This document shows positions 1 through 46,237 of a stretch of 46,237 bases of DNA, in pieces. Origin of the DNA: an uncultured Verrucomicrobiota bacterium (GTDB lineage: Bacteria; Verrucomicrobiota; Kiritimatiellia; Kiritimatiellales; Tichowtungiaceae); contig CAIKWE010000055.1 of assembly GCA_903831085.1 (NCBI GenBank), positions 1 through 46,237 of the forward strand. Direction: 5' to 3'. The notes under the pieces are model-generated. The model was given only the letters and a program-made list of their open reading frames with translations, did no database searches and had not been told where the DNA came from. Position numbers and translations under genes: made by a program. Every line of letters starts with the position of its first letter. Positions within the stretch are counted from its first letter, which is position 1.

Positions 1-112
1 CCGGACCCACACCAACCGTGTCGGTTTCGAAAGTCGCATTGACCAATACCGCAGAATACCCCGCCCCGGCCGCCAGAAGCACAGCCATCAATATGATCTG
101 TATCTTTTTCAT
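1..112 (-). CDS. Secreted protein, N-terminal fragment cut by window edge
   Basis: The frame starts with ATG at 112 and runs off the left end, so only about 37 residues are seen. It begins MKKIQIILMAVLLAAGAGYSA, a typical Sec signal peptide, followed by VNATFETD. That kind of N-terminus is common in PEP-CTERM or carbohydrate-binding exported proteins of PVC bacteria, but the family cannot be decided from so little. An AAAGG Shine-Dalgarno-like run lies upstream. The 198 bases between this start and hflX contain no gene that I can see and presumably hold its promoter. Confidence 0.6.
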   Translation of the reverse strand, partial: MKKIQIILMAVLLAAGAGYSAVLVNATFETDTVGVGP

Positions 113-310
113 CTTTATTACCTTTCTTATTTGTTTCCCAATTTGAAACCGAATTATTCCAACTAACTACGCTGGTTATACTCCTATGCTGGCCACCAAG
201 TCGATTAATTTTTGGTCTTTTCTCCGAGCAAGCCTAAAAGTTGCTAAAAAGCCCAAGGCCTATGACTTATAAAAATGAATTGGTCCTGTGAGTTTATGTT
301 TTATCAACCC

Positions 311-1594
311 TTACTCTGCCAGATACGGCTCACAGCGCGGAACGAGCGGCGCGGGAACACGCACCAGAAGCTCGGCGGATCCGCCCTCATAATTCTCTTC
401 GAGCACCGTCGCCGAGTTTTTCAATAAGGCAATCAGGCGTCCTTCGCTGAGCGGAATATTCAGCTTCATCAGCTGTTTGTCTCCCTTCAGAGCGTCGGCC
501 AGCAAGGTCAGCAGGCCATCAACGCCCTCGCCCGTCACCGCCGAAACCGAAGCCGAACGGCCGCCGAGAGTGTGCGCCAGTTGCCGCGCGATATTCCGCC
601 CGGCGTCTTTATCAATTTTATTCAGCACGCAGAGCACCGGCTTATCCTCCGCGCCGATCTCCTGCAACACCACATTGACCGCGGCAATCTGCTGTTCGAC
701 CTGCGGATGCGCACAATCAATCACATGCAGAATCAGATCAGCTTCAACCACTTCTTCGAGCGTCGCCTTGAAGGAATCAACCAGATGGTGCGGCAGTTTA
801 CGGATAAATCCCACGGTATCGGTCATCAGGCACGGCTCGCCGTTCGGCAATTCCACCTGCCGCGTCGTCGGGTCGAGCGTCGCGAAAAGCTGGTCTTCCG
901 CATAAATATCCGCGCCAGCCAATCGGTTGAGCAGTGTGGACTTGCCCGCGTTGGTGTAGCCGACAATCGAAACCAGCGCCCAGCCGTGGCGCTGACGTCC
1001 GCGCCGCTGTTCGGCGCGGCGTGTGCGCACCAGTTCCAGCTCCTTAGTCAGTGTGCGGATCAGATTCTGAATACTGCGACGGTCCATTTCGATCTGCGTT
1101 TCGCCCGGCCCTTTCAGACCGATACCGCCCGCCTGCCGTTCCAGATGTGTCCACATTCGCCGCAAACGCGGAAGCAGGTAGCGGTGCTGCGCCAGCTGAA
1201 CCTGCAAACAGCCCTCTTTCGTCCGCGCCCGCTTGGCAAAAATATCGAGAATCAGCTGGGTACGGTCGAGTACGCGAACTTGCAGCGTCTCTTCCAGATT
1301 ACGACCCTGCGCCGGAGAAAGATCCTCGTCAAAAATTATAAGATTGGCGCCGGTATCCTTTGCCATCTGCGCCAGCTCTTCGACCTTGCCCTTGCCGATG
1401 AAATGGGCGGCATGGACTTTGGACTGTTTACAAAGCATCCGCCCGAGAACTTCCGCGCCAGCACTCTCGGTCAGTTGCGCCAGCTCTTCGAGTGTGTCGC
1501 AGGCCTCCTGCTGGTCATTCCGCCCATGAACCATCACGCCGACGAGCAAGGCTCGTTCCTGCGCATGAGGTATGGTTGTCTTCATCTCTTTCAT
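311..1594 (-). CDS. hflX: GTPase HflX
   Basis: HflX is a ribosome-associated GTPase that binds the 50S subunit and splits or rescues stalled ribosomes under stress. The family signature [12 protein letters not shown] is present in the middle. The G domain has a P-loop GYTNAGKST, the switch [10 protein letters not shown] and NKID. The length of about 427 residues is normal. I chose the ATG at 1594 because GGGAG lies six bases upstream; an in-frame ATG at 1639 lacks a good site, and one at 1585 is also possible. The gene lies just downstream of the hybrid kinase on the same strand with 80 bases or less between them, so co-transcription is possible. Identification is secure. Confidence 0.95.
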
Positions 1595-1675
1595 TTGCGC
1601 TCCCGGCGAAGAGACCGTCTCTCCGCGCTGAAAGCGCATACTGTATACCGGAAGAGTAGCCTTTCTGAAGAAAAA

Positions 1676-4570
1676 TCAGGCTGGCTCCAAATCAGCCAGC
1701 AGAGACGGGACTTTCAGCAAGGCATAGCGCAGTTCATCAATATTGAACGGCTTGGAAAGATAATCGTTCATTCCATGGCTTAGTGCCCGATCGCGCTCTT
1801 CCGACATAGCGTGGGCAGAAACACCGATGATATAAGGCCGGACTCCTTCCGGCCAGCGTTTACAAATCTCCTGTGTCGCCTCCAGCCCGCCCATGATCGG
1901 CATCTGCACATCCATCAGGATTACATCATAAGAAGAGCGCTCAACCGCCAGCAGAGCCTCTTGACCGTTCCCCGCCACATCGGCTGTATAACCGAGTCTT
2001 CCGAGCAGCAACGTACAGACCCTCTGGTTGATCAGGTTGTCCTCCGCCATCAAAATACGCAAAGGACGCATTTCATCGACCAGAACAGGTTCGTTTCTCT
2101 CAACTTTTTCTCGGATAAGTTGCTTGGAAAAAATACGCAGTATGTTTTTGCAAAGAATCGCCGGTTTGATCGGTTTGAAAAGAACCCCTGCAAAGTCGAA
2201 ATTTCTGATCTCATCATCGTGCCCCATGGCTGAGGTCAGCATAACCAGCGGAAGATGTTTGAACGCAGGCCGCTCCCGAATAGTACGGGCCAGCTCCATT
2301 CCGTCCATTCCCGGCATAAACATATCGAGAAGAACGAGCGCGAACGGAGGGTGATTTTCAAGAACCGTCAGCGCCTCGAATCCGGAGGAGGCCATGACTG
2401 GGTTTGCACCCCACAGCCACAGGTATTTTTCCAGAATGCAGCGGTTGGTCGCGTTATCGTCCACCACCAGAACCTGTTTGCCGCGGAACGCCGGCAGATC
2501 GCTCTTGAGGCTTTCATCCTCCTCGCCTGCTTCCGTTGCCGCCGCACCCGCCTCGATATTGAAACAGAAGCTGCTGCCCTGGCCGGGAACGCTATCCACC
2601 TCTACCGAGCCGTGCATCAGCCGGACGAGTTTGTCGCAAATCGTCAGCCCCAGGCCGGTTCCGCCGTAGCGGCGGGTCGTCGAAGAATCCGCCTGACGGA
2701 AGGGCTGAAAAATGTGCAGCCTCTGCTCAGGCGAAATGCCGATGCCGGTGTCACGAACCGTGAAATGAATGTTGCACTTTTCGGCATCCGGATGCGGCGC
2801 TGACCGAACCGTCAGAACCACTTCACCATGCTCCGTAAACTTGACGGCGTTGTTCAGCAGATTCAGCATAACTTGGCGTAACCGCACAACATCTCCGATG
2901 ATATTGACCGGAACGTCCGGCTCCACATGATAGCTGAGTTCCAGCCGTTTTTCCGCAGCGCGGGAAGCGATCAAATCCACGGCGGATTCGACGCACTTGC
3001 GCAGATTAAAGATGTGGCGTTCCAGTTTGAGCTCGCCGGCCTCCACTTTGGAAATATCGAGAATGTCATTAATCAGCGTGAGCAGCATCTCGCCGCTCGA
3101 TTGAACGGTTTTAACATATTCATGCTGCTCATCCTTCATTTCTGAACGCATTAACAGACTGGTCAAACCGATTACTGCATTTAGCGGAGTGCGCAGTTCA
3201 TGGCTCATATGCGCCAGAAATGAACTCTTTGCCACGCTGGCGGCCTCTGCCCTGAACTTCGCCTCGGCCAGTTCAAATTCTGTCTGTTTGCGGGCATCTA
3301 TATCCAAATTAGTTCCAACAATGCGCAGCGGCAGGCCGTGGTTATCCTGCTCCACCACCTTGGCGCGCGAAGCCACCCATTTCCATCCACCGGTTTTCTG
3401 CACCAGACGGAAGTCCGCCTCAAACTCTTTCTGTGCGGAATTCAACAACCCTTGCATCAGATCCTCAACCCGCGCCCGGTCCTCCGGATGAATCATCTCC
3501 ATCATCGCACCGTATTCCGGAGTGATTTCACCGGGCCTATAGCCAAGCATCGTGTGCCAGCGCGGACTCATCCTGAGCTCCTGCGACGGCACATTCAAAT
3601 CCCACAGACCGTCATTCGCCACATCCAGCGCCAATTGAAGCTCGGTACGGCTTTTTTCAAGATCCCGGTTGTTATCAGACAATTCCCGTGTTTTCCTGCG
3701 CACCCGGCGTTGAAGAATCCAGCTGAAAACGCCAAACCAGAAGGCCAGCAGCCCGGCGCCGCCCAGCGACCAGAGGATCAGCGGAGAAATTTTTGCCGGC
3801 TGCTCTTTGTTAAAAAACGCCTCCAGCAATTGGTAATAAGCTGAACCGCGTGTTTTCTTCAGCTGCGCCAGCTGGTAGTCCACGACCTCCAGCAGTTGCG
3901 GGTCGGCTTCAAGCGGCTGGGCAACCCGCAAGGCTACCGGCGAAAAAATGATCGGGGTGATAAACACTTTCTCCGGCAGTGTCGTTCCGCGGGCGCCAAG
4001 ATGATCCACAACCCCGGCATCCACCCAGCCGCGCTTCAGCGCGGCGAGAATCTGTTCGTAGTCGCCGAATTCAATAAAACGGCATTCGACGTTCAAGCTG
4101 CCGATAATCCGCCGAAACGCCTCATTGTACAAATCGCCCTTCACCAGACCGACCGTACTGCCCGCCAGATCCATAAACGTGCTGACCTTTAACCGGTCGG
4201 ACGCCACCACTTCACCCCAGGTTGACAGAATCGTCTCTTTGGAAAAACGGAACTGTCCCGAAGTCTTATCGGTGTAGGCCGTCCCCATAATCAGATCTAC
4301 ACCTGCGCTGTTGTCCCGCAGCATATCCGAACTGTACTGGCCCTGATACTGAGGGCTCCACTTCTCCTGCGTGGCGATCCGGTTAAAAAGTTCTGTGAAA
4401 AACCGGTCGCTTTCCTGTGCCGACGCATCATGAATCGACCCGTTCAGCGCACCGCCGAGAGCCACCCGCACCGTGCGCCCGGTGGTTGTTCCCTCCTGAG
4501 AAAAACCCGGTGCGCAAAAAAAGAGACAGGCGGCCAAAAGAGTAAAAAAACGGTTTTTCACGCAGATCAA
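1676..4570 (-). CDS. Hybrid histidine kinase with periplasmic solute-binding domain and two receiver domains
   Basis: This is a 964-residue membrane sensor. In order it has a signal peptide, a family-3 solute-binding-like domain (about 33-250), a transmembrane helix (about 255-280, LILWSLGGAGLLAFWFGVF), a PAS domain (about 305-425), a HisKA domain with the phospho-acceptor in AHMSHELRTPLNAVIG, a HATPase domain with DTGIGI and GGTGLGL, and two receiver domains with phospho-aspartates in LLDMFMPG and LMDVQMP. There is no output domain, so the phosphate must pass to a separate partner. The start is TTG at 4570, overlapping the stop of the PstS-like gene by four bases. A GTG at 4561 gives a cleaner signal peptide (KNRFFTLLAACLFF) and may be the real start. 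Coupling to the PstS-like gene suggests the two proteins sense together, which is inference. Confidence 0.9.
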   Translation of the reverse strand: MICVKNRFFTLLAACLFFCAPGFSQEGTTTGRTVRVALGGALNGSIHDASAQESDRFFTELFNRIATQEKWSPQYQGQYSSDMLRDNSAGVDLIMGTAYTDKTSGQFRFSKETILSTWGEVVASDRLKVSTFMDLAGSTVGLVKGDLYNEAFRRIIGSLNVECRFIEFGDYEQILAALKRGWVDAGVVDHLGARGTTLPEKVFITPIIFSPVALRVAQPLEADPQLLEVVDYQLAQLKKTRGSAYYQLLEAFFNKEQPAKISPLILWSLGGAGLLAFWFGVFSWILQRRVRRKTRELSDNNRDLEKSRTELQLALDVANDGLWDLNVPSQELRMSPRWHTMLGYRPGEITPEYGAMMEMIHPEDRARVEDLMQGLLNSAQKEFEADFRLVQKTGGWKWVASRAKVVEQDNHGLPLRIVGTNLDIDARKQTEFELAEAKFRAEAASVAKSSFLAHMSHELRTPLNAVIGLTSLLMRSEMKDEQHEYVKTVQSSGEMLLTLINDILDISKVEAGELKLERHIFNLRKCVESAVDLIASRAAEKRLELSYHVEPDVPVNIIGDVVRLRQVMLNLLNNAVKFTEHGEVVLTVRSAPHPDAEKCNIHFTVRDTGIGISPEQRLHIFQPFRQADSSTTRRYGGTGLGLTICDKLVRLMHGSVEVDSVPGQGSSFCFNIEAGAAATEAGEEDESLKSDLPAFRGKQVLVVDDNATNRCILEKYLWLWGANPVMASSGFEALTVLENHPPFALVLLDMFMPGMDGMELARTIRERPAFKHLPLVMLTSAMGHDDEIRNFDFAGVLFKPIKPAILCKNILRIFSKQLIREKVERNEPVLVDEMRPLRILMAEDNLINQRVCTLLLGRLGYTADVAGNGQEALLAVERSSYDVILMDVQMPIMGGLEATQEICKRWPEGVRPYIIGVSAHAMSEERDRALSHGMNDYLSKPFNIDELRYALLKVPSLLADLEPA

Positions 4571-5592
4571 TGTCCTTCATACATACGACGCACCACGGCG
4601 TTCGCTTTTTCAATTACCCGGGGCGGCAGCGGAGCGTAGTACAACTCGTCGCACTGCTGCTGCCCGTCTTTCAGAATCCATTCCAGGAACCGGCGCAACT
4701 GTTTGTCCTTTTCCTCGGAGGCGGTCACCCGCCCGTCCTTCGACTGGAAAATCAGCCAGGTAAAAGCGGAAATCGGATAGCCGTTCTCCGCCGCCGTGTC
4801 GGTGATCATGATACGGGTGTCATCCGGAATATTCATATCGGTGGCGGCTGTGATGGTTTGTTCCGAAGGATAAATAAACCGGCCCGCCCGGTTGCGCACA
4901 GAAGCGCAGGCCAGCTTCCCTTTGCGGGCAAAACCGTACTCGATGTACCCGATGCTCCCCGGAACTTTTCTTAAAAAATCGGCGATCCCGTCGTTGCGCT
5001 CGAGCCCCATCCCCGTCGGCCAGCGGACATCTTTGCCGCAACCGACAGACTTCTTCCAGGCCGGGCTCACTTTGCTGAGATAATCGGTAAACACAAACGT
5101 GGTGCCGCTGCTGTCCGACCGGTGCAGCACCTCAATTTCCAGATTCGGCAGGCTGACATCCGGATTCAGCTTGCGGATGCGCGGATCCGACCAGTTGTTG
5201 ATATTGCGCATGAAAATATCCGCGATCACTTCCTCTGTCAGCCGGAGTTGCGGATCGCCGGGCAGATGGTACGCCAGCACCACCGCGCCTGAGCAGGTCG
5301 GCAGATGAAACACTGTCCCGGGAGCCTTCGCAAGCTGTTCATCGGTCAGGAATGCGTCTGTGGCGCCGAAGTCCACTTCACCTGCCAGCAGCCGCTTGAT
5401 GCCTTCGCCGGAGCCGACCGAATCATACGCAACGCGCACTCCGGTATTCGACCCGTACAGATCAATCCAGCGTTTGTACAACGGATGCGGAAACGATGCG
5501 CCCGCTCCGCTCAGCACCACATCCTGCGCACAGACCGTCGCCGCGGAAAACAGACAAAGCATGGATAACAACGCATAAATATATTTTTTCAT
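4567..5592 (-). CDS. PstS-like phosphate-binding periplasmic protein
   Basis: The 341-residue product starts with a signal peptide (MKKYIYALLSMLCLFSAATV, then CAQ). It continues with the PstS hallmarks GAGASFPHPLY, a DSVGSGEGI loop, DFGATDAFLT and HRSDSSGTTFVF, which line the phosphate pocket in this family. Its length is typical. No pstC, pstA, pstB or phoU gene lies nearby. Instead it is first in a two-gene unit with the hybrid kinase, with overlapping stop and start. The likely role is a periplasmic ligand-binding partner of that kinase, or an orphan phosphate scavenger; the first is inferred from gene order alone. Confidence 0.88.
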   Translation of the reverse strand: MKKYIYALLSMLCLFSAATVCAQDVVLSGAGASFPHPLYKRWIDLYGSNTGVRVAYDSVGSGEGIKRLLAGEVDFGATDAFLTDEQLAKAPGTVFHLPTCSGAVVLAYHLPGDPQLRLTEEVIADIFMRNINNWSDPRIRKLNPDVSLPNLEIEVLHRSDSSGTTFVFTDYLSKVSPAWKKSVGCGKDVRWPTGMGLERNDGIADFLRKVPGSIGYIEYGFARKGKLACASVRNRAGRFIYPSEQTITAATDMNIPDDTRIMITDTAAENGYPISAFTWLIFQSKDGRVTASEEKDKQLRRFLEWILKDGQQQCDELYYAPLPPRVIEKANAVVRRMYEGH

Positions 5593-5594
5593 AA

Positions 5595-5617
5595 GCTCTC
5601 CTTAATTTCGGGAGAGC
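5595..5617 (-). promoter_or_regulatory. Hairpin covering the Shine-Dalgarno of the PstS-like gene
   Basis: Read on the minus strand, GCTCTCC and GGAGAGC are perfect complements (7 bp) around a 9-base loop. The right arm is itself the ribosome binding site, and the ATG follows two bases later. The pairing would hide the site when folded. Whether it is regulatory is not shown. Confidence 0.4.
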
Positions 5618-5691
5618 AGTCTCTTTTACGCAGAACCCAAACGCCAGAGTTTTAGGGTTAGTTGTCCGTTACTGCCAAGTTTGAAACGGGT

Positions 5692-6465
5692 TCATTCTAT
5701 GTATTGATTCCAATATCCCAGCCGGTCGTCACGATATTCATAAATCCGGAACGCCGCCTGCCGCCCCAGCCGCCCGGAAAGCGGCGGACCGACAAACAGC
5801 GGAACTTTTTCAAGCCAATGAAACTCATCCCGGTGAAAATGTCCCGCGATCACCGCTGTCACTTTGTTCTGGTTCATCAATTCAACCCATCGGCGTCCCG
5901 CCGCTGTCCGGTTCCAGCCCGCATTGATCCTGTTATGATAAAAATCATCCACCGCAGGCTGATGATGGAACACCACCGCAGACTGACCGTTCGTCCGGCT
6001 CCGAAGCAGCCGATCCAGCGCGCCCAGCGGGTCATATCCCGGAATCTGCGCGCCGCCCGACAGCGGCTCCGTGCAGACAAAAATAAACTGCACGCCGCCG
6101 TACTCCGCCGACGAGATCAGCGGGCCGAACCGGTTGGTGAAAACCGCCACGGTCTCCTCCAGGGACGCCGTCAGCAGATCATGATTCCCCGGCACGAAAT
6201 GAACAGGCATCTTCAGTTGCCCCAGAACAGCCAGCGCCTCGTTCACCTGATTGGAGTCGGTAATACAGTCGTTCATGATGTCGCCCGTCACGGCAACAAA
6301 CGCGACCTTCATGGGAAGTTCGTTAACCGCCTTCACCACGGTGCGAACCCGCTCCAGATTATCCCCCTGCCCGAAATGAGTATCCGTGAGCTGAACAAAA
6401 AACAGCGGCTCGGCGGCGGCGCACCGAAAAGCCAACAGCAGAATCGTCAGGACCAACCGTTTCAT
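5692..6465 (-). CDS. Exported calcineurin-like metallophosphoesterase
   Basis: The product of about 257 residues begins with a signal peptide (MKRLVLTILLLAFRCAAA) and is probably periplasmic or secreted. The two-metal phosphoesterase motifs occur in order: QLTDTHFG, TGDIMND, VPGNHD and GHFHRDE. It resembles 3',5'-cyclic-nucleotide or general phosphodiesterases of the Icc/CpdA type, but the substrate cannot be told. The ATG at 6465 is preferred over an upstream one because it alone yields a signal peptide. It follows miaA by eight bases and is probably the last gene of that operon. Two copies of the dispersed TTCCA-N5-TGGAA palindrome lie 43-88 bases upstream, inside miaA. Confidence 0.85.
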   Translation of the reverse strand: MKRLVLTILLLAFRCAAAEPLFFVQLTDTHFGQGDNLERVRTVVKAVNELPMKVAFVAVTGDIMNDCITDSNQVNEALAVLGQLKMPVHFVPGNHDLLTASLEETVAVFTNRFGPLISSAEYGGVQFIFVCTEPLSGGAQIPGYDPLGALDRLLRSRTNGQSAVVFHHQPAVDDFYHNRINAGWNRTAAGRRWVELMNQNKVTAVIAGHFHRDEFHWLEKVPLFVGPPLSGRLGRQAAFRIYEYRDDRLGYWNQYIE

Positions 6466-6473
6466 GCCGCCGG

Positions 6474-7397
6474 TTATACGCCCTTCACCGGCACCGCTCC
6501 ATGTTTTTTCCACACCTTGGAAATTTCTAACACAAGTTTTCCAATGTCTGGAAAATCCGCGACTTCAACCCACTCCACCTTGAGCTGATGGCGGAACCAT
6601 GTCATCTGACGTTTAGAAAGCTGGCGGGTTCGAATAACGGTTTTTTCTTTGGCTTGCGCCTCCGTCATTTCGCCGCGCAGAACGGCGAAGGCTTCGGCGT
6701 AGCCGATGGCGTGTTGCGCCGTCGAAGACAGTTTGAGCCCGGCGAGACCGCGCGCTTCTTCCAGAAGACCGCCCGCGTACATTTTTTCGACCCGCTCGGC
6801 GATCCGCCGGTTCAGCTCATCGCGCTCGACGTGCAGCCCGATGATGGTCGGCATTTCGCCCTTCCAACTATCGGACGGCTTCTTTCCTTCCAGAAGCCGG
6901 GTGAGGCGACGCGGATTTTCTTTATCGGCAAGCGCTTCATAGGCTTCGGGCGCGGCGCGACGCGCTTCGGTCTGCAATTCGGCGAGCGGCATTTTTTCCG
7001 TGCGCTCACGGAGCGTTTCGTCAGCGGTCGGCAGATCGTCGAGTCCCTGCAAAAGACACTTCACATAAAGTCCGGTGCCGCCGGTAACGATGGGTGGTTC
7101 CGAACATTGCCTGCCCTGAGCCTGGTCGAAGGGGAAAGCCGGTTTCACAGCGTTAAGCCAGTCGCCGACGCTGAACGATTCGGTCGGGTCAGCCAGATCA
7201 ACACCGAAAGTTTTGACGCGGGAGCGTTCTTCCGGCGACGGTTTGGCGGTGCCAATGTCCATGCCGCGATAGATGTTCATCGAGTCGGCGGAGATAATGG
7301 ACACGCCGGTCTGTTCGGCAATCCACTGGGCGACGGCGCTTTTGCCCGATGCCGTCGGACCGACGAGCACGAACGCGCTTGGATTACTTCGTGTCAT
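6474..7397 (-). CDS. miaA: tRNA dimethylallyltransferase MiaA
   Basis: MiaA adds a dimethylallyl group to A37 of tRNAs that read UNN codons. The 307-residue protein has the P-loop GPTASGKS, then SADSMNIYRGMDIGTAKP, the VTGGTGLY motif and QHAIGYAEA, all diagnostic. The ATG at 7397 overlaps the end of lspA by 14 bases; reading further upstream only gives an lspA shadow. Between the expected helix and the PPIVTGG strand there is an extra FPFDQAQGRQCSE, which comes from an in-frame copy of a dispersed repeat (7111-7134). The enzyme motifs are intact on both sides, so it is probably functional. Confidence 0.95.
   Translation of the reverse strand: MTRSNPSAFVLVGPTASGKSAVAQWIAEQTGVSIISADSMNIYRGMDIGTAKPSPEERSRVKTFGVDLADPTESFSVGDWLNAVKPAFPFDQAQGRQCSEPPIVTGGTGLYVKCLLQGLDDLPTADETLRERTEKMPLAELQTEARRAAPEAYEALADKENPRRLTRLLEGKKPSDSWKGEMPTIIGLHVERDELNRRIAERVEKMYAGGLLEEARGLAGLKLSSTAQHAIGYAEAFAVLRGEMTEAQAKEKTVIRTRQLSKRQMTWFRHQLKVEWVEVADFPDIGKLVLEISKVWKKHGAVPVKGV
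6508..6553. repeat. Two copies of the TTCCA-N5-TGGAA palindrome
   Basis: Exact matches lie at 6508-6522 and 6539-6553, with centres 31 bases apart. They fall in the 3' end of miaA and upstream of the phosphoesterase start. They belong to a motif that recurs across the window. Confidence 0.8.
7111..7134. repeat. CCCTGAGCCTGGTCGAAGGGG-type repeat inside miaA
   Basis: This 24-base element matches the intergenic copies near 37264-37309 and 42896-42945 (CTTCGGCAGGTTCG..., GCTCAGGGCAGGC in the other orientation). It is a multiple of three and leaves the miaA frame open. Confidence 0.7.
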
Positions 7398-7866
7398 TGG
7401 CGGAATTTTTGAGCGGATGGCGGGTGTGCCAGAGCGAGGAAAGCATGTAGAGGCCGACGGCGATACAGATGGAAGAGTCGGCAACATTGAAGGACGGCCA
7501 GTGGTACGGACCGATATAGAAATCAAGGAAGTCGGTGACCCAGCCGACACGGATGCGGTCGATCAGGTTGCCGCAGATGCCGCCGACCATCAGGCCGAGC
7601 GCAATCCGATGATCGAACGTCGGGTTGAGTACCTTGCGGTGGTAGACCGCCAGCAGAATCAGCACGACGATGGAAAGGATGATGAGTATCGGCATCTGCC
7701 CGCCGAACATCCCCCACGCCGCGCCTTCGTTGCGGACATAGACCAGATTGAAAAAACCGGGAATGATGGCCTGCGGCTCGCCGCCGTAGATTAATGATGC
7801 GCGTACCCACAGTTTGGCCAACTGATCGAGCGTAACAACGACCAGGCCCAGAATGAGTACCAGCAT
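7384..7866 (-). CDS. lspA: Lipoprotein signal peptidase LspA
   Basis: LspA is the inner-membrane aspartyl protease that removes the signal peptide of prolipoproteins after diacylglycerol is attached. The 160-residue protein has four hydrophobic segments and the conserved blocks VRNEGAAWGMF, GNLIDRIRVGWVTDFLDF and FNVADSSI; the last two carry the two catalytic aspartates. Its length is typical. It sits between the DksA-like gene (nine bases upstream) and miaA (overlapping), so these are co-transcribed. Confidence 0.96.
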   Translation of the reverse strand: MLVLILGLVVVTLDQLAKLWVRASLIYGGEPQAIIPGFFNLVYVRNEGAAWGMFGGQMPILIILSIVVLILLAVYHRKVLNPTFDHRIALGLMVGGICGNLIDRIRVGWVTDFLDFYIGPYHWPSFNVADSSICIAVGLYMLSSLWHTRHPLKNSANDTK

Positions 7867-7875
7867 GGGATTCTC

Positions 7876-8517
7876 CTAGCTGCGCATGGTGCCGCCGAAG
7901 GGGCGGTAGTGAGCACGGCCTTTTTCGAGTTCGGACTGCGCACGAACGGTGTAGCGCACATACGGCAGCGCCTGAAGGCGTTCGAAATTAATCGGCTGGC
8001 CGGTCAGTTCACAGATGCCGAAGGTTCCTTTTTCGACACGGCGCAACGCGGCGTCGATTTCAAAAATAACTTCCTGTTCGCTGCCCATCATGTTGAGTTC
8101 CATTTCGCGATCAAACGTATCGGTGCCCTGGTCAGACAGCGACGGGTCGCGCTGATTGGCTTCGAGGTTGTCGCGTGAAAGAGTGCTGTATTCGCCGGAA
8201 ACGCGCTCGCGGAGCGTCAGCAGAATGTCCTTGAACTCGCGGACTTCCTTGGCGGTCAGCTTTCTGCCGGGAGGCGTGGCAGGTATATGGGGAGCCGGTT
8301 TGTGCACATGAACCGGAAGGACGGATTTTTTAACCGTCTTTTTCGCGACGGGTTTCGCCTTGGCGGATACTTTTTTGACGGCCTTTTTAGCCGGTGCTTT
8401 CTTGGCGGCTTTTTTAGCAACCTTTTTAGCCGGAGCCTTTTTTGCGGCCTTCTTGGCCGGAGCTTTTTTGGCGGCCTTTTTAGCCGTTTTCTTTTTAACA
8501 ACCTTTTTTGCGACCAT
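7876..8517 (-). CDS. TraR/DksA-family protein with Lys/Ala-rich histone-like tail and no zinc cysteines
   Basis: The C-terminal part (about 85-213) has the DksA/TraR layout: a coiled-coil region, the acidic SDQGTDTFDREMELN segment, then GTFGICELTGQPINFERLQALPYVRYTVRAQ. In DksA this last block holds four zinc cysteines; here only one (in ICELTG) remains, so the fold must be zinc-free. The first 65 or so residues are tandem KKAAKKAPAKKA-like repeats as in histone H1-type DNA-binding tails. The chosen ATG at 8517 starts MVAKKVVKKK; an upstream start at 8583 is less likely. The role is presumably binding to RNA polymerase or to DNA, but the substitutions make true DksA activity uncertain. It is the first gene of the lspA-miaA-phosphoesterase operon. 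Confidence 0.85.
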   Translation of the reverse strand: MVAKKVVKKKTAKKAAKKAPAKKAAKKAPAKKVAKKAAKKAPAKKAVKKVSAKAKPVAKKTVKKSVLPVHVHKPAPHIPATPPGRKLTAKEVREFKDILLTLRERVSGEYSTLSRDNLEANQRDPSLSDQGTDTFDREMELNMMGSEQEVIFEIDAALRRVEKGTFGICELTGQPINFERLQALPYVRYTVRAQSELEKGRAHYRPFGGTMRS

Positions 8518-8620
8518 TCGTAAAGCCCTTCCCGTTATCCAAAATCGATTCCCAGCTAAAAAAATAGGGGGTGCTTTTATCACGCGTCCCAGCGGGTGTC
8601 AATCGGCATCCCCTCCAAAT

Positions 8621-9388
8621 TCAGGAAACCGTCAACCCGTCCCACGGAACCTCAATCCCGACGGGCAGCGACGCCTGGAGCGTATCGTGATCCGAATGAT
8701 GCGTCAGGTGGGTCAGGAACGACCGTTTAGCACCGATCCGTTGCAAATTCTCCACGCACTCCTCGATAGAAAAATGGGTCGCGTGCCTGCCGGGACGCAG
8801 GCCGTCAAGAATCATGACATCAAGGCGTTCCAATATTTGGAAGCTTTTCGTCGAAATGCCGGAGCAGTCGGGAATGTACGCCAGCCGCCTGCCATCCGCT
8901 TCGACCAGAAATCCGTAAACCGGTTCCTCGCCGTGCATGACCGGAACCGGCGTCACCTTCGCGCCGCCGATTTCCACCGGCGCGGTCATTTCCGTAAAGA
9001 CCACACGCGGCACGCCACCGAACGAATGGCTCGGCTTATCAACATAATCAAACTTGGTTCGCATCGAGGCGATCGTCTCCGGCGAACCGTAGACGTGAAT
9101 ATGCGCCTGCTGCAGGTCACTAAAGCGACGGATGTCGTCAAAACCGAAAATGTGGTCGGCGTGCGGATGAGTGATAAAAACCGCATCGACCCGCTCCACG
9201 CCAAAGGTCAGCACCTGATCGCGCAGATCCGGCGGCGTGTCGAACAGCAAGTGCTTTCCGCCCGCCTGAACATAGAGACTGCACCGGCGGCGTTTATTCT
9301 TCGGATTGTCCGACCGGCAGACTGCGCAGTTGCATCCAATCATTGGAACGCCGTGCGAGGTTCCCGTGCCTAGAAAAGTGAACTTCAT
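8621..9388 (-). CDS. MBL-fold metallo-hydrolase, PhnP-like
   Basis: The 255-residue product carries the metallo-beta-lactamase metal motif HPHADHIFG, an early GTGTSHGVPMIGC with a nearby CAVC, VMHGEEP, IPDCSG and a final THLTHHSDHD. The N-terminal GTGTSxGxPxxGCxCxxC arrangement is that of PhnP-like phosphodiesterases and related tRNase Z-like hydrolases. It is probably a cytoplasmic cyclic phosphodiesterase, with the exact substrate unknown. There is no phn operon around it. One TTCCA-N5-TGGAA palindrome lies in its coding sequence at 8828-8842. Confidence 0.88.
   Translation of the reverse strand: MKFTFLGTGTSHGVPMIGCNCAVCRSDNPKNKRRRCSLYVQAGGKHLLFDTPPDLRDQVLTFGVERVDAVFITHPHADHIFGFDDIRRFSDLQQAHIHVYGSPETIASMRTKFDYVDKPSHSFGGVPRVVFTEMTAPVEIGGAKVTPVPVMHGEEPVYGFLVEADGRRLAYIPDCSGISTKSFQILERLDVMILDGLRPGRHATHFSIEECVENLQRIGAKRSFLTHLTHHSDHDTLQASLPVGIEVPWDGLTVS
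8828..8842. repeat. TTCCA-N5-TGGAA palindrome in the MBL-fold gene
   Basis: An exact copy of the dispersed 15-bp palindrome lies within the coding sequence. Confidence 0.75.
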
Positions 9389-9683
9389 GACAGTCGTTTA
9401 ACTTCCAAGGCTCTTGATTGCACGTCAAATCGTGTTCGCCGTGCTGAGGGGAATAGATTTTCACAGAAGGTCACAAAGGAAAACGAAGTAAGACCAAACC
9501 CGCATGACACCCGGTAGAAGAACGCCCGGTCGGGTGACCGGGCCTACAGTTTTCAGATTCTGATTTTGTAGGCCGGGTGACCTCACCCGGCGGATACGGT
9601 TAAATACCGAGTTTAACCCGGAAATGGCACAAGAGGGATGTCCTTTGTTTACCTTCGTTACCTTCTGTAAAACTCTGAAGGAT
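9389..9683. repeat. Intergenic repeat block between MBL gene and infA
   Basis: No gene is seen here. A TTCACAGAAGGTCACAAAGG-type word near 9458-9483 faces its inverted counterpart near 9640-9672 (CCTTTG...CCTTCTGTAAAA), with a REP-like inverted pair (9524-9591) between them. The same word pair recurs around 42.6 and 44.1 kb. Confidence 0.7.
9524..9591. repeat. Inverted pair of GTAG-headed REP hairpins
   Basis: The left unit (9524-9547, minus) is GTAG followed by stem GCCCGGTC/GACCGGGC. The right unit (9568-9591, plus) is GTAG followed by the perfect 9-bp stem GCCGGGTGA/TCACCCGGC. The two heads face each other across about 20 bases, as in BIME-type REP pairs. Confidence 0.8.
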
Positions 9684-9908
9684 TTAAGCGTGGCGGTAGG
9701 TGATGCGGCCTTTGGTCAGATCGTAGGCGGAGATTTCAACGGTCACCTTGTCGCCGATAGAAATGCGGATGAAATTTTTGCGGATTTTGCCGGAGACGTG
9801 CGCCAGCACCGTGTGACCGTTATCGAACTTCACACGATACATCGTGCCGGGAAGCACCTCGGTCACCGTCCCGTCCAATGAAACTAAACTACCTTCATCT
9901 TTCGCCAT
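9684..9908 (-). CDS. infA: Translation initiation factor IF-1
   Basis: IF-1 binds the ribosomal A site and assists IF-2 and IF-3 at initiation. The 74-residue S1-fold protein has [42 protein letters not shown] and [11 protein letters not shown], nearly identical in layout to known IF-1. The ATG at 9908 follows an AGGGGA ribosome binding site. It stands alone here, away from the ribosomal-protein operon where many bacteria keep it. Confidence 0.96.
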
Positions 9909-9937
9909 ACAGTCCCCTGCACAGAAATTAGGAATGC

Positions 9938-9967
9938 TGTATATTCTTTCCCCGATACCGGAAACAA
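9938..9967 (-). promoter_or_regulatory. Candidate sigma70 promoter of infA
   Basis: On the minus strand TTGTTT is followed after 18 bases by TATACA, about 30 bases upstream of the start codon of infA. Position and match are reasonable, but it is unproven. Confidence 0.4.
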
Positions 9968-10020
9968 GTGGAAAATATGGAGATTTGGCATCATGGGACT
10001 GAGAATAAAACATTCCCGGA

Positions 10021-10049
10021 TTGCCGCCCCCGAACCGCCGCGCTACATT
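10021..10049 (+). promoter_or_regulatory. Candidate sigma70 promoter of the 10.1-kb hypothetical gene
   Basis: TTGCCG and TACATT are 17 bases apart, ending 66 bases before the ATG. A very similar CGCCGNGCTACATT context precedes purM, which supports it. Confidence 0.4.
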
Positions 10050-10115
10050 CCGAGCATTGGTAATTTAACCCGTCAAAAAACTGAAGTGCGCGAATAACAC
10101 TGTTGTGTTTGAAAG

Positions 10116-10760
10116 ATGAAAGATTTCCTGAGTCATTACTATCGCAGGGGCAAGCCTCCATTCCGGAGCATGTCCTATCTACCGGACGACGAGGCAGAGC
10201 ATGTCGGGTTGGCGTTGTTTAAGGAAAACCTAAAGGCCTTTCGCAGGTTTGGAAAGTTTCCCACATACTGGCCTCGTCGCAGAAGAACGGAACAGTGGGT
10301 CCGGTCTGAGTTCGTGAAGAAAGGCGGAATGCCCGTTGAGCCGTATCCTCAGTGCATGGTTCTCGGAACATCCAGCTACATCGCATCACTGGGAGATGAC
10401 GGCGGGTACGTTGAACTTCGCATTCCCCTTTCAGACTTCGACCCGAAAGAAGTCAGCTTCACATATTCCGATTGCATGGTCTCCATGTGGCTGTTCGAGG
10501 AACAGCAGAACAAAAAATATTTCAATCCACGGATTCACGGCAAGGTATTCACCTTGCCGGAGATATTGGAGGTTGTGAAAACCCACGGCATCCCAGAGAG
10601 CGAATGGCAAACGGACCCCACAAAGTCATTCGATTTCTTCGTGGAAGCCCAAGTGTGGAGTTTTCGACCGTTGAAGAAGTACATTGAGAAACACAACCAA
10701 GCATCGGATGCTATCGGCGCGGATGCTACGCCTCAGCATCAACGCTGGCGTTCAGCCTAA
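10116..10760 (+). CDS. Hypothetical protein, 214 residues
   Basis: I do not recognise the family. The protein is soluble with no signal peptide or membrane segment, basic in the first half (WPRRRRTEQWVR), and rich in aromatic residues. The last 20 residues (around ASDAIGADATPQ) look like a low-complexity tail. A GAAAG site lies directly before the ATG, and a plausible promoter lies at 10021-10049. It runs on the opposite strand to its neighbours, stands alone, and its end overlaps the end of the COG2509-type gene by nine bases in a convergent arrangement. It may be an accessory gene. Coding status is likely from the length and frame, but function is unknown. Confidence 0.6.
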   Translation: MKDFLSHYYRRGKPPFRSMSYLPDDEAEHVGLALFKENLKAFRRFGKFPTYWPRRRRTEQWVRSEFVKKGGMPVEPYPQCMVLGTSSYIASLGDDGGYVELRIPLSDFDPKEVSFTYSDCMVSMWLFEEQQNKKYFNPRIHGKVFTLPEILEVVKTHGIPESEWQTDPTKSFDFFVEAQVWSFRPLKKYIEKHNQASDAIGADATPQHQRWRSA

Positions 10761-12374
10761 TTCCATTTTTTCAAACACCGCTTCGGCAATGCGCAGGCCG
10801 TCGATGCCGGAGCTGACGATGCCGCCGGCGTAGCCCGCCCCTTCACCGCAGGGATAGAGTCCGCGCACCGCCGACTGTCCGTCTTCGCCGCGTACGACAC
10901 GCACCGGACTCGAACTGCGGGTTTCGGATGCGTAGAGCAAAGCCTCATCCAGAATCACGCCGCGCATACTGCGCAGCATTTTCGGCACGGCGCTGCGTAA
11001 GGTGTGTTCGACAAACTCCGGCAGCAGTCCGCGTAACTGCGCCGGACGGGCCATTGTGCAGGAACGTTCCGCCGGAAGATCGGACGGTGCCGCGCCTTCC
11101 AGAAAATCGACCAGCCGCTGGGCTGGCAAAGAATAGTCGCCGCCGCCCGCCGCGAACGCCGCCGCTTCGAGCTTTTTCTGAAATTCGATTCCGGCCAGCA
11201 CCCTGTAGCCGAGGTCGCTGACCTCGGTCTCCTTACCGCCCTCACGGAGGGCGGCTACAGTTGGAAAGTCGGTTGTCATCACTGGAACGAGAAAGGCGGC
11301 GTTGCCGAACGGTTTGTCGCGTTTGGAAAGGCTCATGCCGTTGGTGGTCATCAGACCGTCCGATGAAGCGCAGGAAATTACCAGTCCGCCGGGACACATG
11401 CAGAAAGAATAACAGGCGCGGGCATTTTTCTCTTCACGGCGCGTCAGCCGGAAGCTGGCCTTTCCGAGACTCGGAAAACTTCCGCCCCACTGCGCCGTAT
11501 CAATCCGGTGCTGAGGAATTTCAAGCCGCACACCGACGGCGAACGGTTTGGCTTCGAGCGGTACGCCCTGCTCCGCCAGCATTTCGTACATATCGCGAGC
11601 GCTATGGCCGGTCGCCAGCACACAGCAGTCGGTGCGGAATTCTGCGCCGGAAATCACCGCGCCGCGCACCGCGCCGTTTTCAATTTCCAGCCGGTCGAGC
11701 CGCGCGCCGAAACGCACTTCGCCGCCCAGTTCAATAATGCGATTGCGCAGCGCCGGAACCAATTCTTCGAGTACGTCGCTGCCGATGTGCGGTTCGGCGT
11801 CGATCAGAATATCGGGCGATGCGCCGCAACTGACCAGCGCTTCGAGAAAGCGGCGAACACGCGGACGGTCTTTACTGCGCGACGTCAACTTGCCGTCGGA
11901 AAAAAGACCCGCGCCGCCTTCGCCGTAGAGCACGTTGCTCTCGACATCCAGCGTTCCGTTTTTCCAGAAGGCTTCAACCCGTTTGGCGCGCGGCGCGGCG
12001 GCTTCGCCGCGTTCGATCAACAACGGCTTGAGTCCGGCTTCGGCCAGACCGAGCGCAGCCATCAGTCCGGCGGGGCCAGCGCCAACAACCAGAGGACGGA
12101 AGTCAGAGGTCAGAGGACAGAGGTCATGGACAAGATGTTTCAGTTCGGAAACTTCTTCGACATCGCGCAGTCCGGCAGGAAGTTTGCCGGCAAATTCGAT
12201 TTCGACCGCGACGGTCATGCGGGGCGAACGTCCGCGGGCGTCAATCGAGCGGCGGACGGTTTTTAAGTCGCTCAAGGCCGACGGATTGCAACGCAGAGCC
12301 TTGGCGGCGGCTTTCAAAAGCTGATCCGGCGTATATCCCGGCGGCAGGTCGAGTTGGTTTAACCGTAATTTCAT
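10752..12374 (-). CDS. FAD-dependent dehydrogenase, COG2509 type
   Basis: This 540-residue flavoprotein has an N-terminal domain of about 90 residues, then a Rossmann FAD site VVGAGPAGLMAALGLAEAG, a conserved NVLYGEGGAGLFSDGKLTSR block, CVLATGHSARDMYEML, MCPGGLVISCASSDG and a C-terminal YPCGEGAGYAGGIVSSGIDG that closes on FAD. These match the large uncharacterised COG2509 family of cytoplasmic FAD/NAD(P) oxidoreductases, whose substrate is unknown. Two repeat elements lie in frame: a low-complexity word just before the Rossmann strand (12091-12127, encoding LVHDLCPLTSDFRP) and a complete REP pair (11205-11258). Neither hits a recognisable motif. Confidence 0.88.
   Translation of the reverse strand: MKLRLNQLDLPPGYTPDQLLKAAAKALRCNPSALSDLKTVRRSIDARGRSPRMTVAVEIEFAGKLPAGLRDVEEVSELKHLVHDLCPLTSDFRPLVVGAGPAGLMAALGLAEAGLKPLLIERGEAAAPRAKRVEAFWKNGTLDVESNVLYGEGGAGLFSDGKLTSRSKDRPRVRRFLEALVSCGASPDILIDAEPHIGSDVLEELVPALRNRIIELGGEVRFGARLDRLEIENGAVRGAVISGAEFRTDCCVLATGHSARDMYEMLAEQGVPLEAKPFAVGVRLEIPQHRIDTAQWGGSFPSLGKASFRLTRREEKNARACYSFCMCPGGLVISCASSDGLMTTNGMSLSKRDKPFGNAAFLVPVMTTDFPTVAALREGGKETEVSDLGYRVLAGIEFQKKLEAAAFAAGGGDYSLPAQRLVDFLEGAAPSDLPAERSCTMARPAQLRGLLPEFVEHTLRSAVPKMLRSMRGVILDEALLYASETRSSSPVRVVRGEDGQSAVRGLYPCGEGAGYAGGIVSSGIDGLRIAEAVFEKMELG
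11205..11258. repeat. REP pair inserted in frame in the flavoprotein gene
   Basis: Unit one (11205-11227, plus) is GTAG with stem CCGAGGTC/GACCTCGG. Unit two (11236-11258, minus) is GTAG with stem CCGCCCTC/GAGGGCGG. The block is 54 bases, exactly 18 codons, with no stop in the coding frame. An intergenic block at 17302-17360 has the same layout and shares the first stem. Confidence 0.8.
12091..12127. repeat. AGTCAGAGGTCAGAGGACAG-type low-complexity word in the flavoprotein gene
   Basis: This is a run of GTCAGAGG-like units, also found inside three other genes of the window (23096-23174, 42055-42125, 43555-43627). It lies in frame between the N-terminal domain and the FAD-binding strand. Confidence 0.7.
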
Positions 12375-12445
12375 AGGAATTTTCTTTAAATCAGGCGGGA
12401 AAGGTATATTAGTGCCCGCTTATTTTGCGACCAAAAAGGAGTTCC

Positions 12446-14110
12446 ATGCACACGCGTTTGATTCCGCAGGTCTTCACCTGCTACCGTTCGGGCTATTCAC
12501 TGAAACATTTTGCCAACGATCTGATCGCCGGACTGATCACCGGGATCGTCGCCCTGCCGCTCGCCATCGCCTTCGCCATCGCCTCCGGCGTCAGCCCGGA
12601 ACAGGGACTTTACACCGCCATCATCGCGGGTTTCATCATTTCCTTTTTCAGCGGCAGTCAGGTGCAGATCGGCGGCCCGACCGGCGCGTTCATCGTGATC
12701 GTTTACGGCATCGTTCAACAGTACGGCATGGCCGGACTGACGGTCGCCACGCTGATGGCGGGTATGATGCTTCTGTTGATGGGCGTCTGCCGCCTTGGCT
12801 CGGTTCTTAAATATCTGCCCTACCCGCTCATTATCGGCTTCACCACCGGGATTGCAGTCATCATCGCCGTCACGCAGATTCCCGCCTTTCTCGGCATACA
12901 GCTCGAAAAAATTCCCAGCGAGTTTATCGGCAAGCTCAAAGCCATCGGTACACATCTGCACCTGATTGACCCGCTTTCCGCCGCGCTTGGCCTGCTGGCT
13001 CTGCTGATCATGATTATCTGGCCGAAAGTCACCCGCCGTGTCCCCGGTTCGCTGGTTGCGATTCTGGTCACCACGTTGCTCGTTTCCCTGCTGAAACTTC
13101 CGGTCGAAACTATCGGCAGCCGCTTTGGCGGAGTACCGAACCATCTGCCGTCTTTTGTTTTCCCTTCCGTCAGTCTTGAGCTGATGCGCGGGCTTTTCCA
13201 GCCCGCGCTGACCATCGCGCTGCTGGCCGCGATTGAATCGCTCCTCTCCGCCGTGGTCGCGGACGGGATGACCGGACAGAAGCACCGCTCCAACATGGAA
13301 CTGGTCGCGCAAGGCATCGCCAATATCGCCTCGCCGCTTTTCGGCGGCATTCCGGCGACCGGCGCGATTGCCCGCACCGCCACCAATATTAAAAACGGCG
13401 GCACCACGCCGCTGGCCGGAATCGTTCACGCCATCACGCTGCTGCTGATCCTGCTTTTCTTCGGACACTATGCCGCGCTGATTCCGATGAGCGCGCTGGC
13501 CGCCGTCCTGCTCATTGTCGCCTACAACATGAGCGAGTGGCATTTCTTCGTGAAACTCTTCTACAGCCCGCGCAGCGACGTTCTGGTTTTGCTCACCGTC
13601 TTCCTGCTGACCGTCTTTGCCGACCTCACCGTCGCCATTCAGACCGGCGTGGTGCTTTCCGCTCTGCTCTTCATGCGCCGCATGGAAACGGTGACCAACG
13701 TCGGCGTTGTTAATCTGGATGACGAAACCGCCGATAAAAATGATCCGAACGCCCTGACCCGTTTCAACGTGCCGAAGGGCGTCGAAGTGTTTGAGATCAA
13801 CGGCCCCTTCTTCTTCGGCGCCGCCAGTAAATTCCAGGATGAAATCAGCAAAATCAAAATGCCGAAAGTGCTGATCCTGCGCATGCGGAATGTTCCGGCC
13901 ATTGACGCCACCGGCCTGCGGGCGCTCGAAGGAGTTGTCAAAGCGGCGAAGCGTGACGGCACCGTCCTGCTGCTTTCCCGCGTCCACAAACAACCGATCG
14001 ACGCGATGAACAAGGCGAAGCTGATCGAAAAAATCGGCCACGCTAACTTTCATAAGGACCTTGCCCACGCGCTGGATCATGCCCGCCGGATTATTCAGGA
14101 ACAAAGCTGA
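12446..14110 (+). CDS. SulP-family anion transporter with STAS domain
   Basis: This is a membrane anion transporter of about 554 residues, of the SulP/SLC26 family, which moves sulfate, bicarbonate or related anions. It has about 10-14 hydrophobic segments. The N-terminal LIAGLITGIVALPLAIAFAI and SGVSPEQGLYTAIIAG, the SGSQVQIGGPTGAF motif and the GIPATGAIARTATN loop are diagnostic. A C-terminal cytoplasmic STAS domain (about 435-550) includes VFEINGPFFFGAA and the DATGLRALE loop. The start at 12446 follows AAAGGAG; a TATATT at 12405-12410 may be its -10. It is monocistronic and convergent with the next gene. The anion cannot be told from sequence. Confidence 0.92.
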   Translation: MHTRLIPQVFTCYRSGYSLKHFANDLIAGLITGIVALPLAIAFAIASGVSPEQGLYTAIIAGFIISFFSGSQVQIGGPTGAFIVIVYGIVQQYGMAGLTVATLMAGMMLLLMGVCRLGSVLKYLPYPLIIGFTTGIAVIIAVTQIPAFLGIQLEKIPSEFIGKLKAIGTHLHLIDPLSAALGLLALLIMIIWPKVTRRVPGSLVAILVTTLLVSLLKLPVETIGSRFGGVPNHLPSFVFPSVSLELMRGLFQPALTIALLAAIESLLSAVVADGMTGQKHRSNMELVAQGIANIASPLFGGIPATGAIARTATNIKNGGTTPLAGIVHAITLLLILLFFGHYAALIPMSALAAVLLIVAYNMSEWHFFVKLFYSPRSDVLVLLTVFLLTVFADLTVAIQTGVVLSALLFMRRMETVTNVGVVNLDDETADKNDPNALTRFNVPKGVEVFEINGPFFFGAASKFQDEISKIKMPKVLILRMRNVPAIDATGLRALEGVVKAAKRDGTVLLLSRVHKQPIDAMNKAKLIEKIGHANFHKDLAHALDHARRIIQEQS

Positions 14111-14111
14111 A

Positions 14112-14867
14112 TTATTCGTCCATCGACCACAGCGGGATCGGTATCCAGGCGAGCTGCAGATAGGCGCGGTCGTTTTTCTGTCCGAAAGCCAGCAGACCGC
14201 AGAGGAAATAATAGGATGTCAGCCGGTCATACTGGGCCCGGTTCAGGGATGTCACGGGCCAGGAATAACATGACCCCATTTCGTCCTGCTTAACGCCGTC
14301 CAGCGATGTGGTAAACCAGCAGAGAGACTCAGGTGACATCATATTAGGGGAACCTGGAATCAACTCCCCTTCTGTCACCGGCATCAGACTGGACTGGTAC
14401 GCCACAAGAGGAATGACGCCCGCTCGCAAGAACCGCTCATACGCAATGCACTCACCGCTGGGATAATCGTAAACCGCCGCATCACCGGCCACAAACATAC
14501 CGGCGATAAACGGAAGAATGGTTGTTCCCCAGCAGTTCAGTTTCATGCACAGACTGCGTCCGCCCTTCTCCTTGCCGGGAAGCCAGAATGAACGCTCATG
14601 ATAAGGCCCCACCGGAATCTTCCAGCCGAACTCTCTGTGAAGTTTGGTGGTGTATCCTCCGTAAGCTCCGCGGTCGAAAAGCAGCGTCACATCGCTGGTC
14701 GCGGCCTCCACCCGGATTTCATCCATTTGCTGGGTGGTCGCATCAGGCAGACAGTCCGCCCATTCCGCTCTTGCGCCGGATCCGTTCCCCGGCAGCTGAT
14801 AAAAGTTGCAACATCCGCAAACCAGCATCAGGAATAGTATAAAAACAGGCGGAAGGATAAATTTCAT
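14112..14867 (-). CDS. Hypothetical lipoprotein, 251 residues
   Basis: The ATG at 14867 gives a hydrophobic leader ending LMLVCGCCNF, which resembles a lipobox, so the product is probably a lipoprotein or at least exported. I recognise no domain. It is rich in Tyr, Trp and Cys and describes a compact extracytoplasmic protein. Its 3' end abuts the end of the SulP gene with one base between, in convergent orientation and without a visible terminator. It is divergent from the next gene, with 86 bases between the two starts. Confidence 0.6.
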   Translation of the reverse strand: MKFILPPVFILFLMLVCGCCNFYQLPGNGSGARAEWADCLPDATTQQMDEIRVEAATSDVTLLFDRGAYGGYTTKLHREFGWKIPVGPYHERSFWLPGKEKGGRSLCMKLNCWGTTILPFIAGMFVAGDAAVYDYPSGECIAYERFLRAGVIPLVAYQSSLMPVTEGELIPGSPNMMSPESLCWFTTSLDGVKQDEMGSCYSWPVTSLNRAQYDRLTSYYFLCGLLAFGQKNDRAYLQLAWIPIPLWSMDE

Positions 14868-14953
14868 CGGTGTCCGGCTTGTAAGCAATCCGCCGATGGA
14901 AGTCAACCGTTCGCGGATTGTCTTTTCCGAATCCGTCCGGTAAGCTTCGGAAC

Positions 14954-15904
14954 ATGAAAAAGTTCCTGTTTCTCGGACTTCTTTTAATCCGTCTGCCGGC
15001 CGGCGCCGTTGAAAAAGGAATGGCCCGTAATGCGGTTCTTGCAGAGCTGGGCGAACCGTCTGGATCCATGCAGCGCGATGGAAAAGAAATTCTCCTGTTT
15101 AAAACAGGTACGGTCACCCTGCAGAACGGCGTGGTGATTAAAGCCGATCTTTCACAGAACTATGTGCGGCAGGCTGAAGAACGTGCCGTCAAAGCCAAAG
15201 AGTTCGAGGCGGTAAAGCAGGCGGAACTGGAAAAACAAAAACTGCTTTATCCGGAAGACAACATAGTCCGCATCGAATGCGTTTACGAAAAAACCGAAAA
15301 CTGGGAAACTCTTCCTGAATCCATCCGCCCCGCGCAGGGAAGATACGGATACAATGTTTACATTCCTCAGGGTTATCACGAATCAACCGACAGAGCCTAT
15401 AAGTGCCTTTTCATTGAATCCTCAGCGCTCTGGGGCAGCGTTAAAGAGCGCGTCCGTAAAGAAAAATGGATGGTCGTCATTCTACCCGATGCCCCGCAAC
15501 AGCAAGTCGGCAAGACGATTAATGGAAACTTTCTGGCCGCGTTTGACGATGCGATCGGGCGGTTCCGGATAGACAAAGAGCGGATTTTCATCAACGGCAA
15601 AGTTCCGTCCGCCATATTTTCCACTATGCGCCCTGTTGCCGGAATTATCCTTCTGGATCCCGACTTCCGCGGCTTTGAAAAAGCCGGTGTCTCCCTGAAC
15701 TTCCTCAGCAGAAATCCGGATCTGCGCGCCTATGTACTGCTCAGCAACAGCGACCGCGACAGCACGCTCTTTCAGGGACAATTCATTATCGACCATATTC
15801 CGAAACACTACGTCGGAATCTATGAAGGCAATGTAGCGGTTCTGCCGCAACAGCTGGCCGACGAAGCCCTCGACTGGATGAAGAAAGAATACTCCCTGCC
15901 CTGA
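14954..15904 (+). CDS. Exported protein: BamE/SmpA-like module plus degenerate alpha/beta-hydrolase-like domain
   Basis: The ATG at 14954 gives a signal peptide (MKKFLFLGLLLIRLPAGA). Residues about 20-60 (KGMARNAVLAELGEPSG ... ILLFKTGTVTLQNGVV) look like a small SmpA/OmlA-type module. A charged, probably helical linker follows (EERAVKAKEFEAVKQAELEK). The rest (YNVYIPQGYH ... RFRIDKERIFING ... AGIILLDPDFRG) follows the layout of secreted esterase or PHB-depolymerase-like hydrolases. The expected GxSxG nucleophile elbow is replaced by NGKVPSAIFS, so catalysis by the normal serine looks lost. The homology to hydrolases is my inference from pattern and is weak to moderate. Confidence 0.6.
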   Translation: MKKFLFLGLLLIRLPAGAVEKGMARNAVLAELGEPSGSMQRDGKEILLFKTGTVTLQNGVVIKADLSQNYVRQAEERAVKAKEFEAVKQAELEKQKLLYPEDNIVRIECVYEKTENWETLPESIRPAQGRYGYNVYIPQGYHESTDRAYKCLFIESSALWGSVKERVRKEKWMVVILPDAPQQQVGKTINGNFLAAFDDAIGRFRIDKERIFINGKVPSAIFSTMRPVAGIILLDPDFRGFEKAGVSLNFLSRNPDLRAYVLLSNSDRDSTLFQGQFIIDHIPKHYVGIYEGNVAVLPQQLADEALDWMKKEYSLP

Positions 15905-15909
15905 GCAAA

Positions 15910-17157
15910 TCAGTCCGCGGCCATTGCTTTCGCAGCCAGATATCCGGTCGTCCAGGCGGCTTGCAGATTGAACCCGCCGGTCAGCGCGTCGATATCGAGC
16001 ACTTCGCCCGCAAAATAGAGACCGGGACAAAGACGGCTTTCCATGGATTGGAAATTCACCTCTTTCAGCCGAATGCCGCCGCAGGTGACAAACTCCTCGC
16101 GGTGTGGATTTTTCCCAGTGATTGGAAGAACAAAGCCGCTGACCTGCGCCGCGATATGCCGCAGCGCCTTGACCGGACACGCGCCCCACTCACGGGTCCC
16201 GTCCACACCGGCGCGGGCCACCAGCAGTTTCCAAAGCCTGGAAGAAAGCCCGACCGGCGACCACGTTCCGACCAGTTTACGCGGCGAAGCGGCGCGGAAT
16301 TTTTCCAAGGTTTGGAAAACCTGTTCCTCGCTCTGCGCCGGAAGCCAGTTGATCTTCATGTCGAAACGATACTTCGTTTCCGCCAGTGTCCGCGCGCCAA
16401 ACGATGAAAGTCGTAAAACTGCCGGGCCGCTCACTCCGCCGTGCGTGATCAGCAAAGCGCCTTCAGCTTTCAGCCCCGGTGCGCTGACGCGGACGTCTTC
16501 AACCACAATTCCCGCCAGCGCGGTGAAATCTTTGTCCGACGTCTTGAAGGTGAAAAGCGACGGCACGCACGGCTCAATCGCGTGCCCCAGTCCTTCGATA
16601 AACGCCCCGCCGCCTGTGGCGACCAAAAGTTTTTTACAGGCAAGCTGCTCCCCGTTCGCCAGCTTGACGTTAAATCCGCCCTCGAACTTCCACACTTTGG
16701 ACCCGAGCGAAGCGAGAGGGGCCCCGTTATCGCGGGGCAGCAGCCGAAGGATGCGGCAAACTTCAGAGTTCGTTCGAATGTCCGCTCCACTTTTGAGCAG
16801 AGCATTGATGACATCCTCCGAAGTATCCGACTGTGGGAAAACACAACCATCATCGAGCGTAACCAGCGGGACACCGTGCGCCTCGAACCACTCAATAGTT
16901 TCCGCCGGACCGAAGCGGTGAAACGGGCCGATCAGCTCCGCGCCGCCGCGCGGATAGTTTTGAACAAAGGTGCGGATGTCGGAACACTCGTGCGTCAGGT
17001 TGCAGCGTCCGCCGCCGGAAACGCGCACCTTCGCCAGCGGCTTCGCGCCCTTTTCCAGCACAAGGACTTTCAACTCCGGTGCCTCTTCGGCAAGCACGGC
17101 GGCGGCGAATATTCCCGCCGCCCCTCCGCCGATTATGATGACATCTGAAGAAATCAT
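15910..17157 (-). CDS. BaiN/YhiN-type FAD-dependent oxidoreductase
   Basis: The 415-residue cytoplasmic flavoprotein belongs to the HI0933/BaiN family. The N-terminal IIGGGAAGIFAAAVLAEE binds the ADP part of FAD, and KVRVSGGGRCNLTHE is the family signature. The C-terminal FVTCGGIRLKEV and FAGEVLDIDALTGGFNLQAAWTTG motifs are also typical. Some members reduce bile-acid intermediates; for most the reaction is unknown. Three exact TTCCA-N5-TGGAA palindromes (16039, 16229, 16303) and one near match (16122) lie in its coding sequence. Its stop codon is five bases from that of the convergent upstream gene. Confidence 0.9.
   Translation of the reverse strand: MISSDVIIIGGGAAGIFAAAVLAEEAPELKVLVLEKGAKPLAKVRVSGGGRCNLTHECSDIRTFVQNYPRGGAELIGPFHRFGPAETIEWFEAHGVPLVTLDDGCVFPQSDTSEDVINALLKSGADIRTNSEVCRILRLLPRDNGAPLASLGSKVWKFEGGFNVKLANGEQLACKKLLVATGGGAFIEGLGHAIEPCVPSLFTFKTSDKDFTALAGIVVEDVRVSAPGLKAEGALLITHGGVSGPAVLRLSSFGARTLAETKYRFDMKINWLPAQSEEQVFQTLEKFRAASPRKLVGTWSPVGLSSRLWKLLVARAGVDGTREWGACPVKALRHIAAQVSGFVLPITGKNPHREEFVTCGGIRLKEVNFQSMESRLCPGLYFAGEVLDIDALTGGFNLQAAWTTGYLAAKAMAAD
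16039..16317. repeat. Cluster of TTCCA-N5-TGGAA palindromes within the BaiN-type gene
   Basis: Exact copies are at 16039-16053, 16229-16243 and 16303-16317. A one-mismatch copy is at 16122-16136. The centre bases differ in every copy while the arms are constant. Confidence 0.8.
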
Positions 17158-17542
17158 GGGAGAAACTTATACCACAGAACACACCGAACACACGGAAATG
17201 ATTTAGGTGGAGCGGGCGCTCCGCGCACGCTTTCCAAAAGATGGAACCTGACCTCCGGGCAGGTTTCCCGAACGCGCTCGGAGATCGCGTTCCACCTCAT
17301 TGTAGCCGAGGTCCATGACCTCGGATTCCCGTCTAATCCGCGATCCCGGATCGCGGCTACAACGAATATAAAAAACCGGCCAATAAGAAACCGCCTCAGG
17401 GTCACGGCCCCCGCCCTACAAACCTGATGTTGTCTTTTGTCTTGAGCGCTTTCAGACAACCCTCTAGTTTCTGGCTAAAGTGATCGCGCCGTTACAAAAA
17501 CAATGATTTCAAAGTGCACTCAAAAACTGCAGGAGTTAGAGC
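17158..17542. repeat. Intergenic repeat block with four REP units and one palindrome
   Basis: No gene is visible. Units: GTGG-headed at 17207-17222 (stem GGAGC/GCTCC); a GTGG-headed one reading minus at 17270-17295 (stem GAACGCG/CGCGTTC); GTAG-headed at 17302-17324 (CCGAGGTC/GACCTCGG) and 17338-17360 (minus, CCGCGATC/GATCGCGG). A TTCCA-N5-TGGAA palindrome sits at 17232-17246 between the first two. The word CCACAGAACACACCGAACAC occurs at 17171-17190. The last 80 bases probably hold the promoter of the next gene. Confidence 0.75.
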
Positions 17543-17830
17543 ATGACAATTCGTAAAGCACTTGAGAAAAAACGCAGAGTCGGTTTTGTGCTGGCGGTTC
17601 TCTGCTTGTTTTTATTTGTCGGCGCTCGCTTCACGGGATCACACAGCAAGGGACTTTCGCCATTGATTCTAATTTTTTTCATTGGTTATATGGTATGCGT
17701 TATTTTTCAGCTGTTCGGACTGCGCTGCCCCAAATGCAAAAATAATTTGGGAGGCACCCTTCGATCCTCTTTGACGATAAAACTCTGCCCCTTCTGCGGG
17801 GTCTCGCTGGACGAAGAAATCAAACAATAA
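17543..17830 (+). CDS. Small membrane protein with zinc ribbon, 95 residues
   Basis: The product has two hydrophobic segments (VGFVLAVLCLFLFVGARF and LILIFFIGYMVCVIFQLFG) followed by a cytoplasmic-looking zinc ribbon, CPKCKNNLGG ... CPFCGVSLDE, with two CxxC knuckles. An AGGAG site precedes the ATG. I do not know the function. Such small two-helix proteins with a ribbon are common and mostly uncharacterised. It stands alone between repeat-rich regions. Confidence 0.65.
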   Translation: MTIRKALEKKRRVGFVLAVLCLFLFVGARFTGSHSKGLSPLILIFFIGYMVCVIFQLFGLRCPKCKNNLGGTLRSSLTIKLCPFCGVSLDEEIKQ

Positions 17831-18028
17831 AAACGCCCCGGAGTGCGTGACGTCGGAGCTTATCCGAGATCGGTAACCGCCTGCTCGACGACTTTCCGCG
17901 GCAGGCCGCAACGGTTAAGTTCGGCCATAAACGGGTTGCTTTTCCTCAAATCCGAATTTCGAAATCCGAAGCACGAAACAAATTAAAATTTCCAATGATT
18001 GGAAAATTCCAATTTCAAGTTTCAAATT
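17831..18028. repeat. AT-rich intergenic block with repeat words
   Basis: No gene is seen. The words AAATCCGAATTTCGAAATCC and AATTTCAAGTTTCAAATTTC surround an exact TTCCA-N5-TGGAA palindrome at 17990-18004, directly beyond the end of speA. Confidence 0.6.
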
Positions 18029-19942
18029 TCAGTTTTCTCTCTCGAAATAGGTGTAGCCGCGCAGACCGTTTTCGTAGGCATCCATGACGGCGCGGCGCTC
18101 TTTGGCGCTCATCCGCCCGGCCTTCACGGCGTTTTCGGACATTTCACGCACGCGCCGGACCATTTCCTTCGGCTCATACTCAACATAGGTGAGCACGTCG
18201 GCCACGGAGTCGCCTTCGATTTCGCGGGCATAGTGCACCTGTCCGTCGGCGTCGATGCGGACGCTGACGACGTTGGTGTCGCCGAGCAGGTTGTGCAAGT
18301 CGCCGAGCGTTTCCTGATAAGCGCCGACGAGGAAAACGCCGAGAATGTAGTCCTCATTGTCTTTCACCGTATGCAGCGGCAGTGTGCGTTTAACATCGCG
18401 CAGGTCGATAAAGTGGTCGATCTTGCCGTCGCAGTCACAGGTGATGTCGGCGAGAATGCCTTCCTGCGTCGGCCTTTCATTAAGGCGGTGGATCGGCAGG
18501 ATCGGAAAGAGCTGGTCGATCGCCCACGAGTCGGGCAGCGACTGGAAGAGACTGAAGTTGCCGTAATAGACATCGGCCAGCGCGTTGTTGAGATGTTCGA
18601 ATTCATCGGGCACATAGCGCATGCCGCGGATCAGTCCGGCGATGCGGGTGAGAATATGCCAGTAGATCTGCCCGGCCAGCGCACGGTCGCGCAGCGTAAA
18701 GCCGCCGCGCTTGAACATCTCGTGGATTTCGTCGCGGTAATAAACGGCGTCGTGGTAGCACTCCTGCACGTTTTTAGCCGTCAGTGAAGTATAGGCTCCC
18801 ATCAGATTGGCCAGCAGTTCGTGGGCGTCTTCCGGCAGCTTCTCGGGCAGCGCGTGAGTTTCGAAGCGGCTGACATCCAGCACGTTGAAAAGCAGAATCG
18901 AGTAATAGGCAACCGTGGCGCGGCCCGATTCCGTGATGATGACGGGATGCGTCGTGCCGCTCTCGTCCAGAATGCTCATCACCTCTTCGATGACGGCGGC
19001 GCAATATTCGGCCGTGGTGTAATTACAGCTGCTGGTGAAGTTGGTGTGCGAGCCGTCGTAGTCAACCGCCAGCCCGCCGCCCAGGTTGAGCACGCCCATC
19101 GGCGCGCCTTCTTCGACCAGTCCGGCATAAATGCGGCAGCCTTCTTTGATGGCTTCGCGGATATCGCGGATGTTGGGGATCTGCGAGCCGAGGTGGTAGT
19201 GCAGCAGTTTGAGGCAGTCGAGCATATTCTCCTTGCGGAGACGGTCAACCACATCGATCACCTGCGCGGTATTGAGGCCGAAGACGCTGCGCTCGCCGCC
19301 CGATTCCGTCCAGTGGCCGCTGGCCTGTGTGGAAAGTTTCATGCGAATACCGAGGATCGGCATGACACCGAGCACTTTGGAGCGTTCAAGGATCAGTTCA
19401 AGCTCCGAGGGCATTTCGATCACAAATACGCAACGCAGTCCCATCTTGAGCGCATAGAGACCGAGGTCGATAAACTCCTCGTCCTTGTAACCGTTGCAGA
19501 TGAGGTAGGCTTCGGGATCCTGCAGAAACGACATGGCCGCAATCAGCTCGGCCTTGCTGCCGGCTTCGAGGCCGTGATGGTAGCGTGCGCCGAATACGCA
19601 AATTTCCTCGACCACTTGCTGCTGCTGGTTGACCTTGATCGGATAAACGCCGCGATAGCTTCCCTGATAGTTGTATTCGGAAATCGCCTTGGCAAAGCTT
19701 TCGTGGAGCTGCTTGATCCGCGCGTCGAGAATGTCGCTCAGGCGCACCAGCACCGGAAGATCGAACCCGCGCTCCTGAATGCCGCACGCCACATCGTACA
19801 GGCTGACCGACGCGCCGCCGGGGCCGTCCGGATGAACCGACACTTCGCCTTTTTCGGAGATGCTGAAATATCCGGCACCCCAGCTGTCGACGCCGTAAAG
19901 CTCTGTTGATTGGACAGACGACCATTTTCCGTTTTCAGTCAC
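18029..19942 (-). CDS. speA: Biosynthetic arginine decarboxylase SpeA
   Basis: SpeA is a PLP enzyme that turns arginine into agmatine, the first step of the agmatine route to putrescine and spermidine. The 637-residue length fits the biosynthetic (fold III) class. YRGVYPIKVNQQQ contains the PLP-lysine, followed by GLEAGSKAEL, HYHLGSQIPN, LNLGGGLAVDYDG, and in the C-terminal part ITESGRATVAYY and YQETLGDLHNLLGD. No agmatinase or agmatine deiminase gene is in the window. It is divergent from purM with about 209 bases between. Confidence 0.96.
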   Translation of the reverse strand: MTENGKWSSVQSTELYGVDSWGAGYFSISEKGEVSVHPDGPGGASVSLYDVACGIQERGFDLPVLVRLSDILDARIKQLHESFAKAISEYNYQGSYRGVYPIKVNQQQQVVEEICVFGARYHHGLEAGSKAELIAAMSFLQDPEAYLICNGYKDEEFIDLGLYALKMGLRCVFVIEMPSELELILERSKVLGVMPILGIRMKLSTQASGHWTESGGERSVFGLNTAQVIDVVDRLRKENMLDCLKLLHYHLGSQIPNIRDIREAIKEGCRIYAGLVEEGAPMGVLNLGGGLAVDYDGSHTNFTSSCNYTTAEYCAAVIEEVMSILDESGTTHPVIITESGRATVAYYSILLFNVLDVSRFETHALPEKLPEDAHELLANLMGAYTSLTAKNVQECYHDAVYYRDEIHEMFKRGGFTLRDRALAGQIYWHILTRIAGLIRGMRYVPDEFEHLNNALADVYYGNFSLFQSLPDSWAIDQLFPILPIHRLNERPTQEGILADITCDCDGKIDHFIDLRDVKRTLPLHTVKDNEDYILGVFLVGAYQETLGDLHNLLGDTNVVSVRIDADGQVHYAREIEGDSVADVLTYVEYEPKEMVRRVREMSENAVKAGRMSAKERRAVMDAYENGLRGYTYFEREN

Positions 19943-20042
19943 TCGTTTTCTCCTTCAGCTTGAAAAGCGGACTGGTTTTACGTCCTGCACCCCCCGTTGA
20001 AAAGCGCATTTTTACAAACATTGGGAAAATTATCCGGCCTTT

Positions 20043-20086
20043 TTCCAGCCATTGGAACGCCCGTGCGGCCATTCCAACTTTTGGAA
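20043..20086. repeat. Two TTCCA-N5-TGGAA palindromes between speA and purM
   Basis: Exact matches lie at 20043-20057 and 20072-20086, with centres 29 bases apart, just upstream of a candidate purM promoter. The position would suit a transcription factor site. Confidence 0.8.
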
Positions 20087-20097
20087 CCCTTTTTCTA

Positions 20098-20125
20098 TTG
20101 TCCGCTTCGCCCGCCGTGCTACATT
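20098..20125 (+). promoter_or_regulatory. Candidate sigma70 promoter of purM
   Basis: TTGTCC and TACATT are separated by 16 bases, 27 bases before the ATG. The GCCGTGCTACATT context resembles that at 10036-10049. Confidence 0.4.
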
Positions 20126-20151
20126 GTGCGCCTTCTAAACCGGAGAAAATT

Positions 20152-21183
20152 ATGGCAGCAAAGAAAAGCGCATACGCACAGGCCGGCGTCGATATCGACG
20201 TCATGATGGACTCTCTTCAGCGGATCAAAAAGAACGTCAAATCGACCAATATTAAAGGTGTCGTCAGCGAAATCGGCTCCTTCGGCGGACTCTTCCAGTC
20301 GCCCGGCAAAGAATTTCTGCTCGTCGCCAGCGCCGACGGCGTCGGCACCAAACTCAAAGTCGCCCACATGGCCGGCAAACACACCACCGTCGGACAGGAT
20401 CTCATCAACCACTGCGTCAACGACATCCTCGTGCAGGGCGCCACCCCGCTCTTCTTCCTCGACTATCTCGGCACCGCCGCACTCTCCGGTAAAGTATTCG
20501 AAGACGTTATTTCCGGCTTATGCCAGGCCTGCCGCGAAAACGGTTGCGCACTGCTCGGCGGCGAAACCGCTGAAATGCCCGGACTTTATCCGAAGGGCGA
20601 ATATGACCTCGTCGGCACCATCGTCGGTCAGGTCGAAAAGAAAAAAGTCATCACCGGCAAAACTATCCGTAAAGGCGACGTCATCATCGGCCTGCCCTCC
20701 ACCGGACTGCAAACCAACGGCTACTCGCTGGCCCGCAAGGTCATCTTTGAAACCGCCGGTAAAAAACTGAGCGACCTCGTCCCCGGCACCAAACTCACTT
20801 TCGAAAAAGTTCTGCTGGCTGTCCACCAGAGCTATCTAAAGCCCGTCGTTGCGCTGATGAACAAAATTCAGGTGCACGGCATGGCGCACATCACCGGCGG
20901 CGGACTCGTCGACAACGTTCCACGCGTCCTGCCGAAAACCGTCGATGCCGTCTTTGACCGCTCGACCTGGAAAACGCCCGCGATCTATCAGTTCATCGAA
21001 GAAGTCGGCAAAGTGGATCACGAAGAAATGTACCGCGTCTTCAATATGGGCATCGGCTTTGTCATCGTCGTCCGCGCCGCTGATGCCGATACCGCGCTCG
21101 CCACATTGAAGAAGGCCGGCCAAAAAGCCATTGTCGTCGGCCGCATCGAAAAAGGCACCGGCATCTCCCGCCTGATCAACTGA
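20152..21183 (+). CDS. purM: Phosphoribosylformylglycinamidine cyclo-ligase PurM
   Basis: PurM closes the imidazole ring to give AIR, the fifth step of purine synthesis, using ATP. The 343-residue protein has YAQAGVDID at the start, ASADGVGTKLKVA, LGGETAEMPG, GLPSTGLQTNGYSLARK and HITGGGLVDNVPRVLP, all conserved in PurM. The ATG at 20152 follows CGGAGAA; the frame is open upstream, but that part is intergenic repeat. It is monocistronic here. Confidence 0.96.
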   Translation: MAAKKSAYAQAGVDIDVMMDSLQRIKKNVKSTNIKGVVSEIGSFGGLFQSPGKEFLLVASADGVGTKLKVAHMAGKHTTVGQDLINHCVNDILVQGATPLFFLDYLGTAALSGKVFEDVISGLCQACRENGCALLGGETAEMPGLYPKGEYDLVGTIVGQVEKKKVITGKTIRKGDVIIGLPSTGLQTNGYSLARKVIFETAGKKLSDLVPGTKLTFEKVLLAVHQSYLKPVVALMNKIQVHGMAHITGGGLVDNVPRVLPKTVDAVFDRSTWKTPAIYQFIEEVGKVDHEEMYRVFNMGIGFVIVVRAADADTALATLKKAGQKAIVVGRIEKGTGISRLIN

Positions 21184-21421
21184 TTTCTAGAGTGGAAGAG
21201 GGTTGCCGCTCCCTCTGGTCGCTGCTTTCGCAAGCTCAAGCCTCGCTTCGCGTCCAGCCTCTGGCCTGCGGCAGGATGCCGCTTCCACATTCCATATCCC
21301 AAGGTGGGGCGGGCGCTCCGCGCACGCTTACTTGTCCGCCGTAGGAGGAAACGCGCTCGGAGATCGCGTTCCGCCTGCTGGTTCCAAAGCTTGGAAACGC
21401 GGTGAGGACACCGCGTCTACG
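21184..21421. repeat. Intergenic repeat block between purM and the ABC exporter
   Basis: No gene is seen. REP units: minus 21268-21288 (GTGG head, GCGGCA/TGCCGC), plus from 21304 (GTGG head), minus about 21350-21374 (stem like that at 17270), minus 21398-21420 (GTAG head, CGCGGTG/CACCGCG). An exact TTCCA-N5-TGGAA palindrome lies at 21382-21396. The block shares its GCGGGCGCTCCGCGCACGC word with 17213-17230. Confidence 0.75.
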
Positions 21422-23371
21422 TTATCTGACCGCATGCTGCACGTCGCACAATTTCCGATAAACCCCGTTTTTCGCATACAGTTCCGCATGAGAGCCTCTT
21501 TCAACAATAACCCCCTGATCCATCACCAGAATCGTGTCTGCGTGCTGAACCGTGCTCAAACGATGCGCGATCACGAAAACCGTCCGGTTCTTCATCAGCC
21601 GGTTAATCGCCTCTTGAACCTGCTGCTCGGTGACTGTATCCAAAGCGCTGGTCGCTTCGTCCAGGATCAGGATCGGAGGATTCTTCAGGATCGCACGAGC
21701 GATCGCAACGCGCTGCCGTTCGCCGCCGCTCAAAACAAAACCCTTATCTCCGACAATCCGATTGTAGCCATCCGGATGCTGCATAATAAACGGATGCGCA
21801 TTGGCCATCTGCGCGGCAGATTCGATCTGTGCCTGAGTGGCCCCCGGTGTGCCGTAGGCGATGTTTTCGGCGATCGTCGTGTTGAAGAGGATGGTTTCCT
21901 GTGTCACGACGCCAATCAAATTCCGCAAATCTCCCATCTCCAAATCGCGAAGATCCACCCCGTCCAACAGCACGCGTCCGTTGATCGGATCATAAAACCG
22001 CGCCAAAAGATTAGCCAGTGTCGTTTTGCCCGATCCGGTGGAACCCACCACGGCGATGGTCTTACCACGTTCCAGCACAAGATTTGCGTCGTGAACAACC
22101 CGTCGCTCATTTTGATTATAGGAGAAATCCACATGCTCGAAAACCAGCGCCTGGTCGAACGACTTCTTTGGAACCGGATTCACCGCCAGCGGCAACGAGG
22201 TGTCCATGTCCAGGAACGAATAGATCCGCGTCAACGCCGCACGGCCCGACTCGATCGACGCCTGAATTTTTCCAAGCGATTTCAACGGTTTGTAGGCCAC
22301 AACAAAAGCCGTTAAAAGGGGGAGGATGTCTGCAAGGGTTTTTCCTTTCCAGAAGCAAATGATGAGAAAAATCAGGGTCAATAAAATGGTCACCATCTCC
22401 ATGACAGGCGAAACCAGCAAGCCGACGCGAACCCCGCGCAGCGAAATCTTCACACACTGCTGATTAACATTCTTGAACTTCCTTTTCTCATCTTCCTCCG
22501 CGTGATAGGCCTTGACCACGCGAATACCCGTCAAATTTTCCAACATGCTTGAGCCCAGCACAGCCCCCTGCTCCATTCCTCTGCGGGCATAATTCCGGAT
22601 TCTCCGGCCCACCATGAACAAGGGCAACAGGGCTAATGGGTACCCAACAAAAGCCATGAGAATCATCTCGACCATGTCGTTGGCGATCGCAAAATAGATG
22701 ACGAACCCTACGGATGCAATAATCTCGAAGGGCGCCCGGCACAACTCCGCAACTGTATGAGCAACCACGCCCTGAACCGTTCCGGGATCCCCGTTGCAGC
22801 GACTCATGATCCTGCCCACATCCATCTGGCCGAAAAACTTCAGCGACTGGTTCTGGAGATGGTCGAACATTTGATTCCGCAAATCCCTGACCACACGCAA
22901 CCCCACCCACTGTAGCGCATAACCGTTCAGATATAACGTTCCAAGACGGAAAGCCAACGCCAGCGGCAACACAAACAACATCAGTAGAAGGAATGACGTC
23001 CTAACGCCGCCCTTCTCGTCGGCAATCGAAATACCCAGTTTCTTGGCAACCTTCTCCGCGTCCTTAAACCACCCGGGAAGCTTCTCCGGTTTTTTGACTC
23101 CTGACTCCTGACTGCCGCCCTCTGCCTCCTGATTCCCGACTTCTGATTTCTGACCGCTGACCTCTGATTTCTGTTCTCCCCCGCCGCCCGAAGGACTCTG
23201 CATCTGCATGATCGCAGGCTGAAGCACCTGGAATACCGGCACCCAAGTCCCACCGACCAACATACCCGAAAAAATGCCCAGAGCCAAAACCCCGCTATAC
23301 TTCCGTGCCTGCTTGAACAAGCGTCCATAGACCTGCTTGGCTGTAAACTCCTTATCAAACCATTCCTGCAT
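21422..23371 (-). CDS. MsbA-like ABC exporter, fused transmembrane and ATPase domains
   Basis: The 649-residue half-transporter has six hydrophobic helices in its first 340 residues. An ATPase domain (about 400-640) follows with Walker A GSTGSGKTT, Q-loop VTQETILFN, signature LSGGERQRVAIARA, Walker B LILDEATSALD and the switch in VIAHRLS. This is the lipid/oligosaccharide flippase type (MsbA or PglK-like). A Gln/Ser/Glu-rich stretch after the first helix comes from an in-frame low-complexity repeat (23096-23174) and would lie in the periplasmic loop. Being at the end of the glycan locus, it probably flips a lipid-linked glycan; that is inference. Confidence 0.93.
   Translation of the reverse strand: MQEWFDKEFTAKQVYGRLFKQARKYSGVLALGIFSGMLVGGTWVPVFQVLQPAIMQMQSPSGGGGEQKSEVSGQKSEVGNQEAEGGSQESGVKKPEKLPGWFKDAEKVAKKLGISIADEKGGVRTSFLLLMLFVLPLALAFRLGTLYLNGYALQWVGLRVVRDLRNQMFDHLQNQSLKFFGQMDVGRIMSRCNGDPGTVQGVVAHTVAELCRAPFEIIASVGFVIYFAIANDMVEMILMAFVGYPLALLPLFMVGRRIRNYARRGMEQGAVLGSSMLENLTGIRVVKAYHAEEDEKRKFKNVNQQCVKISLRGVRVGLLVSPVMEMVTILLTLIFLIICFWKGKTLADILPLLTAFVVAYKPLKSLGKIQASIESGRAALTRIYSFLDMDTSLPLAVNPVPKKSFDQALVFEHVDFSYNQNERRVVHDANLVLERGKTIAVVGSTGSGKTTLANLLARFYDPINGRVLLDGVDLRDLEMGDLRNLIGVVTQETILFNTTIAENIAYGTPGATQAQIESAAQMANAHPFIMQHPDGYNRIVGDKGFVLSGGERQRVAIARAILKNPPILILDEATSALDTVTEQQVQEAINRLMKNRTVFVIAHRLSTVQHADTILVMDQGVIVERGSHAELYAKNGVYRKLCDVQHAVR
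23096..23174. repeat. Low-complexity GACTCCTGACTCCTGACTG-type word in the ABC exporter gene
   Basis: This is a 79-base run of CTGACTTCTGAY-like units, read in the gene as QKSEVSGQKSEV-type peptide. It belongs to the same family as elements in three other genes of the window. Confidence 0.75.
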
Positions 23372-23418
23372 AAAACTCCTTATTCCCTGGACGACGGGAC
23401 ATGCGCATTTTTGTAATG

Positions 23419-24189
23419 CTACAATACACGGGCCGACTTTTTTTCCCTCTCCGCGCGCATAATTTCAATAAATCTACTGATCTCCTGAAACGCATCAACA
23501 TTGGACTTTATCCACTCTATTTCCTTGTCCCACCATTGGAAAGATCCAAGCTGCTGAATTGTTTCCTCATCGAATCGATAGCGGATAAGCTTGGCTGGCA
23601 CGCCACCAACAATGGCGTAGGGAGGTACATCACGAGAAACAACCGAACGCGCCGCAACAATGGCTCCGTTCCCTATGGTGACGCCATCCATCAGCAATAC
23701 TTCCTGCCCTATCCAGACATCATTTCCTATTTTTACTTTCCCGCCGTAACTGGGAAAGGTTTCTTTTTCTGAAAAGGATGGAACTGGCGCATTAGGCATG
23801 TAAAAAACCGGAGATGTAGACACAAACGTACGGGAAGGATGATTGCCTAAGTGATTCATCAATCTTGAGCCAATGGAACAAAAACTGCCAAACTCAACGT
23901 TATTAAGTTCGGCGTGACCAGAAATATACGAATAACGCCCCACAGAAACAGATTCCAGCTTCGTGTACGGGCCGATCTTCACCGCTTCACAAAGGTGCGA
24001 TTTTTTTAGCTTCGAATGGCTTGAAATATAACAGTGAGAGCCAATTTCGGAATTTAAAATCCGGCTTCGCTTCTCTATTCGACAATGACTTCCGATGAGA
24101 GACCTCCTTAGACTCGGGAACCCCCTTATCTGTACGGCGGAAGAAATTTCACATGAAAAACACGCGTATAATGCTTTTTTTATCATCAT
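23419..24189 (-). CDS. Hexapeptide-repeat acyltransferase, xenobiotic-type
   Basis: The 256-residue product is a left-handed beta-helix protein with many [IV]GxxxxI hexads (IGSHCRI, IGSHCYI, IGPYTKL, VGRYSYI). The C-terminal [48 protein letters not shown] is the classic CatB/VatD-like acetyltransferase block. It probably O-acetylates a sugar of the surface glycan. It overlaps the upstream glycosyltransferase by four bases (ATGA). Confidence 0.88.
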
Positions 24190-25166
24190 CCAATGCTTTC
24201 TTTACGTTCTTGGACGAACCGCCTGATCAACTTTTTTGTTTTAAAGTTTTTCCGTAAGATTTTTCTCCAACGCATAATCGGGTTTTTTATCCGGTGATAC
24301 CGGATATTGAGATGACGATCGTAAAAATATTTATCCGCCAAAACGTCCGGCAGGATTGCCCAAGGATGCGAGATATTATGAATCTCACCTAACGGAATAT
24401 TAGCTAACGTTGAGTTGGCATCAGAGGTATGGGTGCTCTCAGAAGAACACCCTATGTTACTGACCAGATTAATCTGCGGACAGATACTCAACCCGTGATT
24501 AACCAACACGCTATAAATCCATTGAAAGTCCCACGTGTTGATACGCCCCTCATAGGTCGCAATAAAATCGGACCACCTGTAATTCTGTACGGCTCTATCT
24601 GCAGATAAACTTTGCATGCGATTCTCTTTCACAAAAGAAGGAAACGTCTGCATTTCATGATCGTAAAGCTTCCAGGATCTCCGCCATGTCGCCCATCCCC
24701 ATATCCACGGAATAGAAGAAAAATAATAACTGGCATCGCCCCGCTGGACACCGTCTTGGAAATTATCGCCCGAGATCATCATGATGCGCTCATCGTTTCG
24801 ATACTTCTCAAGCAGTTCTGCGCAAAACGGAAAAAACGAATCGGACGGCAGACAGTCATCTTCCAGAATAATTCCCTCTTCCACCTGCTCGAAAAACCAG
24901 GCAATTGCTGACGAAACAGCTTCTTTACAGCCAAAATTCCGGTCGCGAAACAGCGTCTTCACTTCGCAATCCCAGTCAACCCGCTTGATAATCTCTCGAG
25001 CTACCTGACATTTTTCCGCATCACCTTCTTTGCCGGGCCGAGAACCGTCAGCCGCGACAAACAGGCGCCGCGGTTTTGCTCTAGCAATCGCCTCAAAAAC
25101 CTGCGCCGTCGTATTGGGGCGGTTGAAAATCAAAAATAAGATCGGCGTATTTTTAGCATCTTTCAT
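24186..25166 (-). CDS. GT-A fold glycosyltransferase, HlpA-like
   Basis: The 326-residue protein begins [21 protein letters not shown] and has a [10 protein letters not shown] block, the acidic [14 protein letters not shown] metal site and [10 protein letters not shown]. These features belong to the nucleotide-diphospho-sugar transferases once labelled hemolytic protein HlpA, found in O-antigen and capsule loci. The sugar donor is unknown. It overlaps the acyltransferase downstream, so the two are translationally coupled. Confidence 0.85.
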
Positions 25167-25196
25167 AAGGAAACATTCGCAGTGTATTCGCCTATT

Positions 25197-26450
25197 TCAA
25201 CTTTTAGACAACACGAGCCGTTCAACAAACTTTTCTTTCTTGTTTAACGCATCAACCATGGAGGAGGCCATTCCCAGATCAAAATTGGCGTGGTCAGCCC
25301 GGCTCAAGACTAAACGCGCCCGATTCTTTGACTTACTAACAGTCCGTGTCGTTATCTTCTCCATATATTTTGCGATCTTGCGGATCAAAGGAGACAATCC
25401 GGCAGCTAATTTGGCCATTTGCAAACTGCACTGATTGCGCTCGATCGTTTTACATAAACAGACAAGCCGCGCCGGGGTTTTATCCTTGGCTGATTGTATT
25501 TCGCGCAGTACTGCGCCGAACATTAATGTTTTCATTAATTTGGAAACTATCATTCGCCGCATAGAGCCGGACTGTAACCGATACGACTGGAGCATTGATT
25601 CCCAGAAAATCAATGTCATTGAAAATATATCCTGGGTTCCGGCACGATCATTCCATTTTATATTCGAACACAAATTTAATGCGTTAAAGTCGGCGCAAAC
25701 AGCGGTATCAATCTCTTTGGTGGGTTCCGCATTGCCGACTTTTCCACTGGCCGAATATCCATTACTTTTAGGTGAAGACCCCACCCATCCCAAGGGAATC
25801 TTGCATCCTAGATAACGCCTATCCAGACTGCACACGACCGCAGCGCCATTCGCGTCTGGAGTCAACGATGTATAAAATCGGCCGTTTTGGAGCCCTTTGG
25901 CTTGTTCAATTAAATCTTTTCTGAATAGTGCTGTGGTGTACATCTGAGGAAGATCAAAATAATCCTTCCCTTTTAGCAATGTAATCAAAACCTGAACAAT
26001 CGTATGTTCAATGGTCACGATCGGTTTCGCAGAAAAGGTTACCATCTCATTGCCGTATCCCGCCTCACAGCCTTTCCAGAAGAAATGGGCGCGGGATGAG
26101 TTTATTGCTCGGAGACCCTTTTTCTCTGCAACAGCAGTCAAATGGTCTGCCAATTCGAAGAAATATGGCTGCAGTCCATCATCTGCGCCGAGAAACAGGC
26201 ACCAGTCGCCCCGTGCATGCGAGAGAGTCCATTCAAAATGGTCCACCATGCACAGAACTTGTGGCGGTGAGATTTTTTTAATTTTCGGATGCGAGAGCGT
26301 TTCAAGGTAGGCCCTCGTTCCATCGCTGGAATGGTTGTTGCTGATGATCAGTTCATAATCGTCATAGTTTTGAGAAATGATGGTTTCAACGCATGTTGGA
26401 AGGTACTCTCCCGCATTTCGGACGGGAAGAATGATTGAATATTTAGCCAT
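25197..26450 (-). CDS. GT2 family glycosyltransferase
   Basis: The 417-residue product starts with the GT2 pattern YSIILPVRNAGEYLPTCVETI, ELIISNNHSSDGT and FLGADDGLQPYF, giving a GT-A catalytic domain in the first 200 residues. The remaining 200 residues show no membrane segment and I do not recognise them. It overlaps the preceding acetyltransferase gene by eight bases. Donor and acceptor are unknown. Confidence 0.87.
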   Translation of the reverse strand: MAKYSIILPVRNAGEYLPTCVETIISQNYDDYELIISNNHSSDGTRAYLETLSHPKIKKISPPQVLCMVDHFEWTLSHARGDWCLFLGADDGLQPYFFELADHLTAVAEKKGLRAINSSRAHFFWKGCEAGYGNEMVTFSAKPIVTIEHTIVQVLITLLKGKDYFDLPQMYTTALFRKDLIEQAKGLQNGRFYTSLTPDANGAAVVCSLDRRYLGCKIPLGWVGSSPKSNGYSASGKVGNAEPTKEIDTAVCADFNALNLCSNIKWNDRAGTQDIFSMTLIFWESMLQSYRLQSGSMRRMIVSKLMKTLMFGAVLREIQSAKDKTPARLVCLCKTIERNQCSLQMAKLAAGLSPLIRKIAKYMEKITTRTVSKSKNRARLVLSRADHANFDLGMASSMVDALNKKEKFVERLVLSKS

Positions 26451-27090
26451 GGGGTATATTCCTTGATGCCTTTATAAAGTAACGGTCGCAGTAGCGCTCA
26501 TCTAAATCCTTAAAAACCAATCCGCCCTTTTCTCCTGAAAAAACAATAACATTAGATGGTATTTCTTTATCGATAATCGTTACGCCTGCCGAAATGACAA
26601 CATTCTCTCCTATTTTGACATTTCCAATAATCTTTGCGCCAGGAAATACAATTAACCCGTCGCCTAGATATGGCCGTTTATTGTCATTAACGCCAATCAG
26701 GACATTTTGGTAGAAAACTTGGTTGTTCCCATAGTCTGCGCGACAGAATACAGAACCGATTACATGTCCCAAAAGAAACGGGAACCCCAAGTTGATTTTG
26801 TAATACAAATCAATCCCGTTAAGTATTTTGTTCAAGTAAAAAATTTTAGTAGCTCCCACTTCATCTCCTTGCTCAGCGAGCGCTTGAGCGAGAAAATATA
26901 AAAAAATAGGATAATTTAGTGTGTTCAAATGATGGAAGGTTTTGTATACGCCTTTATCCAAGCACACTAAATCAAGCAATGTCTGGACTTTTTTTTTGGC
27001 GCAACCAACTGCGGCATCAAGCTGCGGCGGAGTGTACCCGTCAGGAAGTAAATGATCCATTTGCGTGGCGATGTATGCGGATAAATCCAT
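26443..27090 (-). CDS. Serine-acetyltransferase-like (CysE-type) hexapeptide protein
   Basis: The protein of about 215 residues has an N-terminal helical part (MDLSAYIATQMDHLLPDGYTPP), then hexads ending in LGDGLIVFPGAKIIGNVKIGENVVISAGVTI. The layout is that of CysE. Near glycan genes such proteins often acetylate sugars or amino sugars rather than serine. I chose ATG 27090 because AGGAAG lies six bases upstream; a TTG at 27111 that overlaps the reductase stop is the alternative. Confidence 0.82.
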   Translation of the reverse strand: MDLSAYIATQMDHLLPDGYTPPQLDAAVGCAKKKVQTLLDLVCLDKGVYKTFHHLNTLNYPIFLYFLAQALAEQGDEVGATKIFYLNKILNGIDLYYKINLGFPFLLGHVIGSVFCRADYGNNQVFYQNVLIGVNDNKRPYLGDGLIVFPGAKIIGNVKIGENVVISAGVTIIDKEIPSNVIVFSGEKGGLVFKDLDERYCDRYFIKASRNIPHG

Positions 27091-27107
27091 GTGTTCTTCC
27101 TGTTTTT

Positions 27108-27965
27108 TCAAGATTTCTGATTCATAGTAGAATTGTTGAGTTTGATCCCAACCACGCGGGGTGGGTCAATAAGGTTGTCCGGACGAACGCCAAAGTTCAG
27201 CAAATCCCGACGCCCATATTCATCAGCAACTCGCTCTGCAAGTTGCTTCACCGTTATGGGAATGCCAGAGCAGATATTGACCGCGCCTTGTTCGTCATTT
27301 AATGCTGCCTGTACGATCATTCGAGCGGCTTCACTTACATCAAGAAAATCACGAATTTGACTGCCGCTGGTAAGTTCGGCAGGCTCCCCTGCTTTAAGCC
27401 GTGCATGCAAATAAGGTACCAGTCGGCGAGCGTCCTCACCTTCTCCGTAAAGATAGAACAGACGGCACCAAGCAAACTCTACCCTTTGCAAAGGAAGCCA
27501 TTGCGAAAGCACCATGAAAGTAGCTGCCTTTGCCCCAGCGTACGGTGTTGATGGCCGTAAAGGGGTTTCAATGGATAACATGCTGGCAGTAAGGTCGTAT
27601 TCGGCACAAGTGCCGATGCCAATGAAACGTCTCACTCCAGCCTTAGCCGCACCTTTCGCCATTTGCAGTGTCCCTGTTAGACAATCGAGATTCTTGGCGG
27701 ATTGGATATATTTGCCAGGCTCGGCATACCAAGCGACATGGATGATAGTGTCGATGCCATTGCAAATAGAAGCCCACCAGTCGGCACTTTCGGCAAAGAG
27801 ATCCGACGTGGCGACAACATTTTCAACACCTTTCAAGGTTGAAAGGTTCCCTTGTTTTCCGTCACGAACCACCAAGCGAACCTGCGAGCCATTTTCTGTC
27901 AATGCTCGCAACACGTGGCGACCAACAAAGCCGGTGGCTCCGGTGAGCAGAACGATTCCTGTCAT
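27108..27965 (-). CDS. NAD(P)-dependent epimerase/reductase (extended SDR)
   Basis: The product of about 285 residues has the Rossmann motif LTGATGFVGRHVLRAL at the start. A Tyr-x-x-x-Lys-type YAGAKAA occurs near the middle, which is the catalytic pair of extended SDR sugar-nucleotide enzymes. The ATG at 27965 overlaps the stop of the C-methyltransferase gene (ATGA). With the 3,5-epimerase and C-methyltransferase just upstream, the likely job is the final 4-ketoreduction of a C-methylated deoxysugar. Epimerase activity is the alternative. Confidence 0.88.
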   Translation of the reverse strand: MTGIVLLTGATGFVGRHVLRALTENGSQVRLVVRDGKQGNLSTLKGVENVVATSDLFAESADWWASICNGIDTIIHVAWYAEPGKYIQSAKNLDCLTGTLQMAKGAAKAGVRRFIGIGTCAEYDLTASMLSIETPLRPSTPYAGAKAATFMVLSQWLPLQRVEFAWCRLFYLYGEGEDARRLVPYLHARLKAGEPAELTSGSQIRDFLDVSEAARMIVQAALNDEQGAVNICSGIPITVKQLAERVADEYGRRDLLNFGVRPDNLIDPPRVVGIKLNNSTMNQKS

Positions 27966-29188
27966 GCGATCTCCAACTTTGGTACCGCCGTGACAAATTT
28001 TCCGCCCCACTCCCGGGCATACGCCAGTTGAACCATGACCTCATCACGCAAATTCCACGGCAGGATGACAATATAGTCTGGCTTCTTCTGGCGCACCCGC
28101 TCCTCGCCAACAATGGGAATCCGGCTACCCGGCATGGACTTACCCTGTTTGGCAGGATTGCGATCAACTACAAACGAGATCAAGTCCGGCCGAACCCCCG
28201 CATAGTTCATCAGGGTGTTGCCTTTCGCGGCAGCCCCATAGGCAACAACTGTCTTACCTTGGCGTTTGGCGTCCAAAAGAAAAATAAGGAAATCATTTTT
28301 CACCTTGTCAGCATGCGCCTGAAAGCCTTGGTAATATGCCGCGCGGTTCATCCCTGCAGAGGCTTCTCTATTTATGAGTTCGATCACTTTGCTGCTAATC
28401 GGGTGCGAGCCCGCATCCTTTCGCTGGGCAAATACCCTCAGACTTCCGCCATGAGTATCCAGCTCCTCGACATCAAACACCGAAAGTCCATTGACATTGA
28501 AAGCCTTCACCACGGTTGTAAAAGAGAGATAGGAGAAATGCTCGTGATAGATGGTGTCGAACTGGTTCTGACCGATCAGATGCATCAGGTGCGGGAATTC
28601 AAAGGTCGCCACGCCCTGCGGCTTGAGCAAGGCGGCAAATCCCGCCGAAAAATCATTGATATCGGGCACATGCGCCAGCACGTTATTGGCGGCCATCAGA
28701 TCAGCCTGCCTCCCTTGTTCAGCCAACCGTTTTGCCAGACCGACGCCGAAAAACTCCTCCAGCGTTTCGATACCTTTCATACGCGCGGCGGCCGCCGTTC
28801 CTGCGGTAGGTTCAACGCCAAGGCAAGGAATCCCGTTTCGCTTGAAGTACTGTAGTAGATAGCCGTCATTCGAGGCCACTTCCACCACATGACTATCTGT
28901 CGTCAGCCCGAAGCGTTCGGTCATGTCCTGCACATACTTTTTCGCATGGGCCAGCCAGATATCGGAGAATGAACTGAAATAGGCGTATTCATCGTTAAAC
29001 AACTCCGCCGCTCTTGAATAGGCCTCGGCCTGAACCAGCCAGCACGTCTCGCAAACAAGCACCTTCAAAGGAAACCATTTCTCAGGCCGATGCATGGTCA
29101 GCTTGGTGAGATAGGCGTTCGAGGGCGGCGCACTGCCCAGATCAATTAACGTAAGGGTAACGTCTGTCCCACAGTGTCGGCATTTCAT
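27962..29188 (-). CDS. Sugar C-methyltransferase (NovU/TylC3 type)
   Basis: The 408-residue protein has an N-terminal zinc site (MKCRHCGTD ... CETCWLVQ), a SAM-binding core (VVEVASNDGYLLQYF, LGVEPT), the EFPHLMHLIGQNQFDTIYHEHFSYLS block, and a C-terminal Rossmann-like part with VVAYGAAAKGNTLMNY. This three-domain layout is that of NDP-4-keto-6-deoxysugar 3-C-methyltransferases. The gene overlaps both neighbours by four bases. It should make a branched sugar together with them. Confidence 0.92.
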   Translation of the reverse strand: MKCRHCGTDVTLTLIDLGSAPPSNAYLTKLTMHRPEKWFPLKVLVCETCWLVQAEAYSRAAELFNDEYAYFSSFSDIWLAHAKKYVQDMTERFGLTTDSHVVEVASNDGYLLQYFKRNGIPCLGVEPTAGTAAAARMKGIETLEEFFGVGLAKRLAEQGRQADLMAANNVLAHVPDINDFSAGFAALLKPQGVATFEFPHLMHLIGQNQFDTIYHEHFSYLSFTTVVKAFNVNGLSVFDVEELDTHGGSLRVFAQRKDAGSHPISSKVIELINREASAGMNRAAYYQGFQAHADKVKNDFLIFLLDAKRQGKTVVAYGAAAKGNTLMNYAGVRPDLISFVVDRNPAKQGKSMPGSRIPIVGEERVRQKKPDYIVILPWNLRDEVMVQLAYAREWGGKFVTAVPKLEIA

Positions 29189-29736
29189 ACTTTAATTCCT
29201 TCAAATGCGCCGTCCAGTAAGGCGTAAGCTTGATCTTTCACTGAAACCTCAACCGCAGGAAGCGGCCATTCAATCCCAATACGCGGGTCATGATAGCAAA
29301 TACCGGCGTCCAGTTCCTTTGAATAAAACTCGGTGTGAAGATAGAGCATTTCCGATTTTTCTTCAAGCGTTTGAAATCCGTGGGCGAATCCTTCTGGCAC
29401 AACCAACATCTTCATGTTCTCCGCTGTCAACAGCTCGCCGTGCCACTTCAGAAAAGTCGGCGAATCTTTACGCAGATCAACGATCACGTCAAACACGCTA
29501 CCCCGAATGCAACGGATCAGTTTCATTTCCGCTTTCGGCGGATACTGGAAATGCAACCCTCTGATTGCTCCGGTTTTTTCCGTTCTGGAAAAATTCATGT
29601 TCACGATCCGCCGCGAGCCGATCAGGGACTGCAGTTCCTGCTGGCAAAACCAACGGCAGAACACACCGCGCGGGTCAACGAGCGGATCCATTTCAACTAC
29701 CGCAGCACCTAAAATAGATAGCGACTTGATGTTCAT
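29185..29736 (-). CDS. RmlC-like dTDP-4-keto-6-deoxysugar 3,5-epimerase
   Basis: The protein of about 183 residues has the cupin epimerase motifs DPRGVFCRWFC, NMNFSRTEKTGAIRGLHFQYPP (catalytic His in GLHFQ), DVIVDLRKDSPTF and VPEGFAHGFQTLEE. The ATG at 29736 follows AAGGAA; the open frame before it is intergenic. It overlaps the C-methyltransferase start by four bases. rmlA, rmlB and rmlD are not seen nearby, so the keto-sugar substrate must be made elsewhere. Confidence 0.9.
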   Translation of the reverse strand: MNIKSLSILGAAVVEMDPLVDPRGVFCRWFCQQELQSLIGSRRIVNMNFSRTEKTGAIRGLHFQYPPKAEMKLIRCIRGSVFDVIVDLRKDSPTFLKWHGELLTAENMKMLVVPEGFAHGFQTLEEKSEMLYLHTEFYSKELDAGICYHDPRIGIEWPLPAVEVSVKDQAYALLDGAFEGIKV

Positions 29737-29897
29737 GCTTTTTCCTTGCGCATGTCTAAAAACTTTATTTATCAACCGGGTCACACGATCTTTTTGCGGG
29801 CTACCAACAAAGAAGTCCAAAAAAATGTTTCTGTTTCTCCGAAACCTCTACGCCGCCCTAAACTCCACCAGTCGAGTGGTGCTTATCACAGATCCGG

Positions 29898-31769
29898 CTA
29901 GTAGCAAACCAGCAAAGTTTCTTCTACAAAAGTAGTGGGTTCTGGCTTATTAATCTTATACTTATAGCCCAAGTTTAGCTCATCAACCCATGGCTTAATA
30001 TTCATAAAATCATCTATATTGTGATAAAGACTAATTAATAGGATGGGTTTATCTTTTTTAATTGTATTAACAGCCCCTCTCAACACTTCCTGCTCCGCAC
30101 CTTCAGCATCAATTTTAATGACTCCAATAGTAGCCTTCTTTTCTAAGACAAAGGCATCAATTGTGGTCGTTGGTATTTGAACGACGTTAGTGCAAGAGCC
30201 TTTAGAAAGCGAATTGTCAGGATTATTAGTAGAAATTGACAACCCCCCTCCAAAAAATAGCTTTTTCGTTCCAACAAAATCAGAAGCACCTAGTTTGACC
30301 GGGTGAATGTTAGTCACTTCATTTAATTTGATATTGTACGTCAATTCATCAAAAGCATCATCAAATGGCTCAAACGCATATATATGAGCTACCGGATATC
30401 GAGAAAGCATCAGGGCAGAATCTCCGACATAAGCCCCGATGTCTAAAACATCTTTATCTTTAAGCCCCGCCAGAACAGTATTCGACAGCAACCCGAGCCC
30501 CATATCATTATAAAAATTGTGTCCCGTCATATTCTGGTTTTTAAACTTAAACCCCTCAAAAAGGAAATATCCTTTTTCTTTTCGCGCCTTTTTCTCGGAG
30601 GTTTGCGTAAAAGCGGCTATCTCGTTTTCAGTATATAAACTGTCTCTATTAAAAGCCGCGAGCCACAGCATGCGCAAAAAAATAAACTTCAGCTCTTTTT
30701 GAGAATCGTCATCCAAGCCGGACAATAATTGCCCAAACTTTTCGGCAAAATTTTTGTCATAAAATGTTTTTTCAAAATCCTTGCCGTAATTTTTGCATTG
30801 ATCAAATGTCCAGGGATTGGACTTAAACTGTTGTGACGAGAAATAGTTATAAATAAGCGCGTTTTTTCTTGTCTTTTTGAAGTTTTTTATCAGCCCGACA
30901 AAAAACCGCCCCCTATCAATCATGTTATTAATCTTTCTGGCTGTTTTTTTGAAAAACCTCTTCGGTGTTTGTTTCGTATTATATTTTGTCCCGCCCATTT
31001 CGACCCATGCTGCGTAATTTTTTTGCCATTGTTCGTTTTCAATTCCATTCCAGAATTTAGGCTGGCCATAAGCATGCAGGATACTGGCATCCTTAACAGG
31101 ATCTCTTGGATGCGGAGTGTATTTCAATGGATCTAAAAAAACTGCCTGCAGATTAAATTTTTGAATCATAAAATCAAAAATTGCCTGCTCCGCCGTATAC
31201 AAGTATTTTGCGCAATCTCTTAGTTTTTCATAACAAAAATCGTACATTTCCATGTAATTTTTTAGATTATCCTGGAAAACGAACGTACTCCCGCAGATGC
31301 CTTCCGCATCCAAATCATAGCCTTCAAGCTTTATGTTCCTATACTCCTCCAGCAGTTGATCCTTAACGCTATTGCCCGCAGGCAGCATTTTTATCCCTGA
31401 AGCACAGGGCGACATCAGCTCTGAAATATCCTTGGTGATTACGATGTCGTAATCCAAAAAAAGTATCGTCTTGTAATCATTTAGAAGTTTTAAGCATTCA
31501 AACTTGGCATACACCATTTCTGAAAAATATCTCAGCGTCCCTTGATCAAAAATGGAAGTATCCTGAATTGGAAAATTGTATTCTATAAACCTTGTTGCAA
31601 ATATTCTATTAATCAATTTTTTATCGCTATCTTGCACGCCGCCATCGTGCAAAATCAAAATTTCATCTGCAATATTCGGACTGAATCTTTTCAAATCCAT
31701 TATCACACAAGCCATCGCGAAGAGATGATTGGAAGTTCCGCAGAAGACTACCGCAGATTTTTTTTTCAT
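29898..31769 (-). CDS. Two-domain protein: GT8-like glycosyltransferase plus FkbM methyltransferase
   Basis: The product of about 623 residues has an N-terminal GT-A domain of the GT8 kind (TILFLDYDIVITKDISEL with the DxD-type site, SEMVYAKFECL, ILHAYGQPKFW). A middle part of unknown role (about 270-400) follows. The C-terminal FkbM methyltransferase domain has VLDIGAYVGDSALML, AFEPFDDAF and GVIKIDAEGAEQEVLRGA. The gene is distinctly AT-rich next to its neighbours, suggesting separate acquisition. ATG 31769 has GGGGGTC upstream; one five codons earlier is possible. It may add a sugar and O-methylate it or a neighbour. Confidence 0.87.
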   Translation of the reverse strand: MKKKSAVVFCGTSNHLFAMACVIMDLKRFSPNIADEILILHDGGVQDSDKKLINRIFATRFIEYNFPIQDTSIFDQGTLRYFSEMVYAKFECLKLLNDYKTILFLDYDIVITKDISELMSPCASGIKMLPAGNSVKDQLLEEYRNIKLEGYDLDAEGICGSTFVFQDNLKNYMEMYDFCYEKLRDCAKYLYTAEQAIFDFMIQKFNLQAVFLDPLKYTPHPRDPVKDASILHAYGQPKFWNGIENEQWQKNYAAWVEMGGTKYNTKQTPKRFFKKTARKINNMIDRGRFFVGLIKNFKKTRKNALIYNYFSSQQFKSNPWTFDQCKNYGKDFEKTFYDKNFAEKFGQLLSGLDDDSQKELKFIFLRMLWLAAFNRDSLYTENEIAAFTQTSEKKARKEKGYFLFEGFKFKNQNMTGHNFYNDMGLGLLSNTVLAGLKDKDVLDIGAYVGDSALMLSRYPVAHIYAFEPFDDAFDELTYNIKLNEVTNIHPVKLGASDFVGTKKLFFGGGLSISTNNPDNSLSKGSCTNVVQIPTTTIDAFVLEKKATIGVIKIDAEGAEQEVLRGAVNTIKKDKPILLISLYHNIDDFMNIKPWVDELNLGYKYKINKPEPTTFVEETLLVCY

Positions 31770-31912
31770 ATATTGACCCCCCATATACCGGGCGGCAACC
31801 CAGCGTTGCTAAGATATAAAATCGATCCTGTTTTTGTGTCTGTACGCAGTCGTTGACGTACCTACATTTTGGTGAAGCATGACACAGTCACCCGCAGCAT
31901 GCGACCCCTTGT

Positions 31913-33022
31913 TTAACGATTCGCTGCCAAAAACTTTTCTGCGACTCCAGAAACAAAACTCTCAGGCGCAAAATTCTCCGCAGGAAACGAAAAGTGTGGT
32001 TGAGTTTTGAATTCACCGCATTTTTCAAGAAGCGCCCTCAATGCTTTTATATCCCGGTCGGGATAAACAAGACCGCAGCCATATTTTTTGACCCGCTCGC
32101 CAATCAACCCGTAGTCGCTGGCAATAACCGGACTCTGATGCCCAATGGCGCGGGATAAAATTCCAGATGAATCAGGGAATGCCCGATAAGGCAGTAAAAC
32201 ATAATCCGCTGCCTGCATTAGAAGATCAAATATCTCTTCGGTGATCCACTCGTTCAGCCAGAGCAGTTTTTTTGAAGCAACCAAACGATCAATAAGCGCC
32301 TTATGTTTAGAGGTATGCTTCTTCAGCTTCCCCGCCCGGACGAGCAACGGCAGATTGGCATCAATCCCGTCCATCACCTTAAGCGCATCCAACAATCCTT
32401 TACGTCTCTCGTCGGTACCAATATGCAGAAAGATCCGGCGATCTTGAGGAAGAGACAGGCGTGTTCGCGCATTTTGTTTTGTTTGAGATATAAAAGGACG
32501 CCACGGATCACAGAGCAATGCGGTCGGAAAAGAAAGACGGTCCGGATTTTTCTGAATCCGTTCGTTAATCACAAAAATATGCCCCAGCTGATGCTGTGAC
32601 TGAAGGTATTCAAGCCCTTTAATTAACCGGCAGGTGCGTTGATATTTTTTGTTGAAAAACCGCAAAGGTGAACGATTGAAAATTTGACTCACTCCGATCC
32701 AGATGCCATGCAACGTAACATTCCGGGGAAGCGCCTTTATATTTCCGGGATTACCGCCCCAGAAAAAAGTTTCCAGACAGGGGAAGAAGAGATGGCCAAC
32801 TTGATGCTGAATAGCAAGCGATATGGATTCTTCACACGGGTCAACGCCACGAGTCGTCGAAATACGCTGCACCCCTTCAGGAAACGGAATAGGGCTGTCA
32901 ACATCTGTAGCAACAAGAATCTCATGATTTGCCTTACGTAAGCCTTCGATCACCAGCTCCAAGTAGAAAGGGAAATGGCCTTCGCTGCTGGGTTCATAAA
33001 CTAATATTTTTTCCCGCTTCAT
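31913..33022 (-). CDS. GT4/GT1-type glycosyltransferase (GT-B fold)
   Basis: The 369-residue protein has an N-terminal domain beginning ILVYEPSSEGHFPFYLELV and a C-terminal domain with FLHIGTDERRKGLLDAL, then WLNEWITEEIFDLLMQAADYVLLPY and SSGILSRAIGHQSPVIASDYG, the acidic and glycine-rich donor site of GT-B enzymes. The donor is unknown. It follows the GT-D gene by six bases. The 143 bases after it, before the GT8-FkbM gene, hold nothing I can identify. Confidence 0.87.
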   Translation of the reverse strand: MKREKILVYEPSSEGHFPFYLELVIEGLRKANHEILVATDVDSPIPFPEGVQRISTTRGVDPCEESISLAIQHQVGHLFFPCLETFFWGGNPGNIKALPRNVTLHGIWIGVSQIFNRSPLRFFNKKYQRTCRLIKGLEYLQSQHQLGHIFVINERIQKNPDRLSFPTALLCDPWRPFISQTKQNARTRLSLPQDRRIFLHIGTDERRKGLLDALKVMDGIDANLPLLVRAGKLKKHTSKHKALIDRLVASKKLLWLNEWITEEIFDLLMQAADYVLLPYRAFPDSSGILSRAIGHQSPVIASDYGLIGERVKKYGCGLVYPDRDIKALRALLEKCGEFKTQPHFSFPAENFAPESFVSGVAEKFLAANR

Positions 33023-33028
33023 ACACGA

Positions 33029-33997
33029 TTACCAGTAGCAACCATTTTCGACCTTTTGGAGGCCCGCCGGGTGATCACAAGCCAACGGGCGAATCCAGTG
33101 TTCGTTATAACAATCTGAATTGTCCCAACGCGCCCCTTTAATGCCAAACAGAATCTGTGTCCCTCCTCCCAAATGAATCGCGACTTTACCCTTTTTCTTC
33201 ACATGCGCCGCAAGCGGCATGCCGTACGCACCCGCACCGATAATTGCGACATCGAAGTCCATGTGATCAATTTCCGAGTTCATCCAATCAAGTGCTTGAA
33301 ACCAATCTTCAAATTTTACGGACGAATCGCCTAAACTTTGAACAGCCTTTAATGTCAGTAATTCAAATTCCGGCAATGTGTCCGGATCTTTAAACAGCTT
33401 CTCGCGCTTTGCATATTGTTCGCGAATCGTGGCTTCAAATGGATGGATGACCAGAACCCGCTTGCCTTTGAGAGCCTTGCCCCAATAATCGGAGGCATCA
33501 AAAGAAAAGCCTCCGTTACAAATTGTTTTCCCTTTCAAGTATTCAGCAAGGTTTTGCTCAAAATCCGGACAAAGTGTTATCAGAACATCAATCAGAGGGA
33601 CTATATCTTCGAGGATAAATTTGGCAAACCGGCTTAGAGTTTCCGTATTGCTTGGAAAATATCCCGCGTTAGTTTGCATCCCTCGAATCAACTTCGGGTC
33701 GAAATTTTTATAGGCGCACGATTGAACCAGGATGAATCGTAAAAAATCGTACCAATGCCTGGGGCGCAAATACAGATCCTGATAGGAGATCAAGCAGGAG
33801 ACTTCCGTGATTCCAAAACGAGTGATCATTTTGGGCTCGCCAGCCTCTATCGCAGTTCGAAGAAGCGCATTAAAATCTACCGTGGGATCAGCCCAATCGG
33901 CTGGCCCGCTATGCGAACGCAATTTGTAAATCTTCCCTCGAATCGTGCGCAAGAGATACCACCAAAGACCATTCTGCATTTTGTTAATTTTTGACAC
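33029..33997 (-). CDS. GT-D fold glycosyltransferase-like protein
   Basis: The 322-residue product has MITRFGITEVSCL near residue 58, VLVIHPFEATI, DVAIIGAGAYGMPLAAHVKKKGKVAIHLGGGTQILFGIKGARW and a C-terminal WIRP. The RFG-x-x-E and HLGGGTQ-x-x-FGIKG-x-RW blocks are those of GT-D proteins (DUF1792-like), which act in surface-glycan synthesis. The aspartate usual in RFGDGE is replaced by isoleucine-threonine, so metal use may differ. The start is GTG at 33997, with GAGGAG upstream. Confidence 0.78.
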   Translation of the reverse strand: MSKINKMQNGLWWYLLRTIRGKIYKLRSHSGPADWADPTVDFNALLRTAIEAGEPKMITRFGITEVSCLISYQDLYLRPRHWYDFLRFILVQSCAYKNFDPKLIRGMQTNAGYFPSNTETLSRFAKFILEDIVPLIDVLITLCPDFEQNLAEYLKGKTICNGGFSFDASDYWGKALKGKRVLVIHPFEATIREQYAKREKLFKDPDTLPEFELLTLKAVQSLGDSSVKFEDWFQALDWMNSEIDHMDFDVAIIGAGAYGMPLAAHVKKKGKVAIHLGGGTQILFGIKGARWDNSDCYNEHWIRPLACDHPAGLQKVENGCYW

Positions 33998-34006
33998 TCC
34001 CGCTCC

Positions 34007-34780
34007 TCACAAGCCAAACTGAAACTGTTCTTTGGCTACCAGCGACCAAGCTTTCTGGCTCAAATGACACCCGTCAACAAAGTAATCCTGTCTCATTCGT
34101 CCGCGCTCATCAATCAGCTTTTCGGTAATCGAAATAAAACCGAGGTTGTTCTGCTGACATAGATTTTTTAACTGCTCATTAAAATACAACGTCACTTTAT
34201 TGCATGTGGTTTCGTCTCCTTGTACGGGAAACTCATCACTCGGGTTTGCTGCGTCCGGAAATGACGGCGTGGGGCCCCAGCAAGCGACCCGAAACCCTTC
34301 CTCCCGCATGGAAACGAGAAAAGACAGATAGTTTGCAAGCACCTTATCAACCACACGCTCCATCGCAATCCCTTGATTGCTTGCCCGGTGGACAACGTGG
34401 TTCCGGATGTCAATTTCCCCGTAGCAAAACAACACCCGCGCGCCACGTTCAATCACCCGTTTCTTAATCAAATAGGCCACCTTTTCCCTGCCCCTGGTTT
34501 TCGTCCCGTATTTATCCGAGTTATAAGCCAATACCGGCCCGATATGGATCGGGGAAAACTCCGGGATGAGATTCTCTGAAGAATTAATGACGCCGTGGTG
34601 ATACGCTATTTTCCGGGGACGAATGACCTCCTGCCCGCTGAAAAAATAGGTGTGTGAATCCCCTATGACAATGATGGTGTCATTCTCTTTGTGCCGCTTG
34701 ACCCATTTTTTCCGCTCGATGCCGGAATGCCCCGCCCCGCGCAAAAAATCAATGAGGTCCTGTATGAGAACAATGCGCAT
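34007..34780 (-). CDS. SGNH/GDSL-type hydrolase
   Basis: The 257-residue protein has IIVIGDSHTYFF (block I with Ser), a FCYGEIDIRNHV block and DGCHLSQKAW (Asp/His of block V). This is the catalytic layout of SGNH hydrolases, which in glycan loci often add or remove O-acetyl groups. There is no signal peptide. Its first 14 residues (MRIVLIQDLIDFLR) are repeated in a short remnant at 35624-35707, upstream of the next GT2 gene, marking a past rearrangement. Confidence 0.83.
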   Translation of the reverse strand: MRIVLIQDLIDFLRGAGHSGIERKKWVKRHKENDTIIVIGDSHTYFFSGQEVIRPRKIAYHHGVINSSENLIPEFSPIHIGPVLAYNSDKYGTKTRGREKVAYLIKKRVIERGARVLFCYGEIDIRNHVVHRASNQGIAMERVVDKVLANYLSFLVSMREEGFRVACWGPTPSFPDAANPSDEFPVQGDETTCNKVTLYFNEQLKNLCQQNNLGFISITEKLIDERGRMRQDYFVDGCHLSQKAWSLVAKEQFQFGL

Positions 34781-34790
34781 AATCCGCCTC

Positions 34791-35615
34791 TTAATCTTTT
34801 ACAGCAAACAGTCCGTTTCCATCTTTATCAAAAGGGCTTTTGTCTAATAAAAAATATATTGAGGCCAACCTGCGCGCTTTTTGTTCTATCGGGTTTTTCT
34901 TTAAAATTTTGCTGAAAGCGCCCTGTATTGTTCCTTTTAATACCCCCCCTATGGCGAGCCTCGCAGCCTTAATACGGCCATACTTCTTTGATTTTAAATA
35001 GAACCCGCTATAGGTTTGATGAAATTTTCTTAAAAAAATATACTGATTGTCTGATGGAGACGATGTTGTGACGCGGTGCTTAAATTCGATGTCATGGATG
35101 TAATAAATCTTACTGCCAGATTTAATTATTCTGAAGCACAACTCATTTTCTTCGCCGTATAAAAATATGTTTTTGTCAAAAAAGCCGATTTTTTGCACCT
35201 CTTCGATGTTAAACAGCATAAAGCAACCCATTACCCAATCGGTTTCGCGGTATGGCCCAACAACTTTTTGTTCATCATTAGCAATTCCTGTAACTGCAAA
35301 ATCTAAGGTTTCTGAAATTTTTAGAAATTTCAGGATCTCTTCTGCTTTAATTTCAATATCCGGGTTTAACAAAAGTACATATTTGCTTTTCGTGTTTTCT
35401 AAAATGATATTCGACGCATTGCCATAGCCGATGTTGTTTTTAAGCTCTATTAAATTTATTTGCGGATAATCGCTTTTGATCTTTTCTACGGTTGAGTCGT
35501 GGCTGGCATTATCAACCACTGAAATATTAAATTTTCCATAAAGCTCATCCAGCAGATTAAATATTACTGCGCTTGAGTTATGGGATATTACTAAAATTTC
35601 CGGTTCCGGATTCAT
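34791..35615 (-). CDS. GT2 glycosyltransferase, rhamnosyltransferase-like
   Basis: The 274-residue product has the GT2 motifs ILVISHNSSAVIFNLLDEL, ISVVDNASHDSTVEKI, NNIGYGNASNII, VLLLNPDIEI (DxD-like) and VMGCFMLFNIEEVQKIGFFDKNIFLYGEE. This set matches WbbL-type rhamnosyl- or related transferases. It is AT-rich with many Lys, Ile and Asn codons, unlike both neighbours. Flanking duplicated sequence shows it was inserted between the fucosyltransferase and SGNH genes. Confidence 0.88.
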   Translation of the reverse strand: MNPEPEILVISHNSSAVIFNLLDELYGKFNISVVDNASHDSTVEKIKSDYPQINLIELKNNIGYGNASNIILENTKSKYVLLLNPDIEIKAEEILKFLKISETLDFAVTGIANDEQKVVGPYRETDWVMGCFMLFNIEEVQKIGFFDKNIFLYGEENELCFRIIKSGSKIYYIHDIEFKHRVTTSSPSDNQYIFLRKFHQTYSGFYLKSKKYGRIKAARLAIGGVLKGTIQGAFSKILKKNPIEQKARRLASIYFLLDKSPFDKDGNGLFAVKD

Positions 35616-35623
35616 GTTTTAAT

Positions 35624-35707
35624 TTATCCTTCTATCTTTAAGTGAGCTCCAAAAGGCCATGCCCGGCGTAAAAAATCAATGAAATCCTGTATGAGAACAC
35701 TGCGCAT
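35624..35707 (-). pseudogene. Remnant of the SGNH hydrolase 5' end
   Basis: A 27-codon frame starts MRSVLIQDFIDFLRRA and ends at TAA. It matches the first codons of the SGNH gene at 34780 both in protein and in DNA (TCAATGA..TCCTGTATGAGAACA in both). After residue 15 the match stops. It is the stub left when the GT2 gene arrived with a duplicated start. Confidence 0.75.
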
Positions 35708-35723
35708 ATGATTCCTTTGCGTA

Positions 35724-36539
35724 TCAGACGACAATCTTTTGAGGGTTGCGGTTTAACCAGGCCGCCCACCAGGAAAATGATGATTTCGGGGCGCGGATGT
35801 TGTGCTTGCATTGGCTCATCAGGAACATGTCGTCGGCCTGATCCGTCGTCTGATCAACATAGACCACCGGAAGATCCATCCTGAAGTTATTCTTCACCCA
35901 TTCAATGTCATCGGAAAAAACAAACAGGTGCGGTTGCGCATTCATCAAGACCGACTGCGTGATGATCTTATGTACCGCCTGCTGATAATACTCTAGTCCG
36001 GCTTCGTTCTCTGAACCTACGAAGTCTGTCCGCCGGACATGCAGGCTAATTGAGGCGGAGTCTCTGATTTGCTGCAGCAAGCCGTTTGAATACTGCGAGG
36101 TTAAGGGCTTGAAGGTGAAGTCACGGCGAATCTCTTCCGCAATAAAGTCGAAATACTGTTCGTGCTGCCAATATCCCTTGTAATAGACGTCTGTGCCTTT
36201 TGGCCAGATCGGCTTCCACATTTCGGGGTGAAATTTTTCATCCCGGTCGCGGCGCCAGGGATTGATGGCATGGATCTTAAGATTCCGCCCGATGAGCCAG
36301 TTGAACGGAGATTTTTTCTGAAGCCTGTGAAGCACATCTTTCCCAAAAACCGGCGGCTTCAATCCAAAGATCCGTTCGAGATCATACGTCCGGATACAAC
36401 AACGATGCTGAGGGTCCTGGGCGTCAAAGAAGCTGAGGTCCACACCAAAGGGCTCGCCGGTTTTATGAGCAAGGCCCTTCGCAAACGCGTATTGGAACAT
36501 CTGGTTCCCCAACCCGCCCCATATCTGAATGATGTTCAT
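35724..36539 (-). CDS. GT11 alpha-1,2-fucosyltransferase-like protein, C-terminus short
   Basis: The 271-residue protein has GGLGNQMFQYAFAKGLA, SISLHVRRTDFVG (the GDP-fucose HxRRxD motif), VFSDDIEWVKNNF and SSFSWWAAWLNRNPQKIVV, all hallmarks of GT11. It transfers fucose from GDP-fucose. The protein stops right after KIVV, where family members usually continue with another 15-20 residues (a PKxWF-like end), so the C-terminus appears clipped at the rearrangement junction. It may still be active. Confidence 0.9.
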   Translation of the reverse strand: MNIIQIWGGLGNQMFQYAFAKGLAHKTGEPFGVDLSFFDAQDPQHRCCIRTYDLERIFGLKPPVFGKDVLHRLQKKSPFNWLIGRNLKIHAINPWRRDRDEKFHPEMWKPIWPKGTDVYYKGYWQHEQYFDFIAEEIRRDFTFKPLTSQYSNGLLQQIRDSASISLHVRRTDFVGSENEAGLEYYQQAVHKIITQSVLMNAQPHLFVFSDDIEWVKNNFRMDLPVVYVDQTTDQADDMFLMSQCKHNIRAPKSSFSWWAAWLNRNPQKIVV

Positions 36540-36590
36540 AAAAACCTTTATTCGACCACGGATTACACGGATGCCACTGCTCTTTTTGAT

Positions 36591-36683
36591 TTATTTTAAC
36601 GGCCGCCCGTGCTGCGCATCGCACATCTTGACATCAAGATTCAGTTCGGCCCGCAACTGCGGCGCGAGCTGAGCGTCAGACAT
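36591..36683 (-). CDS. Short frame after the nucleotidyltransferase, 30 residues
   Basis: An ATG overlaps the nucleotidyltransferase stop by eight bases and opens MSDAQLAPQLRAELNLDVKM, then 10 more residues to a TAA. In MNT/HEPN pairs a partner gene starts just here; this frame is too short to be one and may be a truncated remnant. I cannot assign a family. Confidence 0.3.
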   Translation of the reverse strand: MSDAQLAPQLRAELNLDVKMCDAQHGRPLK

Positions 36684-36975
36684 AACAGGCCTCTTGCTGT
36701 ATGCGATTTTTCAAGAAGGGATTCATCCGCTCGCGATAGCTGACAATATCCACGTGCCGGTGCAACCGTTCCTCCAGCTCGATCCGGATTCGCGACAGGG
36801 TAAACAGATTCGGTTCTTTCAGGCGAACGACAATATCAATGTCGCTGTCCTCTGAGGCCGCATCTCTGGCCAGTGAGCCAAAAAGGCCCAGGGAAAGGAT
36901 GCCATACCGGGGGCCGAACTCCCGCTGAAACCGCTTCAAATCCTGCAGTACGTTTTCTTTCCTGATCGTTTCCAT
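36676..36975 (-). CDS. Minimal nucleotidyltransferase (MNT) domain protein
   Basis: This 99-residue protein has the core motif GLFGSLARDAASEDSDIDIVV (GSxxR...DxD) and HVDIVSYRERM, giving the three metal-binding acidic residues. Such minimal nucleotidyltransferases act as antitoxins that AMPylate a HEPN toxin, or as orphan enzymes. The ATG at 36975 is chosen because the open frame upstream consists of REP and other intergenic repeat. No complete HEPN gene is next to it. Confidence 0.85.
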   Translation of the reverse strand: METIRKENVLQDLKRFQREFGPRYGILSLGLFGSLARDAASEDSDIDIVVRLKEPNLFTLSRIRIELEERLHRHVDIVSYRERMNPFLKNRIQQEACYV

Positions 36976-37343
36976 ACGCTCGTCCTCGCCATAAGTCATC
37001 TGTTTCGGACTGTACCTTGCTTTAGGCTGAAAAGGCAAAAAGGAAATATTCAAACCAGAGCAGCAAAAGCTTTGATAGGACGCAGAGGAGTGGTTAATAG
37101 GGCTGCCTCGGAATACGGCGAGCCCGGCGGGCTCACCCACAGTGAGAAAGATTTTCTGTAGCCGGGGCCGATGGCCCCGGAAGAGGCGCGGCCACCGTCC
37201 GCGCCCACAGTAAGAGTAAGAGATAAGGCCCCACAGAAGACACAGGATAGAGCTTTCTTCAGCCTGCGAGCGATCTTCCCCTTCGGCAGGTTCGGCAAGT
37301 TCAGGGCAGGCAACCCTTGGAATCATTCGCGGTTCGATCGAGC
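36976..37343. repeat. Intergenic repeat block with three REP units
   Basis: No gene is seen. REP units lie at 37118-37140 (minus, GTGG head, GCGAGCCC/GGGCTCAC), 37158-37180 (plus, GTAG head, CCGGGGCC/GGCCCCGG) and 37186-37208 (minus, GTGG head, GCGCGG/CCGCGC). The CTTCGGCAGGTTCGGCAAG...CAGGGCAGGC word follows at 37264-37309. Confidence 0.75.
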
Positions 37344-38291
37344 TTATTTATTTAAACGCAGATTAAACTGGAACCAAAATAGAAATTGCACCCGCCAAGA
37401 GTGCCTGCCGTTTTCCTTTCGTTCGACATTGAACACCTGTACGGCCGCATGACGCAGACTGAACAGCAGATATTCGAACCCGCTGATGCGATAGGGAGTC
37501 AGCGACAGATATTTATAATACTTCCGCCACAGAGGGTTTCTACATTTGAGCGACCAGGGTTTATACGCATTGGTGTAATGGATGACGACCGGCGTCTTGA
37601 GATGCTTCCAAAGTTTGTATTTAAACTTATTTTTGATCTTCAAAAATGCCGTCTGTGTATTCCAGCAGAACGGGATAAAGCGAACGCGGCCCTTCCATGT
37701 CGCATTAAGGAGCCCCTGATCTAAATCGCCAAAACCATTCCCGGACTTCTTATAGGCCTCGTCAACTTCTCTTTTAAAATCGGTCTTCAGGATGGCGTCC
37801 AGATTGAAAAGAATAACTCCCGAATTGAAATAGCGGTCAGATTCTCTGGTTTTTACAAGATCATCGGGCCCATTGGGAACCACACCGGCGCAATATCCAT
37901 TCAGATCAATGTTCCACATGGGTGAAATGTCCCCGTCCACAATAATATCGCCGTCAAAATAAACGGCGCGGGAAACGTCCCTGGGAGCGTATTCGGGAAT
38001 CCTGATCCGGTAATAAGCGCCAATCGTCAGGTGTTTAATCCCTACCTGATTCCATCCGGCAAAATCAGATTCATGGATCTGAATGAATTCAACATCACAA
38101 TCGCGGTACTGCTTCATCCGGGTGAAGGCGTCCAAATCACTCTGCGCCAACCCGGAATAGATAAGATGAAAACTTGCCCGCGCCCCTTTCGCCAGGTTCG
38201 CCAGGATGGAGGCCATCAGCACGACATAATGCCGGGCATACGATGCGTTATTGCAGCAGAAATAAATGTGGTATGGCGAACTTCGTTCCAT
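37344..38291 (-). CDS. GT8 family glycosyltransferase
   Basis: The protein of about 315 residues starts YHIYFCCNNASYARHYVVLMASIL and has LTIGAYYRIRIPEY, VYFDGDIIVDGDISPMWNID (the DxD metal site), FNSGVILFNLDAI, GDLDQGLLNATW and VIHYTNAYKPW. These are the standard blocks of GT8 (LPS galactosyl/glucosyltransferases and glycogenin relatives). ATG 38291 has GAGGTG upstream and is favoured over one five codons earlier. Confidence 0.92.
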   Translation of the reverse strand: MERSSPYHIYFCCNNASYARHYVVLMASILANLAKGARASFHLIYSGLAQSDLDAFTRMKQYRDCDVEFIQIHESDFAGWNQVGIKHLTIGAYYRIRIPEYAPRDVSRAVYFDGDIIVDGDISPMWNIDLNGYCAGVVPNGPDDLVKTRESDRYFNSGVILFNLDAILKTDFKREVDEAYKKSGNGFGDLDQGLLNATWKGRVRFIPFCWNTQTAFLKIKNKFKYKLWKHLKTPVVIHYTNAYKPWSLKCRNPLWRKYYKYLSLTPYRISGFEYLLFSLRHAAVQVFNVERKENGRHSWRVQFLFWFQFNLRLNK

Positions 38292-38318
38292 GCGTTGGCA
38301 CCTCATAATAAACCGTCG

Positions 38319-39329
38319 TTACTGCGGCCAGGCGAATTCAGCCAGGGTGCCGTTGAAAGTGAACTTGCACATAAAATCCCCGATCGCTTTTCCTGAATAG
38401 TACTGGTGGGTCTTGATCCGGCCCGCGCGGCCGATCGCGCACGCTTCCTCCGGCCTTTGCGCCAACCGCTTCGCCTTCACAACCAGATCATCAAGCGAAT
38501 CAAAAAACACCATCTCCCGATCCGGCTCATAAAGCGCCTGCAAGCCGGATGCTGAATCAGAAAAGGTGCAGAGTCCGTTCCCGGTCAATTGCACAAGACG
38601 ATCCGAACTGTATAGCGCAATATCGTTCCTGTCCGAAAGGTTCAGCGCCATCAATGACTTCCGCAGGAGCTGGTCTTTTGCCTGACCCCATACAGGCGGC
38701 TGATCCATGCAAGCCGCAAATCCAAGCCGAAGCCCGTCCAACTTCCGGGCCAGCTCTTCGAGAAAAGCTCTTCGCTGGGGACGGTTTTTGTCCGAGCCGA
38801 TATAGACCAGGTCATATTCCTTCTTCGAATGATCTTCATCCAGATTCAGCCGCTCCAGATTGCTGTCTGCGGGATTCGGGATGAATGCAACGCGGCAGGT
38901 AGTCTTACGAAACTGATCGAGGTGCTCCCCGCCCGTTGTGACAAACAGCGCATCCAGATAAGGAAGCTTCGGAAACAGATGATCGTAGTCGTGCGGCGGA
39001 TAAACGGGATCGACATACCACAACGCGATCTTCATTCGGGGATGCGACTGCCTGAGCGTCCTCAGTGTTTCAGGTTTTATGTATTGCGCATGTCCAAGCA
39101 GCAACAGATCGGGCTCAACGTTCTTGCAACAGGCGAGCAGACACTGGTTGGCAAATCCCTTCCCAAAGTTCTTCGATCCAAAAATATTGGCGCGGGCGCG
39201 ATCATTGATCGAAAAGGGATATACATAATGCCCGGCTTGGCAAAGCCCGGTATGAAACTTGAATTCACAGTTGAAAAACTCCGTGCCGTCACGGGTCAGA
39301 CTATAATGGGCTGCGTGTACGATTCTCAT
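38319..39329 (-). CDS. CgeB-like GT-B glycosyltransferase
   Basis: The 336-residue product has an N-terminal MRIVHAAHYSLTRDGTEFFN, MKIALWYVDPVYPPHDYD, VAFIPNPAD, then a C-terminal domain with DLVYIGSDKNRPQRR, NLSDRNDIALYSSDRLVQLTGNG and a PEEACAIGRAGRIKTHQYYS end. This is the spore-coat CgeB/Glycos_transf_1_2 type found in polysaccharide loci. It is 27 bases from the GT8 gene and probably in the same transcript. Confidence 0.85.
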   Translation of the reverse strand: MRIVHAAHYSLTRDGTEFFNCEFKFHTGLCQAGHYVYPFSINDRARANIFGSKNFGKGFANQCLLACCKNVEPDLLLLGHAQYIKPETLRTLRQSHPRMKIALWYVDPVYPPHDYDHLFPKLPYLDALFVTTGGEHLDQFRKTTCRVAFIPNPADSNLERLNLDEDHSKKEYDLVYIGSDKNRPQRRAFLEELARKLDGLRLGFAACMDQPPVWGQAKDQLLRKSLMALNLSDRNDIALYSSDRLVQLTGNGLCTFSDSASGLQALYEPDREMVFFDSLDDLVVKAKRLAQRPEEACAIGRAGRIKTHQYYSGKAIGDFMCKFTFNGTLAEFAWPQ

Positions 39330-39349
39330 ACGAACTGTCGCTTACGTGA

Positions 39350-40216
39350 TTAACGATCCAACCGTTTATGTGTAAACAGACCGCCTGAAACACCAATCTT
39401 AAAATGCTGACCCCGCCACCACCGGCAATTCAGCGGTTTCTCCATATCCTGAAAACCGTTAACAGTGCGGCTTCGCGGATGCCGATCCGCATAATCCAGC
39501 ATCTGGAGAAAAAACTTTTTCGTGGTCAAAATAGACTGATTCGTCCAGTTGATGACCTTGGAATCGACGATATACATTCCATCCTCTGCCTTCCAGATAT
39601 ACTTCGGAAATAATCGTTCCGGATTTTTCTCGATGTAAAGGCTCCGCCCCATCATGCGGATTCCGTAACTCGGATAAAAAAGACGCTTTAGAAAACGGCT
39701 CGACTTCCGCCGCTGAGAAATCTGAACCTCATCGGTCTGAACAAACCGCTCATCGATCTCAGACGGGGTGTGAACTGTCGTATACTTGCGCACATCCGCG
39801 AACTGCTCGCCGGGGGTGAATCTTGACCGCAACCTCATCACATCAATTTGTCCCGACGCGAGACCGTTCACGGCCCTGTTTATTTCAAACTTCGCTGTCG
39901 CCGCATCCACAACCAAAGGACAATCGTTTTCGAGATACAGAATGTATTCGCTGTTCAAATTCTCCACAACCCAGCGCATCCCGTTCTGGATGCCGACATT
40001 ATCGGGGCGCCCGCACCAGTCTAAATTATACTTCTTGGCCGTCTGAATATCTTCATCGCAAACGCATTGAAAAAAAAGTTTCGTTTCCGCGAAGAGGTCT
40101 AAAAAGTTGTGCTGCGCATACGCCTTCAGGGTTGCCTCAATCGTCCGCGGAGCCTTGTAAGAAAGGATGCCCACCGAGACCGGAATTTTAGAATGACCTG
40201 CTTTTCCTTCGCCCAT
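39350..40216 (-). CDS. GT2-like glycosyltransferase
   Basis: The 288-residue protein starts KIPVSVGILSYKAPRTIEATLKAY and has PDNVGIQNGMRWVVENLNSEYILYLENDCPLV, a GT-A core with an acidic metal site ENDCP. The C-terminal half has no motif I recognise. It is the first gene of the minus-strand glycan operon, with a GGAGAG site before its ATG. Confidence 0.78.
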   Translation of the reverse strand: MGEGKAGHSKIPVSVGILSYKAPRTIEATLKAYAQHNFLDLFAETKLFFQCVCDEDIQTAKKYNLDWCGRPDNVGIQNGMRWVVENLNSEYILYLENDCPLVVDAATAKFEINRAVNGLASGQIDVMRLRSRFTPGEQFADVRKYTTVHTPSEIDERFVQTDEVQISQRRKSSRFLKRLFYPSYGIRMMGRSLYIEKNPERLFPKYIWKAEDGMYIVDSKVINWTNQSILTTKKFFLQMLDYADRHPRSRTVNGFQDMEKPLNCRWWRGQHFKIGVSGGLFTHKRLDR

Positions 40217-40386
40217 TTTCTCTCCGCTTCATCATAAAAACCCATCGCCCGGCTCACGACCGTAAAATAACCCATCCCTGGCTGATCGCTCACCCGCCGG
40301 GTAGTTGCCGGACAGTTATAGCGCAACACCCCGGCCATTAAAAGCTTCCTGGGGCCGGAATTATACGGAGCCCATTCGTCTTCATT
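40192..40386 (-). pseudogene. Possible decayed gene fragment upstream of the glycan operon
   Basis: A short frame encodes DEWAPYNSGPRKLLMAG, a PATTRRVSDQPGMGYF stretch and a WAKEK end, with protein-like composition. It is cut at its 5' side by the ATTCGTGTGATTAGTGG repeat word and runs into the start of the next gene in another frame. I do not recognise the family. It could be the tail of a lost glycan gene. Confidence 0.3.
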
Positions 40387-40833
40387 CGTGTGATTAGTGG
40401 GCAGTCTGTTTTTGATTGCGGCTTTTATTACCGCCCCCACCGTGGGCGGCTACAGAAAATTAGATTCGCTCTCTTCTGTGGGTGCGGACGGTGGCCGCGC
40501 CTTTCCGCGTGTTCTGCAACCCTCGGAACCTTCGTTGCCCTTCGTTTCCTTCTGTAAAATCTCTCCATCTTCCGGCCTCCATGATTTCCAACCCTCGGAA
40601 CCTTTCCGTGTGTTCGGTGTCTTCCGTGGTGAATCCCTCTTCCAACCCTTAGAATCCTCTCTGTGCCTCCGTGCCCTCTGTGGTGAAAATCCCCATCCGC
40701 GTTCATCCGTGTCCATCCGTGGTTAATCTCTTTCCAAACCCTGTGATTCAGAGAATAAGATAAATCCTTTGTGGGCTGTTCAAAATATGATAGGTGATCT
40801 TCGAGAATCAAATCGCGAACCTTCACGATCAAT
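40387..40833. repeat. Intergenic mosaic of repeat words
   Basis: No gene is seen. In order: REP minus 40431-40453, REP plus 40478-40500, the CTTCGTTTCCTTCTGTAAAA word, a TTCCAACCCTCGGAA variant (40586-40600) and a TTCCAACCCTTAGAA variant (40640-40654), TGTGTTCGGTGTCTTCCGTGG, and CATCCGTGTCCATCCGTGG. Confidence 0.75.
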
Positions 40834-42606
40834 ATGAAGTCTGACTCAACCAGATCCCTGCGCGGCCGATGGCCATTGATCCTCGCCGGCCTCACCGCCG
40901 TGGCGGGTCTCTGCCTTTCTGTGTACCTCCGCTCCCGCATTGCGCAAACAGAGGCCACCACGGCGCGGCTCACGGCGGAAACCCTGCGGCTGAACACCGA
41001 ACAGGAGCTGAACCTGTTCGTCGAAGTGCTCGAATCGGTTCGCGCCCTGCACGCGTTGTCCGCCGCGGTCAATCAGGCGGCCATGGACGAATTCATTGAA
41101 AAAGGTCTGGTTCACCAGCACGCCGTGCTCGGGGCGTTCGGACTCACCCAGCGGATCAGCCCGTGGCTGCGCGCCGTGCTCGAAGAACAGACAAAAGCAA
41201 ATCCGGAAACGGGCTACCGCTTCCTGCAGCAGGGTCCGGACGGAACCTGGGTTCCGTCCGAACCCCGGAACGCTTATTATCCTCTCACATGGCAAAACCG
41301 GAAAGACGCGCTGAACATCCCCATTGGATTCGACTTCTCCTCTCTGAGCGAGGCCCGCCGCACGATCAAACGGATCGAACAGACCCGCCGCACCGCCTTA
41401 GTTCCCTCGCCGATCCCCGACTTTTCCGCGTCCGGCGCCAACTCCTATTGGGTTTTCGCTCCCGTTGTGCCGGGACGGGTCGAAGCCAACCCCATGTATA
41501 TGCCGGACACCGTCATCGGGTTTGCCGTTGCGGTGCTCCATCCAGAGACGATCCTGAAACGCGTTGCCGCGCGCTCCTCCGTGTCGCCGTCCGGACTCCG
41601 GTTGAATTTAATGGTTCCGCCGGATCCGAAGGCAAAAGAAACGATCCAGCTCGTCAACGGCGCGTGGCTCTACCGCTATCCGCTGGAAGCCATCGACGCT
41701 CAATGGATTTTTGAGTGTTCTCTGCCGGGCACCGTCACCGGTCACCGGTCTGCGGCGGCGCTGGCGGCCGGACTGCTCATCACCGCGCTCATGACCAGCC
41801 AGTTGCTGTTCCTCAGTGGCCGAACCAGAAAAATCGAGGCTAAGGTGCTGGCCCGCACGGAAGATCTGCGCATCGCCAACGCCCGCCTTGAAAAAAGTTT
41901 CCATGAACGGGCGCACCTTGAAGAGGAAATGAATGAGCTTGCCGCGCGCGAACGCCGCCGAATGGGCCGCGACCTGCACGACTCGCTCGGCCAGAAGCTC
42001 ACCGGAGCCGTTTTCCTCAGCCGTTCCCTGCTGGACTATTTTTCGAACAGAAAAGATCAGGAGTCAGGAGTCAGGGGTTTGGAGTCCGAAATCAGCAATC
42101 GGCAATCGGCAATCGAAAATCAGGAAGTTCACGCCCGGACGCTGAACGAAACTCTTAAATCCGCAGTCAGTCAGGTGCGGAATATGGCGCGCGGACTCGC
42201 CCCTGTAACCCTCAACGACGAAAGCCTCTGCGAGGCGCTCGAACAGCTGGCTGAAGAAATGACAGGGATGTACGGTGTTTCGTGCGAGGTCGCCGAATGC
42301 GACGACCTGTCCGCTCTCGGTCAGAAAACCAAAGAACAGCTCTACCTCATCGCCCGCGAAGCGGTGAACAACGCCGCCCGCCACGCGCAGGCCGGACGCG
42401 TAACCGTTCGGCTGACCGGCGGTGAAGCCGGCTGGAAGCTGTGCGTTGAAGACGACGGCAAGGGACTGTCCGGGACACAGCAGTCTGCCGGAGAAGGCAT
42501 GGGCATACGGATCATGCGGCACCGCGCCGGTCTGATCGGAGCCAGATTCGCCATGAGCCCGGCCTCCGGCCGCGGCACCCGCGTTGAAGTAACCAGTAAT
42601 GCGTGA
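40834..42606 (+). CDS. CHASE-domain sensor histidine kinase (NarX-like)
   Basis: The 590-residue membrane kinase has an N-terminal helix (about 10-30), an extracytoplasmic CHASE-like domain (about 50-270, with AFGLTQRISPWLR and YYPLTWQNRKDALNIPIGFD), a second helix (about 305-325), a HisKA_3 domain with RDLHDSLGQKLTG (phospho-histidine) and a HATPase domain with EAVNNAARHAQA, VEDDGKGL and GEGMGIRIMRHRA. It partners the LuxR-type regulator downstream. A 70-base low-complexity repeat sits in frame between the two dimerisation helices (42055-42125). No strong ribosome binding site is seen before the ATG. Confidence 0.9.
   Translation: MKSDSTRSLRGRWPLILAGLTAVAGLCLSVYLRSRIAQTEATTARLTAETLRLNTEQELNLFVEVLESVRALHALSAAVNQAAMDEFIEKGLVHQHAVLGAFGLTQRISPWLRAVLEEQTKANPETGYRFLQQGPDGTWVPSEPRNAYYPLTWQNRKDALNIPIGFDFSSLSEARRTIKRIEQTRRTALVPSPIPDFSASGANSYWVFAPVVPGRVEANPMYMPDTVIGFAVAVLHPETILKRVAARSSVSPSGLRLNLMVPPDPKAKETIQLVNGAWLYRYPLEAIDAQWIFECSLPGTVTGHRSAAALAAGLLITALMTSQLLFLSGRTRKIEAKVLARTEDLRIANARLEKSFHERAHLEEEMNELAARERRRMGRDLHDSLGQKLTGAVFLSRSLLDYFSNRKDQESGVRGLESEISNRQSAIENQEVHARTLNETLKSAVSQVRNMARGLAPVTLNDESLCEALEQLAEEMTGMYGVSCEVAECDDLSALGQKTKEQLYLIAREAVNNAARHAQAGRVTVRLTGGEAGWKLCVEDDGKGLSGTQQSAGEGMGIRIMRHRAGLIGARFAMSPASGRGTRVEVTSNA
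42055..42125. repeat. Low-complexity word in the kinase gene
   Basis: Units GGAGTCAGGAGTCAGG and CAATCGGCAATCGGCAATCG follow each other and are read as QESGVRGLESEISNRQSAIE. The element lies at the turn of the kinase dimerisation hairpin. Confidence 0.75.
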
Positions 42607-43322
42607 TGCGTAATGGATAATTTTATTTCACAGAAGGTAACGAAGGACAACGAAGGGAATTAAAAAACTCTAAAAACTGCGGTTCCATCATCCGAAGCCA
42701 ACCTTCGTTCACCTTTGTTTCCTTCTGTAAAAAACTCTTTGCTTGCGGCTTTTATTACCGCCCCACTGCGGGCGGCTACAGAAAATTAGATTCTCTCTCT
42801 TCTGTGGGTGCGGACGTTGGCCGCGCCTCTTCCGCGTGTTCTGAGGGCGGTCTTCCCCTTCGTTTTCCTTCGTTACCTTCTGTGAAAAATCTCTTCCCCT
42901 TCGGCAGGTTCGACAAGCTCACCGCAGGCAAGCTCAGGGCAGGCAACCCTTGGAACCTTTTTGTGCCTTTTGGTGTTTTTGCCCGTCGCCTTGCTCCTTG
43001 CTTCGCATTCGCGAAGCCTGTCTCCCTCTGGTCGGCTCGCGGTTCCGTTTTCCAACCCTCGGAACCCATTCGTGTTAATTCGCGTTCATTCGCGGTTCCG
43101 TTTTCCAACCTCTGGAATCTTTTTATGGCTTCTCGTGTTTCTTGCGGCTATTCTCTCCAACGGAACCCTGAACTGTGAATTCAAAAATCGAAAAACAAAA
43201 CCCGGCCTTCGTTTCCCTTCGTTGCCTTCTGTTAAAAATCTTTTCCACCCCTCGGAACCTTTTTGTGATTTCTTGTGTTTTTTGTGGCTATTAAGCATAT
43301 TCGATCGGTGAATATTAAAGAT
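42607..43322. repeat. 700-base repeat mosaic between kinase and regulator
   Basis: No gene is seen. It starts with a palindromic MITE-like element (42626-42735). It then holds a REP pair (42758-42779 minus, 42804-42826 plus), further CCTTCGTTACCTTCTGTG words, the CTTCGGCAGGTTCGACAAGC word (42896-42945), an exact TTCCA-N5-TGGAA palindrome (43103-43117) and variants with CGGAA (43050, 43243). Words of the type TTCTTGTGTTTTTTGTGGC occur twice. Confidence 0.75.
42626..42735. mobile_element. MITE-like palindromic element, copy A
   Basis: TTTCACAGAAGG... at the left faces ...CCTTCTGTAAAA at the right, with about 27 bases of imperfect terminal inverted repeat. A second copy with the same interior (ATTAAAAA, CTAAAAACTG, GATTCCAT or GGTTCCAT) lies at 44069-44170. 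No coding capacity. Confidence 0.55.
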
Positions 43323-44051
43323 ATGAATTACTCGGCAGATAAACCGGCCCGCGTCCTGATCGTTGACGACCACGCCATTGTCCGTTACGGCATGGGCGTG
43401 ATGCTCTCCGGCGCGAACGATCTGACTCTGTGCGGAGAGGCCGGAACCTACGACGAAGCGCTGACGGCCATTCGCGAACTCAAACCCGACGTTGCCGTCA
43501 TAGACCTCATCCTCTACGACCGGAGCGGCCTCGACCTCATCCGGGAAATCAGACGTCAGGAGTCAGAGAACAGAGAACAGAGATCAGACAACCTTCTGAC
43601 CTCTGACCTCCGGCCTCCGACCTCTGTCACCCTCCCCATCCTCGTCATGTCCATGCACGACGAAGCCACCCATGCCGAAAAAGCCCTGCGGGCCGGCGCT
43701 CAGGGTTACATTATGAAAGAAGATGCCGACGAAGTGCTCGTCGAAGCTTTGCGCGCCGTGCTCAGCGGAAAACTCCACGTCAGCGGAGACATCAACGAAA
43801 AACTGCTCCGCACCTATGTTGAGAGCGACGACAGCGCGGTAAGCAGCGGCGTGGAAAGCCTGACGGATCGCGAGAAAGAAATTTTTGAATGCCTCGGAAA
43901 AGGACTCACCACGCGCAAAATCGCCGAGCAGTTCAATCTCAGCCCCCGGACCGTGGAAGTGCACCGCGCCAGCATCAAGAAAAAACTGGAGTGCGAAGAC
44001 GCCGCGCAACTCTTGCGCACCGCCGTCCAATGGGTCGAATCCCGCAGTTAA
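43323..44051 (+). CDS. LuxR/NarL-type response regulator
   Basis: The product of about 242 residues has a receiver domain (VLIVDDHAIVRYGM, phospho-aspartate in VAVIDLILYD, then MSMHDE and GAQGYIMKEDA) and a C-terminal LuxR helix-turn-helix (LTDREKEIFECLGKGLTTRKIAEQFNLSPRTVEVHRASIKKKL, shown in part). It should be phosphorylated by the kinase 716 bases upstream. The ATG at 43323 has only a weak site; an in-frame GTG at 43308 is possible. A 73-base repeat is inserted in frame between helix 3 and strand 4 of the receiver (43555-43627), lengthening that loop by about 24 residues. Confidence 0.93.
   Translation: MNYSADKPARVLIVDDHAIVRYGMGVMLSGANDLTLCGEAGTYDEALTAIRELKPDVAVIDLILYDRSGLDLIREIRRQESENREQRSDNLLTSDLRPPTSVTLPILVMSMHDEATHAEKALRAGAQGYIMKEDADEVLVEALRAVLSGKLHVSGDINEKLLRTYVESDDSAVSSGVESLTDREKEIFECLGKGLTTRKIAEQFNLSPRTVEVHRASIKKKLECEDAAQLLRTAVQWVESRS
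43555..43627. repeat. Low-complexity word in the response-regulator gene
   Basis: GTCAGGAGTCAGAGAACAGA faces CTTCTGACCTCTGACCTCCG, so the element is partly palindromic. It is read as ESENREQRSDNLLTSDLRPP and leaves all receiver motifs intact. Confidence 0.75.
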
Positions 44052-44579
44052 AAAACCGCATTGCGTTTGTTTACAGAAGGAAACAAAGGGCAACGAAGGA
44101 AATTAAAAACCTAAAAACTGTGATTCCATTATCCAGCCTTTGTTTTTCCTTCGTTTCCTTCTGTGAAAAATCTTTTCCACCCCTCGGAATCCATTCGTCT
44201 TGATTCGTGCAATTGCCGTTCCCTTTGGTCACTGCCCCGCAATAGCGGAGCCTGCCTCCCTTCGGTCGGCTCGTGGTTCCGTTTTCCAGCCCTTGGAACC
44301 CATTCGTGTTAATTCATGTGATTAGGGGCGGTTATTCCCGCGGGTACCCTATCTCTTACTCTTACTGTGGGTGCGGACGGACGGCCAGCCCTGAGTACCG
44401 CCGAAGGGTGGCCGCGCCTCTTCCGGGGCCACCGGCCCCGGCTACAGAAAACTCCATCTGTTTCTTCGTGGGAGCCTTCTCTCTTACTGTGGGTGCGGAC
44501 GGTGGCCGCGCCTCTTCCGGGGCCACCCGGCCCCGGCTACAGAAAATTCAGAAAAAATATTCCAAAAAAAAGTAGAACT
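44052..44579. repeat. Intergenic repeat block with MITE-like copy B and two REP pairs
   Basis: No gene is seen. MITE-like copy B is at 44069-44170. A TTCCACCCCTCGGAA variant is at 44175 and an exact TTCCA-N5-TGGAA at 44284-44298. REP units are at 44367-44417 (plus, interrupted), 44423-44445 (minus), 44489-44511 (plus) and 44517-44540 (minus). The two REP pairs are near copies of each other. Confidence 0.78.
44381..44408. repeat. 28-base element inserted in a REP copy
   Basis: The REP pair at 44367-44445 matches that at 44489-44540 except for these extra bases, which contain CCCTGAGTACCGCCGAAGGG, a member of the same family as the element in miaA. Confidence 0.7.
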
Positions 44580-44613
44580 ACGTATTGACACGTATAGGGG
44601 ATACGTATATCCT
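44580..44613 (+). promoter_or_regulatory. Sigma70-type promoter with internal palindrome
   Basis: TTGACA (44585-44590) and TATCCT (44608-44613) are 17 bases apart. The spacer holds the palindrome ACGTAT-AGGGG-ATACGT (44590-44606), and ACGTAT occurs three times (44580, 44590, 44603). This looks like a promoter with an operator. It drives the secreted protein at 44731 and perhaps the next gene, after a leader of about 110 bases. Confidence 0.65.
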
Positions 44614-44730
44614 GCATACATAGTTGAAGTAGGAACCGGAAAAAGAAGTGGATTTAGTTTCAAATTTTTCTGGTACAGGCAGGAGAAAAAGTTCACCATC
44701 GAAGTCACCTAAATAAAAAGGAAGAGAGAA

Positions 44731-45396
44731 ATGAAGAAGAAACTTATAGCTACAGCAATCATCACAGCCTTGGTCGGCGGAGCCGCCTTTGCGGCAAATC
44801 CAACCAACGTAGTAACCTCAGCCAACGTGGTCGGTTATAACCAAATCAATGTTAAGTCTAATGTATACGTTCTGGTTGCGCTCAATTTCAGCAATTCGAA
44901 CCCCACCGTTAGTAATTTGTTTGCGAGTCTGCCGAACGGGTCTGAACTGATTTTCTGGAGCACATCTGCGCAAGCTTATAGCGCAACAATTGGAAAAACC
45001 CGCGCTGGATGGGGCGTTCCCGGGAGCAACGTGCTTGCCGTCGGTTCCGGTGTATTCGTTAAAATACCGGCCGTTACAAATTTCTATCTGTCGGGTGATG
45101 TTTTAATGGCTGCCACGTCAAATCTTTATACCTTAAGCAATAAGTACACGGTGCTGTCGTTTCCTTATTCCGCTGATATGCCCTTCACCAACACCGTGCT
45201 GGGAAGATTATCGGCGAATGGTGATGAGATTTCGGTTTTTGGTACTAACGGTGCATGGTCAACTTATGGGAAGACTCGCGCCGGATGGGGTTCAGCCACA
45301 AACCTTCAGCTTACGGTTGGGCAGTCGATATTTTATAAGGCGGTTACGAATAGAACCGTGATTGAATCTAGACCGTATACGAACTCATGGAACTGA
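44731..45396 (+). CDS. Secreted protein of unknown function, 221 residues, two-fold repeat
   Basis: A signal peptide (MKKKLIATAIITALVGGAAF, cut after AFA) is followed by a beta-rich domain. The sequence repeats roughly once: GKTRAGWG occurs near residues 89 and 185, each before a hydrophobic strand and FVKIP or FYKAV. The SANVVGYNQINV start resembles secreted proteins often seen in Kiritimatiellota and Verrucomicrobiota; I know of no assigned function. GGAAGAGAG lies before the ATG. It has its own promoter and is followed 51 bases later by a PEP-CTERM gene. Confidence 0.7.
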   Translation: MKKKLIATAIITALVGGAAFAANPTNVVTSANVVGYNQINVKSNVYVLVALNFSNSNPTVSNLFASLPNGSELIFWSTSAQAYSATIGKTRAGWGVPGSNVLAVGSGVFVKIPAVTNFYLSGDVLMAATSNLYTLSNKYTVLSFPYSADMPFTNTVLGRLSANGDEISVFGTNGAWSTYGKTRAGWGSATNLQLTVGQSIFYKAVTNRTVIESRPYTNSWN

Positions 45397-45447
45397 TTTG
45401 GTTAGAATAAGAGGATAATGGTTCACAAGAAAGGAAAGGGAATAAGT

Positions 45448-46062
45448 ATGAAGAAGATAGTAATAGCAATGATGATGATAGGTCTCGTGGCGACATCGTA
45501 CGGTGCCGTGGATATTAGCTGGTTAGCGAGCGGCGGGTTTTACTTCGCTGCGGATCCTAATACAGGGATTCTTGGTCTTGATAATTCCGGCAATTCGACC
45601 ATTGCACAGTTGATGTACAGCCCTGATGCGATTCAGGATGCAGGCAGCGTCGGTGGTATTGGTCTCAACGGGTTGTCGTTTGCTGGCGGTAATGACGTAA
45701 TGTGGAGTTCGCTTACCATCACGGCAGATGGATCAAGCTTCGCTGGTTACGCTGTATTCCCGACGGCTCAAAGTTATCAACAGGCGGGAACTGCTCCTGC
45801 CGGTTTCGTGTATGCCATGATATTCCAGGACAACGTATTGAACGCGGGTGACTGGTATTTTTACACCCCGATGGTGTCCGTGCAAGACATCACCGGATTG
45901 ATGACGGCCCAAAGCCTCCAGTTAAACAATGACGTCGACTTCGGTGACGCCATTAACTCTGGCGCGACTACCGCTCAGGTAATTCCTGAACCGGCCACGA
46001 TGCTTCTGTTCGGTATCGGTGGAATGGGCGCTTGGCTCCTTCGCCGCCGTCAGCAGGCTTAA
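45448..46062 (+). CDS. PEP-CTERM sorted exported protein
   Basis: The 204-residue protein has a signal peptide (MKKIVIAMMMIGLVATSYGA), a Gly/Ser/Asn-rich middle and the C-terminal sorting signal VIPEPATMLLFGIGGMGAW followed by LLRRRQQA. PEP-CTERM signals are processed by an exosortase (EpsH/XrtA type) and the proteins often go to the surface or extracellular matrix; genes for this usually accompany exopolysaccharide production. No exosortase is seen in the window. The ATG at 45448 follows AAAGGAAAGGG. Confidence 0.9.
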   Translation: MKKIVIAMMMIGLVATSYGAVDISWLASGGFYFAADPNTGILGLDNSGNSTIAQLMYSPDAIQDAGSVGGIGLNGLSFAGGNDVMWSSLTITADGSSFAGYAVFPTAQSYQQAGTAPAGFVYAMIFQDNVLNAGDWYFYTPMVSVQDITGLMTAQSLQLNNDVDFGDAINSGATTAQVIPEPATMLLFGIGGMGAWLLRRRQQA

Positions 46063-46083
46063 GAAACATTCTCATTGTTTCGA

Positions 46084-46110
46084 AAACCCCGGTCTTTACC
46101 GGGGTTTTTT
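46084..46110 (+). terminator. Rho-independent terminator after the PEP-CTERM gene
   Basis: AAACCCCGGT and ACCGGGGTTT form a 10-bp stem with a four-base loop, followed by TTTTT. It lies 22 bases after the stop codon. Confidence 0.9.
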
Positions 46111-46120
46111 ATTGCCCAAC

Positions 46121-46231
46121 GTAGACGCGACGCCCCCGTCGCGTTTCCCCGTTTGTTTCCAAAGGTAGGGCGAGCTGTCCCTAGCGAGCCGCTTTCCGAG
46201 TCCAAGGTAGGGACGGCTCTCCGAGCCGTCC
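46121..46231. repeat. REP units at the right edge
   Basis: GTAG-headed units at 46121-46143 (stem CGCGACG/CGTCGCG) and 46207-46231 (stem GGACGGCTC/GAGCCGTCC). A degenerate GTAG-headed one starts at 46165. No gene is seen after 46110. Confidence 0.75.
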
Positions 46232-46237
46232 GAATGA

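What the first reader, a model, noticed from the sequence alone, without database searches (positions are those of the whole stretch)
6508..44298. Dispersed palindrome TTCCA-N5-TGGAA, 13 exact copies, in genes and between genes
Exact copies start at 6508, 6539, 8828, 16039, 16229, 16303, 17232, 17990, 20043, 20072, 21382, 43103 and 44284. Arms are constant while the five centre bases vary freely. Ten fixed bases in 46 kb predict about 0.04 copies by chance. Six copies lie inside coding sequences, so it is not simply an operator. It could be a binding site for a nucleoid or segregation protein, a methylase or restriction-avoidance signal, a recombination signal, or part of a mobile word. Close pairs have centres 29 and 31 bases apart.
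Basis: seen in the sequence. Interest (0 to 1): 0.82.

Follow-up and report, generated by a model that had tools for sequence, protein, structure and literature searches.

The report
Helix-phased palindromes throughout Kiritimatiellia genomes
A 15-letter mirror-image DNA word is scattered hundreds of times through genomes of a little-studied bacterial group, and neighbouring copies usually sit a whole number of DNA turns apart, which points to an unknown protein that coats or folds these chromosomes.

Summary
All 13 copies lie where stated; shuffles give 0.07. The genome holds 579 copies against 3 for the reversed control word. The centre is not free: 339 of 369 sampled copies read TTCCA-R-N-S-N-Y-TGGAA (8 of 13 in the window). 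The decisive new fact is spacing: 155 site pairs up to 210 bp apart fall on multiples of 10.50 bp (R 0.84), also 70 pairs inside genes; the window's own genome alone has 13 pairs, R 0.58. Of 110 spacers between 31/32-bp neighbours, 103 are distinct. Sites change by point substitution in place. They are 4-fold denser between genes and, pooled, favour convergent over divergent gaps. Enrichment is confined to the window's class in a 387-genome draw of its phylum, and patchy there. Viral contigs hold in-phase pairs far more often than out-of-phase ones (27 against 4 stretches). Best explanation: binding sites of an abundant, self-associating, sequence-specific protein, nucleoid-organising or globally regulating. 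Architecture matches Lrp-type sites, but the class's Lrp gene does not track the word; the binder is unidentified.

The parts
6508..6522 (.). site TTCCA-CACCT-TGGAA in the 3' end of miaA
6539..6553 (.). site, 31 bp (3 turns) from 6508, in the 3' end of miaA
8828..8842 (.). site inside metallo-beta-lactamase-fold gene 8621-9388
16039..16053 (.). site inside HI0933-like gene 15910-17157; exact in the G002 orthologue, broken in G009 and G003
16113..16127 (.). one-mismatch site (TCCCAGTGATTGGAA); exact site at this position in G009, G003 and G002; 74 bp from 16039, 116 bp from 16229
16229..16243 (.). site in the same gene, arms conserved in three relatives
16303..16317 (.). site in the same gene, 74 bp (7 turns) from 16229, arms conserved in three relatives
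17232..17246 (.). intergenic site within a stretch containing dispersed intergenic repeats
17990..18004 (.). intergenic site just downstream of the arginine decarboxylase gene; arms conserved in L021
20043..20057 (.). site between the divergent arginine decarboxylase and selD-like genes (selD start inferred downstream of the listed TTG)
20072..20086 (.). site 29 bp from 20043, same gap
21382..21396 (.). site between convergent selD-like and ABC transporter genes, in or beside a dispersed repeat
43103..43117 (.). intergenic site inside a phrase (GGTTCCGTTTTCCA...) that recurs nearby
44284..44298 (.). intergenic site inside the same kind of phrase

Best explanation
The word TTTTCCARNSNYTGGAAAA is the binding site of a homodimeric, sequence-specific DNA-binding protein that is abundant and self-associating. 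Each dimer reads two half-sites (TTCCA/TGGAA) one helical turn apart on one face of the DNA. Dimers on neighbouring sites touch one another or wrap DNA, so pairs are kept mostly at whole numbers of helical turns, most often three (31-32 bp), also two (22), four (42), five (52), seven (73-74). With hundreds to more than 2,000 sites in motif-rich genomes, in and between genes and also in phages, it most likely acts as a nucleoid-organising protein and global modulator, not as the regulator of one pathway. Shown: over-representation, symmetry, helical phasing, conservation and turnover by point substitution, and restriction to one class in the genomes searched. Inferred: that a protein binds, that it oligomerises, that it organises the chromosome. 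The protein itself is not identified.
For: Phasing: 155 pairs up to 210 bp, best period 10.50 bp, R 0.84; CDS-only 70 pairs R 0.85; excluding the array-rich genome G048, 117 pairs R 0.82. By source: G000 13 pairs R 0.58 (p 0.014), G011 74 R 0.86, G010 15 R 0.92, G048 38 R 0.91, seven named-relative loci 15 R 0.96; CDS pairs of G000, G011 and G010 alone, 43, R 0.86. Nearest neighbours only, 96 pairs without G048, best period 10.45, z 65. One-mismatch sites are phased with exact sites (G011: 40 pairs, R 0.80; G010: 14, R 0.81; G000: 25, R 0.51) and two-mismatch sites weakly. Independent test in viral contigs: stretches with a pair at 25-27 bp 1, 30-32 bp 14, 35-37 bp 3, 41-43 bp 13. Of 110 spacers between 31/32-bp neighbours in five genomes, 103 are distinct, so duplication did not make the spacing. 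Arms are fully conserved in 36 of 57 alignment rows against 6.9 expected, rows not independent. In a flavoprotein gene four sites at 74/116/74 bp persist or decay by substitutions in four species. Neighbours within 60 bp: 41 against 3.7 expected in G011. Lrp-type proteins show two- or three-turn same-face spacing and wrap DNA (PMC2995911, passages).
Against: No binder found. The class's single Lrp gene is present in motif-poor genomes too, with no consistent difference in its helix-turn-helix among 30 aligned members, and has no site cluster beside it in 30 loci examined. Copy number is very labile: 5 to 2,297 within one genus, odd for an essential architectural system. In the window's own genome phasing alone is only moderate (13 pairs, R 0.58, with 29, 44, 46 and 151 bp off phase). 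21 of 57 ortholog rows have lost the arms. Eleven motif-poor genomes sampled showed no convincing replacement word (one early hit was transposon-like ends). Intrinsic curvature from phased T/A tracts could contribute without a specific protein. Pair counts are not fully independent (the named loci are orthologous), and gene calls are from a home-made caller.
Confidence: 0.72

Rival explanations
1. The binder is the class's Lrp/AsnC-family (feast/famine) protein, whose octamers or juxtaposed dimers wrap DNA; the sites are a genome-scale Lrp regulon.
For: Same architecture as Ss-LrpB's 15-bp consensus TTGCAAAATTTGCAA (PMC4046817 passages): 5-N5-5, one base different per arm. Two- or three-turn same-face spacing is described for the family (PMC2995911 passages). 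An Lrp gene in 52 of 58 relatives.
Against: Lrp is also in motif-poor genomes (for example G046, G053, G055) with no consistent helix-turn-helix difference in the 30 aligned; no cluster at the lrp gene in 30 loci, some of them cut short by contig ends and G000's own not among them; in a 40-genome search no AsnC-type helix-turn-helix tracks the word.
Confidence: 0.2
2. A classical global transcription factor uses the sites as promoter operators; copies in genes are tolerated extras.
For: Four-fold higher density between genes (0.93 against 0.24 per kb); close pairs (29, 31 and 32 bp) upstream of arginine decarboxylase in window, L020 and L048; arrays or pairs just upstream of an IclR-like gene in G048 and G112 and a GntR-like gene in G048; in G048 divergent gaps are denser than convergent ones (3.3 against 2.3 per kb).
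Against: Pooled over four genomes, convergent gaps hold 37 sites in 22.8 kb, divergent 19 in 26.7 kb (p 0.003); the IclR-like genes of G000, G010, G014 and G023 have no such upstream pair; genes beside ten arrays are diverse (GrpE, PheS, OMP decarboxylase, TrpA, a PLP decarboxylase and others); phasing is as strong inside genes.
Confidence: 0.15
3. A mobile or dispersed repeat (REP/MITE-like) whose core is the palindrome.
For: Several intergenic copies in the window lie in or beside phrases repeated through the genus or nearby; some spacers recur in G057 (35 of 42 distinct), where arrays often end contigs.
Against: Outside the core the flanks are nearly featureless in G000 and G011; spacers are otherwise unique; orthologues show substitution, not insertion; transposition does not give 10.5-bp phasing inside genes.
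Confidence: 0.06
4. A self-recognition word: DNA-uptake signal, methylation/restriction-avoidance mark or HIP1-like word.
For: Class-limited, very frequent, absent from the low-GC glycan cluster between 21.4 and 43.1 kb (5.9 expected, P 0.003, gap chosen after seeing it).
Against: None of these predicts same-face spacing or arrays of up to 7 sites at 31/32 bp; viral contigs carry phased pairs. Methylation not testable here.
Confidence: 0.07

Closest known systems
Lrp/AsnC (feast/famine) operator arrays, e.g. Ss-LrpB of Sulfolobus
   Same: 15-bp 5-N5-5 palindrome; adjacent dimers on one helix face two or three turns apart; binding also inside genes (PMC2995911 and PMC4046817 passages)
   Different: Known Lrp sites are degenerate and 37 ChIP peaks are mentioned for Ss-LrpB; here exact arms recur hundreds to 2,297 times in motif-rich genomes, and the class's Lrp gene does not track them
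HIP1 (GCGATCGC) of cyanobacteria
   Same: very frequent palindrome, lineage-limited and patchy
   Different: HIP1 is a contiguous 8-mer linked to orphan methyltransferases (PMC4390886, start of abstract, one passage); this word has a gapped centre and helical phasing
matS, Noc and SlmA sites (recalled)
   Same: palindromic chromosome-organising sites in genes and between
   Different: tens of copies, not phased arrays (recalled); location bias not tested here
NrdR box pairs (recalled)
   Same: paired palindromes about three turns apart
   Different: only at nrd operons, other sequence (recalled)

Membership tests
Lrp/AsnC regulon sites | 15-bp palindrome with 5-bp arms and 5-bp centre | tested here: met
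   Ss-LrpB consensus
Lrp/AsnC regulon sites | adjacent sites on one helix face, two or three turns apart | tested here: met
   22, 31/32 and further multiples of 10.5
Lrp/AsnC regulon sites | an Lrp protein whose presence or reading helix tracks the word | tested here: not met
   same orthologue in rich and poor genomes
Lrp/AsnC regulon sites | site cluster at the lrp gene (autoregulation, common but not universal) | tested here: not met
   0 of 30 lrp loci with a cluster; 4 have a single exact site elsewhere in the locus; some loci are cut short
Lrp/AsnC regulon sites | direct binding | not testable with these tools
   no assay
HIP-type highly iterated palindrome | large excess over composition control, lineage-limited | tested here: met
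HIP-type highly iterated palindrome | linked methylation | not testable with these tools
   no long-read data
Mobile/REP-type repeat | conserved sequence beyond the core; insertion at new places | tested here: not met
   partial exception G057 and some intergenic copies
Promoter operator | preference for gene starts | tested here: not met
   convergent denser than divergent pooled over four genomes; G048 alone goes the other way
LacI-family sites | family present in motif-rich genomes | tested here: not met
   40 genomes: 0 in G003 (767 copies) and G112 (982), 17 in motif-poor G044
IclR- or GntR-family sites | family present in motif-rich genomes | tested here: not met
   23 genomes: IclR 0 in G134 (467 copies, 100% complete) but present, often weakly, in the other motif-rich ones; GntR 0 in G134 and G049. 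Less firm than for LacI
matS/parS-type segregation sites | origin- or terminus-biased location | not tested

The most novel reading that the evidence does not exclude
Kiritimatiellia bacteria have a sequence-encoded chromatin: a dedicated protein forms wrapped or filamentous complexes on helix-phased palindromes written across the whole chromosome, genes included, with individual sites won and lost by point mutation, and phages adopt the same code.
Probability: 0.4. Interest if true: 0.9.

Novelty: new variant of a known kind. Interest (0 to 1): 0.78.

Why it matters
Bacterial nucleoid proteins mostly bind loosely, and chromosome-organising sites number in the tens (recalled). Here the genome itself appears to record the geometry of a nucleoprotein complex: 10.5-bp register, 3-turn repeats, hundreds of sites, many genomes. 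That makes how bacterial DNA is wrapped in vivo readable from sequence and directly testable with one pull-down, in a class with few cultured members.

Tried and rejected
A replacement word in motif-poor genomes: TCAGA-N5-TCTGA in G053 looked 66-fold enriched but its copies share long flanks and come in pairs like the ends of a transposon. Eleven poor genomes were sampled (G053 260 kb, ten others about 40-80 kb each); apart from the same word in G046 (TCCAA-N3-TTGGA, 4 copies), the listed top palindromes had 3 to 8 copies with differing gaps, none convincing. G046 holds near-matches of the word, including a pair 32 bp apart. AAGGT-N5-ACCTT in G108 is nearly one fixed repeat.

Binder candidates: Lrp, LacI, IclR, GntR, and a sigma-like protein beside a four-site array in G026 (only 8 of 58 genomes have a match). 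None tracks the sites. A first gene caller was too strict and was replaced.

Rfam and tRNA searches of the window gave nothing. Eight searches of the paper library listed no paper that I recognised as describing this word; exact words were sought only. Seen: listings and abstract starts; passages of PMC2995911, PMC4046817, PMC4390886, PMC7356697, PMC10880615 and PMC12985086; no paper was read whole.
Full report
CHECK. The 13 copies are exactly where stated; 100 dinucleotide shuffles give 0.07 on average. No other 5-N5-5 arm in the window exceeds 3 copies. The genome in which the window lies (G000, 2.14 Mb, 60 contigs) has 579 copies, the reversed control word 3. So the stated refuting result did not occur.

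WHERE IT LIVES. Near relatives of an encoded protein are assemblies titled Verrucomicrobia, Kiritimatiellaeota, Kiritimatiellales or Pontiellaceae; the class name Kiritimatiellia is inferred from these. Thirteen same-genus genomes have 181 to 1,091 copies; 29 further genomes of the order have 5 to 2,297. In a phylum-wide draw of 387 genomes, the 256 outside the class (my count from the table) have at most 30 copies, while 30 of the 114 in-class genomes outside the order have 50 or more, up to 1,808. Phyla beyond this one were not searched for the word itself, except through viral contigs. Genome sizes suggest that G010, G024, G025 and G014 are Tichowtungia aerotolerans, Pontiella sulfatireligans, P. 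desulfatans and P. agarivorans (sizes from PMC10880615 passages): 951, 829, 670 and 1,146 copies. This naming is inference.

ANATOMY. Sampled stretches (G000 345 kb, G011 344 kb, G010 240 kb, G048 135 kb) hold 369 copies. 339 of 369 read TTCCA-R-N-S-N-Y-TGGAA; in the window 8 of 13 do. Flanks are T-rich on the left and A-rich on the right for two or three bases, then nearly featureless in G000 and G011. The half-sites are 10 bp apart centre to centre, one turn.

PHASING. Distances between sites cluster at 22, 31/32, 41/42, 52, 63, 73/74, 83, 94, 115 and so on. All 155 pairs up to 210 bp (G000, G011, G010, G048 and seven named-relative loci; motif-poor G053 contributes none): best period 10.50 bp, R 0.84; pairs both inside genes, 70: R 0.85; pairs over 35 bp apart without G048, 77: R 0.78. 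By source: G000 13 pairs R 0.58 (p 0.014; 29, 44, 46 and 151 bp are off phase), G011 74 R 0.86, G010 15 R 0.92, G048 38 R 0.91, named loci 15 R 0.96 (orthologous, so partly the same sites); gene-internal pairs of G000, G011 and G010 alone, 43, R 0.86. Nearest neighbours only (96 pairs, without G048) give 10.45 bp. One-mismatch copies keep phase with exact ones in G000 (25 pairs, R 0.51), G011 (40, R 0.80) and G010 (14, R 0.81); two-mismatch copies only weakly. In G057, G048 and G052, arrays of three to seven sites run at 31/32 bp with few exceptions (one gap of 74, one of 33; most of these loci were chosen for arrays). Of 110 spacers between 31/32-bp neighbours in five genomes, 103 are distinct; mean core identity is 0.33-0.53. 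So duplication is not the cause; G057 is the partial exception, with recurring spacers.

LOCATION. With a home-made gene caller over four genomes: 144 copies in 155 kb between genes (0.93 per kb), 212 in 871 kb of genes (0.24 per kb), 13 at unassigned ends; convergent gaps 37 in 22.8 kb, divergent 19 in 26.7 kb (p 0.003). G048 alone goes the other way. The window's 21.7-kb stretch without sites coincides with a glycan-synthesis cluster of lower GC (0.486 against 0.560; glycosyltransferases), where 5.9 would be expected (P 0.003, chosen after seeing it). Gene typicality and site density are not simply related.

EVOLUTION. Over ordered pairs of eight loci, arms were fully conserved in 36 of 57 site rows, 6.9 expected from random positions; the rows are not independent and many come from one gene. 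That gene (HI0933-like) shows four sites at 74/116/74 bp, with substitutions making or breaking sites in four species. Upstream of arginine decarboxylase, one position is an exact site in G003, a one-mismatch copy in G009 and G013, more degenerate in the window, and absent in G008, G006 and G010. In these two places site turnover is by point mutation in place. Some intergenic copies (17232, 21382, 43103, 44284) lie in or beside repeated phrases, so dispersal may also play a part.

PHAGES. IMG/VR stretches with two exact sites: 1 at 25-27 bp, 14 at 30-32, 3 at 35-37, 13 at 41-43. One of the three at 35-37 bp lies between two 42-bp pairs (L330). This is an independent test of phase. Of the contigs checked, L295, L296 and L305 encode terminase and portal proteins, and L295 and L305 also a head protease; L301 (same contig as L305) gave no match and L308 only a transposase-type match. 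L295, L296 and L305 have clusters with 22/31/41-bp gaps outside called genes. Hosts are not known.

WHAT BINDS. The architecture is that of Lrp-family sites: Ss-LrpB's consensus is TTGCAAAATTTGCAA, and two- or three-turn same-face spacing with wrapping is described for the family. But 52 of 58 relatives have an Lrp gene, including motif-poor ones; the reading helices do not separate 30 rich and poor members, and no cluster lies at 30 lrp loci. LacI is absent from G003 and G112 (767 and 982 copies). IclR is absent from G134 (467 copies) but found, often weakly, in the other motif-rich genomes searched, and two of six IclR-like genes looked at have sites just upstream. GntR is absent from G134 and G049. 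These assemblies are 93-100% complete, so an absence could be a gap. Works like an Lrp array: plausible. Is one: not supported.

VERDICT. Helix-phased, class-limited, highly iterated palindrome; most likely the footprint of a cooperative nucleoid-type protein not yet identified.

Noticed in passing
window 21400-43000: Glycosyltransferase/LPS-type cluster with GC 0.486 against 0.560 to its left and no copy of the palindrome in 21.7 kb; probably acquired.
   Followed up: partly
window 9455-9680, 17190-17370, 21200-21430, 42600-44560: Intergenic stretches made of short phrases (for example CCTTCGTTACCTTCTGT, GGGCGGGCGCTCCGCGCACGCTT); those near 17.2 and 21.3 kb recur across the genome and genus. 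Their nature is unexplained.
   Followed up: partly
L158 262-369 (genome G026): Four-site array with a shifted centre (TTCCATASYGTGGAA) upstream of a sigma-70-region-2-like gene in a genome with only 41 exact copies; may be a drifted specificity.
   Followed up: partly
L298 8123-8916 and L300 2462-3255: Two viral stretches with TTCCAC-NNN-GTGGAA pairs 30 bp apart and a third copy 749 bp away; may be their own repressor operators.
   Followed up: no
L205, L207, L208 (genome G053): Multicopy element with TCAGA-N5-TCTGA near both ends; looks like a transposon, not a phased word.
   Followed up: yes
genome G108 (other class): 55 copies of nearly one fixed palindrome AAGGTCAGCGACCTT, found because it is the reversed control pattern.
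   Followed up: partly
L321 and L327 (genome G048), L325 (genome G112): Four-site 31-bp arrays just upstream of an IclR-type and a GntR-type regulator gene, and a pair 32 bp apart upstream of an IclR-type gene.
   Followed up: partly
L330 7667-7801: Viral contig with four sites at 42/36/42 bp: two in-phase pairs about half a turn out of step with each other.
   Followed up: no
window 45418-46062: PEP-CTERM-tagged protein following a histidine kinase and LuxR-type response regulator (40834-44051).
   Followed up: no
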